Assembly (NCBI GenBank): GCA_021324815.1
Contig: JAJPIJ010000013.1
Coordinates: 62,001-126,000, forward strand
Direction: 5' to 3'
Source of the DNA: Gammaproteobacteria bacterium
Lineage (GTDB): Bacteria; Pseudomonadota; Gammaproteobacteria; JAJPIJ01
DNA: 64,000 nucleotides
Below, one piece after another: positions 1 to 64,000 of this stretch. The notes beneath the pieces are model-generated. The model saw nothing but the letters and a program-made list of their open reading frames with translations. It ran no database searches and had not been told where the DNA came from. The position numbers and the translations under genes were made by a program. The stretch's first letter is position 1. Each line of letters opens with the position of its first letter.

Positions 1-54
1 TAAGTATCAGGCAACGCCAGCCTCAGGGAAATCAGGGGAAACCGAAGAGTTTCC

Positions 55-170
55 GCCAAAAACCCTAGCAGGATGCTGAAAAAGTCCGTCCAGGACTTTT
101 TCAGCCGCGCAAACGCAAACCAAAAAGCGCGGTTTTTGCTTTGCTTCATTTCTCAATCCATTGATTGATC
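55..170. repeat. Hairpin-rich intergenic repeat, copy 1
   Basis: This stretch is closely similar to 17011-17150 in the same orientation (shared blocks such as AAAAACCCTAGCAGGATG and TTTTTGCTTTGCTTCATTT). It contains a perfect 13-bp hairpin, GCTGAAAAAGTCC / GGACTTTTTCAGC with a 5-base loop (75-105), and a small TCAATC/GATTGA hairpin near 153-168. It lacks the right-hand terminal inverted repeat present in copy 2. It lies just downstream of the stop of the giant hybrid kinase gene, so the hairpin could also serve as that operon's transcription terminator. I see no gene in bases 1-221. Confidence 0.8.
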
Positions 171-221
171 ATGAACTCGTTGGGCGGCCGTGGCCCCGGG
201 CTGCCGCCCATTCCAGCGGGG

Positions 222-3200
222 TTATTGCTCATCCTCCATGCCCAGGGCCCGGCGCACCACCAATTTGAGCGCCCGTGCGCGGTAGGGTTTGGCCAGCCAG
301 TAGTCGTTCTCGGTTGTGGAAATGTGGTTGGCGGCGGCCTGCGGGGCGTACCCGGAGGTGTAGATGACCTTGAGGTCCGGCTTTCGTTCACGCAGCTTTT
401 GCGCCAGTTCGACGCCGGTCATGCCCCCGGGCATGACCACGTCGGTGAATAAAATGTCGATGTCGGGCTCGCGGGCGAAACATTGCAGCGCCGCCGGGCC
501 GTTCTCCGCGGCAATGACCTGGCATTCCATGTCGATCAGGGTCTCCCGCGCGATGGCGAGCACGCCCGCGTCGTCCTCCACCACCAGGACCTTGCGGCCG
601 GGCAGTTTGCCCAGTTTCCACGTGGCGACCGCCCCCGCCATCGAGTCTTTCTCGGCGGCCAGCTTGTGGCGCGGGAGGTAAAGCTTGACGCTGGTGCCAT
701 GGCCCAGCTCCGAATAAAGCTCGATATGGCCGCTGGACTGCTTGACGAAGCCGTAGGCCATGGAGAGGCCCAGGCCCGTGCCCTTGCCGCGCTCCTTGGT
801 GGTGAAGAAGGGTTCAAAGGCATGCCGCTTCACCTCCTCCGACATGCCCGCGCCGGTGTCGCTCACGGCGATGAGGACATAGTCCCCGGCCTTGGCATGG
901 GCATGCCGGGCGACGTACTTCGCGTCCAGGACGCAGTTGCCGGTTTCGATGGTGAGCGTGCCGCCGCCGGGCATGGCGTCGCGGGCGTTGATGACGAGGT
1001 TGAGCAGGACATTCTCCAGCAGACTGCGGTCGGTGTTGATCGTCCACAGATCGGCGGCCAGCGTGGTCTCGACGCGGATGGTCTCCCCCAGGGTGCTGTG
1101 GAAGAGGTCATGCATGCCGCGCACGACGTCGTTGGCGTTGAACGCCTGGGTGTCCAGCACCTGCTTGCGTGAAAAGGACAGCAGGTTCTTGGTGAGGTCG
1201 GCGCCGCCCTCGGCGGCGGTCAGCGCCGCGCGGACGAACCGCAGGGCCGTGGGATCGCCCTCCAGCCGCCTTTCCAGCAGCTCCAGATTGCCGATGATGG
1301 CGGTCAGGCGGTTGTTGAAATCGTGCGCCACCCCGCCGGTCAGCTGCCCCACCGCCTCCATCTTCTGCGCCTGCGCCAGTTGCAGCTCCAGGAGTTTGTT
1401 ATCCGTGATGTCCCTCACGGCGCCGATCCAGCGGGGGACGCCTTCACGGCCGTAAATCACCAGCCCGTGATCCGTGAAGTAACGGTAGCCGCCTTCCTTC
1501 GTGCGCACGCGGTATTCCTCGGAAAACGGCCGGTCCGGATTTTGCAGATGGGCCTCCACCGCCAAGAGCACGCGTTCGCGATCGTCCGGATGAATGCTGT
1601 TCTCCCATCCGGCCAGGGTGCCATCGAATTCCCCGGCTCCGTAGCCCAGCAGGGCGCCAATCTCGCCATACCAGGTGAATTGATGACCATGGGGGACCCA
1701 TTCGTAGACGATGTCATTGCTGGCCGCCGCAATCGCCCGGAAGCGCTCCTCGCTTTCCTCGATTTTGCGTTCCGCCTCGCGGGAGGAGGTGACATCCGTC
1801 CATGAGCCGACGATTTCATCGTCGATCACCCGAAAGACGTCGCGGATCCAGCAATATCCCCCGTCCTTGCGCCGGAAGCGGTATTCCACCGTCCCGCCGC
1901 CGCGGCGGAGCAGCGTCTCAATCTCCGGGAGGATCGTGCGCAAATCCTCCGGATGGACGTGCTCAGGCCAGAAATTCAGGTCGTTTTGCATGATGGCCGG
2001 CTCGATGCCGATGACATCCTTAAAAGTTTCGCTGACAAAGGTGCAGCGATGGGGCTTCGCCAGTGTCGTGGCGTAAATCACCGAGGGGCTGGAATTGATA
2101 AGGTGCGCAAACCGTTTCTCCGTCTGGGCCAGCATTTGTTCCTGGACATAGCGCAACTGCCCCTCGGCAAGGATGTTTGCCACGGCTTCCAGAAAATGGA
2201 TGTCGTTGTCGGTGAACCGGCGCTGCCTCGTGCTATGCACGCCCAATATCCCCAGGGGATTGCCGGGGTCCCCGATGATGATGCTTGCCCCGCTCACGAT
2301 GCCGTGCTCGGTGAACAGCGGGGGGGGCTTGAAACGCTTTTCCCGGGCGACGTCCTCCACGAGGACCGGGGTTTTGGACCGCAGGGCAAAGCCGGCCAGC
2401 GTGTGCTGGCCAATCTCCATGACGGCATGGCCCACGAGCCCCTTGCGCCAGCCCACGCCGGCGGAGAGCAGCAATGCCTCGCGGCCCGGAATCTTCTTCA
2501 GCACCTTGCTGAACTCGACATGGAGGGTGTGCGCGAGTATGGCGACGGCCTCCGCCTCGATTGTCGCGGGTTCGCGCACGGCGAGGGCGAACTGGCCCAG
2601 CCGCGCCACCGCGTTCTGCTGCTCCAGACGCAGCTGCAATTGCTCCTGCGCCAGTCGTTGCTCGGTGACGTCCTTGCCGGTGGAGACAAAATGGGTGATT
2701 TTCCCGCTTTCGTCCCTGAGCGGCGTGATGGTCTTCTGCTCGTAGTAAATCTCCCCGTTCCGCCGGCGGTTGATGAAGATCTCGCGAAACGGCTCGCCCT
2801 TGAGGATGGTCGCCCACATGCGCCGGAAGAAGGCCTCATCGTGCAGGCCGGACTTGACGATATTGGGTTTGCGGCCCAGCAACTTGACGAGCGGGTGGCC
2901 GGAACGGCGCTCAAACGCCGGGTTGGCGTACTCGATGATCCCCTCCGCATTGGTAATCAGCACCAGGTCGTCGGTTTGCTCGACCACGCTGGCCAGCTTG
3001 CGCAGGCCCGCCGCCGCGTGCTTGCGCTCGGTGATGTCCACGGTAAATATCAGGATGCCGCCGATGCCGCCGTCTCCGCGCCGCCACGGCCGCGCCTCCC
3101 AGCGCAGCCATTGCGCGCTGCCGTCGGCCCGCTCGAAACGATCCTCTTCACAAATTTCCGAGGCGCCCGCGAGGCAACGCTGATGCACCTCGCGCCAGCG

Positions 3201-5732
3201 CTGCGGAATCTCCGGGAAAACTTCATAATGGGAGCGGCCGATCAGGTTCTGATCGCCCAGATTGTAGTCGCTCATCCAGCGGCGGCTGACAGCGAGGTAG
3301 CGCATGTTCGCATCGAACATGGCGATGGCCGCGGGCGCGTGTTCGATGAACAGACGCAGCAGCGCCTCGCTTTCGCGCAGGGCGGCCTGGGTTTTCTCCT
3401 GTTCCCTGCGGGTATGCAAAAACTCGATGCCATGGGCGAATTCATTGGCCAGTTCACCCAGCAGGGTGATCTCGCGATCATCGAAGGACTCCGCCTCGGC
3501 GGCATACAGGTTCAATGAGCCGAATATTTCGCCAGAGACGATCAAGGGCAGCGCCGCCACGGCGGCGAAGCCGCGCTTGACGGCCTCCTCCCGCCACGGC
3601 GCAAAGCGTGGATCGGTATGCACATTCTGGATCACGCCGGGTTTGCCGGTGCGGATGGCGGTTCCCGCCGGCCCGCGCCCCAGTTCATTGTCTGCCCAGG
3701 TGATCTTGACGCGCTCCAGATACCCCTGTTCAAAACCCGCCTGGGCGACCGGGCGGACGGTGCGGGCCGCGTCCTGCTCGGCCCGGCCCACCCACACCAT
3801 CTTGAAACCGACCTCCTCCACCAGCACACGGCAGAATTCGGAGAGAAATCCATGCTCGTTCACGCTCCTCACCACCACCGCGTTGCAGGCGCTCATGGCC
3901 TTCAACGCCCGGTTGATGTAGTTGAGTTCATCCTCCTGGCGCTTGCGGTCGGTGATGTCGCGGGCGGCCACCAGCACGCCGGTGACGCGCCCGGCGGCGT
4001 CGCGAAACGGGTGATAATGCAGATTGACGTAGCGCCGCCCCGCGCCGGGATAATCAATCCAGGCGTCCACCTTGACGGTTTCGCCCTGAAGACAGCGTTC
4101 GGCGCTCGGCCTGACGATTTCGTCGTACTGGTCGGGGTGGAAAAATTCAGCGGGCGTGTGGCCGATGATCTGCCCGCGGGCGCGGCCGAGGTATTTGCAG
4201 AATTCATCGTTGACCACCACGTAACGGTTGTGGGTGTCCCGGATAGCCAGCATGTCGGTGGTGGTGTCGACGATCTCGGCGTAGCGTCGCAATTCCTGCT
4301 CGGATTTCACCAGCTTGAGGATGGCCTGCGACAGGGCGATGGTCTGGCCGATCTGCGCGGCGAGGCTGCGGCCGAACGCCACCCAGTCCTCATCCACCAG
4401 GTTGCGGCTCGCCGAAAAAAGGGCGAGCAATCCCCGGCCGCCGGAGGTCCTGGGTATGGGGATGATCAGCACCGACTCGGCCTCCATCGCGGCCAGCAAC
4501 GCCCGGCCCGCCTGCTCCGGCACGGCGGCCGAGGGCAACTGCACCGGATATTCGGCTTTAAGGAGGGTGGCGAAAAGTTCGGGCTGGCCGAACAGGTTCT
4601 TCGCCGCGCCGAGCAGGTTGTCGCAGCCGTACTGCACCAGCAATTGCGGCCGCCCTTGATCGTCGGCCAGATACAGCACCCCCCTCGACAGGCCGGCCCC
4701 GTCCAGGCAATGCGCCAGGATCCCCTTCAGCGCAGCGCTCGCGTCGCGGCGCTGCACCAGCGCCTCCGAGATGAGGCTCAGTTCATTCAGGATCGCCACC
4801 TGGGTGTAGCTGCGCTGTTGCGCGCCCAGGCGCAGATTCATCAGGCGGTCCAGCTGCCAGACGATGCGCGCGCGCCGCTCGCGTTCGAATTCCTCGTCGT
4901 TTTGCAGCGTCGCGGCCGGCGCCTCGCGCGACAGGGCCCGCACGACCGCCTCCAGCATCTCCTTCATGCCCGCGCCGCGGTACACATAGGCGCTGGCGCC
5001 AATGCGCTCCGCCAGCCCGCGATCCGCCTCCTCAAGATAGTTGGCGCTTATCAGCACCACCGGCACGCCGCGCAGCCCGGGATCCCGTCGCACGGCGTAG
5101 CAAAGCTGGAATCCGTCCATGCCGGGCATCAGCACGTCGCTGACGATGACGTCCGGCGGCTGTTTGCGGGCGCGATCGAGCGCATCCCGGCCGCTGCGCA
5201 CGGCGGTCACGTTGAAGCCGGCGTTGGTGAATTGCAGACGCGAATATTTGAGTTGAATGGGATCATCGTCCACCAGCAGCAGCCGGCGTCCGCCGCCGGC
5301 TTTTTCGCTGCGCGCGTCCGCGGGCAGGAGATAGGTGCGGATGGCGGCGACGAGCTGCGAGGGTTCCACCGGCTTGATCAGGAAATCCGTGAAGCCGGCA
5401 TTGGCGACGATCCCCTCCTCCACCTTGGTGACGAATCCGGTGAAGGCGAGGATCGGAATGCCTTCGCCGCCGCGCAGGGCGCGCAGCTTGCCGAGCAGAT
5501 CGATGCCGTCGATGTCGGGCAGTTTCAAGTCCAGCAGGATCAGGGCGGGCATCCGCCGCGCCGCCTCCTCCAGCGCGGATTTGCCGTCCGCCACGGCAAT
5601 CACCTCGTAGCCCTCCTTGCGCAGCGTGACCTGCACGAGTTTGCGCGTGATGGGATTGTCCTCGATCACCAGAATGGCGGGGGGTGCCGTCGTTCCCGCG
5701 TCGGAATCCTTGCTGATGCGCTTCCGTATCAT
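222..5732 (-). CDS. Giant multi-receiver, multi-PAS/GAF hybrid histidine kinase (1836 aa)
   Basis: A soluble-looking hybrid sensor kinase. Two receivers come first: about 19-137 (Asp in [10 protein letters not shown]) and about 150-272 (Asp in [10 protein letters not shown], with the usual switch Lys replaced by Arg in AYVYRGAG). Then follow alternating GAF and PAS modules, about three GAF and five PAS. A HisKA domain has phospho-His in [11 protein letters not shown], then an HATPase domain with GMSEE and GKGTGLGLS motifs, then a C-terminal receiver (Asp in [11 protein letters not shown]). No membrane helix is apparent. It is the last gene of the chemosensory operon, 14 bases downstream of a stand-alone receiver gene. 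The stacked sensors suggest cytoplasmic integration of small-molecule or redox cues. No ligand or target can be assigned. Confidence 0.93.
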
Positions 5733-5746
5733 GTCAAACCTCCCTG

Positions 5747-6117
5747 TCAGGTGGATTGCAGATATTTTGCTATCTCGGCGGCGAAATTCCGGACGTCGAT
5801 CGGCTTGGTGATGTAGCCGCTGCAGCCGCAGGCGTAGGCCCGTTCGTCGTCGCCCTTCATGGCGTAGGCCGTCAGCGCGACGATGATAATGTCCCGCGTG
5901 TCGGGGCTGGATTTCAACTGCCGGGTCAGCGCCAGGCCGTCCATGCCGGGAAGCTGGATGTCCATGAGGATGAGGCGCGGATGGAGGGTCTTGAGCGCCG
6001 CGAGCGCCTCGCCGGCGTCCGTGGCGGTATGCACCTCGTAACCCTCGCCGGCCAGCACCGCCTTGATGAGTTTCAGATTCACCAGATTGTCATCGACGAC
6101 CAGCAACGGCCCCCGGC

Positions 6118-6121
<4 letters not shown>
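5747..6121 (-). CDS. Stand-alone response regulator receiver (DivK/CheY-like)
   Basis: A single receiver domain of 124 residues. It has acidic pocket residues in VVDDN, phospho-acceptor Asp in [13 protein letters not shown], Thr/Ala in VALTAYAM and the conserved Lys in GYITKPI. The chosen start (MSRGPLL) overlaps the stop of the upstream kinase by ATGA, which argues for translational coupling. The longer open frame in the track reads back into the kinase gene and has no receiver sequence. The [11 protein letters not shown] and ITKPID style is typical of DivK-like shuttle receivers that work with hybrid kinases. It probably passes phosphate between the two flanking hybrid kinases, which is inference from position. 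Confidence 0.9.
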
Positions 6122-8739
<2,618 letters not shown>

Positions 8740-8751
8740 GGTTTTCCACCC

Positions 8752-9825
8752 TCAAGTTTGCGGTTTCGCATCGGCCGCGGCGGCCAGTTCCGCCGCGATG
8801 CCGTCGGGGGAGAGCACGATATGCGCGGCGTCGAGCCTGATGGCCTCGGCGGGCATGCCGTGAATGACGGAACTCTCCTCGTCCTGGGCGATGGTGACCG
8901 CGCCCCGCTCCCGCATCAGCTTCAATTCCTGGGCGCCGTCCCTGCCCATGCCGGTCAGCAGCACGCCGACCGCCCGCGGCCCGTAGACCCCGGCCACCGA
9001 ACGGAACAGAAATGAAACGGAGGGACGCAGGCCGTGCTCGGGCGGGGCGTTGCTCAACATGACGCAGCGGCTCCCGTCCACGCCCAGGTGCGCGCCGTCC
9101 GGCGCGAGGTACACCGCCCCGCCCATCAGCCGATCGCCGTGTGCGGGCACGCGGATCGGCAGGCTGCACGAGCTCGCCAGCCACTCGGCGAGGCCGTGCA
9201 CGAAGCCGGTGGCGATGTGCTGGACCACCAGGATGGGCGCGGGAAAGTTGCGCGGCAGCGCCGACAGAATGGCGCGCAGCACCGGCGGGCCGCCGGTGGA
9301 GGCGCCGATGGCCACCAGCTCGCATTCGGCCGCGACGCGCCGCGTCCCTTTTCGCGCCGGCGGCGTTTCGATCACCGGCGGCCGGTCGGCCTTCGCCCAG
9401 CGCCGGATCACGCGCACCTCGGACATGAGCCTCACCGTGTTCACCAGCTCCGCGGCGTCCGCGGCATGATCAGGATGGCCCGGGCCCGGAGGATGCGGCA
9501 GGAACGCCAGCGCCCCGGCGTCGATGGCGCAAAAGGTCGCCGCGACCTGATCGGTCAGCGTCCCGCTGACCATGACGATCGGCACGGGCTGCGACTGCAT
9601 GATCCGCCGCACCGCTTCAAAGCCGTCCAGCCTCGGCATGTGCACGTCCATCAGCACCACGTCGGGATGCAGGCGGCCGGCGGCCTCCACCGCCTGCTCG
9701 CCGTCGCCGACGGCGGCGAGCACGCGCATGCCGGGGCTCGAGTCGATGAGATGCATCAGCAGCGCGCGCGCCGTGGGCGAATCCTCCGCGATCAGCACCT
9801 TGATCGGGGTCCCGGTCACGGTCAC
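8752..9825 (-). CDS. cheB: Chemoreceptor glutamate methylesterase, CheB/WspF-like
   Basis: The 357-residue protein has an N-terminal receiver (Asp60 in VVLMDVHMPRLDG) and a C-terminal methylesterase domain. The catalytic triad is readable: Ser176 (GASTGG), His203 (VVQHIATGF) and Asp296 (GMGRDGAQE). CheB removes methyl groups from receptor glutamates and so resets the MCP in the same operon. The receiver lacks an obvious conserved Lys (FLPHPPGPGH), so phosphorylation control may be atypical. Its start overlaps the cheA stop by four bases. The order MCP-cheA-cheB matches Wsp-type clusters. Confidence 0.95.
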   Translation of the reverse strand: MTVTGTPIKVLIAEDSPTARALLMHLIDSSPGMRVLAAVGDGEQAVEAAGRLHPDVVLMDVHMPRLDGFEAVRRIMQSQPVPIVMVSGTLTDQVAATFCAIDAGALAFLPHPPGPGHPDHAADAAELVNTVRLMSEVRVIRRWAKADRPPVIETPPARKGTRRVAAECELVAIGASTGGPPVLRAILSALPRNFPAPILVVQHIATGFVHGLAEWLASSCSLPIRVPAHGDRLMGGAVYLAPDGAHLGVDGSRCVMLSNAPPEHGLRPSVSFLFRSVAGVYGPRAVGVLLTGMGRDGAQELKLMRERGAVTIAQDEESSVIHGMPAEAIRLDAAHIVLSPDGIAAELAAAADAKPQT

Positions 9826-12134
9826 ACCAGCCTGCGGACGATGTCGAGGAGTCCGCCCTGATCGAAGCTGCTCTTGACAATGTAGGCGTTGGCGCCGGCA
9901 TCGATGCCGCGCTCGCGGTCCTCGCGCGAGGCCAGCGCGGTGACCAGCACCACCGGCAGATCGGCCAGCGTCTTTTCCGCGCGGATTTTCGCCGTCAGGT
10001 CGAAGCCGTTCATTCTCGGCATCTCCACGTCCGACACCACCAGATCGAATTTCTCGACCTTGAGGGTCGTCAATGCATCCACGCCGTCGACCGCGGTTTT
10101 CACCCGGTAGCCCGCGGTCTCCAGGATGTTCTTGAGCAGCGCGCGCGCGGTGATCGAGTCTTCGACCACCAGGATGGACGCGGCTTCTTCCGCGCCGGCG
10201 GCTGCCATGCCCGCCGCAGTCGGGACGGTCCCGGCCTCGACCGCGGATTTCATCAAGTCGGCGACGTTGAGGACCGGCACCGGCGTCCCCGCGCCGACGA
10301 GGGTGGCGCCGGCGATGTTCCGCACCCGCGACAGCTGCGCGCCCAGCCCCTTCAGCACCACCTCCTGCTCCTGCCGGATTTCGTCCACGGCGAAGGCGAT
10401 GCGTTCCCCGCCCTGCGCGAGCACCACCACCGGCTGGAAGGCGGGAGATCCCTCCCCGCGCGTCGCCGGGAGTCCCAGCGCGTCGCGCAGATGCACCAGC
10501 GACAACACCTGTCCGCCGAGGCGGAGGGTGGCCTTGTTCTCCACCGTCCTGATGTCCTCGCGTCCCACCCTGGCCACGCGCTCCACGTTGACCGCGGGCA
10601 GGATGAACCGCTGATCGCCGGCGTGCACCATCACCCCGCGGTAGGCCGCGAGCATCAACGGCAGGGTGATGCGAAACGACGTTCCGCGGCCGTTGCGCGA
10701 TTCGACGGTCATGCCGCCGCCGAGATTCTCGACCTTTTCCTGCACGATGCTCAAACCCAGTCCGCGGCCGGAAATGTCCGTGACGATGGGGCTCGTTGAC
10801 AGCCCCGATCGGAAAACCAGCGCCAGGATTTCCCGTTCACTCAACTTTTGGGCCTCTTCCGCGGAGACGATGTCCAGCTTGCGCGCCGCCGCCAGCACCT
10901 TCGCCGGATCGATGCCGCGCCCGTCGTCGGACACCGTGATTTCCGCCCGGCCGGTGGTTTTCTGCGCGATGGTGACGGTGAGGGTCCCCGCCGCCGGCTT
11001 CCGCCGCCGCCGCCGCTCCGCCGCCGTTTCGATGCCGTGGTCGATGCAGTTGCGCAACAGGTGTATCAGCGGGTCCTTCATCGCCTCCTGGATGCGCCGG
11101 TCAATCTCGATGTCGGCGCCCTCGACGGTCAGAACCACCTCCTTGCCCTGTTCCCGCGCCAGGTCCCTCACCAGCTTGTGCAGCGGCTCCATGAGGACCG
11201 ACACGGGAAGCATGAGCAGATGCCTTGCCTCATCGAGCAGGCCGTCCACCATCTTGCCCAGTGCGCGGTTGTCACGCGCGGCGGCGGCCGCCAGCGCCTC
11301 CAGCCGGTGCGCCAGCGAGCGGGCGCCGGAAATCTGCGCATCGACGGGATCCCCGGCCGCCGTGACGTCATGACCGTTTCTCCAGCGGCCCGGCGGGCGA
11401 TCGGGGCCGGCCGCCGTCTCCGCCGGCAGTTGCGCCCGCACGTTCTCCAGTTCCCTTTGGTGCGCCAGAAACGCGCCGGAGATTTCCCGCAGTTCGGCCA
11501 CGCGCTGCTCCAGGGCAAGCCTCGCGGACACCATCTCCTCGGCCTGCCGGAATAGGGAATCGAGTTTCCAGCTCGCGACCCTGATCGTATCCGCCGCCGC
11601 CCTGGGTGCCACCGCCGCTGCTTGAGGCGCGGCGGCCTGCGCTGGCGCCCGGGGCTGCGCGGCGGCGGCCGTCCCACGCGCCTTCGATGATCGTCCGACA
11701 TCACGCCGCCGTGCGGATTCGGCCGGGGCCGGACCGCCGCCGGCCGCGGCCTCAAGGCGCCGAATCAACGCCGGCGCGGGGCCCGCGGCCGCCGCGCCGT
11801 TCCCCGCCAGCAGTTTTTTCAAGTCGCCGACGGCCTCGTGCAGCAGATCGAACAGTTCGCGGGCGAGCGCGATGTCGGCGCGCTTCAACGCCGCGAACAC
11901 CTCCTCCAGGGGCTGGCACAACGCCACGACGTTGGCCAGATTGACGACGCGCGCCGCGCCCTTGAGGCTGTGGACTTCACGGAAAATGGTTTCGATGAGC
12001 TCCCGGCGCCTGCCCCCGGCGGGCGCCTTCTCCAGTTCCAGCAGTCCCGTCGAGATCGCGCCGAGATGCTCCTCGGCCTCCACCGCGAAGGTCGCCAGCA
12101 GCTGCTTCAGGAGGTCATCGTCCTTTCTGGCCAT
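9822..12134 (-). CDS. cheA: CheA-type histidine kinase with C-terminal receiver (WspE-like)
   Basis: A 770-residue chemosensory kinase. The Hpt domain carries phospho-His55 (REVHSLKGAARV). A low-complexity Ala/Pro linker follows where a P2 domain would lie. Next are a dimerisation region, an HATPase domain (LRNCIDHGIE, DDGRGID, GRGLGLSIV), a CheW-like domain (about 490-630) and a receiver (about 652-770, Asp in LVVSDVEMPRMNG). The Hpt-kinase-CheW-REC layout is that of WspE and other hybrid CheA proteins, in which the attached receiver usually acts as phosphate sink or relay. It lies between the MCP and cheB genes. Without a CheY-like partner carrying an output domain, downstream signalling is probably through the following receivers. 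Confidence 0.94.
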   Translation of the reverse strand: MARKDDDLLKQLLATFAVEAEEHLGAISTGLLELEKAPAGGRRRELIETIFREVHSLKGAARVVNLANVVALCQPLEEVFAALKRADIALARELFDLLHEAVGDLKKLLAGNGAAAAGPAPALIRRLEAAAGGGPAPAESARRRDVGRSSKARGTAAAAQPRAPAQAAAPQAAAVAPRAAADTIRVASWKLDSLFRQAEEMVSARLALEQRVAELREISGAFLAHQRELENVRAQLPAETAAGPDRPPGRWRNGHDVTAAGDPVDAQISGARSLAHRLEALAAAAARDNRALGKMVDGLLDEARHLLMLPVSVLMEPLHKLVRDLAREQGKEVVLTVEGADIEIDRRIQEAMKDPLIHLLRNCIDHGIETAAERRRRRKPAAGTLTVTIAQKTTGRAEITVSDDGRGIDPAKVLAAARKLDIVSAEEAQKLSEREILALVFRSGLSTSPIVTDISGRGLGLSIVQEKVENLGGGMTVESRNGRGTSFRITLPLMLAAYRGVMVHAGDQRFILPAVNVERVARVGREDIRTVENKATLRLGGQVLSLVHLRDALGLPATRGEGSPAFQPVVVLAQGGERIAFAVDEIRQEQEVVLKGLGAQLSRVRNIAGATLVGAGTPVPVLNVADLMKSAVEAGTVPTAAGMAAAGAEEAASILVVEDSITARALLKNILETAGYRVKTAVDGVDALTTLKVEKFDLVVSDVEMPRMNGFDLTAKIRAEKTLADLPVVLVTALASREDRERGIDAGANAYIVKSSFDQGGLLDIVRRLV

Positions 12135-12149
12135 GTTGTCCGCCGTTTC

Positions 12150-13877
12150 TCACAGCCGGTATTGATCGACGACGTCCCTGAGCCTGCGCCCCAGTTCGTT
12201 GAGATTGTGGGCGGCGGCCTCCGCCTGCTTGGTGCCGGCCGCGTTCTGCGCGCTCGCCTGCCGGATGTTGTCCATCGCCAGCGCCACCTGGTCCATCCCC
12301 ACCTGCTGCTGGTGGCTCGAAGCCGCTATCTGCGACGCCGCCTGCGCCGCCTCCACGATGCTCTGCGACAGCGCCCGGATCGCCTCGCCCGACTCCGTGG
12401 ACTGCTTCACCCCCGCCTCCACCGCCTTGCTGCCCTGCTCCGCCGCCAGCACCGCCGCCGTCGTCGCCTTCTGGATGTCGCCCAAAATCCCTCGCACCTG
12501 CATCGTGGCCTGCTTGGATTGCTCCGCCAGGCTCTTGATCTCCTGCGCCACCACCGTGAAGCCCTTGCCCTGCTCCCCCGCCTTCGAGGCCTCAATCGCC
12601 GCGTTCACCGCCAGCAGGTTCGACTGCTCGGCCAGATCATTCACCGTGGCGATGATCTCGCCTATCGCCTGACCCTGCTCGGAGAGCTTCACGATGCTCT
12701 GCGCAATCGCCTCCATCTGCCGCCGCACCGCGTTGATGCCCTCAATCGACTGCTCCACCGCCCGCCGGCCACCCTGCGACACCTGTGCCGCCTTCTGCGC
12801 CGTGTCCGACACGTACAGCGCCTTCTCGCTGGAGAGCTGCGCCGTCTTCTTCACTTCCTCCACCGTGGTCGTGGTCTCCGTCACCGCCGTGGCCGTCTCC
12901 GCCGCCCCGCTCGCCACCTGCGCCGTCGTCGCCACGATCTCGCCCGCCGCGGAACCGAGCACGCCGACGCCTTCCGTCAACTCGCTGATCGTGCGGCGGA
13001 GTTTGGCCACCATCGTGGCGAAGGCGTTGCCCAGAACATCCCTCTCCGACTGCGGTTTGACCTGCGCGCGAAGATTGCCGGCCGCGATCTGCCCCGCCAC
13101 GCCGGCCATTTCCCGCAGCGATCGGGTCATGGCGGCGAACGCCCGCGCCAGCACCCCGACCTCGTCTTGGCGGCCGCCGGAGGTGAATTCTTGAGGCAGG
13201 TCTCCGGCGGCGATCCGCACGGACGCCGCGGTGATCGCCTTGAGCGGAACGACGATGTCGCGCGTGATCCAGAGGCCGGCGACGGCCAGAAGAACGAAGG
13301 CGGCGGGGATTCCGAACGTGATGATGGAAATCATTTTTTGCGCATCGGCGTTCAGGCGCTCGTCGCGCGCCTTGAGCAGGTCGTCTTCGTCCTTTTCCAT
13401 CTGCGTGATCAGCCTGCGGATGTCGTCCATGGCCTGCTTCCCCTTGCCGGACTGGACGGCCTCCAGGGCGGCTTCGAATCCCTTGTTCCTGCGCAAGTCT
13501 ATCGTCAGCCTGAGTTCGCTCATCTTGTCCGTCACCAGCGGCTGGAGGGCGTCGAGCCGGTGCTGCTGGTTGGGGTTGTCCGCCGTCAACCGGCGCAACT
13601 CATCGATGAACTGTCCGGCCGTCCCCACCGCCGCGTTGTAGGGTTCCAGGTAGCTTTCCTGCCCGGTGAGGAGGTAGCCGCGCTGGCCGGTCTCCGCGTC
13701 TTGAAGCGCGGAGAGCAAATTTCGCAGCTCCCCGAGCACGACATAGGTGTGAGATCTCAACTCGGCGGCCTCCAGGAAGCCGGTGGCGCTCCGATAGGAG
13801 GCCATGCCGATGATGACCAGCATCACCAACGCCAGCGTGAATCCCCCGCCGATTTTCGTTCCGATGGACCACTTCAT
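12150..13877 (-). CDS. Methyl-accepting chemotaxis protein with CHASE3-like sensor
   Basis: A 575-residue receptor. TM1 spans about residues 10-30, a periplasmic helical region (about 35-180, CHASE3-like, containing [14 protein letters not shown]) follows, then TM2 at about 186-206, a HAMP domain, and a long coiled-coil signalling domain whose tip contains [21 protein letters not shown]. The DAETGQRG motif is the hallmark of CHASE3 sensors. It is the only receptor in the operon and presumably feeds the adjacent CheW and CheA proteins. The ligand is unknown. The surrounding genes parallel wspA, but WspA proteins are defined by function that cannot be shown here. Confidence 0.94.
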
Positions 13878-13901
13878 GGTGCCTCCCTCCTTTTTGACGT
13901 C

Positions 13902-14504
13902 TCAGGCGGCCGATTCCTGGTGCACGATGAGATCGCGGTCGGCCAGCAATTTTTCCGCATCCAGCATCACGAGCTGATCGCGGCCCACCCCCTTCAGGTA
14001 TTTCTGCCGCGTTCCGGTCAGGGTCGGCAGCGGGGGTTGAATCTCACCGCTCCGGATCGGGCGAACGCCGGCAATTTCATCGGCAAGAATGCCGAACTCG
14101 AGCATGGAATCGCCGAGGATGATGACCTTGTTGAGATCGCCCAGGCCCTTGTCGGGAAGCTCAAAGAACCTCTTGAGATCGATCACTGAGAAAATCCGGC
14201 CGCGGACGTTGACGATGCCCAGCACGAACGGCGGCACGCCCGGCAGCGGCGTGAACGCCTTCAACGGACAGACTTCGCGCACATGGGACGAGGCGATGCC
14301 GTAGTTCTCGAACGCCAGCCGGAACTCCAGAATTTCGATGGAGCCGCCGTCCGCGGCGCCGGTCCCCGCCTCCTCCTCCGCCAGTGCCCGCGCGCGCGCC
14401 TTGAGGATCTCCGCGGCCTCTTCGCGGGACGGCGCCACGCCCCGCTCAAGCGCGTCGGCCGCGGCCTTCAGCCGGTCGCGGATTGCGTTCCAATCGACAG
14501 CCAT
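13902..14504 (-). CDS. cheW: CheW-like adaptor with helical N-terminal extension
   Basis: A 200-residue protein. The CheW domain occupies about residues 50-195 (FRLAFENYGIASSHVREV, GVPPFVLGIVNVRGRIFSVIDL). An Ala/Glu-rich helical extension of about 50 residues precedes it. CheW couples receptors to the CheA kinase. Two CheW genes in one cluster is the Wsp arrangement (WspB and WspD). This one sits directly upstream of the MCP gene and downstream of the CheR gene. Confidence 0.92.
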   Translation of the reverse strand: MAVDWNAIRDRLKAAADALERGVAPSREEAAEILKARARALAEEEAGTGAADGGSIEILEFRLAFENYGIASSHVREVCPLKAFTPLPGVPPFVLGIVNVRGRIFSVIDLKRFFELPDKGLGDLNKVIILGDSMLEFGILADEIAGVRPIRSGEIQPPLPTLTGTRQKYLKGVGRDQLVMLDAEKLLADRDLIVHQESAA

Positions 14505-14519
14505 GTCCCCCTCCCATTC

Positions 14520-16067
14520 TCAGGCCGCGGTTTCGCGGAACGTCGTGGACTGGATGATCTCCTTGAGCCTGCCGGCGGTCAGCCCCTCGGAGTGCGGCAG
14601 GATCTCCTCCGGTCCCAGCGCGCCCAGCAGCGCGAGCGCATTGCCGAAATGCCTCCCGGATTCGCGGCGGCCGCCCTGCGCGCGGGCCAGGTTCCCCAGC
14701 GCGAAATGGGCGAGCACGAAGTCGGGGTCCAGATAAAGCACCCGCTTGAGCGACGCGACGGCCTCGGTGAACCGGCCGCGCTCCTGATCGATCATCGCGC
14801 GCAGGTAATGGTGCCCCGCGTCGAGCCTGTCATGCGCGACGATCCTCTCGCACCACTCCGCCGCCTCCGCCAGCCGGCCCTGATCCGCCAGCATGCGCGC
14901 CATCAGTTCCATGGCGCGGACGTCATCCGCGTTCCCGGCCAGCCTTTCCGCCGCCCTCCTCGCGGCCTCCGCGTCGTGGCCGTTCCGGTGCAGCATCAGT
15001 GTTTCGTCATACCAGCCGGCTTCCGACGGCGGAGCCGCCGGCGGCTGCGCCATCGTCGGCGGTTGCGGAACGGCGGTTGCGCCATGAGCAATCGCGGTTT
15101 CGGGCTCCGGCGCGACGGCCCCGGGCGGCCCGACCTCGAGCTTTGGGAGCTCGAGCTTCGGGAGCAGGGATTCAGGCGCCGGCTCGAAATCCGCCATGCT
15201 TCGCGCGAACATCCTTGGCTTGGCGTACAGGGTCACGCCGCCAAAACCGACCGACGTGTACGCGGAAAAAAGAACATGCGAGGTTTCCACGGGACTGACG
15301 ACCAGCCATCCCCCCTCCACCAGCGAATGATGCAGTCCTTCGATGACCCGCTGCGCGGATTGCGGGCGGAAATACATGAGCACGTTGCGGCAGAAGATCA
15401 AATCCATCGCGTTGGTTCCATTCAGCAGGGCCGGATACACGTCCTCGACGAGATTGAGATAGGAAAAATTCACCATGCGCCGGATTTCCGGAAGGATCCG
15501 GCGGCGGTCCTGCCCGACGGCCTCGAAATATTTCTCCCTGATCCAGGACGGCACGTTGCGGAACGACCATTCGTTGTACACGCCGTTGGCGGCCTTCCGT
15601 AAAAACCGCGGATTGATGTCCGTCGCCAGGATGGTGATGTTCCAGTCGTCGGGATCGGGTATCAGCTTGTGCAGCAGGATCGCGATGGAGTAGGGCTCCT
15701 CGCCCGTGGCGCAGCCCGCGCTCCAGATCCGCAGGCTCCGGTTTCCTCCCCGGCGGGAACGAATCAAGTCGGGAAGCACGCGGGTCTCGATGATTTCAAA
15801 GGTCCGGGGTTCACGGAAAAAGTAAGTCTCGCCCACGGTGAAATGGCTGACCAGAATCTCCAGTTCCGCCTTCGTCGGCGGCGCGGACAAGAACCGCTGG
15901 ACGCACGCCTGCGCGTCTCCGAGGCCCAGTTCGCGCGTCGCGGCCTTGATTCCGCGATCCAGATCGCTCCAGCGCTCCCTGGGAAAATGAATGCCGGTCC
16001 TGCGGGCGAGAAAATCGCTCAAACCGGAGAGCAGGGGTTCGGGAATCGCGGCAGACATCGTGTTCAT
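14520..16067 (-). CDS. cheR: CheR methyltransferase with C-terminal TPR domain (WspC-like)
   Basis: A 515-residue fusion. The CheR domain (about 1-275) has the motifs GETYFFRE, WSAGCATGEEPYS and DLIFCRNVLMYF, which form the S-adenosylmethionine pocket. A Pro/Ala linker leads to tetratricopeptide-like repeats at about 340-480 (GHHYLRAMIDQERGRF, VLAHFALGNLARAQG). CheR methylates receptor glutamates. TPR-fused CheR proteins such as WspC and FrzF are common in alternative-function chemosensory clusters rather than flagellar ones. The gene is followed after 15 bases by a cheW gene and preceded by another with one base between. Confidence 0.94.
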   Translation of the reverse strand: MNTMSAAIPEPLLSGLSDFLARRTGIHFPRERWSDLDRGIKAATRELGLGDAQACVQRFLSAPPTKAELEILVSHFTVGETYFFREPRTFEIIETRVLPDLIRSRRGGNRSLRIWSAGCATGEEPYSIAILLHKLIPDPDDWNITILATDINPRFLRKAANGVYNEWSFRNVPSWIREKYFEAVGQDRRRILPEIRRMVNFSYLNLVEDVYPALLNGTNAMDLIFCRNVLMYFRPQSAQRVIEGLHHSLVEGGWLVVSPVETSHVLFSAYTSVGFGGVTLYAKPRMFARSMADFEPAPESLLPKLELPKLEVGPPGAVAPEPETAIAHGATAVPQPPTMAQPPAAPPSEAGWYDETLMLHRNGHDAEAARRAAERLAGNADDVRAMELMARMLADQGRLAEAAEWCERIVAHDRLDAGHHYLRAMIDQERGRFTEAVASLKRVLYLDPDFVLAHFALGNLARAQGGRRESGRHFGNALALLGALGPEEILPHSEGLTAGRLKEIIQSTTFRETAA

Positions 16068-16068
16068 T

Positions 16069-16539
16069 TCAGGCCTCCGCCATCGCCCGCTCCAGGGAGC
16101 GCCGCTCCTCCAGGGAAAGGAACCTGTCGAGATCGTGGATCAGCACCATTCCGTCCCTCAGCTTGACCACGCCGTCCACGTACTGGATGCCGGGAACGAT
16201 CTCCCCCGGCGGCACCCGCATGCCTTGGTCGTATTCAACGACGCCGTCCACGGCATCGACGGGCGCCGCCACCGGGCGCCTCGCCGTGCGGGCGATGATG
16301 AACTGATCGGCCGGCGTCGTTTCGCGTCGCGGGAGGTGGAACCGCCGGCGGACGTCGACAACGGGGATGACCCGCCCGCGCAGGTTGATCACACCGGCGA
16401 CGATGTCCGGCGCCTCCGGCAGGCGCGTGATCTCAACGGCGCGGATGACCCGCTCGACCGCGGACAGATGCAACGCGTACCGCTGGCCATCGAGGATGAA
16501 AACGACAAGTGCGGTCGAAGCGTCCATGGCGGCCGTCAA
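16069..16539 (-). CDS. cheW: CheW-like adaptor protein
   Basis: A 156-residue single CheW domain (VVFILDGQRYALHLSAVERV, APDIVAGVINLRGRVIPVVDVRRRF). It ends one base before cheR and its start overlaps the receiver gene upstream by four bases. It is the second of two adaptors in the cluster. The two may give separate links between receptor, kinase and CheR-TPR, as suggested for WspB and WspD. Confidence 0.93.
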   Translation of the reverse strand: MTAAMDASTALVVFILDGQRYALHLSAVERVIRAVEITRLPEAPDIVAGVINLRGRVIPVVDVRRRFHLPRRETTPADQFIIARTARRPVAAPVDAVDGVVEYDQGMRVPPGEIVPGIQYVDGVVKLRDGMVLIHDLDRFLSLEERRSLERAMAEA

Positions 16540-16934
16540 TCAGGTGGCCCGGGCGTTTGTTCCGGGCCGGCGAACAGGGAATGGATGAGCGGCGGCAGAT
16601 CGGCCACCAGGTTGTCCTTGGTGATGAAGCCGTCGGCCCCCGCGGCGGTGGCGCTGGCGCGGTATTCGACCGCCGTGTGCAGGGTCAGCATGATGATCTT
16701 CGGCGCGCCGGCGTCCCGTTTGATCCGGCGGGTCGCCTCCAGGCCGCTCATCCCGGGCATGACCACGTCCATCAGGATCAAATCCGGCTTCAGGGCGGCC
16801 GTCAGATCCATGGCCTCGGCGCCGGATGCGGCGCAGCCCACCACTTCCAGATACGGCTGGCTGATCAAAAAATTCCTGGCGGCCCTGCTGAAGGCAGGGT
16901 TGTCATCGACGAGCAGGACGCGAATGGTCTTCAC
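16536..16934 (-). CDS. Response regulator receiver, first gene of the chemosensory operon
   Basis: A 132-residue receiver domain without an effector. It has DD in LLVDDNPAF, phospho-acceptor Asp in LILMDVVMPGMSG, Thr in MLTLHT and Lys in GFITKDN. The style is that of NarL/LytT-type receivers (IRVLLVDDNPAFSRAARN) that have lost their DNA-binding domain. The C-terminus (PEQTPGPPD) is short and not homologous to HTH. It leads a run of ten overlapping or closely spaced genes. No clear -10/-35 pair was found in the 300-base space upstream, most of which is taken by the repeat element. Confidence 0.88.
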   Translation of the reverse strand: MKTIRVLLVDDNPAFSRAARNFLISQPYLEVVGCAASGAEAMDLTAALKPDLILMDVVMPGMSGLEATRRIKRDAGAPKIIMLTLHTAVEYRASATAAGADGFITKDNLVADLPPLIHSLFAGPEQTPGPPD

Positions 16935-17010
16935 CCCTCAAGCGGCCTCGGAGGAAGACTGTCCGCCAAAGCGTCGCGCGGGGAAATCGGGAGAAACGGA
17001 AGGACGGGCT

Positions 17011-17150
17011 GCCAAAAACCCTAGCAGGATGCCGAAAAAGTCCGTGCAGGGCTTTTTCAGCCACGCAAAGCAAAAAGCGCGCTTTTTGCTTTGCTTCATT
17101 TTTCAATCGCTTGGCGCGATTGAAAAACGGGTTTTTCAGCAACCTGCTGG
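17011..17150. repeat. Hairpin-rich intergenic repeat, copy 2
   Basis: This copy matches 55-170 over about 100 bases and is more complete. Its outer ends form imperfect inverted repeats (CTAGCAGGATGCCGAAAAA against TTTTTCAGCAACCTGCTGG). Inside are three stem-loops: the GAAAAAGTCC stem, a near-continuous palindrome AAAGCAAAAAGC/GCTTTTTGCTTT, and TTTTTCAATCGC/GCGATTGAAAAA. It has no coding capacity and no transposase nearby, so it looks like a REP- or MITE-like element. It occupies most of the 302-base gap between the receiver gene and the LuxR-type regulator gene; the rest of the gap holds nothing I can name. Confidence 0.82.
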
Positions 17151-17211
17151 AAGAACGTGTTCCCATCACCCCCCGATGCCCTCCGGGCCCCGGCGGTGGA
17201 TGGATTTCATG

Positions 17212-17230
17212 CCCCGGCATGGCGCCGGGG
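17212..17230. terminator. GC-rich hairpin after the NarL-type regulator gene
   Basis: CCCCGGC and GCCGGGG pair around a 5-base loop, seven bases beyond the regulator's stop codon on the minus strand. There is no T-run after it, so it is at best a weak intrinsic terminator or an mRNA-stabilising hairpin. Confidence 0.35.
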
Positions 17231-17236
17231 AAGGCC

Positions 17237-17890
17237 CTATGACTCCAGCGGCACCAGGCCGGCGCGCACGGCGAAACGGACCAGCCCGGCAAGGTCGTGG
17301 ATGTTCAGCCGCTCCATGAGCAGGGCGCGGTGGGTTTCCACGGTCTTGACGCTCACGCCGAGTTGCGCCGCGATCTGCTTGGTGCTCCGGCCCTCGGCGA
17401 TCAACCGCAGAATCTCGCGCTGGCGCGGCGTCAGCGCATCCAGCCGGTCCCGCCCGCCGTCCTCCGATCGCACGTACTTTTCGACCACGACCTCCGACAC
17501 CCTGGGACTGAGATAAATTTCGCCGCGCGCCACGGCCCGCAGGGCGAGATCCAGTTCCATCGGCGACGCGTCCTTGAGCAGGTAGCCCGATGCGCCGCTG
17601 CGCAGGGCCTGCGAGACGTATTCCTCGCCGGCGTGCATCGACAGAATCACGACGCGGGTCTCCGGGAAACGCGCCTTGATGTCGGCGGCGGTTTCGATGC
17701 CGCTGCAACCCGGCATGGAAATGTCCATGAGCGCGATGTCCGGCCGCAGCCTTTCGATGCACTCCAGCGCCTGCCCGCCGCTCTCGGCCTCGGCCACGAC
17801 CTCCACGCCGATGATCGATTGCAGCAGCAGGCGGAGTCCGGAGCGGACCAGCGCGTGATCGTCGGCGAGCAAGACGCGCAGCGCGCTCAC
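17237..17890 (-). CDS. NarL/FixJ-family response regulator with LuxR-type HTH
   Basis: A 217-residue DNA-binding regulator. The receiver spans 1-120 (LLADDHALVRSG, Asp in IALMDISMPGCSG, Lys in GYLLKDASP). The C-terminal LuxR-type HTH is at about 148-210 (LTPRQREILRLIAEGRSTKQIA, VSVKTVETHR). Its start overlaps the stop of the upstream kinase gene by ATGA, so the two form a cognate two-component system. Targets are not evident. NarL-family regulators usually bind short inverted repeats upstream of respiratory or stress genes. Confidence 0.94.
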   Translation of the reverse strand: MSALRVLLADDHALVRSGLRLLLQSIIGVEVVAEAESGGQALECIERLRPDIALMDISMPGCSGIETAADIKARFPETRVVILSMHAGEEYVSQALRSGASGYLLKDASPMELDLALRAVARGEIYLSPRVSEVVVEKYVRSEDGGRDRLDALTPRQREILRLIAEGRSTKQIAAQLGVSVKTVETHRALLMERLNIHDLAGLVRFAVRAGLVPLES

Positions 17891-20800
17891 CCGCGACTCT
17901 CCGCGCCCGGCGCTTCCCGTTCATCGGCCGCCGTCAAAGGGAAGACCGCCTCCACCTCGGCGCCCGCGCCCGGCCTTGTACGAATCTCGATCCGGCCGTT
18001 GGCGTTCTCCACCCGCTCCCTCATTCCAATCAATCCCAGGCTCCTGCTGCCCGCCGCGTCGCGGGCGGCGGCGAGGTCGAATCCACGGCCGTTGTCCCGG
18101 ATGATGAGGCGCAGCAGGTCCCCCTCCAGCCGCAGCGACAGCCATACCTCGGTGGCGCCGGAGTGGCGCAGGATGTTGGTGAGCGCCTCCTGCGCCACGC
18201 GGTAACACGAAAGCTCGAGCGCCGGCGCCAGGCGCGCGGGATCGAGGTTCTCGTCGAAATGCGCCGTCCAGCCGCCCGCCTCCGCGTCGCGCGAGAGCAG
18301 CGAGCGCAGCGCCACCGGCAGTCCCAGATCATCGAGCTGCAGCGGGCGCAAATCGAGGGACAGGCTGCGCACCTGCTCCAGGGTCTTGGTGACGGCCAGC
18401 AGGGCCTCATGCAAATTCTCAACATGGGGGACATTGCAATTCCGGCAAGTCTGCTCCATGGCGTGCAGGTGAATTTTCGCCGCCGTCAGGTTCTGGCCGA
18501 TCTCGTCGTGCAGCTCCTGCGCCAGGGCGCGGCGCTCCTCCTCGCGGACGGCGATGAGGCGCGCGGACAAGGCCCGCATGTGCTTCATGTACCGCGTGAT
18601 CCTTTCATCCGCCTCCTTGCGCTCGCTGATGTCCTGAATCTGGGCGATGAAGTGATGCGGCGTCCCATCGGCATGCAGGATCAGCGAGCCGTTGAGCTGT
18701 ATCCAAACCACGCCCCCGTTCTTGTGAAAGTAGCGCTTCTCCATCTGATAGCTTTCAATCTTGCGATCGAGCAGATCACGGGCATGGGCCAGATCGGCGG
18801 CCAGGTCATCGGGGTGGGTGATGGACTGGAAGTCCCTGGCGAGGAGCTCCTCGCGGGTGTAGCCCACCATCTGGCACAGCGCGCGGTTGACGTCGAGAAA
18901 GCGGCCGTCCAGGGCCACGATCGCCATGCCGATGGCCGAATACCGCATCGCCAGCCGGAACCGCTCCTCGCTCTCGCGCAGCGCCTCCTCGGCCTGCTTG
19001 CGTCCGGTGATGTCCACGACGGCGCCGACGGTGCGGGCCCAGCGGCGCACGCCGTCCCCCTCCTCGAAGTAGGTGCGCGATCGGGTGGCGAGCCAGTGCA
19101 TGACCCCGTTGCGATCAATCATGCGGAATTCCAGATCGCAGATGCCGTCGCCGGCGGGATCCATGCTGCGCGCCAGCGCCTCGGTGATTCCGGGGCGATC
19201 CTCCGGCGGCACATGCTCCATGAATTTCTCCGTGGTCACCGGCTCCTCCGCATCCCAGCCGTAGATCCGGCGGTGCTCCGGCGACCAGTAGATGGTGCCG
19301 TTGACGTGGTCGTGATCGAAGATGCCGATGTGGGCGACGCGGACGGCCTCCCGCAGCCGTTCCTCGTTGCGGCGCACCGCCTCCTCCATCCGCCGGCGCT
19401 CGGTGACGTCACGGAAGCTCCAGACCCTGCCCACGGTCCGGTCCTTGATTTTCTGCGGCTGCGAGTAGCGTTCGTATATTCTGCCATCCTTGAATTTGAT
19501 AACGTCAAAACTCACGGCCTCCGACTGGCTGTTGAGCGCCCGCACCTTCCTCAGGAACCGCCCGGGCTCCTGCAATTGATCGAGTACAAACGCCAGTGCC
19601 CGGTTGTCATCGCGCGAGGCCATGACGTCGTCGGGGATCCGCCACATCTCCACAAACTGCCGGTTGAAGCTGAGGATGCGGCCCTCCCGATTCACCACCA
19701 GAATGCCGTCGGTGGTGGCTTCCAGGGTGGCTTGAAGCAGTGAAACGGTCCGTTCAAGTTCCTCGACGGCGCGCCGGCGCCCGGTGATGTCCTGTGACTG
19801 GGCGATGAAGCCGCATGGCCTGCCGGCGGCGTCGCGCACCACGGTGACGCTGGCGTGGACCCACACCGGGTGCCCCCGCTTGTGCACATAGCGTTTCTCG
19901 ACGAAAAAGGATTCTATTTCCCCCGCCATCAGCTGTTCGACCGCCGGCAGGTTCTTCTCCACGTCATCGGGGTGGGTGATCTCAAGGAAGGTCCTGGCGC
20001 GCAATTCATCCTCGGAGTAACCCACCAGCCGGCAGAACGCCTGGTTGGCGCGCTGAAACCGGCCGGCGGCGTCCAGCAACATCATGCCCACCGCCGTATT
20101 TTCAAACGCGCTTCTGAACCGGGCCTCGCTTGCCTTGAGCGCCTCCGAATTGCGGATGAGATGCACCCCCACCGCCAGGTTGGCGGCCAGTTCCTCGAGC
20201 AGCTCGACTTCGGCGACGTCGAAGGCGTCCTCCTCTCCGGAATACATCATGATGGCGCCAAAAAGCTCGCCGTTGTGAACCAGCGGCAAGGCGAGACCCG
20301 AGGCATAGCCCCGTTCCCGGGCCGCTTCATGCCAGGGCTTGAGCGTGGGGTCCTTGAGGAAATTGCGCACCACCACCTTCTGTTTTGTGCGCATGACCCG
20401 GCCTATGGGACCCTGGCCGCGGACATCATTTTCATTCCAGGTGATGAGATTATCGAGATAGCCGGCCTCATGGCCGGCCTTCGCCACCGGCAGCACGGTT
20501 TTGATGGCGTCATGCTGCGGATAACCGACCCAGGTGAAGCGGTAATGGCCCTCCTCCACCGCGATGCGGCAGACCTCCTCCAGCAGTTGCCGCTCATCGA
20601 CGGCCTGGGTCAACACCTCGTTGCAACTGCTCAGCACACGGTAGGCGCGCAGCGTGCGATTGAGGGCCACATGCGCCCGCCTGCGCTCGCTGACGTCGCG
20701 GACCTGTGCGATATGCAAAACCTCGCCGGCCGTCGTGACGAACTGGCAGAAAATCTCCACGGGAATCTCGCCGCCGTCTTTCCGGCGCTGGCGGCTTTCA

Positions 20801-21120
20801 ATACGCTCGAGGGAATCCTCCCCCGTGCGTTCGTATTCCTCCCAGCGGTTGTCCCACCGCGCCCTGGGATAGTCCGGGTCGATGTCCCACAGCGACAGCC
20901 GCATCAGTTCATCGCGGCTGTAACCGAGCAGGCGGCAGGCCGCCTCATTGACGTAAACGAATCCGCCGCGGCGGTTGATCCAAAAGATGGCGTCAAAGGC
21001 CCGCTCCACCGACAGCCGGAACAGCGCCGAGTCGTGCTCCCGCCGCGCGCGGTTGAGGACCGTCACGCCGTGTTTGGCGGGATTCGTCGATGACTTTTTC
21101 ATCGTGGGAGGGAAGCTCAT
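17887..21120 (-). CDS. NarX-type (HisKA_3) sensor kinase with multiple PAS and GAF domains
   Basis: About 1077 residues and without clear membrane helices. From the N-terminus: PAS (LFRLSVERAFDAIFWINRRG), GAF (about 180-325), then four or so PAS domains with PAC tails (repeats of HPDD and WVHASVTVVRD types). A HisKA_3 dimerisation domain follows with phospho-His in RRALAQELHDEIGQNL, then a HATPase domain (LSLRLEGDLLRLIIRDNGRGFD, GLIGMRERV). A CNVP/CRNC cysteine pair lies after the phospho-His helix. The ATG at MSFPPT is chosen over the TTG used in the track. It controls the overlapping LuxR-type regulator. The signal is unknown. Confidence 0.93.
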   Translation of the reverse strand: MSFPPTMKKSSTNPAKHGVTVLNRARREHDSALFRLSVERAFDAIFWINRRGGFVYVNEAACRLLGYSRDELMRLSLWDIDPDYPRARWDNRWEEYERTGEDSLERIESRQRRKDGGEIPVEIFCQFVTTAGEVLHIAQVRDVSERRRAHVALNRTLRAYRVLSSCNEVLTQAVDERQLLEEVCRIAVEEGHYRFTWVGYPQHDAIKTVLPVAKAGHEAGYLDNLITWNENDVRGQGPIGRVMRTKQKVVVRNFLKDPTLKPWHEAARERGYASGLALPLVHNGELFGAIMMYSGEEDAFDVAEVELLEELAANLAVGVHLIRNSEALKASEARFRSAFENTAVGMMLLDAAGRFQRANQAFCRLVGYSEDELRARTFLEITHPDDVEKNLPAVEQLMAGEIESFFVEKRYVHKRGHPVWVHASVTVVRDAAGRPCGFIAQSQDITGRRRAVEELERTVSLLQATLEATTDGILVVNREGRILSFNRQFVEMWRIPDDVMASRDDNRALAFVLDQLQEPGRFLRKVRALNSQSEAVSFDVIKFKDGRIYERYSQPQKIKDRTVGRVWSFRDVTERRRMEEAVRRNEERLREAVRVAHIGIFDHDHVNGTIYWSPEHRRIYGWDAEEPVTTEKFMEHVPPEDRPGITEALARSMDPAGDGICDLEFRMIDRNGVMHWLATRSRTYFEEGDGVRRWARTVGAVVDITGRKQAEEALRESEERFRLAMRYSAIGMAIVALDGRFLDVNRALCQMVGYTREELLARDFQSITHPDDLAADLAHARDLLDRKIESYQMEKRYFHKNGGVVWIQLNGSLILHADGTPHHFIAQIQDISERKEADERITRYMKHMRALSARLIAVREEERRALAQELHDEIGQNLTAAKIHLHAMEQTCRNCNVPHVENLHEALLAVTKTLEQVRSLSLDLRPLQLDDLGLPVALRSLLSRDAEAGGWTAHFDENLDPARLAPALELSCYRVAQEALTNILRHSGATEVWLSLRLEGDLLRLIIRDNGRGFDLAAARDAAGSRSLGLIGMRERVENANGRIEIRTRPGAGAEVEAVFPLTAADEREAPGAESRG

Positions 21121-21189
21121 GGCCGGCAATTGTTTAAGGATAAGTTATGCATTCCCGGCTTTTCTGTGAATTACTTCCGCAATCAATGA

Positions 21190-21195
21190 ATTATA
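21190..21195 (-). promoter_or_regulatory. Candidate -10 box of the sensor kinase operon
   Basis: On the minus strand a perfect TATAAT lies about 70 bases before the kinase start. The -35 region at 17-base spacing is poor (TCACAC), so an activator may be needed. Confidence 0.45.
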
Positions 21196-21288
21196 GGTGA
21201 GAAAGCGGATGTGTGTGAGGAGGGTTATGGCAGGGACCTGCCTCGGGATCATGAAACAGGTCATTAAAATATAAAGGATTTCCAACCC

Positions 21289-21319
21289 GCCGCGCCCACC
21301 CGTCGATGTGGGCGGCGCG
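21289..21319. terminator. GC-rich hairpin downstream of malic enzyme gene
   Basis: On the minus strand GCCGCCCAC and GTGGGCGCGGC form a stem beginning about 20 bases after the malic enzyme stop. A T-rich stretch (TTTATATTTT) follows only after about 15 bases, so termination here is possible but not textbook. Confidence 0.35.
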
Positions 21320-21337
21320 CCGGCGGATGCGGTTGAA

Positions 21338-23038
21338 TCAGGTGCCGGGGGCGGCCGGCCTGGGGCGCAACGGCAGATAACGGGGCGTCCACATCCGCGC
21401 CTCGACGATCTGCTCCAAATCGCCGGCCGGCGGGCGGGCCGCCAGCCCCTGGCGGATGGCCTGCGCGGCGACGGCCACCGCAATCCGCCTGGCGACGGCG
21501 CGGATCTGCGACAGCGGCGGCAGGATGCCGGCGCCGCCGCCCCGGAATCCGCCGGCGCATTCCGCCAGCGCCTCCGAGGCCGCCATGAACATTTCATCCG
21601 TCACCCGCCGCGCGCCCACCGCCAGGATCCCCAGCCCCATCGCCGGGAACATGTAGTGGTTGTTGCACTGGGAAATGACGCAGGTGCGGCCGTCGTACCG
21701 CACCGGCTTGAACGGGCTGCCGGTCGCGATCACGGCGCGGCCTTCCGTCCACCGGATCAAATCCTCCGGCGTGGCTTCGCAGCGCGTGGTGGGGTTGGAC
21801 AACGGGAAGATGATGGGATGCCCGACATGATCCGCCATCAGTCGCACGATGGGCTCGCTGAACAGGCCGGGCTGGCCGCTCACGCCGAGCAGGATGGTCG
21901 GCCGCGCGCCGCGGACGACGTCGATGAGCCCGATCGCGCCCGTCTGGGTCGCGTCCCAGCCGGCCACGCGATCGCGCGGCTGAACGAACGGGCGCTGCGC
22001 CGGCGTGAAGCCGGTGAGCCCGTCGTGCAGCAGGCCGGGCTTGTCGACGAGGTAAAACCTCAGCCGGGCCTCCCGCTCCGGCAGGCCCTGCTTCACCATC
22101 GCCGCCAGGATCTGCTCGGCGATGCCGCAGCCGGCGGAGCCCGCGCCGACCACCACGATGCGCTGATCCGCGAGCCGCTGACCGACCGCGCTCGTGGCGG
22201 CGAGCAGCGCGCCCACGGTGACCGCGGCGGTGCCCTGGATGTCATCGTTGAAGGTGCACAAGGCATCGCGGTAACGGCCCAGCAGGCGGGCCGCGTTGTC
22301 ACGCGCGAAGTCCTCCCATTGCAGCAGCACGCGGGGAAACTTCCGCTTCAGCGCCTGGATGAACAGATCGATGAAGTCGTCGTAGTCCCGGCCGCGGATC
22401 CGCTCGTGCCGCCAGCCGAGGTACAGCGGATCGCGCAGGTAATCGGGATTGTCCGTGCCGGCGTCGAGCATGATCGGCAGCGTGGTCGCCGGATGGATGC
22501 CGGCACAGGCGGTGTACAGCGACAGCTTGCCGACCGGCACGGCCATGCCGCCCACGCCTTGATCGCCCAGGCCCAGCACGCGCTCGCCGTCGGTGACGAC
22601 GATTACCTCCACCCGCGGCACCGGCGAATGATCAAGGATCTCCTCGATGCGATGGCGGTTGGGATGGGAGATGAACAGGCCGCGCGGCCGCCGGTAGATG
22701 TGGCTGAACAGCTGGCAGGCGGCGCCCACCACCGGCGTGTAGATGATGGGCAGGGTCTCCTCCAGATGCTCCACCAGCAGGCGGTAGAACAGCACCTCGT
22801 TGGCGTCCTGCAACTGGCGCAGATAAATGTGCTTGTCGAGATCGCTGACGCGCGAGGCATAGGCCTCGTAGGCGCGCGTCAACTGCTGTTCCAGCGTTTC
22901 CACCCGCGCCGGCAGCAGGCCGTGCAGGCCGAACTCGTCGCGCTCCCGCTCGGAAAAGGCGGTGCCCTTGTTCCACAGCGGTTGCGACAGCAGCGCCTGC
23001 CCCGTGAGGGAGGCATCGGGCAGTATGTCTTCGGACAT
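21338..23038 (-). CDS. maeA: NAD-type malic enzyme (malate to pyruvate)
   Basis: A 566-residue malic enzyme of the large (about 560-residue) NAD-linked class: oxidative decarboxylation of L-malate to pyruvate and CO2. Visible motifs are FYRLLVEHLEETLPIIYTPVVG near the N-terminus, VVTDGERVLGLGDQG, ARDNAARLL with CTFNDDIQGTAAV for metal and substrate, and GAGSAGCGIAEQI for the dinucleotide. It is divergent from pyruvate phosphate dikinase with about 90 bases between them, so together they could convert malate through pyruvate to PEP. NAD versus NADP preference cannot be settled by eye. Confidence 0.95.
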   Translation of the reverse strand: MSEDILPDASLTGQALLSQPLWNKGTAFSERERDEFGLHGLLPARVETLEQQLTRAYEAYASRVSDLDKHIYLRQLQDANEVLFYRLLVEHLEETLPIIYTPVVGAACQLFSHIYRRPRGLFISHPNRHRIEEILDHSPVPRVEVIVVTDGERVLGLGDQGVGGMAVPVGKLSLYTACAGIHPATTLPIMLDAGTDNPDYLRDPLYLGWRHERIRGRDYDDFIDLFIQALKRKFPRVLLQWEDFARDNAARLLGRYRDALCTFNDDIQGTAAVTVGALLAATSAVGQRLADQRIVVVGAGSAGCGIAEQILAAMVKQGLPEREARLRFYLVDKPGLLHDGLTGFTPAQRPFVQPRDRVAGWDATQTGAIGLIDVVRGARPTILLGVSGQPGLFSEPIVRLMADHVGHPIIFPLSNPTTRCEATPEDLIRWTEGRAVIATGSPFKPVRYDGRTCVISQCNNHYMFPAMGLGILAVGARRVTDEMFMAASEALAECAGGFRGGGAGILPPLSQIRAVARRIAVAVAAQAIRQGLAARPPAGDLEQIVEARMWTPRYLPLRPRPAAPGT

Positions 23039-23066
23039 GAAACAACCGCGTCGTTTTTTTTACCGA

Positions 23067-23096
23067 ACTATGTCGCCATTGACACCCCGCAGTCAA
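23067..23096 (-). promoter_or_regulatory. Candidate sigma70-type promoter of maeA
   Basis: Read on the minus strand, TTGACT (23096-23091) and CATAGT (23072-23067) are separated by 18 bases and point toward the malic enzyme start at 23038. Each hexamer departs from consensus by one or two bases. Confidence 0.5.
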
Positions 23097-23129
23097 CAAC
23101 GGCCGTTCGGGTGGGGCATAATACGGATG

Positions 23130-25769
<2,640 letters not shown>

Positions 25770-25807
25770 CGCGACGGCCCCCCGTTCGAGGCGGAGGTGA
25801 CCGCGTC

Positions 25808-27334
25808 TCACGCCGCAAGCAGGCTGTCGATCAGTTCGAGGAATCTGCGCGAGTTCATCGGCTTGCTCATCACGTGCAACCGTCCGTCGTGCTCCAGGTG
25901 TCTCATCGTCGAGGAGGTGTCGCCGGTCAGCAGGAGGGTCTTGAGGCCGGGGCCGAGGATCGCGCGCAGCGAGGTGATGACCTGCATGCCGTCTTCGCCG
26001 TCCTCGAGATGATAGTCGGTCACCAGCAGACTGATGTCGCCATGCGCCTCCGCGAGCCGCACCGCCTCCTGCAGCGAACCGACGGCGCTGACGCGGTAAC
26101 CCGACACCCTGAGGAGCACCAAGGTCGCCCTGCGCACGGCCTCGTCGTCCTCGACGATCAGGATGTGCGGCTTGGAGGCGTTCCGGCCGACGCCGGTGGC
26201 CGGCATGGACGGCGCGGCGCGCACGTCCGTCATCCCGCCACTCGCCGGCAGCTCGAAGGAAAATTTCGATCCCTTGCCGTACTCCGACTGCACGTCGAGC
26301 CTGAGATCGAGCAGGTTCACTATCCGCTTGACGATGCTCAACCCCAGCCCGTATCCCTCGCGGGCGGCGTTGGCCGCCACGCCGGCCTGGTAAAACTCGT
26401 CGAAGATGTGGGGCAGTTGATCCCCCCGAATGCCGATGCCCGAGTCAAGAACCTCGATGCGCACGCGCGCCTGTTCGTGCAGGCAGCGCAGCGTCACCCC
26501 GCCCCTGGGCGTGTACCTGATGGCGTTGGACACGAGGTTTCTCAGCATCTGGCTCACCAGCGACGGATCGGTGCGCACCTGGTCGCGGCACGGTTCGATG
26601 GTCAGTTGCAGCCCCTTGCTGCGGGCGATGTCGTCGAACTCCCTGCGCATCCCCTCGAACAGTTCGGCCACCGTGACGTCGGAGATCTCCTGGCGTAGGG
26701 CGCCGGATTCGAGCTTGCTGATGTCGAGCAGGGCGTTCAACAACCGTGACATCGCGCCGATGGCGTGTTCCTGCTGGGAGAGGATTTCGCGGGCATGGGC
26801 GTCCTGCGCCATGCGCTGCAGGGCCCCGTTCAGCAGCGAGAGGGTCTGCAGCGGCTGGCGCAGGTCGTGGCTGGCGGTCGCGAGAAACCGGCTTTTGGCC
26901 TGGTTGGCGCGGACGGCGTCCTCGCGTGCCGCAATGATTTCCTTCTCGATGAGTTTGCGATCGGTGATGTCGCGGATCGCGGCGGCCACCAGCGTCCTGC
27001 CGCCGTCCCGGATGGGACTCAGGCTGATCTCAACGGGAATTTCCGCGCCGTCCTTGCGCAAGGCGTGGAGGTCAAGGCCGATGCCCATGGGGCGCACCTG
27101 GCCGTCCTTCATGTAGCGCTGGCGATGCGCGACATGCAGCTCGCGAAAGGATTGCGGCAGCAATGACTCGACGCTGCGCCCCAGGATCTCCTCTCCGCCG
27201 TAGCCGAACAGCTTCGAGGCCTGGCGATTGGCAAACAGGATCGAACCCGAGGCGTCGACGATCAGCATCGCGTCCGGGGCGGATTCAAGCACGCTGCCGA
27301 CCAATTCGGAGGAAAGCAGCGTGGTCTCTTGCAT
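25808..27334 (-). CDS. PAS-containing hybrid histidine kinase with C-terminal receiver
   Basis: A 508-residue protein: PAS (about 10-125, APDAMLIVDASGSILFANRQ), HisKA (phospho-His in LATASHDLRQPLQTL), HATPase (SNAIRYTPRGG, LDSGIGI, GYGLGLSIV) and a receiver (ILIVEDDEAVRRA, LLVTDYHLEDGEDG). The SHDLRQPLQ motif marks the subgroup that often pairs with LuxR-type regulators. The ATG at MQETTLL is chosen because GGAAGGAA precedes it. The track's longer frame extends into the divergent MarC gene. No cognate regulator lies next to it, so it is an orphan here. Confidence 0.9.
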   Translation of the reverse strand: MQETTLLSSELVGSVLESAPDAMLIVDASGSILFANRQASKLFGYGGEEILGRSVESLLPQSFRELHVAHRQRYMKDGQVRPMGIGLDLHALRKDGAEIPVEISLSPIRDGGRTLVAAAIRDITDRKLIEKEIIAAREDAVRANQAKSRFLATASHDLRQPLQTLSLLNGALQRMAQDAHAREILSQQEHAIGAMSRLLNALLDISKLESGALRQEISDVTVAELFEGMRREFDDIARSKGLQLTIEPCRDQVRTDPSLVSQMLRNLVSNAIRYTPRGGVTLRCLHEQARVRIEVLDSGIGIRGDQLPHIFDEFYQAGVAANAAREGYGLGLSIVKRIVNLLDLRLDVQSEYGKGSKFSFELPASGGMTDVRAAPSMPATGVGRNASKPHILIVEDDEAVRRATLVLLRVSGYRVSAVGSLQEAVRLAEAHGDISLLVTDYHLEDGEDGMQVITSLRAILGPGLKTLLLTGDTSSTMRHLEHDGRLHVMSKPMNSRRFLELIDSLLAA

Positions 27335-27467
27335 ATCTGTTCCTTCCGGCGGGGAATCATGCCGCGCCGGTTCATCAATTATCATGGTCCCGCTGTTCAC
27401 GGCCCGGGGCGCCGCGGCCACACTCTTCGCGACGGAGGCCGTGACGGAGTAAAGTATACGCCCTGGA

Positions 27468-28112
27468 ATGTCGATGACCACCCCCATGATTGAAAGCGCG
27501 ATCAACGCCTTCATACTGCTGTTCGTGGTCATCGACCCGGTGGGCGTCGCGCCGACGTACGCGGCGCTGATCCGCAACCAGCCCCCCGCCGCCAGCCGCG
27601 CCACGGCCGTGCGCGGCGTCAGCGTGGCGCTGGCGATCTTTGTTTTTTTCATCTTCGGCGGGCGCGCCCTGCTGCGCTATCTCGGCGTGGGCATGCCGGC
27701 GTTCACCATCGCCGGCGGCATCCTCCTGTTCCTGCTGGCCGTCGACATGGTGCTGGTGCGGCAGAGCGGTCTGCGCACCGTCATCCCCAGCGAACAACTG
27801 GAGGCCGAGCGCCGCGACGACATCAGCGTGTTTCCGCTGGCCATCCCCATGATCGCCGGCCCCGGCTCGCTCACCACCGTCCTGCTGCTCACCGGCGATC
27901 AGGGCTGGCGGTCGGCGCAGACCTGGATGGTGCTGGGCGTGGTGGCCGTCATCCTGCTCATCACCCTGATCATGCTGCTTGCCGCGCAGATCATCAGCAG
28001 GGCGCTGGGGGAGACGGGAGTCAACGTGGTGGCGCGCGTGTTCGGCATCGTGCTGGCGGCGCTGGCGGTGCAATACGTGAGCAACGGCCTGCACGCGATC
28101 ATGCCGTACTGA
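27468..28112 (+). CDS. MarC-family integral membrane protein
   Basis: A 214-residue protein with about six hydrophobic helices. MarC/UPF0056 signatures are readable: NAFILLFVVIDPVGVAPTYAAL near the N-terminus, GVGMPAFTIAGGILLFLLAVDMV, and IPMIAGPGSLTTVLLL. The family was once linked to multiple antibiotic resistance but its transport function is unproven. A TATAC-containing stretch lies just before the start. It precedes, without sharing, the FNR-type promoter of the dodecin-groEL unit. Confidence 0.9.
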   Translation: MSMTTPMIESAINAFILLFVVIDPVGVAPTYAALIRNQPPAASRATAVRGVSVALAIFVFFIFGGRALLRYLGVGMPAFTIAGGILLFLLAVDMVLVRQSGLRTVIPSEQLEAERRDDISVFPLAIPMIAGPGSLTTVLLLTGDQGWRSAQTWMVLGVVAVILLITLIMLLAAQIISRALGETGVNVVARVFGIVLAALAVQYVSNGLHAIMPY

Positions 28113-28155
28113 ATGAAGGTGCCAGGCCGGCGCCCCCTCCCATCCCGCGGGGAAG

Positions 28156-28197
28156 TTGATCCAGGTCAAAAAGCCGCAGCCGCATTTCGACTATCTT
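28156..28197 (+). promoter_or_regulatory. FNR/ANR-type box with -10 element upstream of dodecin-groEL
   Basis: TTGATCCAGGTCAA (28156-28169) differs at one base from the FNR palindrome TTGAT-N4-ATCAA. TATCTT at 28192-28197 begins 29.5 bases after the box centre, which is class II geometry (box at about -41.5). The GCATTTC spacer word recurs at the same position at the hpf promoter near 32693. An AGGAGG ribosome site lies nine bases before the dodecin start. Confidence 0.75.
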
Positions 28198-28231
28198 TTG
28201 AAAAAGGATCCCTCATCAGGAGGCAGCCGCC

Positions 28232-28432
28232 ATGACTATGCTGAAAGTCGTCGAAGTACTGGCCGAATCAGACAAAAGCTGGGAGGACGCCGCCCAGAAC
28301 GCCGTCAAACAGGCGGCCAGGACGGTGCGGAACATCAAGTCCATTTACATCAAGGAGATCGAGGCGACCGTGCAGAACGACAAAATCGCGAAATACCGCA
28401 TCAACGCGAACATCTCCTTCGTTCTCGAATAG
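28232..28432 (+). CDS. Dodecin-family small protein
   Basis: A 66-residue protein with the dodecin pattern ([34 protein letters not shown]). Dodecins form hollow dodecamers that store flavin or other ligands. Aligned without gaps to archetypal flavin dodecins, the stacking Trp is Ser here (NIKSIYI) and the flavin-contacting Gln is Arg (KYRINAN). Flavin binding in the usual way is therefore doubtful. A strong AGGAGG precedes it, and a FNR-type promoter drives it. It probably shares a transcript with the groEL gene 47 bases downstream. Confidence 0.88.
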
Positions 28433-28479
28433 GGCGCCCCGTCGCCGGACACCGGCGTCAGCGACGGCAGCAAAACATT

Positions 28480-30099
28480 ATGACGCACAAGCAGGTCCTG
28501 TTCCGCAACGCCGCGCGCGAGAAGGTGCTGCGCGGCGCCTCACAGCTCGCGGACGCCGTGCGCATCACGCTGGGGCCCAAGTCCAAATCGGTGCTGATCC
28601 AGAAAAAATGGGGCGCGCCGATTGTCTGCAACGACGGCGTAACCATCGCCAAGGAATTCGAGCTGAAGGATTTGGAGGAGAACCTCGGCGCGCAGATGCT
28701 GCGCCAGGCGGCGGAGAAAACCGGCGAGGCGGTCGGCGACGGCACCAGCACCTCGACCATACTGGCCCATGCCATTTTTTCCGACGGCGCGCGCAACGTG
28801 GTCGCCGGCGCCAGCGCCATCGATTTGAAGCGCGGCCTCGACCGCGGCCTCAAGGCCGTGATCGATTCGCTGCGCGCGCAATCCCGGACGGTGAAGACGC
28901 GCCTGGAGAAGGCGCAGGTCGCCACCATCTCGGCGCACAACGATGCGGTGATCGGCGAGCTGGTGGCCGAGGCGATGGAGAAGGTGGGCGGCGACGGCGT
29001 CATCACCGTCGAGGAGTCGAAGACCACGGAGACGGTGCTCGAGGTCGTCGAGGGCATGCAGTTCGACCGCGGCTATCTCTCCCCCTATTTCGTCACCGTC
29101 CCCGAGAAAATGGAGGCGGTGCTGGAGGACGCCCTCGTGCTGCTGGTCGATCGCAAGATCAGCCTGCTCAAGGACATCATCCCCCTGCTCGAACAGGTGG
29201 CCAAGGCCGGCAAGCCCATCCTGGTCGTCGCCGAGGACGTGGAAGGCGAGGTGCTCGCCACCCTCATCGTCAATCAGATCCGCGGCATCCTGCACAGCAT
29301 CGCGGTCAAGGCGCCGGGCTTCGGCGACCGCCGCAAGGAGATGCTGCAGGACATGGCGGTGCTGACCGGCGGCCAGGTGATCTCCGAGGAGCTCGGGATC
29401 GAGCTTGAGAACGTCAAGCTCGCCCAGCTCGGCCGCGTCAAGCGCGTGGTCAGCAACCGCGACACCACCACGCTCATCGGCGGCGCCGGCGAGCGCCGCG
29501 CCATCGACGGCCGCATGCAGCAGATCAAGAAGCAGATCGAAACCACGACCGGCAGCTACGACAAGGAGAAGCTCGAGGAGCGCCTGGCCAAGCTGGCCGG
29601 CGGGGTCGCGGTGATCAAGGTGGGCGCCCCCTCGGAGGCGGAGATGAAATCGAAGAAGGAGGCGCTGGATGACGCCATCTCGGCCACCAAGGCCGCCGTG
29701 GCGGAGGGCATCGTCCCCGGCGGCGGGCTGGCGCTGCTGCGCTCCATCAGCGCCGTGGCGGCCGCGGAGGCCAGAACGGAGGGCGACGAGCGGACCGGCT
29801 TGCAAATCCTGCGCCGGGCGCTCGAGTCGCCCGCCCGCACCATCGCCCGGAATTCCGAGATGGATGACGGCGTGGTGGTGGCGCGCATGCTGGCGGAGTC
29901 GGGCGACGTCGGCTTCGACGCCGCCGCCAAGCGCTACGTGGACATGTACCAGGCCGGCATCATCGACCCCACCAAGGTGGTGCGCATCGCGCTGGAGAAC
30001 GCCGTGTCCGTGGCGAGCGTCCTCTTGCTCACCGAGGCCACGCTGACCGAGGTTCCGGAGAAGGCCGGCGAAAAGGAATCTCCCGGGCCGGCGATGTAA
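28480..30099 (+). CDS. groEL: GroEL-family chaperonin (stand-alone copy)
   Basis: A 539-residue group I chaperonin subunit. It has the ATP-binding [22 protein letters not shown] and GEGIVPGGG-like motif ([13 protein letters not shown]). The C-terminal Gly-Gly-Met tail of housekeeping GroEL is absent and the protein ends KESPGPAM. No groES gene is near; the partner upstream is a dodecin. The start is the ATG of MTHKQVLF, not the far upstream start in the track, which reads through intergenic DNA. Such extra GroELs are often stress- or condition-specific. The FNR-type promoter suggests induction at low oxygen. It would need to borrow GroES from elsewhere. Confidence 0.93.
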
Positions 30100-30105
30100 T
30101 CCGCG

Positions 30106-31938
30106 TTACCGAACCATCGCCCTGAGCAGCGGGCGCAGTTCGGCCAATGAGCGGGTGTTGAGCACGTCCTTCTTCTCCAGCCAGCCGCGGCGCGCCTGGC
30201 CGACGCCGAAGCGCAGGTTGGCGAATCCGGGCGTGCTGTGCGCGTCGGAATTGATGCTGATCAAAACGCCGGCCTCCTTTGCCTCGCGGCACCAGACGTC
30301 GTTCAGATCCAGCCGCTCCGGCTGGGCGTTCAATTCCAGGCAGCAGCCGCGTTCTCTGGCCGCCCGGATGATCGCGCCCATGTCCACGTCGATGGCGTTG
30401 CGCTTGTTGATCAGGCGGCAGGTGGGATGCGCCAGGATGTTGAAACAACGGCGCTCCATGGCGCGCAAAATCCGGCGCGTCTGCTGCGCGCGCGGCAGCT
30501 CGAAGTGGCTGTGGATGGCGCCCACCACGACGTCCAGCTTCGACAGCACGCGATCAGGCAGGTCGAGATCGCCCGATTCGAGGATGTCGACCTCGATCCC
30601 CTTCAGCAGCGTGACGCCGCGCAATTTTTCGTTGAGCCTGTCGATGGCCTCGACGTGGCGCAAGAGGCCCTCCTCGTCGAGGCCGCGCGCCACGGTGAGA
30701 TGGCGGGAATGTTCGGTGATGGCGAGATAGCGGAGGCCGGCGTCGCGGGCCGCCGCGGCCATCTCCTCGAGGCTGCCCAGGCCGTCGGTGGCGCGCGTGT
30801 GCGCGTGCAGATCGCCCTTCAAATCACCGAGCTCGACGAGTCGCGGCAGGCGCCGGGTTTGGGCGGCCTCGATCTCGCCGTTGTTCTCGCGCAGCTCGGG
30901 CGGGATGACGGGCAGATCGAGCGCGCCGTAGACGGACGCCTCCGTGTCGCCGGCGACGCGCCGCTCGCCGCGAAACACGCCGTACTCGCTGATCTTGAGC
31001 CCCTTTTTCCGCGCCAGGCGGCGGATGGCGATGTTGTGGGCCTTGGAGCCGGTGAAATACACCAGCGCGGCGCCGCCGGCCTCCCGCGCCACCACGCGCA
31101 GGTCGGCCTGCAGGCCGGAGCGCAGCACCACGCTGGCGCGGGTCGGGCCGCGGGCGATCACGTCGCTGACCTCGTCGTAGCGGAGAAAGTGATCGACGAC
31201 GGGACCGCCGGCGGCGGCAATCGCAAGAATGTCCAGATCGCCGATCGTGTCGCGCATGCGGCGCAGGCTGCCCGCCGCCGCGACCTCATGCACGCCCGGC
31301 GCGCGGCGGAGATAGGGCACGAGCCGCTCCGCCTCGGCGGCGGCGGCGGCGATGGACGCGCGCGGCTTGTCCCGCAGCCGGGATTCCAGCGCGGTGAGCA
31401 GTTTCCGCTCGGTCTTTTCGCCGAAGCCGTGCAGCCGGCGTATCCTGCCCTCGCGCGCGGCCTTCAGCAGTTGCGCGGGGGTTTCGATGCCGAGGTCGTG
31501 GTAGAGCAGCTTCACGCGCCTGGGTCCGAGGCCGCCGATTTGCAGCAGGTTGACGATGCCCGGCGGGACCTCGCGGTGCAGCCGCTCCCGCAGCTTGCAG
31601 GTGCCGGTCTCCACGATCTCGTGGATCTTGCCGAGCAGGTCGTCGCCGATGCCCGGCAGTTTCGGCAGTTCGCCGCCGCCGGTGATGATGCCGGCGATGT
31701 CGCGGCCGAAGGCCTCCACCGTGCGCGCGCCGTTGCGGTAGGCGCGGATGCGGTAGGGATTGGCCCCCTCGATCTCAAGAATGTCCGCGATTTCATTGAA
31801 GACGGCGGCGATGTCGCTGTTTCCCACCCTTGCCGGTTGCTTCAAGGCGGCCCCGGGCGCCGCGGGGCTGGCTTGGCCGGCGGAGGACGGGCGATCCTTC
31901 GCCGGTCGTCTTGCCGCCGCCTCAGGGACGGCGCGCAT
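30106..31938 (-). CDS. polX: Family X DNA polymerase with PHP exonuclease domain (PolX)
   Basis: A 610-residue bacterial PolX. A basic, Pro/Ala-rich extension of about 40 residues is followed by the HhH/8-kDa and polymerase regions (NSDIAAVFNEIADILEIEG, LPGIGDDLLGKI, GDLDILAI with catalytic Asp pair). The PHP phosphoesterase domain lies at about 365-610 (GDLHAHTRATDG, YLAITEHS, NSDAHST). PolX fills gaps and trims 3' ends in base excision repair and end-joining. Its start overlaps the upstream phosphoribosyltransferase gene by 17 bases, so it is co-transcribed from the divergent FNR-type promoter. It converges with groEL. Confidence 0.94.
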   Translation of the reverse strand: MRAVPEAAARRPAKDRPSSAGQASPAAPGAALKQPARVGNSDIAAVFNEIADILEIEGANPYRIRAYRNGARTVEAFGRDIAGIITGGGELPKLPGIGDDLLGKIHEIVETGTCKLRERLHREVPPGIVNLLQIGGLGPRRVKLLYHDLGIETPAQLLKAAREGRIRRLHGFGEKTERKLLTALESRLRDKPRASIAAAAAEAERLVPYLRRAPGVHEVAAAGSLRRMRDTIGDLDILAIAAAGGPVVDHFLRYDEVSDVIARGPTRASVVLRSGLQADLRVVAREAGGAALVYFTGSKAHNIAIRRLARKKGLKISEYGVFRGERRVAGDTEASVYGALDLPVIPPELRENNGEIEAAQTRRLPRLVELGDLKGDLHAHTRATDGLGSLEEMAAAARDAGLRYLAITEHSRHLTVARGLDEEGLLRHVEAIDRLNEKLRGVTLLKGIEVDILESGDLDLPDRVLSKLDVVVGAIHSHFELPRAQQTRRILRAMERRCFNILAHPTCRLINKRNAIDVDMGAIIRAARERGCCLELNAQPERLDLNDVWCREAKEAGVLISINSDAHSTPGFANLRFGVGQARRGWLEKKDVLNTRSLAELRPLLRAMVR

Positions 31939-32620
31939 GACTGGCCTCCGCGCCCGTCGATGATTCCTGGGGCGCCGATTCCGCCTCCCGGCCCCGGCAC
32001 GCGGCCAGCTCGCGCAGCACGTCCTCGTCGGAAAGCTGCCGGAAGTCCAGGTAATACGACCCGACCGAGCCGCTGAAAAATGCGGGCAGATGGGCGGTGA
32101 CGCAATCGTCCGCTTCGCGGGCCAGCAGGGCCACGGCGTCGCGCGGCGCCACCGGAACAGCGACGATCAATTTCGCCGGGCCGTCTGCGCGTACTTCCCT
32201 GATCGCAGCCAGCATGGTGAGGCCGGTGGCCAGGCCGTCATCCACGAGCACGGCGCATTTGCCGGCGGCGGACAGTCGCGGTTGGCCGCCGCAGTAGAGC
32301 TCCCGGCGCCGGCGGGACTCCCGCCGCTGCGCCTCGATCTCCGCCCCGAGCCAGCGCTGATCCAGCGCGCGGCATTCCACTTCATTCAGCACGGCTTCTC
32401 CCGTTTCCGTGACCGCGCCCACCGCGTACTCCGGATGACGGGGATGGCCGATCTTCCGCGGTATCACCAGATCGAGGGGCAGGTCGAAGGCCGCCGCGAT
32501 CCCGGCCGCCACCGGCACGCCGCCGCGCGGCAGCGCATAGACGATGGCCGGCTTGCTGACGCGGCCTGCCAGTGCCCGGGCCAGCTCCCTGCCGGCATGA
32601 CGGCGGTTCGTGAACCCCAT
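31922..32620 (-). CDS. Phosphoribosyltransferase-family protein (copy 1)
   Basis: A 232-residue type I PRTase. It has an N-terminal R-R-AGRELA region, ALPRGGVPVA, PRKIGHPRHPEYAVGAV and the PRPP loop VLVDDGLATGLTM. Its C-terminal tail resembles the PRTases found beside Hsp20, erythromycin-esterase and universal stress genes (COG1926). The substrate base is not known for this group. The start MGFTNRRHAG is chosen because AAGGGG precedes it, and the predicted -10 (TATGCT) lies 20 bases further up. It is about half identical by eye to the protein at 47925-48572. Confidence 0.88.
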   Translation of the reverse strand: MGFTNRRHAGRELARALAGRVSKPAIVYALPRGGVPVAAGIAAAFDLPLDLVIPRKIGHPRHPEYAVGAVTETGEAVLNEVECRALDQRWLGAEIEAQRRESRRRRELYCGGQPRLSAAGKCAVLVDDGLATGLTMLAAIREVRADGPAKLIVAVPVAPRDAVALLAREADDCVTAHLPAFFSGSVGSYYLDFRQLSDEDVLRELAACRGREAESAPQESSTGAEASHARRP

Positions 32621-32639
32621 GGCTTTTCCCCTTTGGATT

Positions 32640-32708
32640 AGCATAGCCCCGGCATGGCGGGTAATATTGATCCAAGTCAACGCGGTCCCTGCGCATTTCA
32701 CCTATTTT
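32640..32708. promoter_or_regulatory. Bidirectional FNR/ANR-type promoter between PRTase-polX and hpf-nrdJ
   Basis: The box TTGATCCAAGTCAA (32667-32680) has one mismatch to the FNR palindrome. Rightward, TATTTT (32703-32708) begins 29.5 bases from the box centre. Leftward on the minus strand, TATGCT (32645-32640) begins 28.5 bases from the centre. Both fit class II activation, so a single dimer site could drive both operons. Confidence 0.75.
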
Positions 32709-32742
32709 AACCGCGGTCATTCACGACAGAATCGAGGGGGCC

Positions 32743-33114
32743 ATGCCCATCCCGCTGGAAATCGATTTTCGCAATGTTGAACGCACGGCGGCCCTGGAAG
32801 GCGTCTTGCGGAAAAAAGTCGGGAAGCTCGAACATTTCTGCGACCGCATCACCAGTTGCCACGTCACCCTGGAGGCGCCGCACCGGCATCATCACAAGGG
32901 CGGGCGGTACCAGGTCCACATCCGCCTGTCGGTGCCGGGCAAGCTGCTGGCGGTGAGCCACAAAACCGGCGGACAGTCGCACGAGGACGCCTATGTCGCC
33001 ATCCGCGACGCCTTCTCGGCGGCGCGCCGCCAGCTCGAGGATCACGTCAGGATCATGCGCGGCGACATCAAGACGCCGCGCCCCCGTCCGCGCCGCCGGA
33101 AAAACGCGGAATGA
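32743..33114 (+). CDS. hpf: Ribosome hibernation promoting factor / RaiA family (short form)
   Basis: A 123-residue protein matching the short HPF/RaiA fold: PLEIDFRNVERTAALEGVLRKKVGKLE, CHVTLEAPHRHHHKGGRYQVHIRLSVPG, EDAYVAIRDAFSAARRQLED, and a basic tail PRPRPRRRKN. These proteins sit in the 30S decoding channel and silence ribosomes in starved or anaerobic cells. GAGGGGG precedes the ATG. It is the first gene of a unit driven by the bidirectional FNR-type site. Members of this low-oxygen variety are often found beside Hsp20 and PRTase genes. Confidence 0.9.
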   Translation: MPIPLEIDFRNVERTAALEGVLRKKVGKLEHFCDRITSCHVTLEAPHRHHHKGGRYQVHIRLSVPGKLLAVSHKTGGQSHEDAYVAIRDAFSAARRQLEDHVRIMRGDIKTPRPRPRRRKNAE

Positions 33115-33132
33115 CGAACCCCGAGCGAGTCC

Positions 33133-34932
33133 ATGCCCGCGCCGCAAGCACAGGAGATTTGCCGCCAGACCCTGCTTGAAAAATACGCCGCGGCCGGCGA
33201 GCGATCGGTCGCGGAGGTGCAGCGGCGTGTCGCCCGGGCGCTGGCCCTGGTCGAAACCGCGAAAAAGCGCGTCCACTGGGAGAAAAAATTTCTCGCGGCG
33301 ATGACGGCGGGGTTCGTGCCCGCCGGCCGGATCAACTCCGCCGCCGGCACGCGACTGCACGCGACTTTCATCAACTGCTTCGTGCAGCCGGTGGGGGATT
33401 CAATCTCCGGCAAGTGCGACGGCCGGCCGGGCATCTACGTGGCGCTGATGGAATCCGCCGAAACCATGCGGCGCGGCGGCGGCGTCGGCTACGACTTTTC
33501 GGCAATCCGTCCCCGCGGCGCGCTGGTCAGGGGCACGCATACGCGCGCCAGCGGCCCGCTCTCCTACATGCGGGTGTTCGACATCTCCTGCGAAACGGTC
33601 GAGGCGGCGGGCACGCGGCGGGGGGCGCAAATGGGCGTCCTGCGCTGTGATCATCCCGACATCGAGGAATTCATCCACGCCAAGGATGCCGGGGGGCTCG
33701 CCAATTTCAACCTGTCGGTCGGCGTGACCGATGCCTTCATGACAGCGGTGCAAAACGACGACGAGATTGAGCTGGTCCACATGGCGGAACCTCATCCGGC
33801 CCTGTTCACCGCGGGCGTCCACCGGCGCGGCGACGGCCTGTGGGTGTACCGCCGGGTCCGGGCGCGGGCGCTGTGGGATCAGATCATGCGCTCGACCTAC
33901 GATCACGCCGAGCCCGGCGTGCTGTTTCTCGACAGCATCAACCGCGACAACAATCTGTACTATTGCGAGACCATCGCGGCCACCAACCCCTGCGGAGAAC
34001 AACCCCTGCCGTCCTACGGCTCCTGCTGCCTGGGCTCGATCAACCTCACCCGCTTTGTGCGCGCCCCCTTCCGCGCCGGGGCGCGTTTCGACTTCGCCGC
34101 CTTTGCGGACACGGCGGGGATCGCGGTGCGCATGCTGGACAACGTCCTCGATGCGACCCTCTGGCCGCTGCCGGCGCACAGGCGCGAGGCCATGAACAAG
34201 CGCCGCGTGGGTCTGGGCTTTCTCGGGCTGGGCGATGCGCTCATCATGCTGCGACTGCGTTACGATTCCGCGCCGGCGCGCGCCCTGGCGGCGAAGATTG
34301 CCACGTGCATGCGCGACGCCGCCTATCGGGCCTCCGTGGCGCTGGCGCGCGAGCGCGGCCCGTTTCCGCTGTTCGACGCCGGCAAATACCTTGGCGGCGG
34401 GAATTTCGCTTCGCGGCTGCCTGCGCCGATCAAGGCGCTGATCAGAAAACACGGGCTGCGCAACAGTCACCTCCTGTCCATCGCGCCGACCGGCACCATC
34501 AGCCTCGCCTTCGCCGACAACGCCTCGAGCGGCATCGAGCCGCCATTTGCCTGGAGCTACCGGCGGAAAAAACGCATGGCTGACGGTTCGAGAAGGGAAT
34601 TTGAAGTGGAGGATTACGCCCACCGTGAGTATCGTCTCGCGGGCGGTGACGTGAAAAGACTGCCGGGTTACTTCGTCACCGCGCTGGAGCTTTCCGCGTC
34701 CGCGCACCGGGAGATGGTGGCCGCCGTCGCCCCCTGCATCGATTCCAGCATTTCCAAGACCGTCAACGTGCCGGAGAACTACCCCTTCGATGACTTTCAG
34801 GACTTGTATTTCGCCGCCTGGCAATCGGGATTGAAGGGTTTGACCACCTACCGGCCCAATGTGATCACCGGCGCGGTGCTGTCGCCGGGCCGGCCGCTCA
34901 AGGCGGGGAGGTTCTGCCAGGTCAATCTGTAA
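33133..34932 (+). CDS. nrdJ: Adenosylcobalamin-dependent ribonucleotide reductase (class II), short form
   Basis: A 599-residue class II reductase, making deoxynucleotides without oxygen. Active-site motifs are present: ATFINCFV (first redox Cys), [31 protein letters not shown] (radical Cys with Asn and Glu), and [20 protein letters not shown]. The protein stops soon after [12 protein letters not shown] and ends [10 protein letters not shown]. The family's usual C-terminal tail with a Cys-x-x-Cys shuttle and zinc-like cysteines is missing, and there is no N-terminal ATP cone. Either a thiol donor acts directly or the enzyme is impaired. It follows hpf with 18 bases between. Confidence 0.92.
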
Positions 34933-34957
34933 GGTTCGCGGCCGGGGCCGGGACAAT

Positions 34958-37345
<2,388 letters not shown>

Positions 37346-37357
37346 GGCGGTCCCGGG

Positions 37358-37759
37358 CTAGAGTTTGACCAGCGTCAGCACCAGGCAGCCGTTTGCAACC
37401 TCATTTCCGGCCACCTCGTAACGTCCCGGCGGCAGTTCAATGCGCCGTTCAAAGCGGCCGTGGGGGATTTCAAGGCGATGGATGAAGTCCGAGGAGCCGG
37501 CATGGATGCGGCGTTCGGCAACGATGCGCACGCTGGCGCCGTCGGTCATGACCTTGACCGCGTCCGGCGCCACGCCGGGCAGGGCCGCCAGGATGATGAC
37601 GGCCCGCTCGTTCTCGATGATATCGACGGGCGGCTCCCAGCAGGGGCCGCCGGCGGCGGCCTCGTTGAGGTCGCAAAAATGCCTGTGCAGACGGTCGGCC
37701 TGGCGCAGCAACTCCAGGGCTTCCGCCAGCATTTCAGCGCCGGGATTGCGCGAAGTCAT
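37358..37759 (-). CDS. Hsp20/alpha-crystallin family small heat-shock protein
   Basis: A 133-residue protein with an alpha-crystallin core at about 42-130 (WEPPVDIIENERAVIILAALPGV, DFIHRLEIPHGRFERRIELP, NGCLVLTLVKL). The C-terminal I-x-I tail of oligomer-forming members is lacking, because the protein ends at LVKL. It acts as an ATP-independent holdase. GTAAGG/GGAG precedes the start. It leads a two-gene operon with lon. Confidence 0.9.
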   Translation of the reverse strand: MTSRNPGAEMLAEALELLRQADRLHRHFCDLNEAAAGGPCWEPPVDIIENERAVIILAALPGVAPDAVKVMTDGASVRIVAERRIHAGSSDFIHRLEIPHGRFERRIELPPGRYEVAGNEVANGCLVLTLVKL

Positions 37760-37853
37760 GCCTTACGTTCTCCACGGATGCGGGGGCCTGTTCCCTGTTT
37801 TTCTCAAGTGTAGGTCAAATCGCAGAGGCTGTCCCGCGGGATCTGGCCCGGAC

Positions 37854-37867
37854 TTGATCCATGTCAT
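37854..37867. promoter_or_regulatory. Degenerate FNR/ANR-like box between hsp20 and prs
   Basis: TTGATCCATGTCAT shares the TTGATCCA half seen at 28156 and 32667 but has two mismatches in the right half. Candidate -10 boxes lie 39.5 bases to the right and 48.5 bases to the left of the centre, so the geometry is not class II. It is weaker than the other sites. Confidence 0.45.
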
Positions 37868-37914
37868 GTGAGAGCATGGCGGCAAAGGGCGCCGCATTCT
37901 ATCATTGTTTTCAG

Positions 37915-37934
37915 GCGCTTCATTGTTGAAGCGC
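37915..37934 (+). other. Perfect hairpin in the prs leader
   Basis: GCGCTTCA-TTGT-TGAAGCGC forms an 8-bp stem with a 4-base loop immediately after the candidate -10 (37900-37905). In RNA it would cap the 5' end and could slow decay. Confidence 0.5.
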
Positions 37935-38127
37935 GGGAGGCGGCCGTCGTCGATGACGTTGATTGAATTGCCCATGCCGGAGAGCATCCATGTCCAGGTC
38001 GCCCAAGCCGCCCGGCGTCTTGGGCGCCATGCGGCGACGGCGATCCGTCCGTTCCCGCACCGTCGAAAAACCCGGCCGCGACACCATCTGGGCTTTGCTG
38101 AATGAAACAGCCGCGGGGGAAGACGTC

Positions 38128-39108
38128 ATGTCCGATCCGGTGATTTTCGCGCTGCAGGCGTCCCATGACTTCGGCGCTCGCGTGGCGGGGCGCCTGGGCC
38201 TGCCGTTGAGCGCGCATGAAGAACGCGAATTCGAGGACGGCGAGCACAAATCGCGGCCGTTGATCAACGTCCGCAACCGCGACGTGTACGTCATCCAGTC
38301 GCTCTACGGCGATCGCGCCCAGACCGTCAATGACAAGCTGTGCCGGCTGCTGTTCTTCATCGGCGCGCTGCGCGACGCCTCGGCGGCGTCGGTGACGGCC
38401 GTCGTCCCCCATCTCTGTTACGCCCGCAAGGACATCCGCACCCAGCCGCGCGATCCGATCACCACCCGGTACGTGGCCATGCTGTTCGAGGCGGTGGGCG
38501 TCAACCGCATTGTCGCGCTCGAGGTGCACAACCTGGCCGCCTTCCAGAACGCCTTTCGCTGCCCGGTCGAACACCTCGACACGGCGGCGCTGTTCGCACG
38601 GCATTTTGCCGCGACACTCGCGGACGTGCGGCCGCTCGTCGTGGTGTCGCCGGACGCGGGCGGCTTGAAGCGCGCCGATCGCCTGCGGCAGCGGCTGGCG
38701 CGGGCGTTGAACAGCGAGGTGCCCGTCGCGGTCATGGAAAAGGCGCGCGGCAAGGGCGTGCTCACCGCCGGCCGGCTGGTCGGCGACGTCGGCGGCGGCT
38801 GCGCCATCATCGTCGACGACATCGTCAGCACCGGCGGCACGCTCGCCCATGCGGCGCGGGCCTGCCGGGCGCAGGGCGCCACGCGCGTGATCGCCGCGGC
38901 CGCGCATGGCCTGTTCGTGGGGAAAGCCGCGGAAATTCTCGGCGGCGGCGATCTGGATCAGATCGTCGTCACGGACTCCGTGCCGCCGTTCCGCCTGTCC
39001 GCCGCGGCGGCGTCCAGGGTGGCGATCGTATCGGCGGCGGAACTGTTCGCCGAAGCCATCCGCCGGATTCACGAGGGCGGCTCGCTGGCCGACTTGCTCG
39101 AAAACTGA
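38128..39108 (+). CDS. prs: Ribose-phosphate pyrophosphokinase (PRPP synthetase), second-type
   Basis: A 326-residue PRPP synthetase-like protein that transfers pyrophosphate from ATP to ribose-5-phosphate. Readable motifs are EFEDGEHKSRPL in the flexible loop region, PHLCYARKDIRTQPRDPITTRYVA, VSPDAGGLKRAD and the PRPP-binding loop CAIIVDDIVSTGGTL. The start MSDPVIFAL is supported by GGGGGAAG upstream; the longer frame in the track has unrelated residues. It diverges somewhat from housekeeping Prs. PRPP is the substrate of the phosphoribosyltransferases at 31922 and 47925, so these genes may act in one nucleotide-salvage route under stress. Confidence 0.9.
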   Translation: MSDPVIFALQASHDFGARVAGRLGLPLSAHEEREFEDGEHKSRPLINVRNRDVYVIQSLYGDRAQTVNDKLCRLLFFIGALRDASAASVTAVVPHLCYARKDIRTQPRDPITTRYVAMLFEAVGVNRIVALEVHNLAAFQNAFRCPVEHLDTAALFARHFAATLADVRPLVVVSPDAGGLKRADRLRQRLARALNSEVPVAVMEKARGKGVLTAGRLVGDVGGGCAIIVDDIVSTGGTLAHAARACRAQGATRVIAAAAHGLFVGKAAEILGGGDLDQIVVTDSVPPFRLSAAAASRVAIVSAAELFAEAIRRIHEGGSLADLLEN

Positions 39109-39194
39109 CATCGCAAAGGGTATTCTCATGGCACGCGAAGTTCCATGCCCGCCGGCGGTTCGCTGCCACCGGCTCCCCAAAGAAGGTGCGGATC

Positions 39195-39635
39195 ATGAAT
39201 GCACAAGCCACCATCGTTGAAGTGGAAGAGACGCTGTCCGGCCGCTACGTTCAGGCCGCGAGAACGGGACGCCACGCCCTGACCGTGGATGAACCGCAAG
39301 CCCTGGGCGGAGATGACGCCGGGCCGGGGCCCTACGAGTATCTGCTGATTGGCCTCGGCGCCTGCACCAGCATGACCTTGCGCATGTACGCGACCATGAA
39401 ACAGCTGCCGCTGACCCGCGTACGGGTGCGCCTTTCCCATCACCGGATCCATGCGCGCGACTGCGCCGATTGCAACTCGAAGGACGGCAAGGTGGATGAA
39501 ATCTTCCGTGAAATCACGCTGGAGGGCGATTTGAGCGCGCAACAGCGACAGCGGCTGCTTGAAATCGCCAACCGCTGCCCCGTTCATCAAACACTGACGT
39601 CGGAGATCAAAATCCGATCGAGCCTGAAGGAATGA
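39195..39635 (+). CDS. OsmC/Ohr family protein
   Basis: A 146-residue OsmC-like thiol peroxidase. It has the two family cysteines, Cys in LLIGLGACTSMTLRMY and Cys in IANRCPVHQTL, with an intervening CADC-type pair (HARDCADCNSKDGK). OsmC proteins reduce organic hydroperoxides. It lies 86 bases downstream of prs on the same strand. It converges with the ATPase operon. Confidence 0.9.
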   Translation: MNAQATIVEVEETLSGRYVQAARTGRHALTVDEPQALGGDDAGPGPYEYLLIGLGACTSMTLRMYATMKQLPLTRVRVRLSHHRIHARDCADCNSKDGKVDEIFREITLEGDLSAQQRQRLLEIANRCPVHQTLTSEIKIRSSLKE

Positions 39636-39665
39636 ACAGCCGCGCGGCGTCCCCGCCTGCGTCGA

Positions 39666-40508
39666 TTACGCGCGCAGCGTTTCGGCGTTCAACATGATGA
39701 CTTCGATCTCTTCGGTGATTTCTTCCTGACGAATGCCATTCCTTTTTCGCCGGAGTTCCGTGGTTTTTTGTTCGGTGCGTCGCACGGCGGACTCCATGTG
39801 CCGTATGCGCCGCTGGTTCTCCGCCATCAATGAACCGTAGAAGATCTCGTGCAATGCCGCGAATAAATAGTGATCGGCCAGCTGCGCGAGGTAAACGCGG
39901 GGTTCGAGATTCAGCAGGGGCGCATGACCGTGGCGCGGCTTCTGCGCCGTCCAGTGGGTGAAGGGATTCAACAGGGTGGTTTTCACCGTGGCGTCTCCAG
40001 GCTGGTTGTGGAATACGGTCAGGCGCAGCAGGCACGGCCCGGCCTGTGTCGCCTGCCAGCGCCCCAGAGCCTCCACGAGCTTCCTCAATACGGGCTGCAC
40101 TTCCTCCAGCATGGCGGGCCCCTCCAGTTGCACCACCACCCGCGGATCATCCGCCAGTTTGGACGACAGCTTGCTGCCGACGACAATCAACGCCGGATTG
40201 TCGCTCCGCGGTGAATGGCCGTTCAGGTGGCGGAGCAGGGTGTCGTTGAAATCGCCGCAGAATCCCCGTTCGCTTCCGACGAGCAAAAAAACATCGCGAG
40301 TTATTCCTTCCTCCGCGAAGAATTGCGGATGGAAGGACAGGAAATCCTCGGCGGCCGCGCGGATGTTCTCCACCACGCGATGCTGCGTGGCGAGGAATCT
40401 CGTGAGTTTGTGCGTCTCCATGAGGGCGAGATTCTTCATTGCCTTCATGATCCCCCTGATTTCACCCAGGCCGCGGAGACGCCGATCGAGATCGCGACGT
40501 TTGCTCAT
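39666..40508 (-). CDS. atpG: Alternate (N-type) F1Fo ATPase gamma subunit
   Basis: A 280-residue central-stalk gamma subunit (RRLRGLGEIRGIMKAMKNLALMETHKL at the N-terminus, GSERGFCGDFND, and a C-terminal helix RMRHMESAVRRT-like region). It is the last gene of the alternate ATPase operon, one base after atpA. The sequence is far from housekeeping gamma subunits, as expected for this class. Confidence 0.92.
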   Translation of the reverse strand: MSKRRDLDRRLRGLGEIRGIMKAMKNLALMETHKLTRFLATQHRVVENIRAAAEDFLSFHPQFFAEEGITRDVFLLVGSERGFCGDFNDTLLRHLNGHSPRSDNPALIVVGSKLSSKLADDPRVVVQLEGPAMLEEVQPVLRKLVEALGRWQATQAGPCLLRLTVFHNQPGDATVKTTLLNPFTHWTAQKPRHGHAPLLNLEPRVYLAQLADHYLFAALHEIFYGSLMAENQRRIRHMESAVRRTEQKTTELRRKRNGIRQEEITEEIEVIMLNAETLRA

Positions 40509-40509
40509 G

Positions 40510-41991
40510 TCAATCCGGGCGGTTCGGAGAAGACAGCCATTCCGTCACCGCCCGCAGCCAGGCATCGTGGTTGTCGTCAAGCGAGAGCCCGCTGCCCCTC
40601 ACCCACGCCGGGAAACGGCGAAGGATGGTCGAAATGCCGGCGCTGTCCATGCCGTCAAAAAGCCCCGCGTTGAACGCGACGAGCCACGCCATCTGGGTTT
40701 CGATCGTCAAGGGAGAAAGGCGATCCTGCTTCAGCAGCTCGCGCAACACCCGCCCCCGCTTGATCCGGGCCTCGATGGATGCCTCCAGGCGCGCGCCGAA
40801 ACGGGTGAAAACCTCCAGTTCGAGAAATTGCAGGTAATCGAGCTTCATGCGTCCCGCTTCCTCCCTGATGCGCGCGTGCTGCGCCTTGCCGCCGATGCGG
40901 GAGACGGATCGGGTGACGTCGATCGCCGGCAACTGCCCCTCCGCGAACAGATTGGGGTCGAAATAAATTTGACCGTCAGTGATTGAAATCAGATTGGTCG
41001 GAATATAGGCGGCAATTTCGCCCTCCCTGGTTTCCACGATGGGCAACGCCGTCATGCTGCCGCCGCCGTGACTCGCCGCCAGGCGCGTGGAGCGTTCGAG
41101 CAGGCGCGAGTGAAGATAAAAAATGTCGCCGGGATAGGCCTCGCGGCCGGGGGGACGCCGCAACAGCAGCGAAAGTTCGCGGTAGGCCTGCGCGTGCGTC
41201 GTGAGATCGTCGTAGACAATCAACGTGTCCCTGCCCTGTTTCATCCAGAATTCCGCCACTGCGCAGCCGGCAAACGGGGCGAGGTATTTTAAACCGGGCG
41301 TTGTCGTCGCCTCGGCCACCACCAGCACGGTATGATCCATGGCACCGGCCATTCGCAGCGTTTCGAGGGTGGTTGCGACGCTTGAACGTTTCTGTCCGAT
41401 CAACACATAAATGCACAGTACGCTTTTGTCTTTTTGGTTGATGACCGTATCGATGGCCAGCGCGCTTTTCCCGAGGCCGTTGTCGCCGATGATCAGCTGT
41501 CGCTGTCCCTTGCCAAGGGGAATGAGCGTGTCGACGATCTTGTTGCCGGTATACAGCGGGGCGTTGACGAAATCGCGAGCGATGATGGGCGGCGACAACA
41601 CATCCAGATCGCGGCGTGCGGTCGTCTCCGCCGGCGGCTTGCCATCGAGCGGCGAACCGAGAGGATCGATGACCCGTCCCAGCAGGGCATCCCCCACGGG
41701 AATACCGAGACGCCGGCCTGAAAGATGGGCGGTGGTGCCGGCGGTAAGCGCCGCCCCCTGTTCCAGAAGAATCGCACCGATTGCATCCGTATCGAGGGAG
41801 AAAATCAGCGCCCGGCTCCCGTCTTCGAAGTGAAGTACTTCGTCCATGGCTGCGGACGGCAAACCTCGAATCCGCGCAATACCGTCGCCGATGGAGACGA
41901 TGGAGCCCTGCTCAGTCAGTCGCAAACCGAAACGGTACCGTTGCAGCCACTCCGGGAATCCAGCTCCTCCGCCTCGCCCTTCAGGCACCAT
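40510..41991 (-). CDS. atpA: Alternate F1Fo ATPase alpha subunit
   Basis: A 493-residue non-catalytic nucleotide-binding subunit. It has P-loop [10 protein letters not shown] in place of the usual GDRQTGKTA, then [45 protein letters not shown], and the Arg-finger region [10 protein letters not shown]. It overlaps the atpF stop by 11 bases. Position after atpF and before atpG matches the N-ATPase order. Confidence 0.95.
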
Positions 41992-42730
41992 GACATTCTG
42001 CGCTCGCGAAGAATTTCAGTTCGTCCAGAAGGTTGGCGTGCAACACCCAGGGACCAAGGCTGATGCGCAACCCCGCCATGAGTTCCCTGTCCTCGCCGAA
42101 TTCCGCCGCAATGTCCTTTTTGATGATTTCGCGAACTGCATGGATGATCGCCTGGCGTTGCGGCTGCGATAAAGGGAAGGCGCTGGTGACTTTCAGTTCT
42201 TGAGCCGCGTTTTGAGCGGCCGCGCGCACGGCCTGCGACCGGTCCGGGGGAAGGGCCGCCAGATCTTCCAACATCATCTCCGCAAGCCGTGCTTCAAGGG
42301 CTGGTGTGGCGACGCGCGCCAGTAATCGTGCGGTGAACCGCACCCCGTGCGTGGCTGCCTCCTCTTTCAACCGGTTTCGGATTTCCTCCCGCCGCCGTTC
42401 TTCCATCGCGCGGCGCTTCTCGCTCTCTTCATCCAGTGTCTGCTGCAGCGTCGCCATTCTGCGTGCGCGATCCACCTCGATTTCTTGAATCGCCTGGACA
42501 CGCAGTTTTTCCTTCTCCCGCTCCCATTCGGAGAGCCGTTCCCGGTATTTCCGCTCAAGCGCCTCGGCATCGGCTTGCCTGGTGTTGGCGTCGGCCAGTT
42601 TCTTCTCTATGACCGCCTTGCGCCGGGCGATGGTCTGCAGCACCGGCTTGTACAAGAAATGCTGGAGAATCCAGATCAGAATCAGGAAATTGATGATCTC
42701 GAGTACAAACGTCAACCAGTCGAGTTGCAT
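41981..42730 (-). CDS. atpF: Alternate F1Fo ATPase subunit b with delta-like C-terminus
   Basis: A 249-residue protein. One N-terminal membrane helix ([23 protein letters not shown]) leads to a long charged coiled coil, then a C-terminal segment (about 170-249, [39 protein letters not shown]) that resembles subunit delta. There is no separate atpH gene, so this b-delta fusion supplies the peripheral stalk. Confidence 0.92.
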
Positions 42731-42739
42731 GGCGGATGC

Positions 42740-43006
42740 CTACTTGAGCATGTATTCCAGCAACGGGTTGCGGAAAAGAATGATCAGCACGACGACCAGC
42801 ACGTAGATCGCCAGCGATTCGATCATCGCCAGACCGATGAACAGCGTGCGTGTGATCGACTTTTCCGCCTCGGGCTGGCGCGCCAGCGCGTCCAGCGCCT
42901 GGGAGATGGAGCGCCCCATCGCCAGCGCCGGTCCGATCGCGCCGATGGCGATGGCCAGGGCGGCGACCACCGTGGAGAGAATCGTAAACAGGGCCATGTC
43001 GCTCAT
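42740..43006 (-). CDS. atpE: Alternate F1Fo ATPase subunit c with atypical ion site
   Basis: An 88-residue hairpin of two membrane helices. The ion-carrying Glu sits in GLAMIESLAIY of helix 2. Aligned to the Na+-binding subunit of Ilyobacter, the helix-1 ligand Gln32 is Met here (GPALAMGRS), and the Thr after Glu-Ser is Leu. N-type c subunits normally carry a carboxylate or Gln at that helix-1 position. The change argues against Na+ and for a single-carboxylate, probably H+-linked ring. The loop ARQPE is conserved. Confidence 0.94.
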   Translation of the reverse strand: MSDMALFTILSTVVAALAIAIGAIGPALAMGRSISQALDALARQPEAEKSITRTLFIGLAMIESLAIYVLVVVLIILFRNPLLEYMLK

Positions 43007-43010
43007 GATG

Positions 43011-43679
43011 TCACTCCTTCTCGCGCGTTGCCTTGGGTTCCAGCGACTGAATGCCGCCGGCGATGTATATCAATGCCAGCATGCCGAAGATGTAGGCCTG
43101 CACCAGCGCTTCGACGATGTGCAGCAGCAATACGGGGATGGGCGCCAGGAATCCCGCGACCAGCAGCACCAGCAGCGCCGCCATCTCCAGACTGAAAATG
43201 TTGCCGAACAGGCGCACGGCCAGCGCGACCGTGCGTGAGATTTCACTGATGACATGGAACGGAAGCACAATCGGGTTTGGCTCGAGGTAATGGCGCAGGT
43301 AGCTGCGCAGGCCGTGAATCCGGATGCCGAACCAGTGCACGGAGAGAAACACCAGGATGGCGAGCGCCGTGGTCAGCGACAGGTCGCCGGTGGGCCCGCT
43401 CAAGCCCGGCACAATGCCGACGAGGTTGGCGAGCACGATGAAAATCCACAGCGTGCCGACGAAAGGCATCACCTGCGTTGCGCGATCGGGCAATACCGCG
43501 GCAATGGCATCCTCGATGGTGGAAACGATGCCCTCCAGCGCGACCTGCCATGGGCCGGGATCCATGCGCAGGCGGCGTGTCGAAAGCCGGCACACGATAA
43601 ACAGCGCCGCCATGATGCCCCACGTCGTGATCACCGTTTCCGAAATCGGGCCCAGCTGAAAGCCATGAGCGTCCGGCAT
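43011..43679 (-). CDS. atpB: Alternate F1Fo ATPase subunit a
   Basis: A 222-residue membrane protein with about five helices. The essential Arg is in RTVALAVRLFGNIFS of the fourth helix, and the last helix is TSFGMLALIYIAGG-like (QAYIFGMLALIYIAGG). It forms the ion half-channels against the c ring. It lies five bases after the atpQ stop and just before atpE. Confidence 0.94.
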   Translation of the reverse strand: MPDAHGFQLGPISETVITTWGIMAALFIVCRLSTRRLRMDPGPWQVALEGIVSTIEDAIAAVLPDRATQVMPFVGTLWIFIVLANLVGIVPGLSGPTGDLSLTTALAILVFLSVHWFGIRIHGLRSYLRHYLEPNPIVLPFHVISEISRTVALAVRLFGNIFSLEMAALLVLLVAGFLAPIPVLLLHIVEALVQAYIFGMLALIYIAGGIQSLEPKATREKE

Positions 43680-43684
43680 GCCGC

Positions 43685-43986
43685 TTACTCCCGGATGAAA
43701 AAATAGACGTTCACTGCGCCGACAATGATGCCGAGAAAAATCATGCTGACCGTCCAGTGGACGGCGAAATGTTGCAGACGTTCATCCAGCCAGCTGCCGA
43801 GATAAGCCCCCGCGATCACCGGCAGCACGAACAGCAGCCCCAGGGTGCCGAGATGGACGGATTGGCTGAGGAGGGTGCGCCGGTTCCTTTCGGCCAGTTT
43901 CATACGCTCGACCTGCCTGCCAATGCGATCTTCCAGCCGGCGTTGTTCATTGCCGCCGTCGCCGACATCCGGTTTCACGCCGGCGT

Positions 43987-43990
<4 letters not shown>
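43685..43990 (-). CDS. atpQ: AtpI/AtpQ-like small membrane subunit of the alternate ATPase
   Basis: A 101-residue protein: a basic amphipathic N-terminus (RRLEDRIGRQVERMKLAERN) and two membrane helices (LGTLGLLFVLPVIAGAYLGSWL and WTVSMIFLGIIVGAVNVYFFI). It matches the AtpQ position, between atpC and atpB. The usual neighbour AtpR, a three-helix protein, is missing: only five bases separate this gene from atpB. Confidence 0.85.
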
Positions 43991-46104
<2,114 letters not shown>

Positions 46105-46237
46105 GGAACACACCCTCGCTTGCTGCCATTCATTGAGTATAGTGCTGATCACGCCAGGGGCGGGCCAATCGTCGCACGGCGTGCCGCCTGAACCAGGTCT
46201 TCCGCCATCACGCACCTACCGCATCCTTCGCCGGCGA

Positions 46238-47269
46238 TCAGGCGGCGAGGGCCAGGCAGCGCCCCTGCGCAATCCGCAGATACGCGCACGCCTGCGTCAG
46301 CCAGCGGGGCCAGTCGGCGCGCGGCCGGTCGCGGATGTGCTGGGCCGAGAGCCGGGCGCGCAGGCAGGCGCGGTAGGCCACGTAATATTCCGGGATCGCC
46401 GCCGCCGGTCGATCACCGGTGCATTCCATGTAGGCGTCCATCACCATGCCACCGATGTCGGCCCTGCCCAGACGTTCGCATTCCATCGCCAGATAGGACA
46501 ATTCATCCACGGGATCCAGCAGCCGGAATTCGCGGTTGAACTCGAGGCGATCGTAAATCACGGGTGGCGTTTCCAGGCAGACATGCTCCGGGCGCAGATC
46601 CCCGTGTCCCTCGATGATCCGCGCGGCGCGTCCGGCAAACCGGCGCCGCTCCCGGCGCAGCACCGACAGCAGCGTGGCATGCATGGCATCAATCTGCGAT
46701 TGCGGCAATTCGAAGCGCGGATCGGACAGCAGCGCCTGGTTCATCAGCACGTCCGCTTCGCAGCGCCGGCAGTAGTCCTCCCCGCTCATCCCGACGGCGG
46801 GCATCTCCCGGTAGAAGTCCACCAGCATTCCGCCAACCCGGCGAAGCTGTCCGTCCAGCGGCGCCCCGCTCCGGATGACGTTGTCCAGCATCGAATCGCG
46901 ATGCAGGCGGCGCATCTTCACCAGCCATTCGACGACCTCACCCCCGCCGTCGATCTGCAGTTCGCCGCGCCCGTCCTTCGTGAGCGGCACCACCCCCAGA
47001 TAAACGCCGGGGGCCAGCCGCCGGTTGAGGCGCACCTCCTCATGGCAGAAATGCTCGCGCAACCGCAGCGTGCTGTAATCGAGAAACTGCTCGCGCGCCG
47101 GTTTCTTCAATTTGTAGGCGCAGCGTCCCGCCAGAAACACCCATGACATGTGCGTTTCTATGGCGGTGACGGCGTCGGGTTGGTCGGGATACGTTTGCGG
47201 CTGCCGCAGCCGTTCGACCTTCACCGCGAGTCCCTGGTTGGTGCTGGCCGCGAAATATTCCCGCGTCAC
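46238..47269 (-). CDS. COG2187-like aminoglycoside phosphotransferase-fold protein
   Basis: A 343-residue protein with a kinase-like fold. Readable motifs are ETHMSWVFLAGRCAYKLKKPAR (the nucleotide-binding Lys region), RGELQIDGGGEVVEWLVKMRRL, the catalytic-loop-like EGHGDLRPEHV, and LLDPVDELSYLAMECERLG. In many bacteria this domain is fused to a P-loop kinase domain; that partner is absent here. Substrate unknown. Its start overlaps the alpha/beta hydrolase gene by ATGA, so it is the last gene of a three-gene operon. Confidence 0.82.
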   Translation of the reverse strand: MTREYFAASTNQGLAVKVERLRQPQTYPDQPDAVTAIETHMSWVFLAGRCAYKLKKPAREQFLDYSTLRLREHFCHEEVRLNRRLAPGVYLGVVPLTKDGRGELQIDGGGEVVEWLVKMRRLHRDSMLDNVIRSGAPLDGQLRRVGGMLVDFYREMPAVGMSGEDYCRRCEADVLMNQALLSDPRFELPQSQIDAMHATLLSVLRRERRRFAGRAARIIEGHGDLRPEHVCLETPPVIYDRLEFNREFRLLDPVDELSYLAMECERLGRADIGGMVMDAYMECTGDRPAAAIPEYYVAYRACLRARLSAQHIRDRPRADWPRWLTQACAYLRIAQGRCLALAA

Positions 47270-47928
47270 GGCGGCGTCGCTGCGGCCGCAAGATATTTGC
47301 GGAACCAGTCGCCGGCGAGGGCCGCCACCTGTTCGAGCGCGCCGGGCTCCTCGAAAAGATGGGTGGCATGCGGAACGACTTCGAGCGACTTCGCCGTGTT
47401 GAGGCGGGCGTGCGCCTGGCGGTTCAACGCCAGCACCTCGTCATCGTCGCCGCCGACGATGAGCAGCGTGGGCGCGCGGACCCTTGGCAGATCCGTCATC
47501 GCCAGATCCGGGCGGCCGCCGCGCGACACGACGGCGCGGATGCGATCGGGAAGCGCGGCCGCCGCCTTGAGCGCCGCCGCCGCGCCCGTGCTGGCGCCGA
47601 AATAGCCGACGGCCATTTCGCGCAGCCGCGGCTGGCGCCCAATCCATTCCGTGGCGCTCACCAGCCGGTGTGTCAACAGCCCGATGTCGAAGCGGGTTTC
47701 GTAGTCGCGGTCCTCCTCCTCGGTCAGCAAGTCGAACAGCAGCGTGGCCAGGCCATTTTCGTGCAGCCTGCCCGCGACCATGCGGTTGCGCGGCGAGCGG
47801 CGGCTGCTGCCGCTGCCGTGCGCGAACAGCACGATGCCGCGGGCACCGCCCGCCGGCACGTGCAGATCACCCGCATGTATCGCGCCGTCGAGCGGGATCC
47901 CGATGCTGGTGTCGATCGGCGCCGTCAT
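47266..47928 (-). CDS. Alpha/beta hydrolase (dienelactone hydrolase-like)
   Basis: A 220-residue alpha/beta hydrolase. It has VLFAHGSGSSRRSPRN (oxyanion region), nucleophile Ser in GYFGASTGAAAAL, Asp in VGGDDDEVLAL and His in VPHATHLFEEPG. Proteins of this kind commonly sit beside, or are fused to, COG1926 phosphoribosyltransferases in stress clusters. The natural substrate is not known. It overlaps both neighbours by four bases. Confidence 0.88.
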   Translation of the reverse strand: MTAPIDTSIGIPLDGAIHAGDLHVPAGGARGIVLFAHGSGSSRRSPRNRMVAGRLHENGLATLLFDLLTEEEDRDYETRFDIGLLTHRLVSATEWIGRQPRLREMAVGYFGASTGAAAALKAAAALPDRIRAVVSRGGRPDLAMTDLPRVRAPTLLIVGGDDDEVLALNRQAHARLNTAKSLEVVPHATHLFEEPGALEQVAALAGDWFRKYLAAAATPP

Positions 47929-48572
47929 GTGGCCGGCTCGGTTGCGCGCGCCCCGGCCAGGATCGCGGCCACCTCCTCGTCCGTCACCTGCCCGAAATCG
48001 CTGTAATAAGCGCCCACCGCGCCCATGAAGTATTCCGGAGTTCCGACGGCGATGAAATCATCGACCAGGCGCGAAAGCCTGTTCGCGGTCTCGCGCGGGG
48101 CCACGGGCACCGCCAGCACCAGCCGCGAGGGCTTGCGTCGCCGCACATCCATGAGGGCGGCGGTCACGGTGAGCCCGGTCGCGATGCCGTCGTCCACGAC
48201 GATCGCCACCCGCCCGGCAATCGCGGCCGCCGGCCGGTTGCCGAGATAGCGCGCATGGCGCCGCTGCGCCTCCTGCCGTTCCGCGGCCACCGTCCGCCGG
48301 TACCAGTCCTGGTCCACCCTTTCGACCTCCTCCGGATTGGCGGCCAGTTCGCCGTTTTCGGTGACGGCGGCGATGGCGTACTCGGGATTGTCGGGGTGGC
48401 CAATCTTGCGGGCGATGACGAGATCGAGCGGCATGTCGAGGGCGCGCGCCACCTCCAGGCCGACGGGCACGCCGCCGCGCGGCAGGGCAAGAACCACGCC
48501 CTCCCTGCCGCGATATTCCTGCAACAGGGCGGCGAGACGACGGCCCGCATCGGTTCGATCTTTGAAACGCAT
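47925..48572 (-). CDS. Phosphoribosyltransferase-family protein (copy 2)
   Basis: A 215-residue PRTase. It has RFKDRTDAGRRLA, ALPRGGVPVGLEVA, IARKIGHPDNPEYAIAAV and PRPP loop VAIVVDDGIATGLTV. It is a paralogue of the protein at 31922-32620. It opens an operon with the hydrolase and COG2187 genes, about 50 bases downstream of a perfect FNR-type box. Confidence 0.9.
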   Translation of the reverse strand: MRFKDRTDAGRRLAALLQEYRGREGVVLALPRGGVPVGLEVARALDMPLDLVIARKIGHPDNPEYAIAAVTENGELAANPEEVERVDQDWYRRTVAAERQEAQRRHARYLGNRPAAAIAGRVAIVVDDGIATGLTVTAALMDVRRRKPSRLVLAVPVAPRETANRLSRLVDDFIAVGTPEYFMGAVGAYYSDFGQVTDEEVAAILAGARATEPAT

Positions 48573-48598
48573 GAGGCGGTGCTCCGCTGATCGGTTTC

Positions 48599-48639
48599 AG
48601 TATAACGACGCGGCGGGTCCTGATATTGATTCAAATCAA
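48599..48639 (-). promoter_or_regulatory. Perfect FNR/ANR-type box and -10 for the PRTase-hydrolase operon
   Basis: TTGATTCAAATCAA (48626-48639) matches the FNR palindrome exactly. On the minus strand TATACT (48604-48599) begins 28.5 bases from the centre, the same class II spacing as the leftward promoter at 32640. Nothing reads rightward from it, since the capA gene converges. Confidence 0.8.
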
Positions 48640-48685
48640 CTGGACGGCGGGGTCCCGCGCGCCGGCCCGGCAGGTGGATCCGGCG

Positions 48686-49942
48686 TCAAGACCATGTTGC
48701 CGCCAGCGCGCCGTCGGGCGCGGCGCCGAAACGGCTGCCGAAACGGCGCCCCTCGCGGTTCAGCATGGCCTCGAGCCACCGCACGTCCCCGACGGACGCG
48801 CGGTTCGCGCGGAAGTGACGTATCCGCATCGGCGTCAATGACAGTTGCCGCAGCCGTCCCGTCGTGGAATCAAGGGTGGGGAAATACATCAGCGTGAGAT
48901 CGGCGCGGTATGACTCGTGGCCGCCGATGCCCTCGTAGTCATTGATGAAGTCGCCGCAGCCGTACAGTATCAGCTTGTCGCGGTGCACCTCGATGGCCTT
49001 GGGATGATGCGAGGAATGGCCGTGGACCACGTCCACGCCGGCGGCGTCGATCAGTCCGTGGGCGAACTCGATCTGTTCCCGCGGCACCTCGTAGCCCCAA
49101 TTGTCGCCCCAGTGGATGGACGCCACGACCATGTCGCCGCCGCGTTTGACGCCGGCGATTTGCCGGCCGATGTTGCGCACCGCCCGGGGGGAAAAATCGT
49201 CCAGCACATTGACGCCGGGACGATCCACTGTCGCGGCCCAGGCCGGGGAGACACCGGCGCTGCCGGCGCCGAAGGCGAAGACCAGCAGGCGACCGCCGGA
49301 CGGCAAGTCGAAGACCGCCGGCGCCGCCGCCTCCGCCAGATTGCGCCCGGCGCCGGCGGTCTGGATGCCGGCCTGGTGCAATACCGCCAGCGTTTCCTTA
49401 AGCCCGGCGACACCCCAATCCAGCACGTGGTTGTTGGCCAGCGAGCAGCAATCGATCCGCGCCGCCGACAGGCACGGCGCGTTGGCAGGATGCATGCGGT
49501 AATGGATGCCCTTGCCGCGCCACTCGGATTCGCTCGTGGTCACGGCGGTTTCGAGATTGACGATCCGCGCCGCCGGCCGCCGGCGGTCGAGCTCGGGGAG
49601 CGCATCGCCCCAAGGGTAGCTGAAATCCACCGGCCGCTGGATCGGCCCCGTCGCCGCCTCCGCCAGTTCGACATAGCCGAGCGCGGAACGCACATAGGGC
49701 TCGTACAGGCGCGGATTGCCGGGGTGGGGCAGGACTTGATCGATGCCGCGGCCGGTCATCACGTCGCCGCACAGGAACAGCGTGACGCCCGCGTTTGATT
49801 CCGATGTGGTCACGGCCGGCGCCGCGCGAACCAGCAGGCTGCCCAGCAGCGCGCGGCCGGCCGCCGCCAGAAAGCGCCGCCGGGCCGGCGGGTCCGGCCG
49901 CATGGGCGGCCGAGATTCGTCATCGCCGCGCGGCGTGCGCAT
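48686..49942 (-). CDS. CapA-family (poly-gamma-glutamate synthesis type) metallophosphatase-fold protein
   Basis: About 418 residues. A Tat-like N-terminus (ARRRFLAAAGRALLGSLL) suggests export. The CapA fold shows LFLCGDVMTGRGID, ARIVNLETAVTTSE, CCSLANNHVLDWGVAGLKETL, VVASIHWGDNWGYEVP and VVHGHSSHHPKAIEV. The family includes PGA capsule synthesis proteins, but most members are of unknown function and are metallophosphatase-like. The start MRTPRGDD begins nine bases past the rtcB stop; the longer frame in the track overlaps rtcB. Confidence 0.85.
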   Translation of the reverse strand: MRTPRGDDESRPPMRPDPPARRRFLAAAGRALLGSLLVRAAPAVTTSESNAGVTLFLCGDVMTGRGIDQVLPHPGNPRLYEPYVRSALGYVELAEAATGPIQRPVDFSYPWGDALPELDRRRPAARIVNLETAVTTSESEWRGKGIHYRMHPANAPCLSAARIDCCSLANNHVLDWGVAGLKETLAVLHQAGIQTAGAGRNLAEAAAPAVFDLPSGGRLLVFAFGAGSAGVSPAWAATVDRPGVNVLDDFSPRAVRNIGRQIAGVKRGGDMVVASIHWGDNWGYEVPREQIEFAHGLIDAAGVDVVHGHSSHHPKAIEVHRDKLILYGCGDFINDYEGIGGHESYRADLTLMYFPTLDSTTGRLRQLSLTPMRIRHFRANRASVGDVRWLEAMLNREGRRFGSRFGAAPDGALAATWS

Positions 49943-49949
49943 CCCGTGT

Positions 49950-51380
49950 CTATCCCTTGATGCATATGAGCGGCTCGACGCGCGCCACCTTGCGCGCAAG
50001 TCCCGCCGCATCGGCGGCGTCCACCACCGCCGCGACATCCTTGTAGGCCCCCGGCGCCTCCTCCGCCACACCCCGGCCCGAGGGACTGCGGATCAAAATG
50101 CCGCGCCCGGCCAGCTCGTCGATCACCTGGCGGCCCTTCCAGGTGCGATAGGCCTGGTGGCGGCTCATGGCCCGGCCGGCGCCGTGACAGGCCGAGCTGA
50201 AGGACAATTCCTCGGACGTCATCGTGCCGGCCAGCACGTACGATCCGGTGCCCATGGAGCCGCCGATCAGCACCGGCTGGCCGGCGGCGCGCAGCGGCTC
50301 CGGGATGTCGGGGTGCCCCGGCCCGAAGGCGCGCGTGGCGCCCTTGCGGTGAACGAACAGCTCGCGCGTGACGCCGCCGGCGCGATGCGTTTCGACCTTG
50401 CAGGTGTTGTGCGAGACGTCGTAGAGCAACGGCAGGCGCGCCCGCGGCAGGACGTCGGCGAACACTGCGCGCACGAGATGCGTCAGAATCTGACGGTTGG
50501 CCAGCGCGCAATTGATCGCCGCGCGCATCGCGCCAAGATACTGCTGGCCGACGTCGGAGTTGATGGGCGCGCAGGCGAGCTCGCGATCGGGAAGCCGGAT
50601 GCCGTGATCGCCCGCGGCGATTGTCATCCGCTTCAAAAACTCCGTGCCGATCTGGTGACCCAGCCCGCGCGAGCCGCAGTGAATCATGATCACGATGTCG
50701 CCCTGTTTCAGGCCGAAGACGCCGGCGGTCGCCGCGTCATGGACGGCGGTGACCTCCTGCACTTCGAGGTAGTGATTGCCGCTGCCCAATGTGCCCATTT
50801 CATCGCGCTGGCGCCTCTTGGCGTGCGCCGACACGCATTCCGGCTTGGCGTGCCGCATCTGGCCCTGCTCCTCGATGCGTTCGAGATCCTCCGCGTCTCC
50901 GAAGCCCTGTTCCACCGCCCAGCGCGCGCCGCCGGCGAGCATGGCGTCCATCTCCTCGGCGTTGAGACGGATGGCGCCGGTGCTGCCCATCCCCGCCGGG
51001 ATGCGGCGATAGAGTTCATCGGCCAGCGCCTTCTGCACCGGCAGGATGTCGGCGCGCGCCAGCCCGGTGTGCAGGCAGCGCACGCCGCAGGAGATGTCGA
51101 AGCCCACCCCGCCGGCGGACACCACGCCGCCGGCATCCGGATCGAACGCCGCCACGCCGCCGATCGGGAAGCCGTAGCCCCAGTGCGCGTCGGGCATGGC
51201 GCAGGCGGCCTGCACGATGCCGGGCAGCGTCGCCACGTTGACCAGCTGCTCGTAGACCTTGTGATCCATGTCGCGGACCAGCGCCTCCGAGGCATAAATG
51301 ACGGCGGGCACGCGCATGGCCCCGTGCGGGGCAATTTCCCATTCGTGTTCGGACCGCCGCTTTAACAGACCAAGGTCCAC
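49950..51380 (-). CDS. rtcB: RNA-splicing/repair ligase RtcB
   Basis: A 476-residue RtcB, joining 3'-phosphate or 2',3'-cyclic phosphate RNA ends to 5'-OH ends using GTP and Mn2+. Visible motifs are MPDAHWGYGFPIGGVAAFD, GGVGFDISCGVRCL (metal Asp and Cys), GSGNHYLEVQEV, IHCGSRGLGHQIG and SACHGAGRAMSRHQA with the guanylylated His. It is followed upstream by archease, its activator. It belongs to an operon with nnrS genes rather than with rtcA/rtcR. Confidence 0.96.
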   Translation of the reverse strand: MDLGLLKRRSEHEWEIAPHGAMRVPAVIYASEALVRDMDHKVYEQLVNVATLPGIVQAACAMPDAHWGYGFPIGGVAAFDPDAGGVVSAGGVGFDISCGVRCLHTGLARADILPVQKALADELYRRIPAGMGSTGAIRLNAEEMDAMLAGGARWAVEQGFGDAEDLERIEEQGQMRHAKPECVSAHAKRRQRDEMGTLGSGNHYLEVQEVTAVHDAATAGVFGLKQGDIVIMIHCGSRGLGHQIGTEFLKRMTIAAGDHGIRLPDRELACAPINSDVGQQYLGAMRAAINCALANRQILTHLVRAVFADVLPRARLPLLYDVSHNTCKVETHRAGGVTRELFVHRKGATRAFGPGHPDIPEPLRAAGQPVLIGGSMGTGSYVLAGTMTSEELSFSSACHGAGRAMSRHQAYRTWKGRQVIDELAGRGILIRSPSGRGVAEEAPGAYKDVAAVVDAADAAGLARKVARVEPLICIKG

Positions 51381-51383
51381 GGT

Positions 51384-51803
51384 TCAAACGTCCACGACCG
51401 TCTGCGCCAGCCATTGGCCACGGCAGTCCCGGGCGACGCGCAGGGCGGTGTAGGTCGCGCCCTTGACTTCCACCGCCGGCCGGTGCCGCGCCACATCGAC
51501 GCGCTCCCCCCAGGCGCGCGCGTCCAGCCGGCCGTCGTTGATATGCACTTCGAATCTGCTGAAAAGCATCTTGTTCACCGCCATCTCAAAGACGAGGCTG
51601 TTCAGCCATTCCGCGAACAGCAGCTCATCGTTCGGCGCCTCGCAGCGCAGCGCAACCTCTTCGCGCGGTGCGATGGTGTTGAGGTCCGCGATCACCGCCG
51701 TCAGCGCCAGCGCCGCCTGCTCGAAGGCCTCGGCCCTGGTCGCCCCGAAGCCGCGCACGCCCATGTCGGCCTCGTGGGGGAAGTGCTCCCAATGGCCGCT
51801 CAT
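51384..51803 (-). CDS. Archease, RtcB cofactor
   Basis: A 139-residue archease (HFPHEADMGVRGFGATRAEAFEQAALAL at the start, LLFAEWLNSLVFEMAVNKMLFSRFEV, VEVKGATYTALRVARD). Archease speeds guanylylation and turnover of RtcB. The long frame in the track (51384-52907) is archease extended backward through nnrS out of frame; the ATG at MSGHWEHF overlaps the nnrS stop by four bases. The gene ends three bases before rtcB. Confidence 0.92.
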   Translation of the reverse strand: MSGHWEHFPHEADMGVRGFGATRAEAFEQAALALTAVIADLNTIAPREEVALRCEAPNDELLFAEWLNSLVFEMAVNKMLFSRFEVHINDGRLDARAWGERVDVARHRPAVEVKGATYTALRVARDCRGQWLAQTVVDV

Positions 51804-52945
51804 GACCGCCGCACGTGAACCAGGAGAGCCAGCAACAGCGCATAGGCACCCGACCAGCACGCGGCCGCCGTCAGCAGAAGCGAATCGCCGCCGGCGACGT
51901 GGGCCGCCGCAAGGCGCGCGCAGGTGGCGGCGGCGATCAACACCGTGCCGATGACGGGCGCCCGGACGCGGGCGGGATCGAGCCTCGCCCGCGTCACGGC
52001 GACGCGCGCCATGACGTTCAACGTCAGGGTTCCCAGCGCCCCGACCGTGAGCGCGTGCAGCGCCGTGGTCACCGCGCCTCCCGCCAGCCACGCCCGCGCA
52101 AACAGCAACAGGCCAACAGCGATCCAGGCGTAACCGACGCCAAGGCACCACAGATCCGGCCGCGCGCGCGCCGCCCATAGCCGCCAGCGCAGCATGCGCA
52201 CCAGCGCCATGACGCCCGCCGCGGCGATCGCAATTCCCGCCGGAACGCGGCCCCACGGAATCACCGCCAGGATCAAGGCCACGACCACGCTGGCGATCAA
52301 GCCGGCCTCCAGTCGCGGTTGGACGCGCGGCCCGAGATACTGCCCCTGACGATAGAACTGGCCCGCGGCCGCCGGCGCGATGATGCGGCCGCCCATGAAC
52401 AGCATCAGCAGCGCGAACAGCAGCACCGCCTCGGCATAGGCCAGGTGTTGCGCCCCGCCGGCGGCCGCGTATCTGGCGATCTCCTGCGCGATGGCGGCGA
52501 GCGCAATCCCGGCGATCATGAATACAAAGGACTGGTTGCGCGCCTTCTTCGCGGCCCGCAGATATTTCGGCGCGACCTCCATGACCAGCATGACCACAAA
52601 GGCGCTGTTGAAGGCGACGGCCGCCGGATTCCGGGGCAGGAGCAGAAAGGACGTGCGCGCGGCGATCCACAGGCCGAGCAATGCGAGCAGCCGGCCCGGG
52701 GGAAGGCTGCCCAGCAGATAGCCGGCGATCACGGCGAGCGCGTAGCCGAACAGCATTTCGTGCGCATGGCCGAGGCTGCCCGTCAGGGCCGGTGGCACGC
52801 GCTGAAATCCGGTCATGCCGAGGACGGAGAGCGGCAGCACCAGGATTGCGTGCATTGTCGCCAAGGGGAAAAAAATCTCGTGCGCGGGCAATCGATGGGA
52901 AAGCCATGGGGATGCCGTCGAGTGATGGGTTGCGCCGGAGGTCAC
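51800..52945 (-). CDS. nnrS: NnrS-family haem-copper membrane protein (copy 1)
   Basis: A 381-residue protein with about ten to twelve hydrophobic helices. NnrS motifs include AHEIFFPLA, GSLGHAHEMLFGYALAVIAGYLL and VTTALHALTVGALGTLTLNVMARVAVTR. NnrS proteins protect denitrifiers and pathogens against nitric oxide stress and are usually controlled by NO-sensing regulators. It shares its transcript with a second nnrS gene upstream and archease-rtcB downstream. Confidence 0.92.
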   Translation of the reverse strand: MTSGATHHSTASPWLSHRLPAHEIFFPLATMHAILVLPLSVLGMTGFQRVPPALTGSLGHAHEMLFGYALAVIAGYLLGSLPPGRLLALLGLWIAARTSFLLLPRNPAAVAFNSAFVVMLVMEVAPKYLRAAKKARNQSFVFMIAGIALAAIAQEIARYAAAGGAQHLAYAEAVLLFALLMLFMGGRIIAPAAAGQFYRQGQYLGPRVQPRLEAGLIASVVVALILAVIPWGRVPAGIAIAAAGVMALVRMLRWRLWAARARPDLWCLGVGYAWIAVGLLLFARAWLAGGAVTTALHALTVGALGTLTLNVMARVAVTRARLDPARVRAPVIGTVLIAAATCARLAAAHVAGGDSLLLTAAACWSGAYALLLALLVHVRRS

Positions 52946-52994
52946 GAGCCGATTCTACGCCTGCGCCGCGCCCCGGGGATGCCTGCGCCGGCGG

Positions 52995-54206
52995 TCAGCC
53001 GGGACGGCCGTCGGCACGTGGACGCAGCAGCTTGGGCGCATAGACGATCAAATAGATCAAAAACGCCCCCGCCCACAGGCAGCTCGCGACATGGGTCGCC
53101 ACAACGATGTTGACCGCCGGCACCGCCAGGGGGGTGATGATCCGCAACATTGCGGCGAACGAAATCATCAGATAGGCCGCGGCGATGACCGGCGCGACCT
53201 TGAGCGGCCGGCCGGTGTGGCCCAGCGCCACCCGCGACATCATCCCCAGCGTGAAGGTGCCGATGGCGCCGGCGCCGAGGCCGTGGATGGCGTCCTGCCA
53301 TCGCATCCAGCCCGTGAGCGACGCCGCCCTGAGCAGCAGCCCGATCACCACCCAGGCGTAGCCCAGATGCAGCACCCACAGGATCGGCCGGCCCGCCGTC
53401 TTCACCGTCTGCCAGCCGCGCATGCGCCAGGCGTTGATGGCGCCGGCCGTCAATGCCGCCAGGCCCTGCAACCAGGGCAGGGCGGGAATGAACTCCAGTC
53501 CCGTCAACGCCAGCACGGCGTACAGCGCCCACCGGTCGGTCCAGTTGGGTTCGCGCGGCGGACTGCCGACCGCATTGGCGGTGAAGCTCGGCACCACGCG
53601 TCCGCCCACGACCACCATGAGCACGGTGACCAGATCGATCGCCGTCTTGAGGCCCAGCTCCTCTCCATTCGGGACGATCCGCATGGCGCCCAGATGAATC
53701 AGCGCATCGGCGGCGGCGAACGCCATCAGCACCCGCGGAAACAGGAAATGGCGCGGTTTGCCGGCGGCGACGATGGACGGGCGGATGGCCGCCGCCAGCG
53801 CCGGGAAAAAAGCCGCATCAACGATCGCAACCAGCCACAGCGGCAGCCACGCGCTCAGCAACATCGCCGCGCGGCCGGCCAGCCAGATCGCGGCCAACGC
53901 CGCCAGCGCGCCGCCCCTGTGTCCCGGCACGCCGGTCCAGTTCGGGACCGCCGTCAGCAGAAATCCCGCGATGACGGCGGCGGTGAAGCCGAAAATCATC
54001 TCATGGCCGTGCCACACCGGCGCCATGTAATTCATGGGCAGCGGGAAGACGGCGCCGTAGATAAGCGACCACAACGGCATCCACACCGAGGCGGCAAGCG
54101 CCGCGAGCAGGAAGAACGGCCGGAACCCCAGCGCCCAGACGGGATGTGACCAGGAACGCATCACCTGCCCACGCGCGCGGACAAGGCGGAAAAACGAACG
54201 CGGCAT
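52995..54206 (-). CDS. nnrS: NnrS-family haem-copper membrane protein (copy 2)
   Basis: A 403-residue multi-helix membrane protein: HPVWALGFRPFFLLAALAA, APVWHGHEMIFGFTAAVIAGFLLTAVPNWTG, GGRVVPSFTANAVG, QDAIHGLGAGAIGTFTLGMMSRVALGHTGR. This is the classical NnrS form; copy 1 is more diverged. The ATG at 54206 is given, but the internal ATG at 54161 (MRSWSHPVW) is an attractive alternative because it overlaps the stop of an 18-codon leader frame (TGATG). It is the first gene of the nnrS-nnrS-archease-rtcB-capA unit. Confidence 0.92.
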   Translation of the reverse strand: MPRSFFRLVRARGQVMRSWSHPVWALGFRPFFLLAALAASVWMPLWSLIYGAVFPLPMNYMAPVWHGHEMIFGFTAAVIAGFLLTAVPNWTGVPGHRGGALAALAAIWLAGRAAMLLSAWLPLWLVAIVDAAFFPALAAAIRPSIVAAGKPRHFLFPRVLMAFAAADALIHLGAMRIVPNGEELGLKTAIDLVTVLMVVVGGRVVPSFTANAVGSPPREPNWTDRWALYAVLALTGLEFIPALPWLQGLAALTAGAINAWRMRGWQTVKTAGRPILWVLHLGYAWVVIGLLLRAASLTGWMRWQDAIHGLGAGAIGTFTLGMMSRVALGHTGRPLKVAPVIAAAYLMISFAAMLRIITPLAVPAVNIVVATHVASCLWAGAFLIYLIVYAPKLLRPRADGRPG

Positions 54207-54217
54207 CCCATGGACAT
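54161..54217 (-). CDS. Candidate 18-residue leader peptide before nnrS
   Basis: On the minus strand AAGGAG is followed by ATG (54217-54215) opening MSMGCRVRFSALSARVGR, whose TGA overlaps the nnrS ATG at 54161 as TGATG. This small frame has a better ribosome site than either nnrS start. It could couple translation to nnrS. It may also be fortuitous. Confidence 0.3.
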   Translation of the reverse strand: MSMGCRVRFSALSARVGR

Positions 54218-54252
54218 TTCTCCTTGAGCCGCCACCGGGGCGGCATCGTCAA

Positions 54253-54258
54253 AATATA
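54253..54258 (-). promoter_or_regulatory. Candidate -10 box of the nnrS operon
   Basis: On the minus strand TATATT lies about 47 bases before the nnrS ATG at 54206. The -35 region is not consensus (TGCGCC), which suits an activator-dependent promoter. No FNR-type palindrome was found here. Confidence 0.4.
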
Positions 54259-54288
54259 CACCCGCTTCAGACCGGCGCACTGTTGTGT

Positions 54289-55977
54289 TCAGGGCCTGGG
54301 AAGCATGGAAACGACATGGTCGGCGACACGGAAGCTGTTGGCGTAGATGGTGAAGGTAAAGGGGACGCTGCCGCCCGTGGGCATGAAGCTGCCATCGCTG
54401 ACGTACAGGTTCTCGACGTCGTGCACGCGGCAGTGACTGTCGAGCACGGAGGTCGCCGGATCGGCGCCGAAGCGGCAGCCGCCGGCCTGGAGATTGGGCG
54501 TGGGCGCGCCGTTCGGCGCCGAGACCACATCGCGGAATTTCATCCGCTCGAGCACCGGCCGCGCACGATCGGAGAGATACTGCGACACCCTGTCGTCATG
54601 GGGATGGCGGCCGATGCGCACGCGCGCCACCGGCAATCCCCATTTGTCCTTCACCACCGGATCGAGCGTCACAAAGCAATCGTCTTGTGGCAGCCAGTCA
54701 CAGAAGATTTCAAAGCGCAGAATGCGGCTCGTCTTGAACACCTGCTCCAGCCGGCGCTTGAGCGTCGCGCCCCACACCAGCGTGCCATCCTCCGCGAATC
54801 GCTCGGAGAGCGCGCGGGCGAGGTAGCCGGGGGAGTTGAGCACGAAATCGATGGTGCCGCCCTTGGCCCTTCCACCCAGCGCCGGGTCCTCGATGTGATA
54901 CCAATCCTGCAAGCCGCGGTTGACGAACGGCCCGATCTGTTTCATCTCTTCGACCACGCCGGCGTCCATCCCGTCATAGGGCAGATGGCCGGCGCCCGTC
55001 GCGCCGGCGGAGAAGATCAGGTTGCGGCCCACCTGGCCGCGATTGTTGCCCAGGCCCCGCGGATGCTTCGGGCCGGTCGACAGCAGCAGGAGGCGCGCGG
55101 ATTCGATCGCCTGGCAGGCGACGACATAGACATGCGCATCCACGCGCCGCTGGATGCCTTCCCGATCGTAATAGAGGGCGCCGGTGACGCGGCCGCGGTG
55201 GTCGCTTGTCAGCTTGAAAACATGGGCGTGGGGCCGGATCTCGCAGCGACCGGTGGCGACGGCGCGATCGAGGAGCGCGGCGCGCGCGCCGCCCTTGGCG
55301 CCGCTGGCGCAGCCGTAGCTGCCGCAGAAGCCGGAATACTGGCAGCCGCCGCGACCCCTAGCCGGCGCCGGCAGGATGGCGCGGGCCACCGGCAGCGGCG
55401 TCAGGCCGAGCTCGCCGCAGGCGCGATCGATCCACCCCGCGAGCACGTGCTCCCGCGTGGGCGGAAAGGGGAAGTCGGCGGTCGAGCGCGGCTCGGCGAA
55501 GCGGTGCGAAACGACGCGGCCGGAGACGCCGACCTCGCGCTCGACCCGGGCGTAGTAAGGCTCGAGATCGTCGTAACTGATCGGCCAGTCGGCGATGTTC
55601 GCGCCGGCGATGGGACCGAAGGTGTCGAGCAGATGAAAATCGTCCGGCTTGAGGCGGAAGAACTGGCCGCTCATGAAATTCGACGAGCCGCCGACGCAAT
55701 TGCCGTTCCAGTAATCGTGGCCGGATTTCGGATCGGAGGTGGGCAGCGCCGACCAGCCGCCGTCGGCGGGCTCCTCGATCACCTGCGGCTCGTCGAGGTG
55801 ACTCGATCGGAACGGCCGGCGGTGGCAGCAGGCGAGTTCGTCCTTGTAGAAATCCTTCTCCGTGAACCAGGGACCCTTTTCCAGCACCACCACCGAGAAG
55901 CCGGCCCGCGCAGCCTCGAAGGCCACCGGGGCGCCACCGGCGCCGCTGCCGATCACGCAAACGTCGCAGTCCTTCAC
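54289..55977 (-). CDS. GMC-family FAD-dependent oxidoreductase
   Basis: About 562 residues. The FAD-binding fold starts at once (CDVCVIGSGAGGAPVAFEAARAGFSVVVLEKGPW) and continues with GNCVGGSSNFMSG and YVVACQAIESARLLLLS. The C-terminal GMC domain has QAGGCRFGADPATS and NLYVSDGSFMPTGGS. The large-subunit style resembles gluconate 2-dehydrogenase and related periplasmic alcohol or sugar dehydrogenases, and the next gene upstream is a subunit 3-like protein. The GTG start at 55977 overlaps that gene by GTGA. The usual His before QAG and Asn in the last motif appear replaced (NLQAGG, SVPFTFTIYANSF), so the active site is atypical. No cytochrome c subunit is adjacent. Confidence 0.88.
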   Translation of the reverse strand: MKDCDVCVIGSGAGGAPVAFEAARAGFSVVVLEKGPWFTEKDFYKDELACCHRRPFRSSHLDEPQVIEEPADGGWSALPTSDPKSGHDYWNGNCVGGSSNFMSGQFFRLKPDDFHLLDTFGPIAGANIADWPISYDDLEPYYARVEREVGVSGRVVSHRFAEPRSTADFPFPPTREHVLAGWIDRACGELGLTPLPVARAILPAPARGRGGCQYSGFCGSYGCASGAKGGARAALLDRAVATGRCEIRPHAHVFKLTSDHRGRVTGALYYDREGIQRRVDAHVYVVACQAIESARLLLLSTGPKHPRGLGNNRGQVGRNLIFSAGATGAGHLPYDGMDAGVVEEMKQIGPFVNRGLQDWYHIEDPALGGRAKGGTIDFVLNSPGYLARALSERFAEDGTLVWGATLKRRLEQVFKTSRILRFEIFCDWLPQDDCFVTLDPVVKDKWGLPVARVRIGRHPHDDRVSQYLSDRARPVLERMKFRDVVSAPNGAPTPNLQAGGCRFGADPATSVLDSHCRVHDVENLYVSDGSFMPTGGSVPFTFTIYANSFRVADHVVSMLPRP

Positions 55978-56528
55978 CGCTTCAGCAACTCGAAATAACG
56001 CTTGTCCGCCGGCGGGCGGGGGAAGCCGGGTATGTAATCCAGCCATGTCCAACCGGCCTCGCGGGTGTTGCCGCCGTACACGGGATCGGTCAGCAGCGCC
56101 TCGAGCAGGTAATATAGCAGCAGCGCCAGCCAGTTCCTGCCCGCCTCGCTCCCCCGCTCCATCCGGCGAAGCAGCGCCTCCCGCCCGGACACCGTGAGCG
56201 TGTCAAACGATCCGCCTGCATGATCCCGGACCCATGTCTTTTGCAGCCAGCCGGCGCCCGCCAGCAGAAATTTTTTCTCCTGCGGATCCGCATCCGGCGC
56301 GTCGAGGGCCGCGCGCAGATAGCCGATGGCGTTGATCTGCGCGGCGCCGGGCGCGCCGGCCTCCACCGGCAGGAGGTGCGCCTGCACCGACGCAATGATT
56401 TCCCAGAGGGGGTCGGAACCCGCGTCGGTGGCGGCGGGGACCGGGGCGGCATCCGCGATTTCCGTCACGCCGAGAACGAGGCCGGCACCGGCGGTCAGGC
56501 TTTTCAGAAACGCCCGCCGGCGCAGCAA
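55974..56528 (-). CDS. Gluconate 2-dehydrogenase subunit 3-like protein with Tat-type signal
   Basis: About 184 residues. A twin-arginine-like leader (LRRRAFLKSLTAGAGLVLGV) would export it, probably dragging its GMC partner across the membrane as is known for gluconate dehydrogenase subunit 3. The mature part (DPLWEIIASVQAHLLPVEAGAPGAAQINAIGYL, WLALLLYYLLEALLTDPVYGGNTREAGWTWLDYIPGFP) matches the family. The TTG at 56528 follows GGAG by eight bases; a GTG at 56546 is the alternative. The ATG at 56666 in the track adds an unrelated, non-signal-like stretch. Confidence 0.82.
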   Translation of the reverse strand: MLRRRAFLKSLTAGAGLVLGVTEIADAAPVPAATDAGSDPLWEIIASVQAHLLPVEAGAPGAAQINAIGYLRAALDAPDADPQEKKFLLAGAGWLQKTWVRDHAGGSFDTLTVSGREALLRRMERGSEAGRNWLALLLYYLLEALLTDPVYGGNTREAGWTWLDYIPGFPRPPADKRYFELLKR

Positions 56529-56906
56529 CAGGCGCTCTCCTATCACCCTGGCCTGCGCGGCATGGGAATAACGGAATGCCGGGCGCGTGGTGGAAACAAC
56601 GGATGTGGCGCGCGTGATTTTCACTGGCGGGCGGGTTGTATCACCCCGGCTGGAGCAAATCCGCAATTCGCGGTTTTTATCAACCAGCGCTGGTTATGTG
56701 AAACCGCGGCGATGGCGGTTTTCATTGGTTCGACGGTTTCCTTGACGTGCATCCGCGCAAAAGGGCGATGATTTTATGATGATGACCGCCGGCCGGCGAA
56801 AATTAATTCGAGGAAATTTGATCTGGATCAAAAAGAATGCAAAGCGGGCGGAGCACACATTAGAGCTGATGATATTGGCATGGACGGTGCCTGAAGTGTC
56901 GGCCAT
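56529..56906. other. Divergent control region before pqqB
   Basis: About 380 bases with no convincing intact gene. It contains the perfect FNR-type box at 56818-56831 and, from 56869, a stretch whose first ten codons look like the start of PqqA (see pseudogene entry). The rest holds nothing I can recognise. Confidence 0.5.
56818..56831. promoter_or_regulatory. Perfect FNR/ANR-type box upstream of pqqB
   Basis: TTGATCTGGATCAA fits the palindrome TTGAT-N4-ATCAA with no mismatch. It ends 75 bases before the pqqB start. A matching -10 at class II spacing is poor (CATTAG-like), so the mode of action is unclear and repression is possible. Confidence 0.7.
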
Positions 56907-56910
56907 ATGC
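56869..56910 (+). pseudogene. Possible truncated pqqA remnant abutting pqqB
   Basis: The frame starting [14 protein letters not shown] resembles the N-terminal half of PqqA precursors (W-x-x-P followed by hydrophobics), where the peptide should continue to a Glu-x-x-x-Tyr crosslink motif. Instead the frame runs into the pqqB start in another reading frame and reads CEYIFLAR with no Tyr four residues after the Glu. It is either a deletion remnant or chance. Confidence 0.25.
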
Positions 56911-57827
56911 GAATACATATTCTTGGCTCGGGCGCGGGCGGCGGGTTCCCGCAGTGGAATTGCAACTGCCGAAACTGCGACGGCTTCCGCAAGGGGACCA
57001 TTCGGGCCCGCCGCCGCACGCAGTCATCCATCGCGGTGAGCAGCGACTCCCTGAACTGGGTGCTGTTCAACGCCTCCCCCGACATCCTCGCCCAGCTGCA
57101 TGCCCTGCCCGCCATGCAGCCGGCGAGAGCGGTTCGTGACACCGGCATCCGCGGCATCGTGCTCATCGACAGCCAGATCGATCACACGACGGGGCTGCTG
57201 ATGTTGCGCGAGTGCACCCGGCCGTTGCGCGTATATTGCACCGAGGCCGTGTACGAGGACCTAACCACGGGGAATCCGATCTGCGACGTGCTTTCGCATT
57301 TTTGCACCGTGGACTGGCAACCCATCCGGTTCAACGGCGCCGGCTGCACGTTCACGGTGCCGGGGGTGGAGCGCCTGTGCCTTGCGGCCCATCCACTCAA
57401 GAGCAAGGCGCCACCCTACTCGCCGCATCGGAATCATCCCCATGTCGGCGACACCATCGGCGTTGTCATCGAGGATCTCACGACGGGCGGCAGGCTGTTT
57501 TACGCGCCGGGACTGGGGGAAATGGAGCCCCACGTCCTGCCGCTGATGCGGAACGCCGATTGCGTGCTGGTTGACGGCACCTTCTGGCGCGAGGACGAAA
57601 TGGCGGCGGCGGGGATCGCCGACAAGCGTTCCCGGGAGCTCGGACATCTGCCGCAATCCGGTCCCGGTGGAATCATCGAGGTACTGGCGCCGCTGTCGAG
57701 GCCCCGGAAGATTTTGATTCACATCAACAACACGAATCCGATCCTGGACGAGGATTCGCCCGAACGGGCGGAGCTGACGCGTGCAGGCATCGAGGTTTCC
57801 CACGACGGAATGGAGATCGCACTATGA
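56907..57827 (+). CDS. pqqB: PQQ biosynthesis protein PqqB
   Basis: A 306-residue metallo-beta-lactamase-fold protein. It opens [19 protein letters not shown] and has the CNCRNC cysteines that bind zinc, then [15 protein letters not shown] and [14 protein letters not shown]. PqqB is a hydroxylase acting on the Glu-Tyr derived intermediate. The downstream pqqC start overlaps its stop by ATGA. No strong ribosome site precedes the ATG, which may mean coupling to an upstream peptide. Confidence 0.96.
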
Positions 57828-58594
57828 CTTTCCTGAGCAACATCAATCTTGCCATCGCTGAGAATTTCGAGGCGGACGATCAACCCTGGTCGCGCGACGA
57901 GTTCGAGCGCCGGCTGCGCGCCAAGGCGAAGTCCTACCACATTCACCACGAGTTTCACGTGCTCATGAACGAGGGCAGGCTCGACCCGGCGGCCATCCGG
58001 GGCTGGGTCGCCAACCGCTTCTACTACCAGGTGGCCATCCCGGTGAAGGACGCGGCGATCATGGCCAACTGCCCGCACCGTGACGTGCGCCGGCATTGGA
58101 TACAACGCATCATCGATCATGACGGCACGCAGGGCGAGGAGGGCGGCATCGAGGCCTGGCTGCGCCTCGGCGAGGCGGTGGGCCTGACGCGCGAGGAGCT
58201 GTGGGATCAGCGGCACGTTTTGCCCGGCGTGCGCTTCGCGGTGGACGCCTACATCAACTTCGCGCGCCGGGTGTCGTGGCAGGAGGCGGCGTGCTCATCG
58301 CTCACCGAGCTGTTCGCGCCCACCATCCACCAGCAGCGGCTGGACAACTGGCCCCGGCACTATCCCTGGATCAAGCCCGAGGGCTACGCCTATTTCCGCA
58401 AGCGGCTGTTCGAGGCGCCGCGTGACGTGAAGAACGGCCTCAAGATCACGCTCGACTCCTTCAAGACCCGCGCCGAGCAGGAACACGCGCTCCACATCCT
58501 GCAGTTCAAGCTTGACGTCTTGTGGACCATGGTCGATGCGATGTGGATGGCGTACATCGCCCAAAAGCCGCCGTACTGGAATATCGAGCAATGA
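57824..58594 (+). CDS. pqqC: Pyrroloquinoline-quinone synthase PqqC
   Basis: A 256-residue all-helical cofactorless oxidase performing ring closure and eight-electron oxidation, the last step of PQQ synthesis. Recognisable segments are [56 protein letters not shown] and [15 protein letters not shown], containing active-site His, Tyr and Arg residues. It overlaps pqqB by four bases. Confidence 0.97.
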
Positions 58595-58618
58595 TCGCCG
58601 GCGAGTGTGACGGGAATC

Positions 58619-58890
58619 ATGTTGAAATCGATACCGCGGCTCTTGCCCGGCAGACGCCTGCAATGGGAGGCGGCGCAGAATTGCTGGGTCATCCTTTATG
58701 CCGAGGGTATGGTGAAGCTCAACCCGAGCGCCGCTGAAATTCTCAGACGGGTGGATGGCGTAAGCACAGTTGATGAGATCATCGCCGATCTCAAGCGCGC
58801 CTTCCCCGGCGCGTGCTTGAAAACGACGTCTGCAAATTCATGGAGACAGCCCATGTCCGGCAGTGGCTATATTCCGAACCTCGTCAATAA
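58619..58890 (+). pseudogene. pqqD: PqqD peptide chaperone with apparent -1 frameshift
   Basis: Residues 1-65 are a clear PqqD ([54 protein letters not shown]). After codon GCG near 58811-58813 the family C-terminus is found in the -1 frame, reading [19 protein letters not shown] and ending at TAA 58890. In the original frame the ORF runs on into pqqE with non-PqqD residues. One missing base explains this. It may be an assembly error, a true mutation or recoding. PqqD presents PqqA to PqqE. Confidence 0.85.
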
Positions 58891-60025
58891 GCCGCTGTGG
58901 CTGCTGGCCGAGGTCACCTACGCCTGTCCGTTGCAGTGTCCGTATTGCTCCAACCCCGTCGATTACGCGCGTTACAAGAACGAACTCACCACCGAGGAAT
59001 GGATCCGCGTTCTCAAGGAGGCCCGCGCCATGGGGGCGGTCCAGCTCGGCTTTTCCGGCGGCGAGCCGCTGGCGCGGCGCGACCTGGAGGTATTGATCGC
59101 GGAGGCGCGGCGAATGGGCTATTACACCAACCTCATCACCTCGGGAATGGGCCTCACCGAGGAGCGCATCCGCGCCTTCAAGGACGCGGGGCTGGATCAC
59201 ATCCAGGTCAGCATCCAGGCGCCCGAGAAGTCGCTCAACGACTACATCGCCGGCACGGAATGTTTTGAGCAAAAACTGCACGCCTTGCGTCTGGTCAAGC
59301 AATACGACTTCCCGATGGTGCTCAACTTCGTCCGCCACCGGCTGACCGAGGATTACGTCAAGCCGATGCTCGATCTGGCCATCGAGGTGCAGGCCGATTA
59401 CGTGGAACTCGCCTTCACCCAGTACACCGGCTGGGATCACCTCAACCGCGACCATCTGCTGCCCACCCGCGAGCAGGTGCGGCGATCCGAGCGCATCGCC
59501 CATGAATACCAGGAGCGGATGCGCGGCAAGATGAAGATTCTCTTCGTCGTCCCGGATTATTACGAGGGCCGGCCCAAGGCCTGCATGAACGGCTGGGCCT
59601 CGGTGTTTCTCATCGTCACGCCGGATGGCACCGCCCTGCCCTGCCACTCGGCGCGCATCCTGCCGGGCATGGAATATCCCAGCGTGCGCCGGCACGGTAT
59701 CGAGTGGATATGGAGGGAATCGCCGGCATTCAACCGCTTCCGCGGCTTCGACTGGATGAAGGAAACGTGCCGCGCCTGCCCGGAGAAAACGAGCGATTTC
59801 GGCGGCTGCCGCTGTCAGGCCTACCTACTCACCGGCGATCCCTGCAACGCCGATCCGGTGTGCGGAAAATCACCGCACCACGGGGCCATTCTGGACGTCG
59901 TTGAAAGGACGGAGCGCGTCGTTGCCGGGACAGCAGAGCCGAAACCACTCCTCTTCCGCAATCCGCGCAACTCCAAAATCGTCACTGCGGAAATGCAACT
60001 TCCACGCACGATCACCCGGGAGTGA
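58853..60025 (+). CDS. pqqE: PqqA peptide cyclase PqqE (radical SAM)
   Basis: A 390-residue radical SAM-SPASM enzyme that crosslinks Glu and Tyr of PqqA. The SAM cluster motif is [15 protein letters not shown] follows. The C-terminal auxiliary-cluster cysteines are intact ([37 protein letters not shown]). The start MSGSGYIPN overlaps the end of the repaired pqqD frame by 38 bases. In the track it appears fused to pqqD, which I attribute to the pqqD frameshift. The last 40 residues after KSPHH are a variable tail. Confidence 0.94.
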
Positions 60026-60174
60026 CCATGCCGCCGGCCAGGATGTGCCGCAGGGCCTAGGCGAGACATGATTCCACGCCCGGTGGTCGCCGGCGTCATC
60101 GGTCGAATCTCGCTTTCATGTAATTTTTACAAGCATGATTCATCGGCACAATTCAATAATAATTGCGTGTATTT

Positions 60175-60188
60175 TTGATCTAGATCAA
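60175..60188. promoter_or_regulatory. Perfect FNR/ANR-type box upstream of the DUF6455 and cox genes
   Basis: TTGATCTAGATCAA is an exact palindrome match, in an AT-rich island unlike the surrounding DNA. TAAAAT at 60228-60233 begins 46.5 bases from the centre, closer to class I than class II spacing. Nearby bases 60026-60312 hold no other gene that I can support. Confidence 0.75.
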
Positions 60189-60312
60189 TTTTTATCCTCA
60201 TGGGGCTTTTTTCAGACCCGATTTTTGTAAAATAAAAAAATTGAATTGATTGCCACCCAAAAAAAAGCAAAGTCTTCAAGAAAAAACGCCGATCGTCCGG
60301 GGTCCTTATTTG

Positions 60313-60777
60313 ATGGGTTATTCCACAATCGTTGGTTTGCTGGTCATCGCAGTAATCATCGGGCTGGTCGTCATAAACACGCGCATCGCCCTAGCCGGCA
60401 ACTCGAAAGTCCTGAACAGGCTTTACAACTCGCTGCAGCGGGTGCGCCTGTTCAAAATGCTCCGGCGAAGGGGGGTTGACGTCGGCGATTATCTGCGCAA
60501 GACCGAGGTGTCCGACATGAGGCGGCAGATCGCGAGATGCGAAACATGTCAGAACATCCGGGCCTGTGACAGCGCGTTGGAAAGGGAGGATGCCGCCGGC
60601 GGCGATATCTCCTTCTGTCCGAATAAGGCGGCACTTGAGCTGTATCAAGGCGATGAAGACACAACGAAACAAGAATCTTCCTTCCGGGCAGGCGTGAAAA
60701 ACCAGGCGCCGGGTGGGAACCGAACTGAGACGGGAGAACGAAAATCATGCATGGTGGGAGTCAATTTAAAAGATTAA
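60313..60777 (+). CDS. Membrane-anchored DUF6455-like cysteine protein
   Basis: About 154 residues. One N-terminal membrane helix (STIVGLLVIAVIIGLVVI) precedes a domain with RRRGVDVGDYLRK, a CETCQNIRACD cysteine cluster and DISFCPNKAALEL, matching the DUF6455 pattern of conserved cysteines. Function unknown; a metal or redox role is plausible. The ATG at MGYSTIV is chosen over a TTG 63 bases upstream that adds a Lys-rich stretch. It overlaps coxB by 31 bases, so it probably belongs to the oxidase transcript. Confidence 0.75.
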   Translation: MGYSTIVGLLVIAVIIGLVVINTRIALAGNSKVLNRLYNSLQRVRLFKMLRRRGVDVGDYLRKTEVSDMRRQIARCETCQNIRACDSALEREDAAGGDISFCPNKAALELYQGDEDTTKQESSFRAGVKNQAPGGNRTETGERKSCMVGVNLKD

Positions 60778-61970
60778 TGCAGTTTCTGGCGGTGGCGCTA
60801 TTTCTGGGAGTTGCAGGGCATGTGCATGCCGAGTACGGCATCAACTTCCCGGAGCCTGCCACGCCTTCCGCGCGGGACATCTACCAGATTCACATGCGCA
60901 CCATGACCATAGCCACCGTGCTTCTGATCATCGTGTTCGCGATCGTCTCATATTCGCTTTATGCGCACCGCAAAAGCCGCGGTTTCACGCCGGATCAGAA
61001 TTTCCACAGGGGCTGGTTTGGCCGCTGGTCCTGGGTGCTGGTGCCGCTGCTGGTCCTCGGCGTGGACATGACGATTGCCGGCTCCGCGGAGGAGGTATTG
61101 AAGCGCCTCTGGCTGGTGCCGAAGGACAAGGACATGATGGAGGTGAAGATCACCGGCCACCAGTGGTGGTGGGAGTATGAATACCTGGATCAGGGCGTCA
61201 GGGTCGAGAGCCGCTATGTGCCCCAGGAAAAGGCCGGCAGTCTTTACCTCCGCGACGTGGACAATCCACTCGTGCTGCCGATCAACACCAAGATTCGCTT
61301 CCTCAACACCTCCGCCGACGTCAACCACTCCTTCTGGGTGCCGCAACTTGGCTTCAAGAAGGACGCCATCGCGGGCTACATCACCGAAACCTGGGCGGTG
61401 ATCGACAAGGAGGGCACGTACCGCGGCCAGTGCGCGCAGTTGTGCGGAACATGGCATGCCCGCATGCCCATCGTGGTGCAGGCGGTCACTCCGGAGAAAT
61501 TCACCGCCTGGGTCGGGGCGCAGAAGACCAGGATGGCCGCGGCGGAGGCGGAGGCCGCCTCCGGCAAGGTTTGGAGCAAGGAGGATCTGCTGGAGAAGGG
61601 GCGTGACCTTTACAACAAGAATTGCTCGGCCTGCCATCAGCTCGACGGCAAGGGCCTGCCGCCCGCTTTCCCGCCGCTCATGGCGGGTGGCGGGTTTCCC
61701 GCCGGCGAGAACATGACCAAGCCACTCCAGGAACGCGGCTTCTTCAAGGACGGCAAGATCGTGGTCGGACCCGTGCCGAAGCATCTAGACATTGTGCTCA
61801 ACGGCATAGCCGGCACGCCGATGCAGCCCTGGAACCAGCTCAACGATCTTGAGATTGCCGCCATCGTCACCTACGAGAGAAATGCATTCAACAACAACAC
61901 CGGCGATGTGATTCAGCCCGCCGACGTTGCAAAGGCGCGTGGCGCAACAGCGCCAGCCAAGTCGGACTGA
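60747..61970 (+). CDS. coxB: Cytochrome c oxidase subunit II with fused cytochrome c domain (caa3-type)
   Basis: A 407-residue periplasm-facing subunit. Signal peptide (LMQFLAVALFLGVAGHVHA), two membrane helices (about 55-75 and 95-112), CuA domain with HSFWVP and CAQLCGTWHARM, then a cytochrome c domain at about 275-385 (CSACH haem site, axial Met in GTPMQPW). The Glu of the usual Cys-x-Glu-x-Cys CuA loop is Gln here. GGGAGAA precedes the ATG. Electrons from cytochrome c, possibly including PQQ- or flavin-dehydrogenases, would enter here. Confidence 0.95.
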   Translation: MHGGSQFKRLMQFLAVALFLGVAGHVHAEYGINFPEPATPSARDIYQIHMRTMTIATVLLIIVFAIVSYSLYAHRKSRGFTPDQNFHRGWFGRWSWVLVPLLVLGVDMTIAGSAEEVLKRLWLVPKDKDMMEVKITGHQWWWEYEYLDQGVRVESRYVPQEKAGSLYLRDVDNPLVLPINTKIRFLNTSADVNHSFWVPQLGFKKDAIAGYITETWAVIDKEGTYRGQCAQLCGTWHARMPIVVQAVTPEKFTAWVGAQKTRMAAAEAEAASGKVWSKEDLLEKGRDLYNKNCSACHQLDGKGLPPAFPPLMAGGGFPAGENMTKPLQERGFFKDGKIVVGPVPKHLDIVLNGIAGTPMQPWNQLNDLEIAAIVTYERNAFNNNTGDVIQPADVAKARGATAPAKSD

Positions 61971-61998
61971 ACTCACCTGCGACCAGGAGGATGAAAAG

Positions 61999-63615
61999 AT
62001 GAATCATGCAACAATCGCCCATGCGCACGAAGGCGGTCACCATGGCGTCCCGCATGGCTGGCGGCGCTGGCTGTTCAGCACCAATCACAAGGATATCGGC
62101 ACGATGTACCTCGTCGTGTCGCTCATCATGCTGTTCTTGGGCGGCGGCATGGCGATGCTCATCCGCGCGGAGCTGTTCATGCCCGGCATCCAGCTGCTGC
62201 AACCCGACGTCTACAACAACCTGGTCACCAATCATGCGTTGATCATGGTGTTCGGCGCGGTCATGCCGGCGGCGGCGGGCATGGCCAACTGGATGATCCC
62301 GCTGATGATCGGCGCACCCGACATGGCGCTGCCACGCATGAACAACATGAGCTTCTGGTTCCTGGTGGCGGCCGCCCTCATGCTGGTGATTTCGATGGTG
62401 GTGCCGTTCCTGCCGGGCGGCGGCACGCCGGTCAACACAGGCTGGACGCTGTATCCACCCCTCTCCGTGCAGGTGGGGATGTCGATGGATTTCCTCATCT
62501 TCACCGTCCACCTGCTCGGCATTTCCTCCATCCTGGCCTCCATCAACATCATCGTCACCATCCTGAACTGCCGGGCGCCCGGCATGGGCTTGATGGACAT
62601 GCCCATATTCTGCTGGTCGTGGCTGGTCACGGCGTTTCTTCTGATCGTGATCCTCCCGCCGTTCGCCGGCGCCGTGACCATGCTGCTCTTTGACCGCCAT
62701 TTCGGCACCAGTTTTTTCAACGCCGCGGGCGGCGGCGATCCGCAGCTGTTCCAGCACCTGTTCTGGTTCTTCGGGCATCCCGAGGTTTATGTGCTGCTGC
62801 TGCCCTCCATGGGAATCCTGGGGCACATCATCCCCACCTTCGCGCGCAAGCCCCTGTTTGGCTATCAATCCACCGTCGGCGCCATGCTGGCGGTGGGCAC
62901 CATCGGGCTGGCGGTATGGGCGCACCACCAATACACCACGGGGCTGTCGCTCGCCGCGGTCACCTACTTCATGATCGGCACCATCGTGATCTCGATTCCC
63001 GTCGGGCTTCTGGTGTTCAATTACATCGCCACGATGTGGCGCGGGGCGATGACGTTCGAGACACCGATGCTGTTCGCGATCGGCATCATCCTGATGTTCA
63101 GCTTCGGCGGCCTGACCGGCGTCATGCTGGCCACCATTCCCGGCGACATCCAGTATCACGACAGCTATTTCGTGGTCGCCCATTTCCACTATGCGCTGAT
63201 TCCCGGAGCGCTGCTCGGACTGTACGCAGGCGTGTTCTACTGGCTGCCGAAGTGGACCGGAAACATGTATGACGAGAGGCTCGGGAAGATTTTCTTCTGG
63301 ATGGTGATCATCGGCTTCAATCTCACCTTCTTCCCGCAGCATTTCCTGGGCCTGGCGGGCATGCCGCGCCGCATCATCGACTACAATCCGATGTTCACCG
63401 AATTCAACATGATTTCCAGCATCGGCTCGTTCATTTTCGGCGCGGCGCACCTGGTATTCCTGTACGTCATCGTGAAGACCGTCAGGGGCGGCGCCAGGGC
63501 GGGAGATCAGGTCTGGGAGGGCGCAAAAGGACTGGAGTGGACCCTGCCGTCGCCGCCGCCGTTCCACACCTTCACCACGCCGCCCCAAATCAAGCTGGCG
63601 CAATCAGAGGCGTGA
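61999..63615 (+). CDS. coxA: Cytochrome c oxidase subunit I (haem-copper, A-family, K-channel residues replaced)
   Basis: A 538-residue, twelve-helix oxygen-reducing subunit. Haem and CuB ligands are intact: TNHALIMVF, FFGHPEVY with the His-Tyr crosslink and Glu, VWAHHQY and VVAHFHYAL. The D-channel Asp and Asn are present (GAPDMALPRMNN). The K-channel residues are not: the Paracoccus segment VPTGIKVF reads IPVGLLVF here, and the Ser of GIIS is Gly. AGGAGG precedes the ATG at 61999; the track start lies in coxB. It is followed directly by cox11. Confidence 0.95.
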   Translation: MNHATIAHAHEGGHHGVPHGWRRWLFSTNHKDIGTMYLVVSLIMLFLGGGMAMLIRAELFMPGIQLLQPDVYNNLVTNHALIMVFGAVMPAAAGMANWMIPLMIGAPDMALPRMNNMSFWFLVAAALMLVISMVVPFLPGGGTPVNTGWTLYPPLSVQVGMSMDFLIFTVHLLGISSILASINIIVTILNCRAPGMGLMDMPIFCWSWLVTAFLLIVILPPFAGAVTMLLFDRHFGTSFFNAAGGGDPQLFQHLFWFFGHPEVYVLLLPSMGILGHIIPTFARKPLFGYQSTVGAMLAVGTIGLAVWAHHQYTTGLSLAAVTYFMIGTIVISIPVGLLVFNYIATMWRGAMTFETPMLFAIGIILMFSFGGLTGVMLATIPGDIQYHDSYFVVAHFHYALIPGALLGLYAGVFYWLPKWTGNMYDERLGKIFFWMVIIGFNLTFFPQHFLGLAGMPRRIIDYNPMFTEFNMISSIGSFIFGAAHLVFLYVIVKTVRGGARAGDQVWEGAKGLEWTLPSPPPFHTFTTPPQIKLAQSEA

Positions 63616-63623
63616 CCCGGTCG

Positions 63624-64000
63624 ATGGAAAACGGAAATACAAGCGGCATGGATGGCGGGAAACGGAACCGCCGGGCCGCCCTCAGACTCGCCAGCGTTGT
63701 CGTCATCCTGTTCGGCCTCACCTTTGCCGCCGCGCCGCTTTATTCACTCTATTGCAAGGTGACCGGCGTGCGGCCGGCGGCGGGCGCCGTGGCAGAGGCG
63801 CCGACAATGGCGCAGCCCGACATCGCATCCGTGGATCGCGAGGTGACGGTCAGATTCGACACCAATGTCGCCGACGGCCTGCCATGGGAGTTCAAACCCT
63901 TGGTCGGGAGGCTGGAGGTGCATCCAGGCAGGGCGGTGGAGGTGCGCTTCGCTGTGCGCAATCTTGCGCACGAAACCATCGTCGGCCGGGCGATCCCCAA
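63624..64000 (+). CDS. ctaG: Cox11/CtaG copper-insertion protein (partial, runs off the window)
   Basis: At least 125 residues, cut by the window end. One membrane helix (LRLASVVVILFGLTFAAAPLYSLYC) with the family motif APLYSLYCKVTG is followed by a periplasmic domain (REVTVRFDTNVADGLPWEFKP). Cox11 delivers copper to CuB of subunit I. A GTG at 63612 overlapping the coxA stop is an alternative start in frame. The copper-binding Cys pair would lie beyond the window. Confidence 0.9.
   Translation, partial: MENGNTSGMDGGKRNRRAALRLASVVVILFGLTFAAAPLYSLYCKVTGVRPAAGAVAEAPTMAQPDIASVDREVTVRFDTNVADGLPWEFKPLVGRLEVHPGRAVEVRFAVRNLAHETIVGRAIP

Follow-up and report, generated by a model that had tools for sequence, protein, structure and literature searches.

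Genes and palindromes of the locus

The window, here meaning the whole stretch of 64,000 nucleotides that was analysed, corresponds to positions 62001-126000 of a 175-kb contig from the genome of an uncultured gammaproteobacterium. Six candidate FNR boxes of the type TTGAT-N4-ATCAA are found in it (Table 1), three of them exact and three with one or two mismatches, just as the first-pass annotation had located and scored them. The box at 28156 had been assigned to a chaperonin; a GroEL-like gene does belong to the operon, but its first gene encodes dodecin. Neither the RtcB nor the PGA_cap gene has a box to itself in the window, and none was noted for the class III ribonucleotide reductase (RNR) gene nrdD, which is located on the same contig.

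The boxes had been described as a cluster of 32 kb. Clustered they are, but the sites continue past the window ends and cover 33-141 kb of the contig, giving the predicted regulon an extent of at least 108 kb. Genome-wide, boxes accompany the canonical FNR targets ccoN/ccoI, the hemN region, usp, phasin-phaC and nosZ, and exact boxes off the cluster precede nosZ and the genes for an Fe-S oxidoreductase subunit, a cyclopropane-fatty-acid-synthase-type protein and a TPR protein.

Table 1. Genes, candidate FNR boxes and -10-like hexamers of the cluster, in window coordinates unless the contig is named (distances in bases from the box centre; PRTase, phosphoribosyltransferase)
Feature	Position	Strand	Remarks
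Candidate FNR box TTGATCCAGGTCAA	28156..28169	+	1 mismatch; before dodecin-cpn60; class II
-10 TATCTT	28192..28197	+	29.5; dodecin-cpn60
Dodecin	28232..28432	+	Pfam PF07311, E=4e-25
GroEL-like chaperonin, second paralogue	28480..30099	+	53% identical to the genome's other GroEL
PRTase 1	31922..32620	-	PF00156; start placed by homology
-10 TATGCT	32640..32645	-	28.5; PRTase 1
Candidate FNR box TTGATCCAAGTCAA	32667..32680	.	1 mismatch; common to divergent PRTase-1 and HPF-nrd promoters
-10 TATTTT	32703..32708	+	29.5; HPF-nrd
HPF/YfiA-type ribosome hibernation factor	32743..33114	+	PF02482
B12-dependent class II RNR	33133..34932	+	TIGR02504
Lon protease	34958..37345	-	
Hsp20	37358..37759	-	
-10 TACACT	37807..37812	-	48.5 (class I position); hsp20-lon
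Weak candidate FNR box TTGATCCATGTCAT	37854..37867	.	2 mismatches; upstream of hsp20
PRPP synthetase paralogue (prs)	37990..39108	+	beyond the 37854 box
328-aa protein without Pfam domain	46238..47224	-	third gene of PRTase-2 operon
Dienelactone-hydrolase-like protein	47266..47928	-	second gene of PRTase-2 operon
PRTase 2 (TT1426/1wd5 family)	47925..48572	-	
-10 TATACT	48599..48604	-	28.5; PRTase-2 operon
Candidate FNR box TTGATTCAAATCAA	48626..48639	-	0 mismatches; PRTase-2 operon
Two nnrS genes	51800-54206		inside cluster
Gluconate-2-DH subunit 3-like and GMC oxidoreductase (gdh3-GMC)	54289..56528	-	
-10 TAAAAT	56771..56776	-	48.5 from box 56818 (class I position); gdh3-GMC
Candidate FNR box TTGATCTGGATCAA	56818..56831	.	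0 mismatches; between gdh3-GMC and pqqBC(DE)
pqqB, pqqC, pqqDE	56907..60025	+	
Candidate FNR box TTGATCTAGATCAA	60175..60188	+	0 mismatches; before DUF6455-coxBA; without class II -10
DUF6455 protein	60250..60777	+	PF20056
coxB (with cytochrome c domain) and coxA	60747..63615	+	
Boxes	contig 33478, 34056		BON, host-attachment-family, phasin-phaC genes
fnr	contig 40174-40965	-	about 21-22 kb ahead of window start
Box	contig 46820		divergent ccoI and DUF6455-cco
Box	contig 55178		upstream of hemN region
Box	contig 137725		L-PSP-domain gene
Box	contig 141267		usp

Site statistics and promoter geometry

The motif is enriched upstream of genes. At up to two mismatches there are 35 matches in the window, compared with 11.4 +/- 3.4 (maximum 20) in shuffled sequences. 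The exact palindrome occurs 11 times on the contig, and nine of these copies are intergenic by the gene calls made here, which makes it the most over-represented intergenic spaced palindrome of the contig: each of the 1023 other half-sites has at most two intergenic copies, and the 39 others of TTGAT composition have none at gap 4. TTGAT/ATCAA at gaps of 0-3 and 5-11 likewise gave no intergenic copy on the contig. The earlier judgement that exact 14-mers at such a density are unlikely to be random is borne out by these counts. Counting each place once, there are 25 exact sites in the genome, and 11 of them fall on this contig, which makes up 7% of the genome (binomial P=6e-7). A control in which the genome was searched with the pattern reversed (2 vs. 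118 sites) was not relied on, as such a pattern could be scarce on other grounds. Two additional exact sites in the window, at 30251 in polX and 57714 in pqqB, were absent from the first-pass annotation. Both are inside genes and were rejected as operators; they are probably due to chance, the polX site because it is missing at the corresponding place in the sister species G001.

A -10-like hexamer is found 28.5-30.5 bases from the box centre in 10 of the 18 box-promoter directions on the contig, while other single offsets occur 0-2 times. The hexamers previously noted at 28.5-29.5 bases from the boxes at 28156 (TATCTT), 32667 (TATTTT/TATGCT) and 48626 (TATACT) were all recovered, and these three boxes have class II geometry (-41.5). 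The best -10 of hsp20-lon and of gdh3-GMC lies 48.5 bases from the centre, placing the box near -60.5, close to the class I position (-61.5). The geometry at 37854 is class I-like, and that of 56818 toward gdh3-GMC is possibly so. On its pqq side the latter box has neither class II nor good class I spacing, and the same is true of the DUF6455-cox promoter at 60175. For the pqq and DUF6455-cox units, which had been included among the targets, the exact palindromes are in place, but class II spacing is lacking and neither box was seen in G001.

The regulator and conservation among relatives

Three proteins of the genome have a Crp-type helix-turn-helix. One of them, within the Crp-Fnr fold and with FNR structures as its closest solved relatives, is 35% identical to Escherichia coli Fnr and retains Cys20, 23, 29 and 122, the four [4Fe-4S] ligands, together with the ETVSR recognition helix. 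The other two have the CRP-like helix SREMVGRVL. Judged by these residues, the genome encodes a single [4Fe-4S] FNR regulator of the Anr type. The first-pass annotation had made its reading depend on such a gene, and it is present on the same contig as the boxes. No match to FNR was found in the viral contigs searched. The fnr gene is adjoined by genes for a FixJ-like regulator (score below the family cut-off) and for a kinase with a PAS domain that matches the heme domains of rhizobial FixL. In alignment to rhizobial FixL structures, the heme-PAS proximal His and the FG-loop Arg are conserved at what we take to be their positions. Upstream of fnr lies TACGTAGTTTCC, presumably FixJ-box-like, a sequence with a single copy on the contig that is kept in two genomes of another genus (G002 and G003).

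The order of this genome is poorly sampled, with four genomes in the comparison. Four of the six boxes (28156, 32667, 37854 and 48626) are kept with their genes in relatives. G001 has the boxes of PRTase 2, HPF/PRTase 1 and dodecin at unchanged spacing: the dodecin box is identical to TTGATCCAGGTCAA, with TATTTT at the 29.5 offset, and the HPF/PRTase-1 box is the exact palindrome TTGATTTGGATCAA at the corresponding place. The 37854 box also persists there, upstream of hsp20 in the same arrangement and with TAAACT as the -10. PRPP synthetase had been proposed as a target of this box. As the box stays with hsp20-lon in G001 and prs is about 1.3 kb away from it, FNR control of prs is not supported.

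The PRTase-2 box is the most widely distributed, being present in five other genomes (G001, G002, G003, G085 and G312). In G002 and G003 it is exact with different central bases and has its -10 at 28.5, the same offset as in G001 and G085. The PRTase-hydrolase-328-aa operon is kept in G002, G003, G085 and G312. In the last two, which belong to another family, the box precedes this operon and rtcB is close by; in G085 the class II RNR gene adjoins rtcB. Among the out-of-family PRTase-2 homologues examined, 3 of 28 have a box, slightly above chance. For class II RNR relatives (80 loci, mostly betaproteobacterial), boxes were found in 3 of 79 upstream regions, and a general link of this enzyme to FNR was rejected. 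Predicted control of HPF-RNR would be a feature of the lineage, because other betaproteobacterial class II RNR genes are mostly without boxes.

Both DUF6455 genes of the genome are preceded by an exact box, and DUF6455 has no match in G001. A class-wide search of 369 genomes gave matches in 30. With up to one mismatch allowed, 13 of 30 loci have a box 100-330 bases before the domain, as opposed to 2.5% of the control windows (P about 1e-13). Since these control windows were mostly coding, a second, within-window control was made. Excluding the family to which the window belongs, the box is found in 10 of 27 loci, and TTGAT ranks first of 1024 half-sites, followed by the overlapping TTGAC (9); the mean over half-sites is 0.23. 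Most loci with a box show a -10 at an offset of 28.5-30.5; ccoN, ccoI or hemN account for several of the neighbours. On this statistical and positional basis DUF6455 seems to be associated with FNR boxes across many families, an association that appears to be new.

A predicted low-oxygen regulon

The earlier proposal of an FNR-type regulon agrees with the site statistics, with the promoter spacing and with what is conserved in relatives, and for this reason we regard the boxes as predicted operators of the single [4Fe-4S] FNR encoded in this genome, within a 108-kb clustered regulon of low oxygen and dormancy (probability about 0.88). Under low oxygen, the heme-PAS kinase FixL would phosphorylate FixJ, which would induce fnr; FNR with an intact cluster would then dimerise and bind TTGAT-N4-ATCAA. 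Class II activation, with the box near -41.5, would act on dodecin-chaperonin, HPF-class II RNR, PRTase 1, the PRTase-2 operon, cco and usp, and class I activation, with the box near -60.5, on hsp20-lon and probably gdh3-GMC. As output, the cell is expected to switch over to respiring with cbb3 and to making dNTPs independently of oxygen, to send ribosomes into hibernation, to control protein quality and to store carbon.

DNR, NnrR and FixK recognise the same palindrome as FNR, and a nitric-oxide-responsive DNR/NnrR or a FixK-type regulator might use the boxes in place of an oxygen-sensing FNR. The nnrS genes inside the cluster and the box of nosZ would suit control by NO, but the only FNR-type helix among the three Crp-type proteins belongs to the one with all four Fe-S cysteines, and we consider this very unlikely. 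Even less probable is a reading in which function is limited to the cco-type boxes outside the window and the six palindromes mostly reflect chance or neutral AT-rich sequence. Imperfect 14-mers with one or two mismatches do arise randomly, about 11 per window at up to two, and 30251 and 57714 are probably such sites; against this stand the intergenic excess, the class II spacing and the fact that four of the six boxes are retained, spacing included, across a genus or family. A milder alternative accepts the regulon but has FNR repress some sites (DUF6455-coxBA, pqq), turning off aerobic metabolism. Low oxygen often leads to repression of heme-copper cox genes, and it is at 60175 and the pqq side of 56818 that activating geometry is missing. 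In other genomes most DUF6455 genes show class II spacing, which makes activation the normal mode for this gene, and repression seems rather doubtful, though far from negligible.

If the boxes are FNR operators, the kind of system is known, an ordinary FNR regulon, and the gene content appears to be new. The regulator residues, box and class II geometry are like those of the E. coli FNR and Pseudomonas ANR regulons; the target set differs. The Anr/FixK hypoxia genes and the lxa locus of Burkholderia cenocepacia are, by description, alike in clustering low-oxygen stress, Usp and metabolic genes, in the FixLJ-to-Crp/Fnr cascade and in the link to anoxic survival (PMC6127331, PMC9104464, PMC5234846). 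Unlike in lxa, here fnr is inside the cluster together with cco, HPF-class II RNR and the PRTase operons. Herbaspirillum seropedicae shares the Fnr-type palindrome, fnr1 near cbb3 genes, usp targets and a class II promoter at -42 in its Fnr1/Fnr3 regulon, but has three Fnr paralogues where this genome has one; nrd is not mentioned in that source (PMC5934665). No publication that connects FNR to dodecin, hibernation factor and RNR came up in the literature searched.

The DosR regulon of Mycobacterium tuberculosis is alike by annotation only, with NrdZ class II RNR, a phosphoribosyltransferase, RtcB, Hsp20, Usp, a hibernation factor and sensor kinases, although its master regulator is DosR and not FNR. 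Its member Rv0574c, described as polyglutamate-synthase-like (PMC5309233, PMC4090907), resembles the PGA_cap gene of the window by annotation, and according to a review DosR genes have relatives in environmental bacteria. It is tentatively suggested by this analogy that the class II RNR, PRTase-hydrolase operon, RtcB, PGA_cap, HPF, Hsp20 and Usp may form a proteobacterial counterpart of the DosR regulon, built as a physically clustered FNR-under-FixLJ module, with DUF6455 as an unrecognised widespread FNR-regulon protein of low-oxygen respiration.

What began as a motif sighting would become a regulon with one regulator, a coherent set of low-oxygen survival genes and a promoter geometry that is conserved within a poorly sampled order. 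The conserved FNR box would place the PRTase, hydrolase and 328-aa genes in oxygen-limitation physiology, like their annotated counterparts in the mycobacterial DosR regulon, and a physiological context is offered for DUF6455, a family barely mentioned in the literature searched.

FNR boxes at DUF6455 genes and FNR palindromes within coding sequences

The FNR box (palindrome TTGAT-N4-ATCAA) that stands at both DUF6455 genes of the contig is found at DUF6455 genes in many other families as well. Two exact palindromes lying inside genes were absent from the list of the first-pass annotation, and the one within polX is not kept in the sister species.

Features in the window (plain coordinates) and elsewhere on the 175-kb contig (C23)
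Feature	Coordinates	Context
Open frame, 1836 codons	222-5732	minus strand
Exact FNR palindrome	30251-30264	within polX
Alternative F1F0 ATPase operon	39666-45821	between hsp20/prs site and PRTase-2 operon
Two nnrS genes	51800-54206	side by side
Exact FNR palindrome	57714-57727	within pqqB
DUF6455 gene	60250-60777	in window; head of terminal-oxidase operon, exact FNR box
TACGTAGTTTCC	C23 41059-41070	5' of fnr, outside window
DUF6455 gene	C23 46894-47268	outside window; head of different terminal-oxidase operon, exact FNR box
nrdD, class III anaerobic RNR	C23 133565-135631	7.6 kb past window end

The element upstream of fnr

The element TACGTAGTTTCC preceding the gene of the single FNR regulator, which we take to be FixJ-box-like, occurs once on the contig. 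It is conserved in the same place, 5' of fnr, in two genomes from a different genus.

ATPase, nitric oxide and ribonucleotide reductase genes

No FNR box of its own was seen for the ATPase operon, the beta subunit of which matches TIGR03305 best, with a score below the cut-off. The nnrS pair suggests exposure to nitric oxide; despite it, no DNR/NnrR-type regulator was found in the genome. With nrdD and the class II RNR on the same contig, one cluster holds two oxygen-independent RNRs.

Follow-up and report, generated by a model that had tools for sequence, protein, structure and literature searches.

A single FNR-type box stands between two divergent gene sets with a -10 element at class II distance on either side, and the view that this one site is placed for both sets, an unusual use of a familiar bacterial switch, is well supported. 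Read from the sequence, the arrangement would comprise two FNR-dependent class II promoters that share one common dimer, probably with one polymerase at a time, and we put this reading at about three chances in four. If confirmed, one oxygen-sensing dimer would control a factor of the ribosome hibernation type, a B12-dependent ribonucleotide reductase, a phosphoribosyltransferase and possibly DNA polymerase X, and the locus would be a natural test case for whether two opposing polymerases can be served by the same activator dimer. The features concerned are given below in the coordinates of the window, that is, the whole 64,000-nt stretch of DNA that was analysed.

30106-31827, minus strand: PolX, DNA polymerase/3'-5' exonuclease (NF006375, 497.4 bits, cut-off 426)
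31922-32620, minus strand: phosphoribosyltransferase-domain protein (PRTase; Pfam PF00156, 1.4e-13)
32633, minus strand: predicted +1 toward PRTase, placed by spacing only; 13-nt leader, AGGGG still within it
32645-32640, minus strand: -10 TATGCT of the predicted PRTase-polX promoter, 21 nt from the box, box centre at -40.5
32667-32680, no strand: FNR-type box TTGATCCAAGTCAA, a palindrome with one mismatch to the FNR consensus TTGATNNNNATCAA
32703-32708, plus strand: -10 TATTTT of the predicted hpf-nrdJ promoter, 22 nt from the box, box centre at -41.5
32715, plus strand: predicted +1 toward hpf, placed by spacing only; 28-nt leader
32743-33114, plus strand: HPF/S30AE-domain protein of the ribosome hibernation factor family (Pfam PF02482, 1.1e-16)
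33133-34932, plus strand: NrdJ, adenosylcobalamin-dependent (class II) ribonucleotide reductase (TIGR02504, 587.5 bits, cut-off 399.95)

The box, its two -10 elements and chance expectation

Between the two start codons (ATG at 32743 for hpf and at 32620 for PRTase) lies a gap of 122 nt. With each -10 set at -12 to -7, we computed the position of the box centre on both sides: toward hpf, a near-consensus box is combined with a -10 that brings the centre to -41.5, and toward PRTase the -10 places it at -40.5, inside the range of -40.5 to -42.5 expected of a class II site. The right half-site of the box reads GTCAA, not ATCAA. The sequence-only reading had proposed exactly this, a palindrome with a class II-distance -10 on each side (TATTTT and TATGCT), and the proposal held. 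Such a combination is rare by chance; among the sites listed, this is the only one flanked left and right by a TATNNT at class II distance. A scan of the 600 nt at 32400-33000 found no ordinary sigma-70 promoter on either side, and a recognisable -35 hexamer is absent from both candidate promoters, which is why both would be expected to depend on FNR. Points against a two-promoter reading are the GTCAA half-site and the leftward leader, which is only 13 nt long, together with the weak right -10 of the congeneric genome and the single close relative described below.

Dinucleotide shuffling of the 122-nt gap produced a box with no more than one mismatch in 0.27% of cases. In the intergenic DNA of the contig, TATNNT occurs in one of three registers at a frequency of 0.0063 (about 0.6% of positions per side), and when the two flanks were shuffled 20,000 times, both -10 elements appeared together in none. 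Over a 124-kb stretch of the contig, divided into intergenic and genic DNA with a simple purpose-made gene caller, boxes with at most one mismatch numbered 13 in 13.0 kb of intergenic sequence against 8 in 110 kb of genic sequence; our genome-wide counts consist of pattern searches and these 124 kb of one contig. The motifs are short, and chance boxes do occur, since a perfect FNR palindrome at 30251-30264 falls within the polX coding sequence; it is absent from the perfect boxes of the congeneric genome G001, has no nearby -10 and is probably fortuitous. Against the shuffles, the conservation and the reversed-pattern controls described below, however, the notion that the gap just happens to contain a palindrome and two TATNNT strings is hardly credible.

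The regulator and the genes on either side

FNR is active at low oxygen as a 4Fe-4S dimer. In this genome, rated 98% complete, we found three HTH_Crp_2 proteins, one of which is FNR-type:

C23:40243-40464: FNR-type regulator, HTH_Crp_2 match

Over residues 17-244 this protein can be aligned with solved FNR; it carries CKKCSLHVMC (CX2CX5C) as well as a cysteine aligned with the fourth ligand of the solved FNR chains, and has VETVSR in its recognition helix, with the E-SR residues in place. Its best NCBIfam match is Fnr NF008365, at 189.7 bits and under the cut-off of 228; judged by its sequence, it is an FNR-type regulator rather than an Fnr member by that model. The two other HTH_Crp_2 proteins have SREMVGR, which we take to be CRP-like in look. 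The same search in G001 gave one match as strong as the FNR-type regulator of this genome. The HTH_Crp_2 match of the regulator on the same contig is at L108:18243-18464 (minus), and the reading frames adjoining it on L114 resemble, by eye, response regulators.

Another Crp/Fnr regulator, e.g., one of the NO-responsive DNR/NnrR type, might use the site instead, as TTGAT-N4-GTCAA fits those proteins too; besides the GTCAA half-site, the frequent TTGAC-type boxes of distant hpf homologues speak in this direction. Yet there are just the three HTH_Crp_2 proteins in the nearly complete genome, and a perfect FNR palindrome occupies the same place in G001, so that we regard a different regulator as quite improbable and retain FNR as the candidate.

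Concerning the genes, the hpf product has the S30AE domain and scores 33.4 bits against the HPF/YfiA equivalog TIGR00741, under the cut-off of 40.9; nrdJ follows after 18 nt. On the opposite side, the PRTase gene is followed by polX after 94 nt, and given this gap and a divergent polX in two members of the family, polX is only possibly part of the leftward PRTase transcript. A coupling, with ribosome hibernation and dNTP synthesis tied to DNA repair and nucleotide salvage, had been suggested for the two sides. NrdJ and PolX are both above their cut-offs, whereas "nucleotide salvage" turned out to be a guess: none of the NCBIfam models reaches its cut-off with PRTase, and all stay far below. 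Further along the window, a hybrid histidine kinase at 25808-27652 has its best NCBIfam matches among the NahK/ErcS type, under cut-off.

The two predicted promoters in related genomes

G001 retains the gene order PolX-PRTase-hpf-nrdJ and is the one close relative in which the whole divergent arrangement was found. In a 348-column BLAST alignment around the box, the two genomes are 79% identical; the G001 box is the perfect TTGATCCAAATCAA, its left -10 is TATTCT (TATGCT here) with the 21-nt spacing retained, and its right element is TAATTT (TATTTT here) with the 22-nt spacing retained. This right element is weaker: it keeps T-12, A-11 and T-7, and three of its six positions match TATAAT. The 21 nt from the left -10 to the box (32646-32666) are identical in the two genomes despite the 79% identity of the region.

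Each of the two sides also has its counterparts elsewhere. The PRTase homologues of G002 and G003 (same family), where polX is divergent from the PRTase gene, carry TTGATGACCATCAA with TAAACT at 21 nt, and that of G085 (another family) carries TTGATCCCCGTCAA with TAATCT at 21 nt. Within the window, a PRTase paralogue (47925-48572, minus strand) has a perfect box at 48626-48639 with TATACT at 21 nt, and both the perfect box and TATACT are retained in G001. At seven of 30 PRTase loci, this locus and G001 included, a box with at most one mismatch lies no more than 200 nt away, and the reversed motif, searched over the same 200 nt, occurs at 0 of 30. Upstream of hpf, 98 homologues with enough upstream DNA were counted, 15 of which carry an FNR box with no more than one mismatch in the 150 nt before the gene, as compared with 0 of 98 for the reversed motif over the same distance. 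Among these homologues, a -10 at 21-22 nt from the box was seen, for instance, as TATGCT (L047/L050), TATTCT (L057) and TATACT (L067), all of these boxes having at least one TTGAC half-site. None of the distant loci fetched shows hpf divergent from PRTase across a short shared gap.

Proposed mechanism, precedents and recurrence of the pattern

Under low oxygen, the FNR of this genome would bind the box at 32667-32680, which would act as a class II activator site for two opposed sigma-70-type promoters, at -41.5 for hpf-nrdJ and at -40.5 for PRTase(-polX), both of them FNR-dependent. In a class II complex, sigma region 4 adjoins the box and the alpha C-terminal domains lie beyond it, and from this geometry we infer that two polymerases would overlap here. 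Because the two polymerase complexes would compete for one dimer and for DNA that overlaps, single molecules would probably use the two promoters alternately, while both operons would be induced across the population. The earlier idea that one site serves two promoters is supported by the spacing kept in G001 and by the homologues on each side, with the qualification that the complexes would overlap on the box. What we observe are the sequence elements with their spacings and conservation and the single FNR-type gene; that FNR binds, where transcription starts, that both directions are activated, that each excludes the other and which genes the leftward transcript contains are what we infer from the DNA.

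Class II FNR sites at -41.5 are familiar from dmsA, narG and nirB of E. coli. For FNR-activated promoters of this species, sites at -40.5 (focA-pflB and yfiD) and at -41.5 have been reported (PMC3688515). Like the class II promoters of FNR, ANR and FnrN, the present candidates combine a consensus box, placement at -40.5/-41.5 and no clear -35; unlike them, one box here appears to serve two opposed promoters. In Sphingopyxis granuli, Fnr boxes are placed at -41.5 (nrdZ, uspA) or at -40.5 (ubiT; PMC7713065), and nrdZ thereby provides a precedent for FNR control of a ribonucleotide reductase. For the class II Fnr site between ccoN and ompW in the same organism, the authors suggest possible service to both divergent genes (PMC7713065); sharing is a suggestion there, whereas here each side has a class II-spaced -10 that the sister species retains.

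In the bidirectional promoters of E. coli, divergent starts share a -10 and are most often 18 bp apart (PMC12825309), whereas 82 bp separate the starts predicted here, which have a -10 element each and a common activator site. A likeness is offered by PacrA/acrR of E. coli, where transcription is divergent and one polymerase excludes the other, and where CRP, placed at -40.5 relative to acrA, activated this gene and blocked acrR (PMC12825309). Seen against this case, FNR might activate one operon only, block the other in doing so and leave the opposite -10 fortuitous or silent, and the weak right -10 of G001 would be in keeping with such an outcome. We nevertheless hold one-way activation to be unlikely, as both -10 elements are rare by chance, both spacings are retained in G001, and FNR-type boxes accompanied by a -10 occur at each gene in relatives that lack the mutual divergence. 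For two promoters on one dimer, the blocking of an opposite E. coli promoter by CRP activation in one direction makes alternate use the likelier mode.

Across 369 genomes of the same class, the two-sided pattern occurs at seven sites, this one included (four with spacings of 21/22 and three with 22/22), and the reversed two-sided pattern at none; G001 falls outside the seven on account of its right element, TAATTT. A scan of viral contigs gave no match to the exact site. Three of the other six sites are clearly between divergent frames, two are of undecided context and one is coding, the gene names around them being our reading of short open-reading-frame translations and not taken from a database. 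The L166 site is flanked by leftward UbiT-like and rightward radical-SAM-like frames, the L170 site by one frame running leftward and an MBL-fold-like one running rightward, and the L172 site by a leftward hemerythrin-like frame and, if it begins at an internal ATG, a rightward glutaredoxin-like frame. The L168 site (1501-1569) overlaps the 5' end of a leftward archease-like frame, with a rightward Hsp20-like frame following, and is intergenic only if archease-like translation begins at a later ATG. For L171, the filtered listing gave leftward frames alone (CydA-like), and the L169 site, inside a long frame, is probably due to chance. The two-sided pattern is rare but missing from the reversed control, and may therefore form a small recurrent class. 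That it represents a recurrent design, in which a symmetric FNR dimer must assign a polymerase to one or the other of two stress operons at a time, with coupled induction and anticorrelated single-cell output, is a tentative and rather doubtful extension.

Two further boxes of the window deserve mention. A weak one, TTGATCCATGTCAT at 37854-37867, lies between the divergent hsp20-lon and prs-osmC; we considered it and set it aside, as it is weakly conserved (TTGATCCACGTCAG in G001) and has, by eye, no leftward -10. The other, TTGATCCAGGTCAA at 28156-28169, faces a dodecin-like gene (28232) and groEL with TATCTT at 22 nt, and is identical in G001, where it is accompanied by TATTTT at 22 nt.
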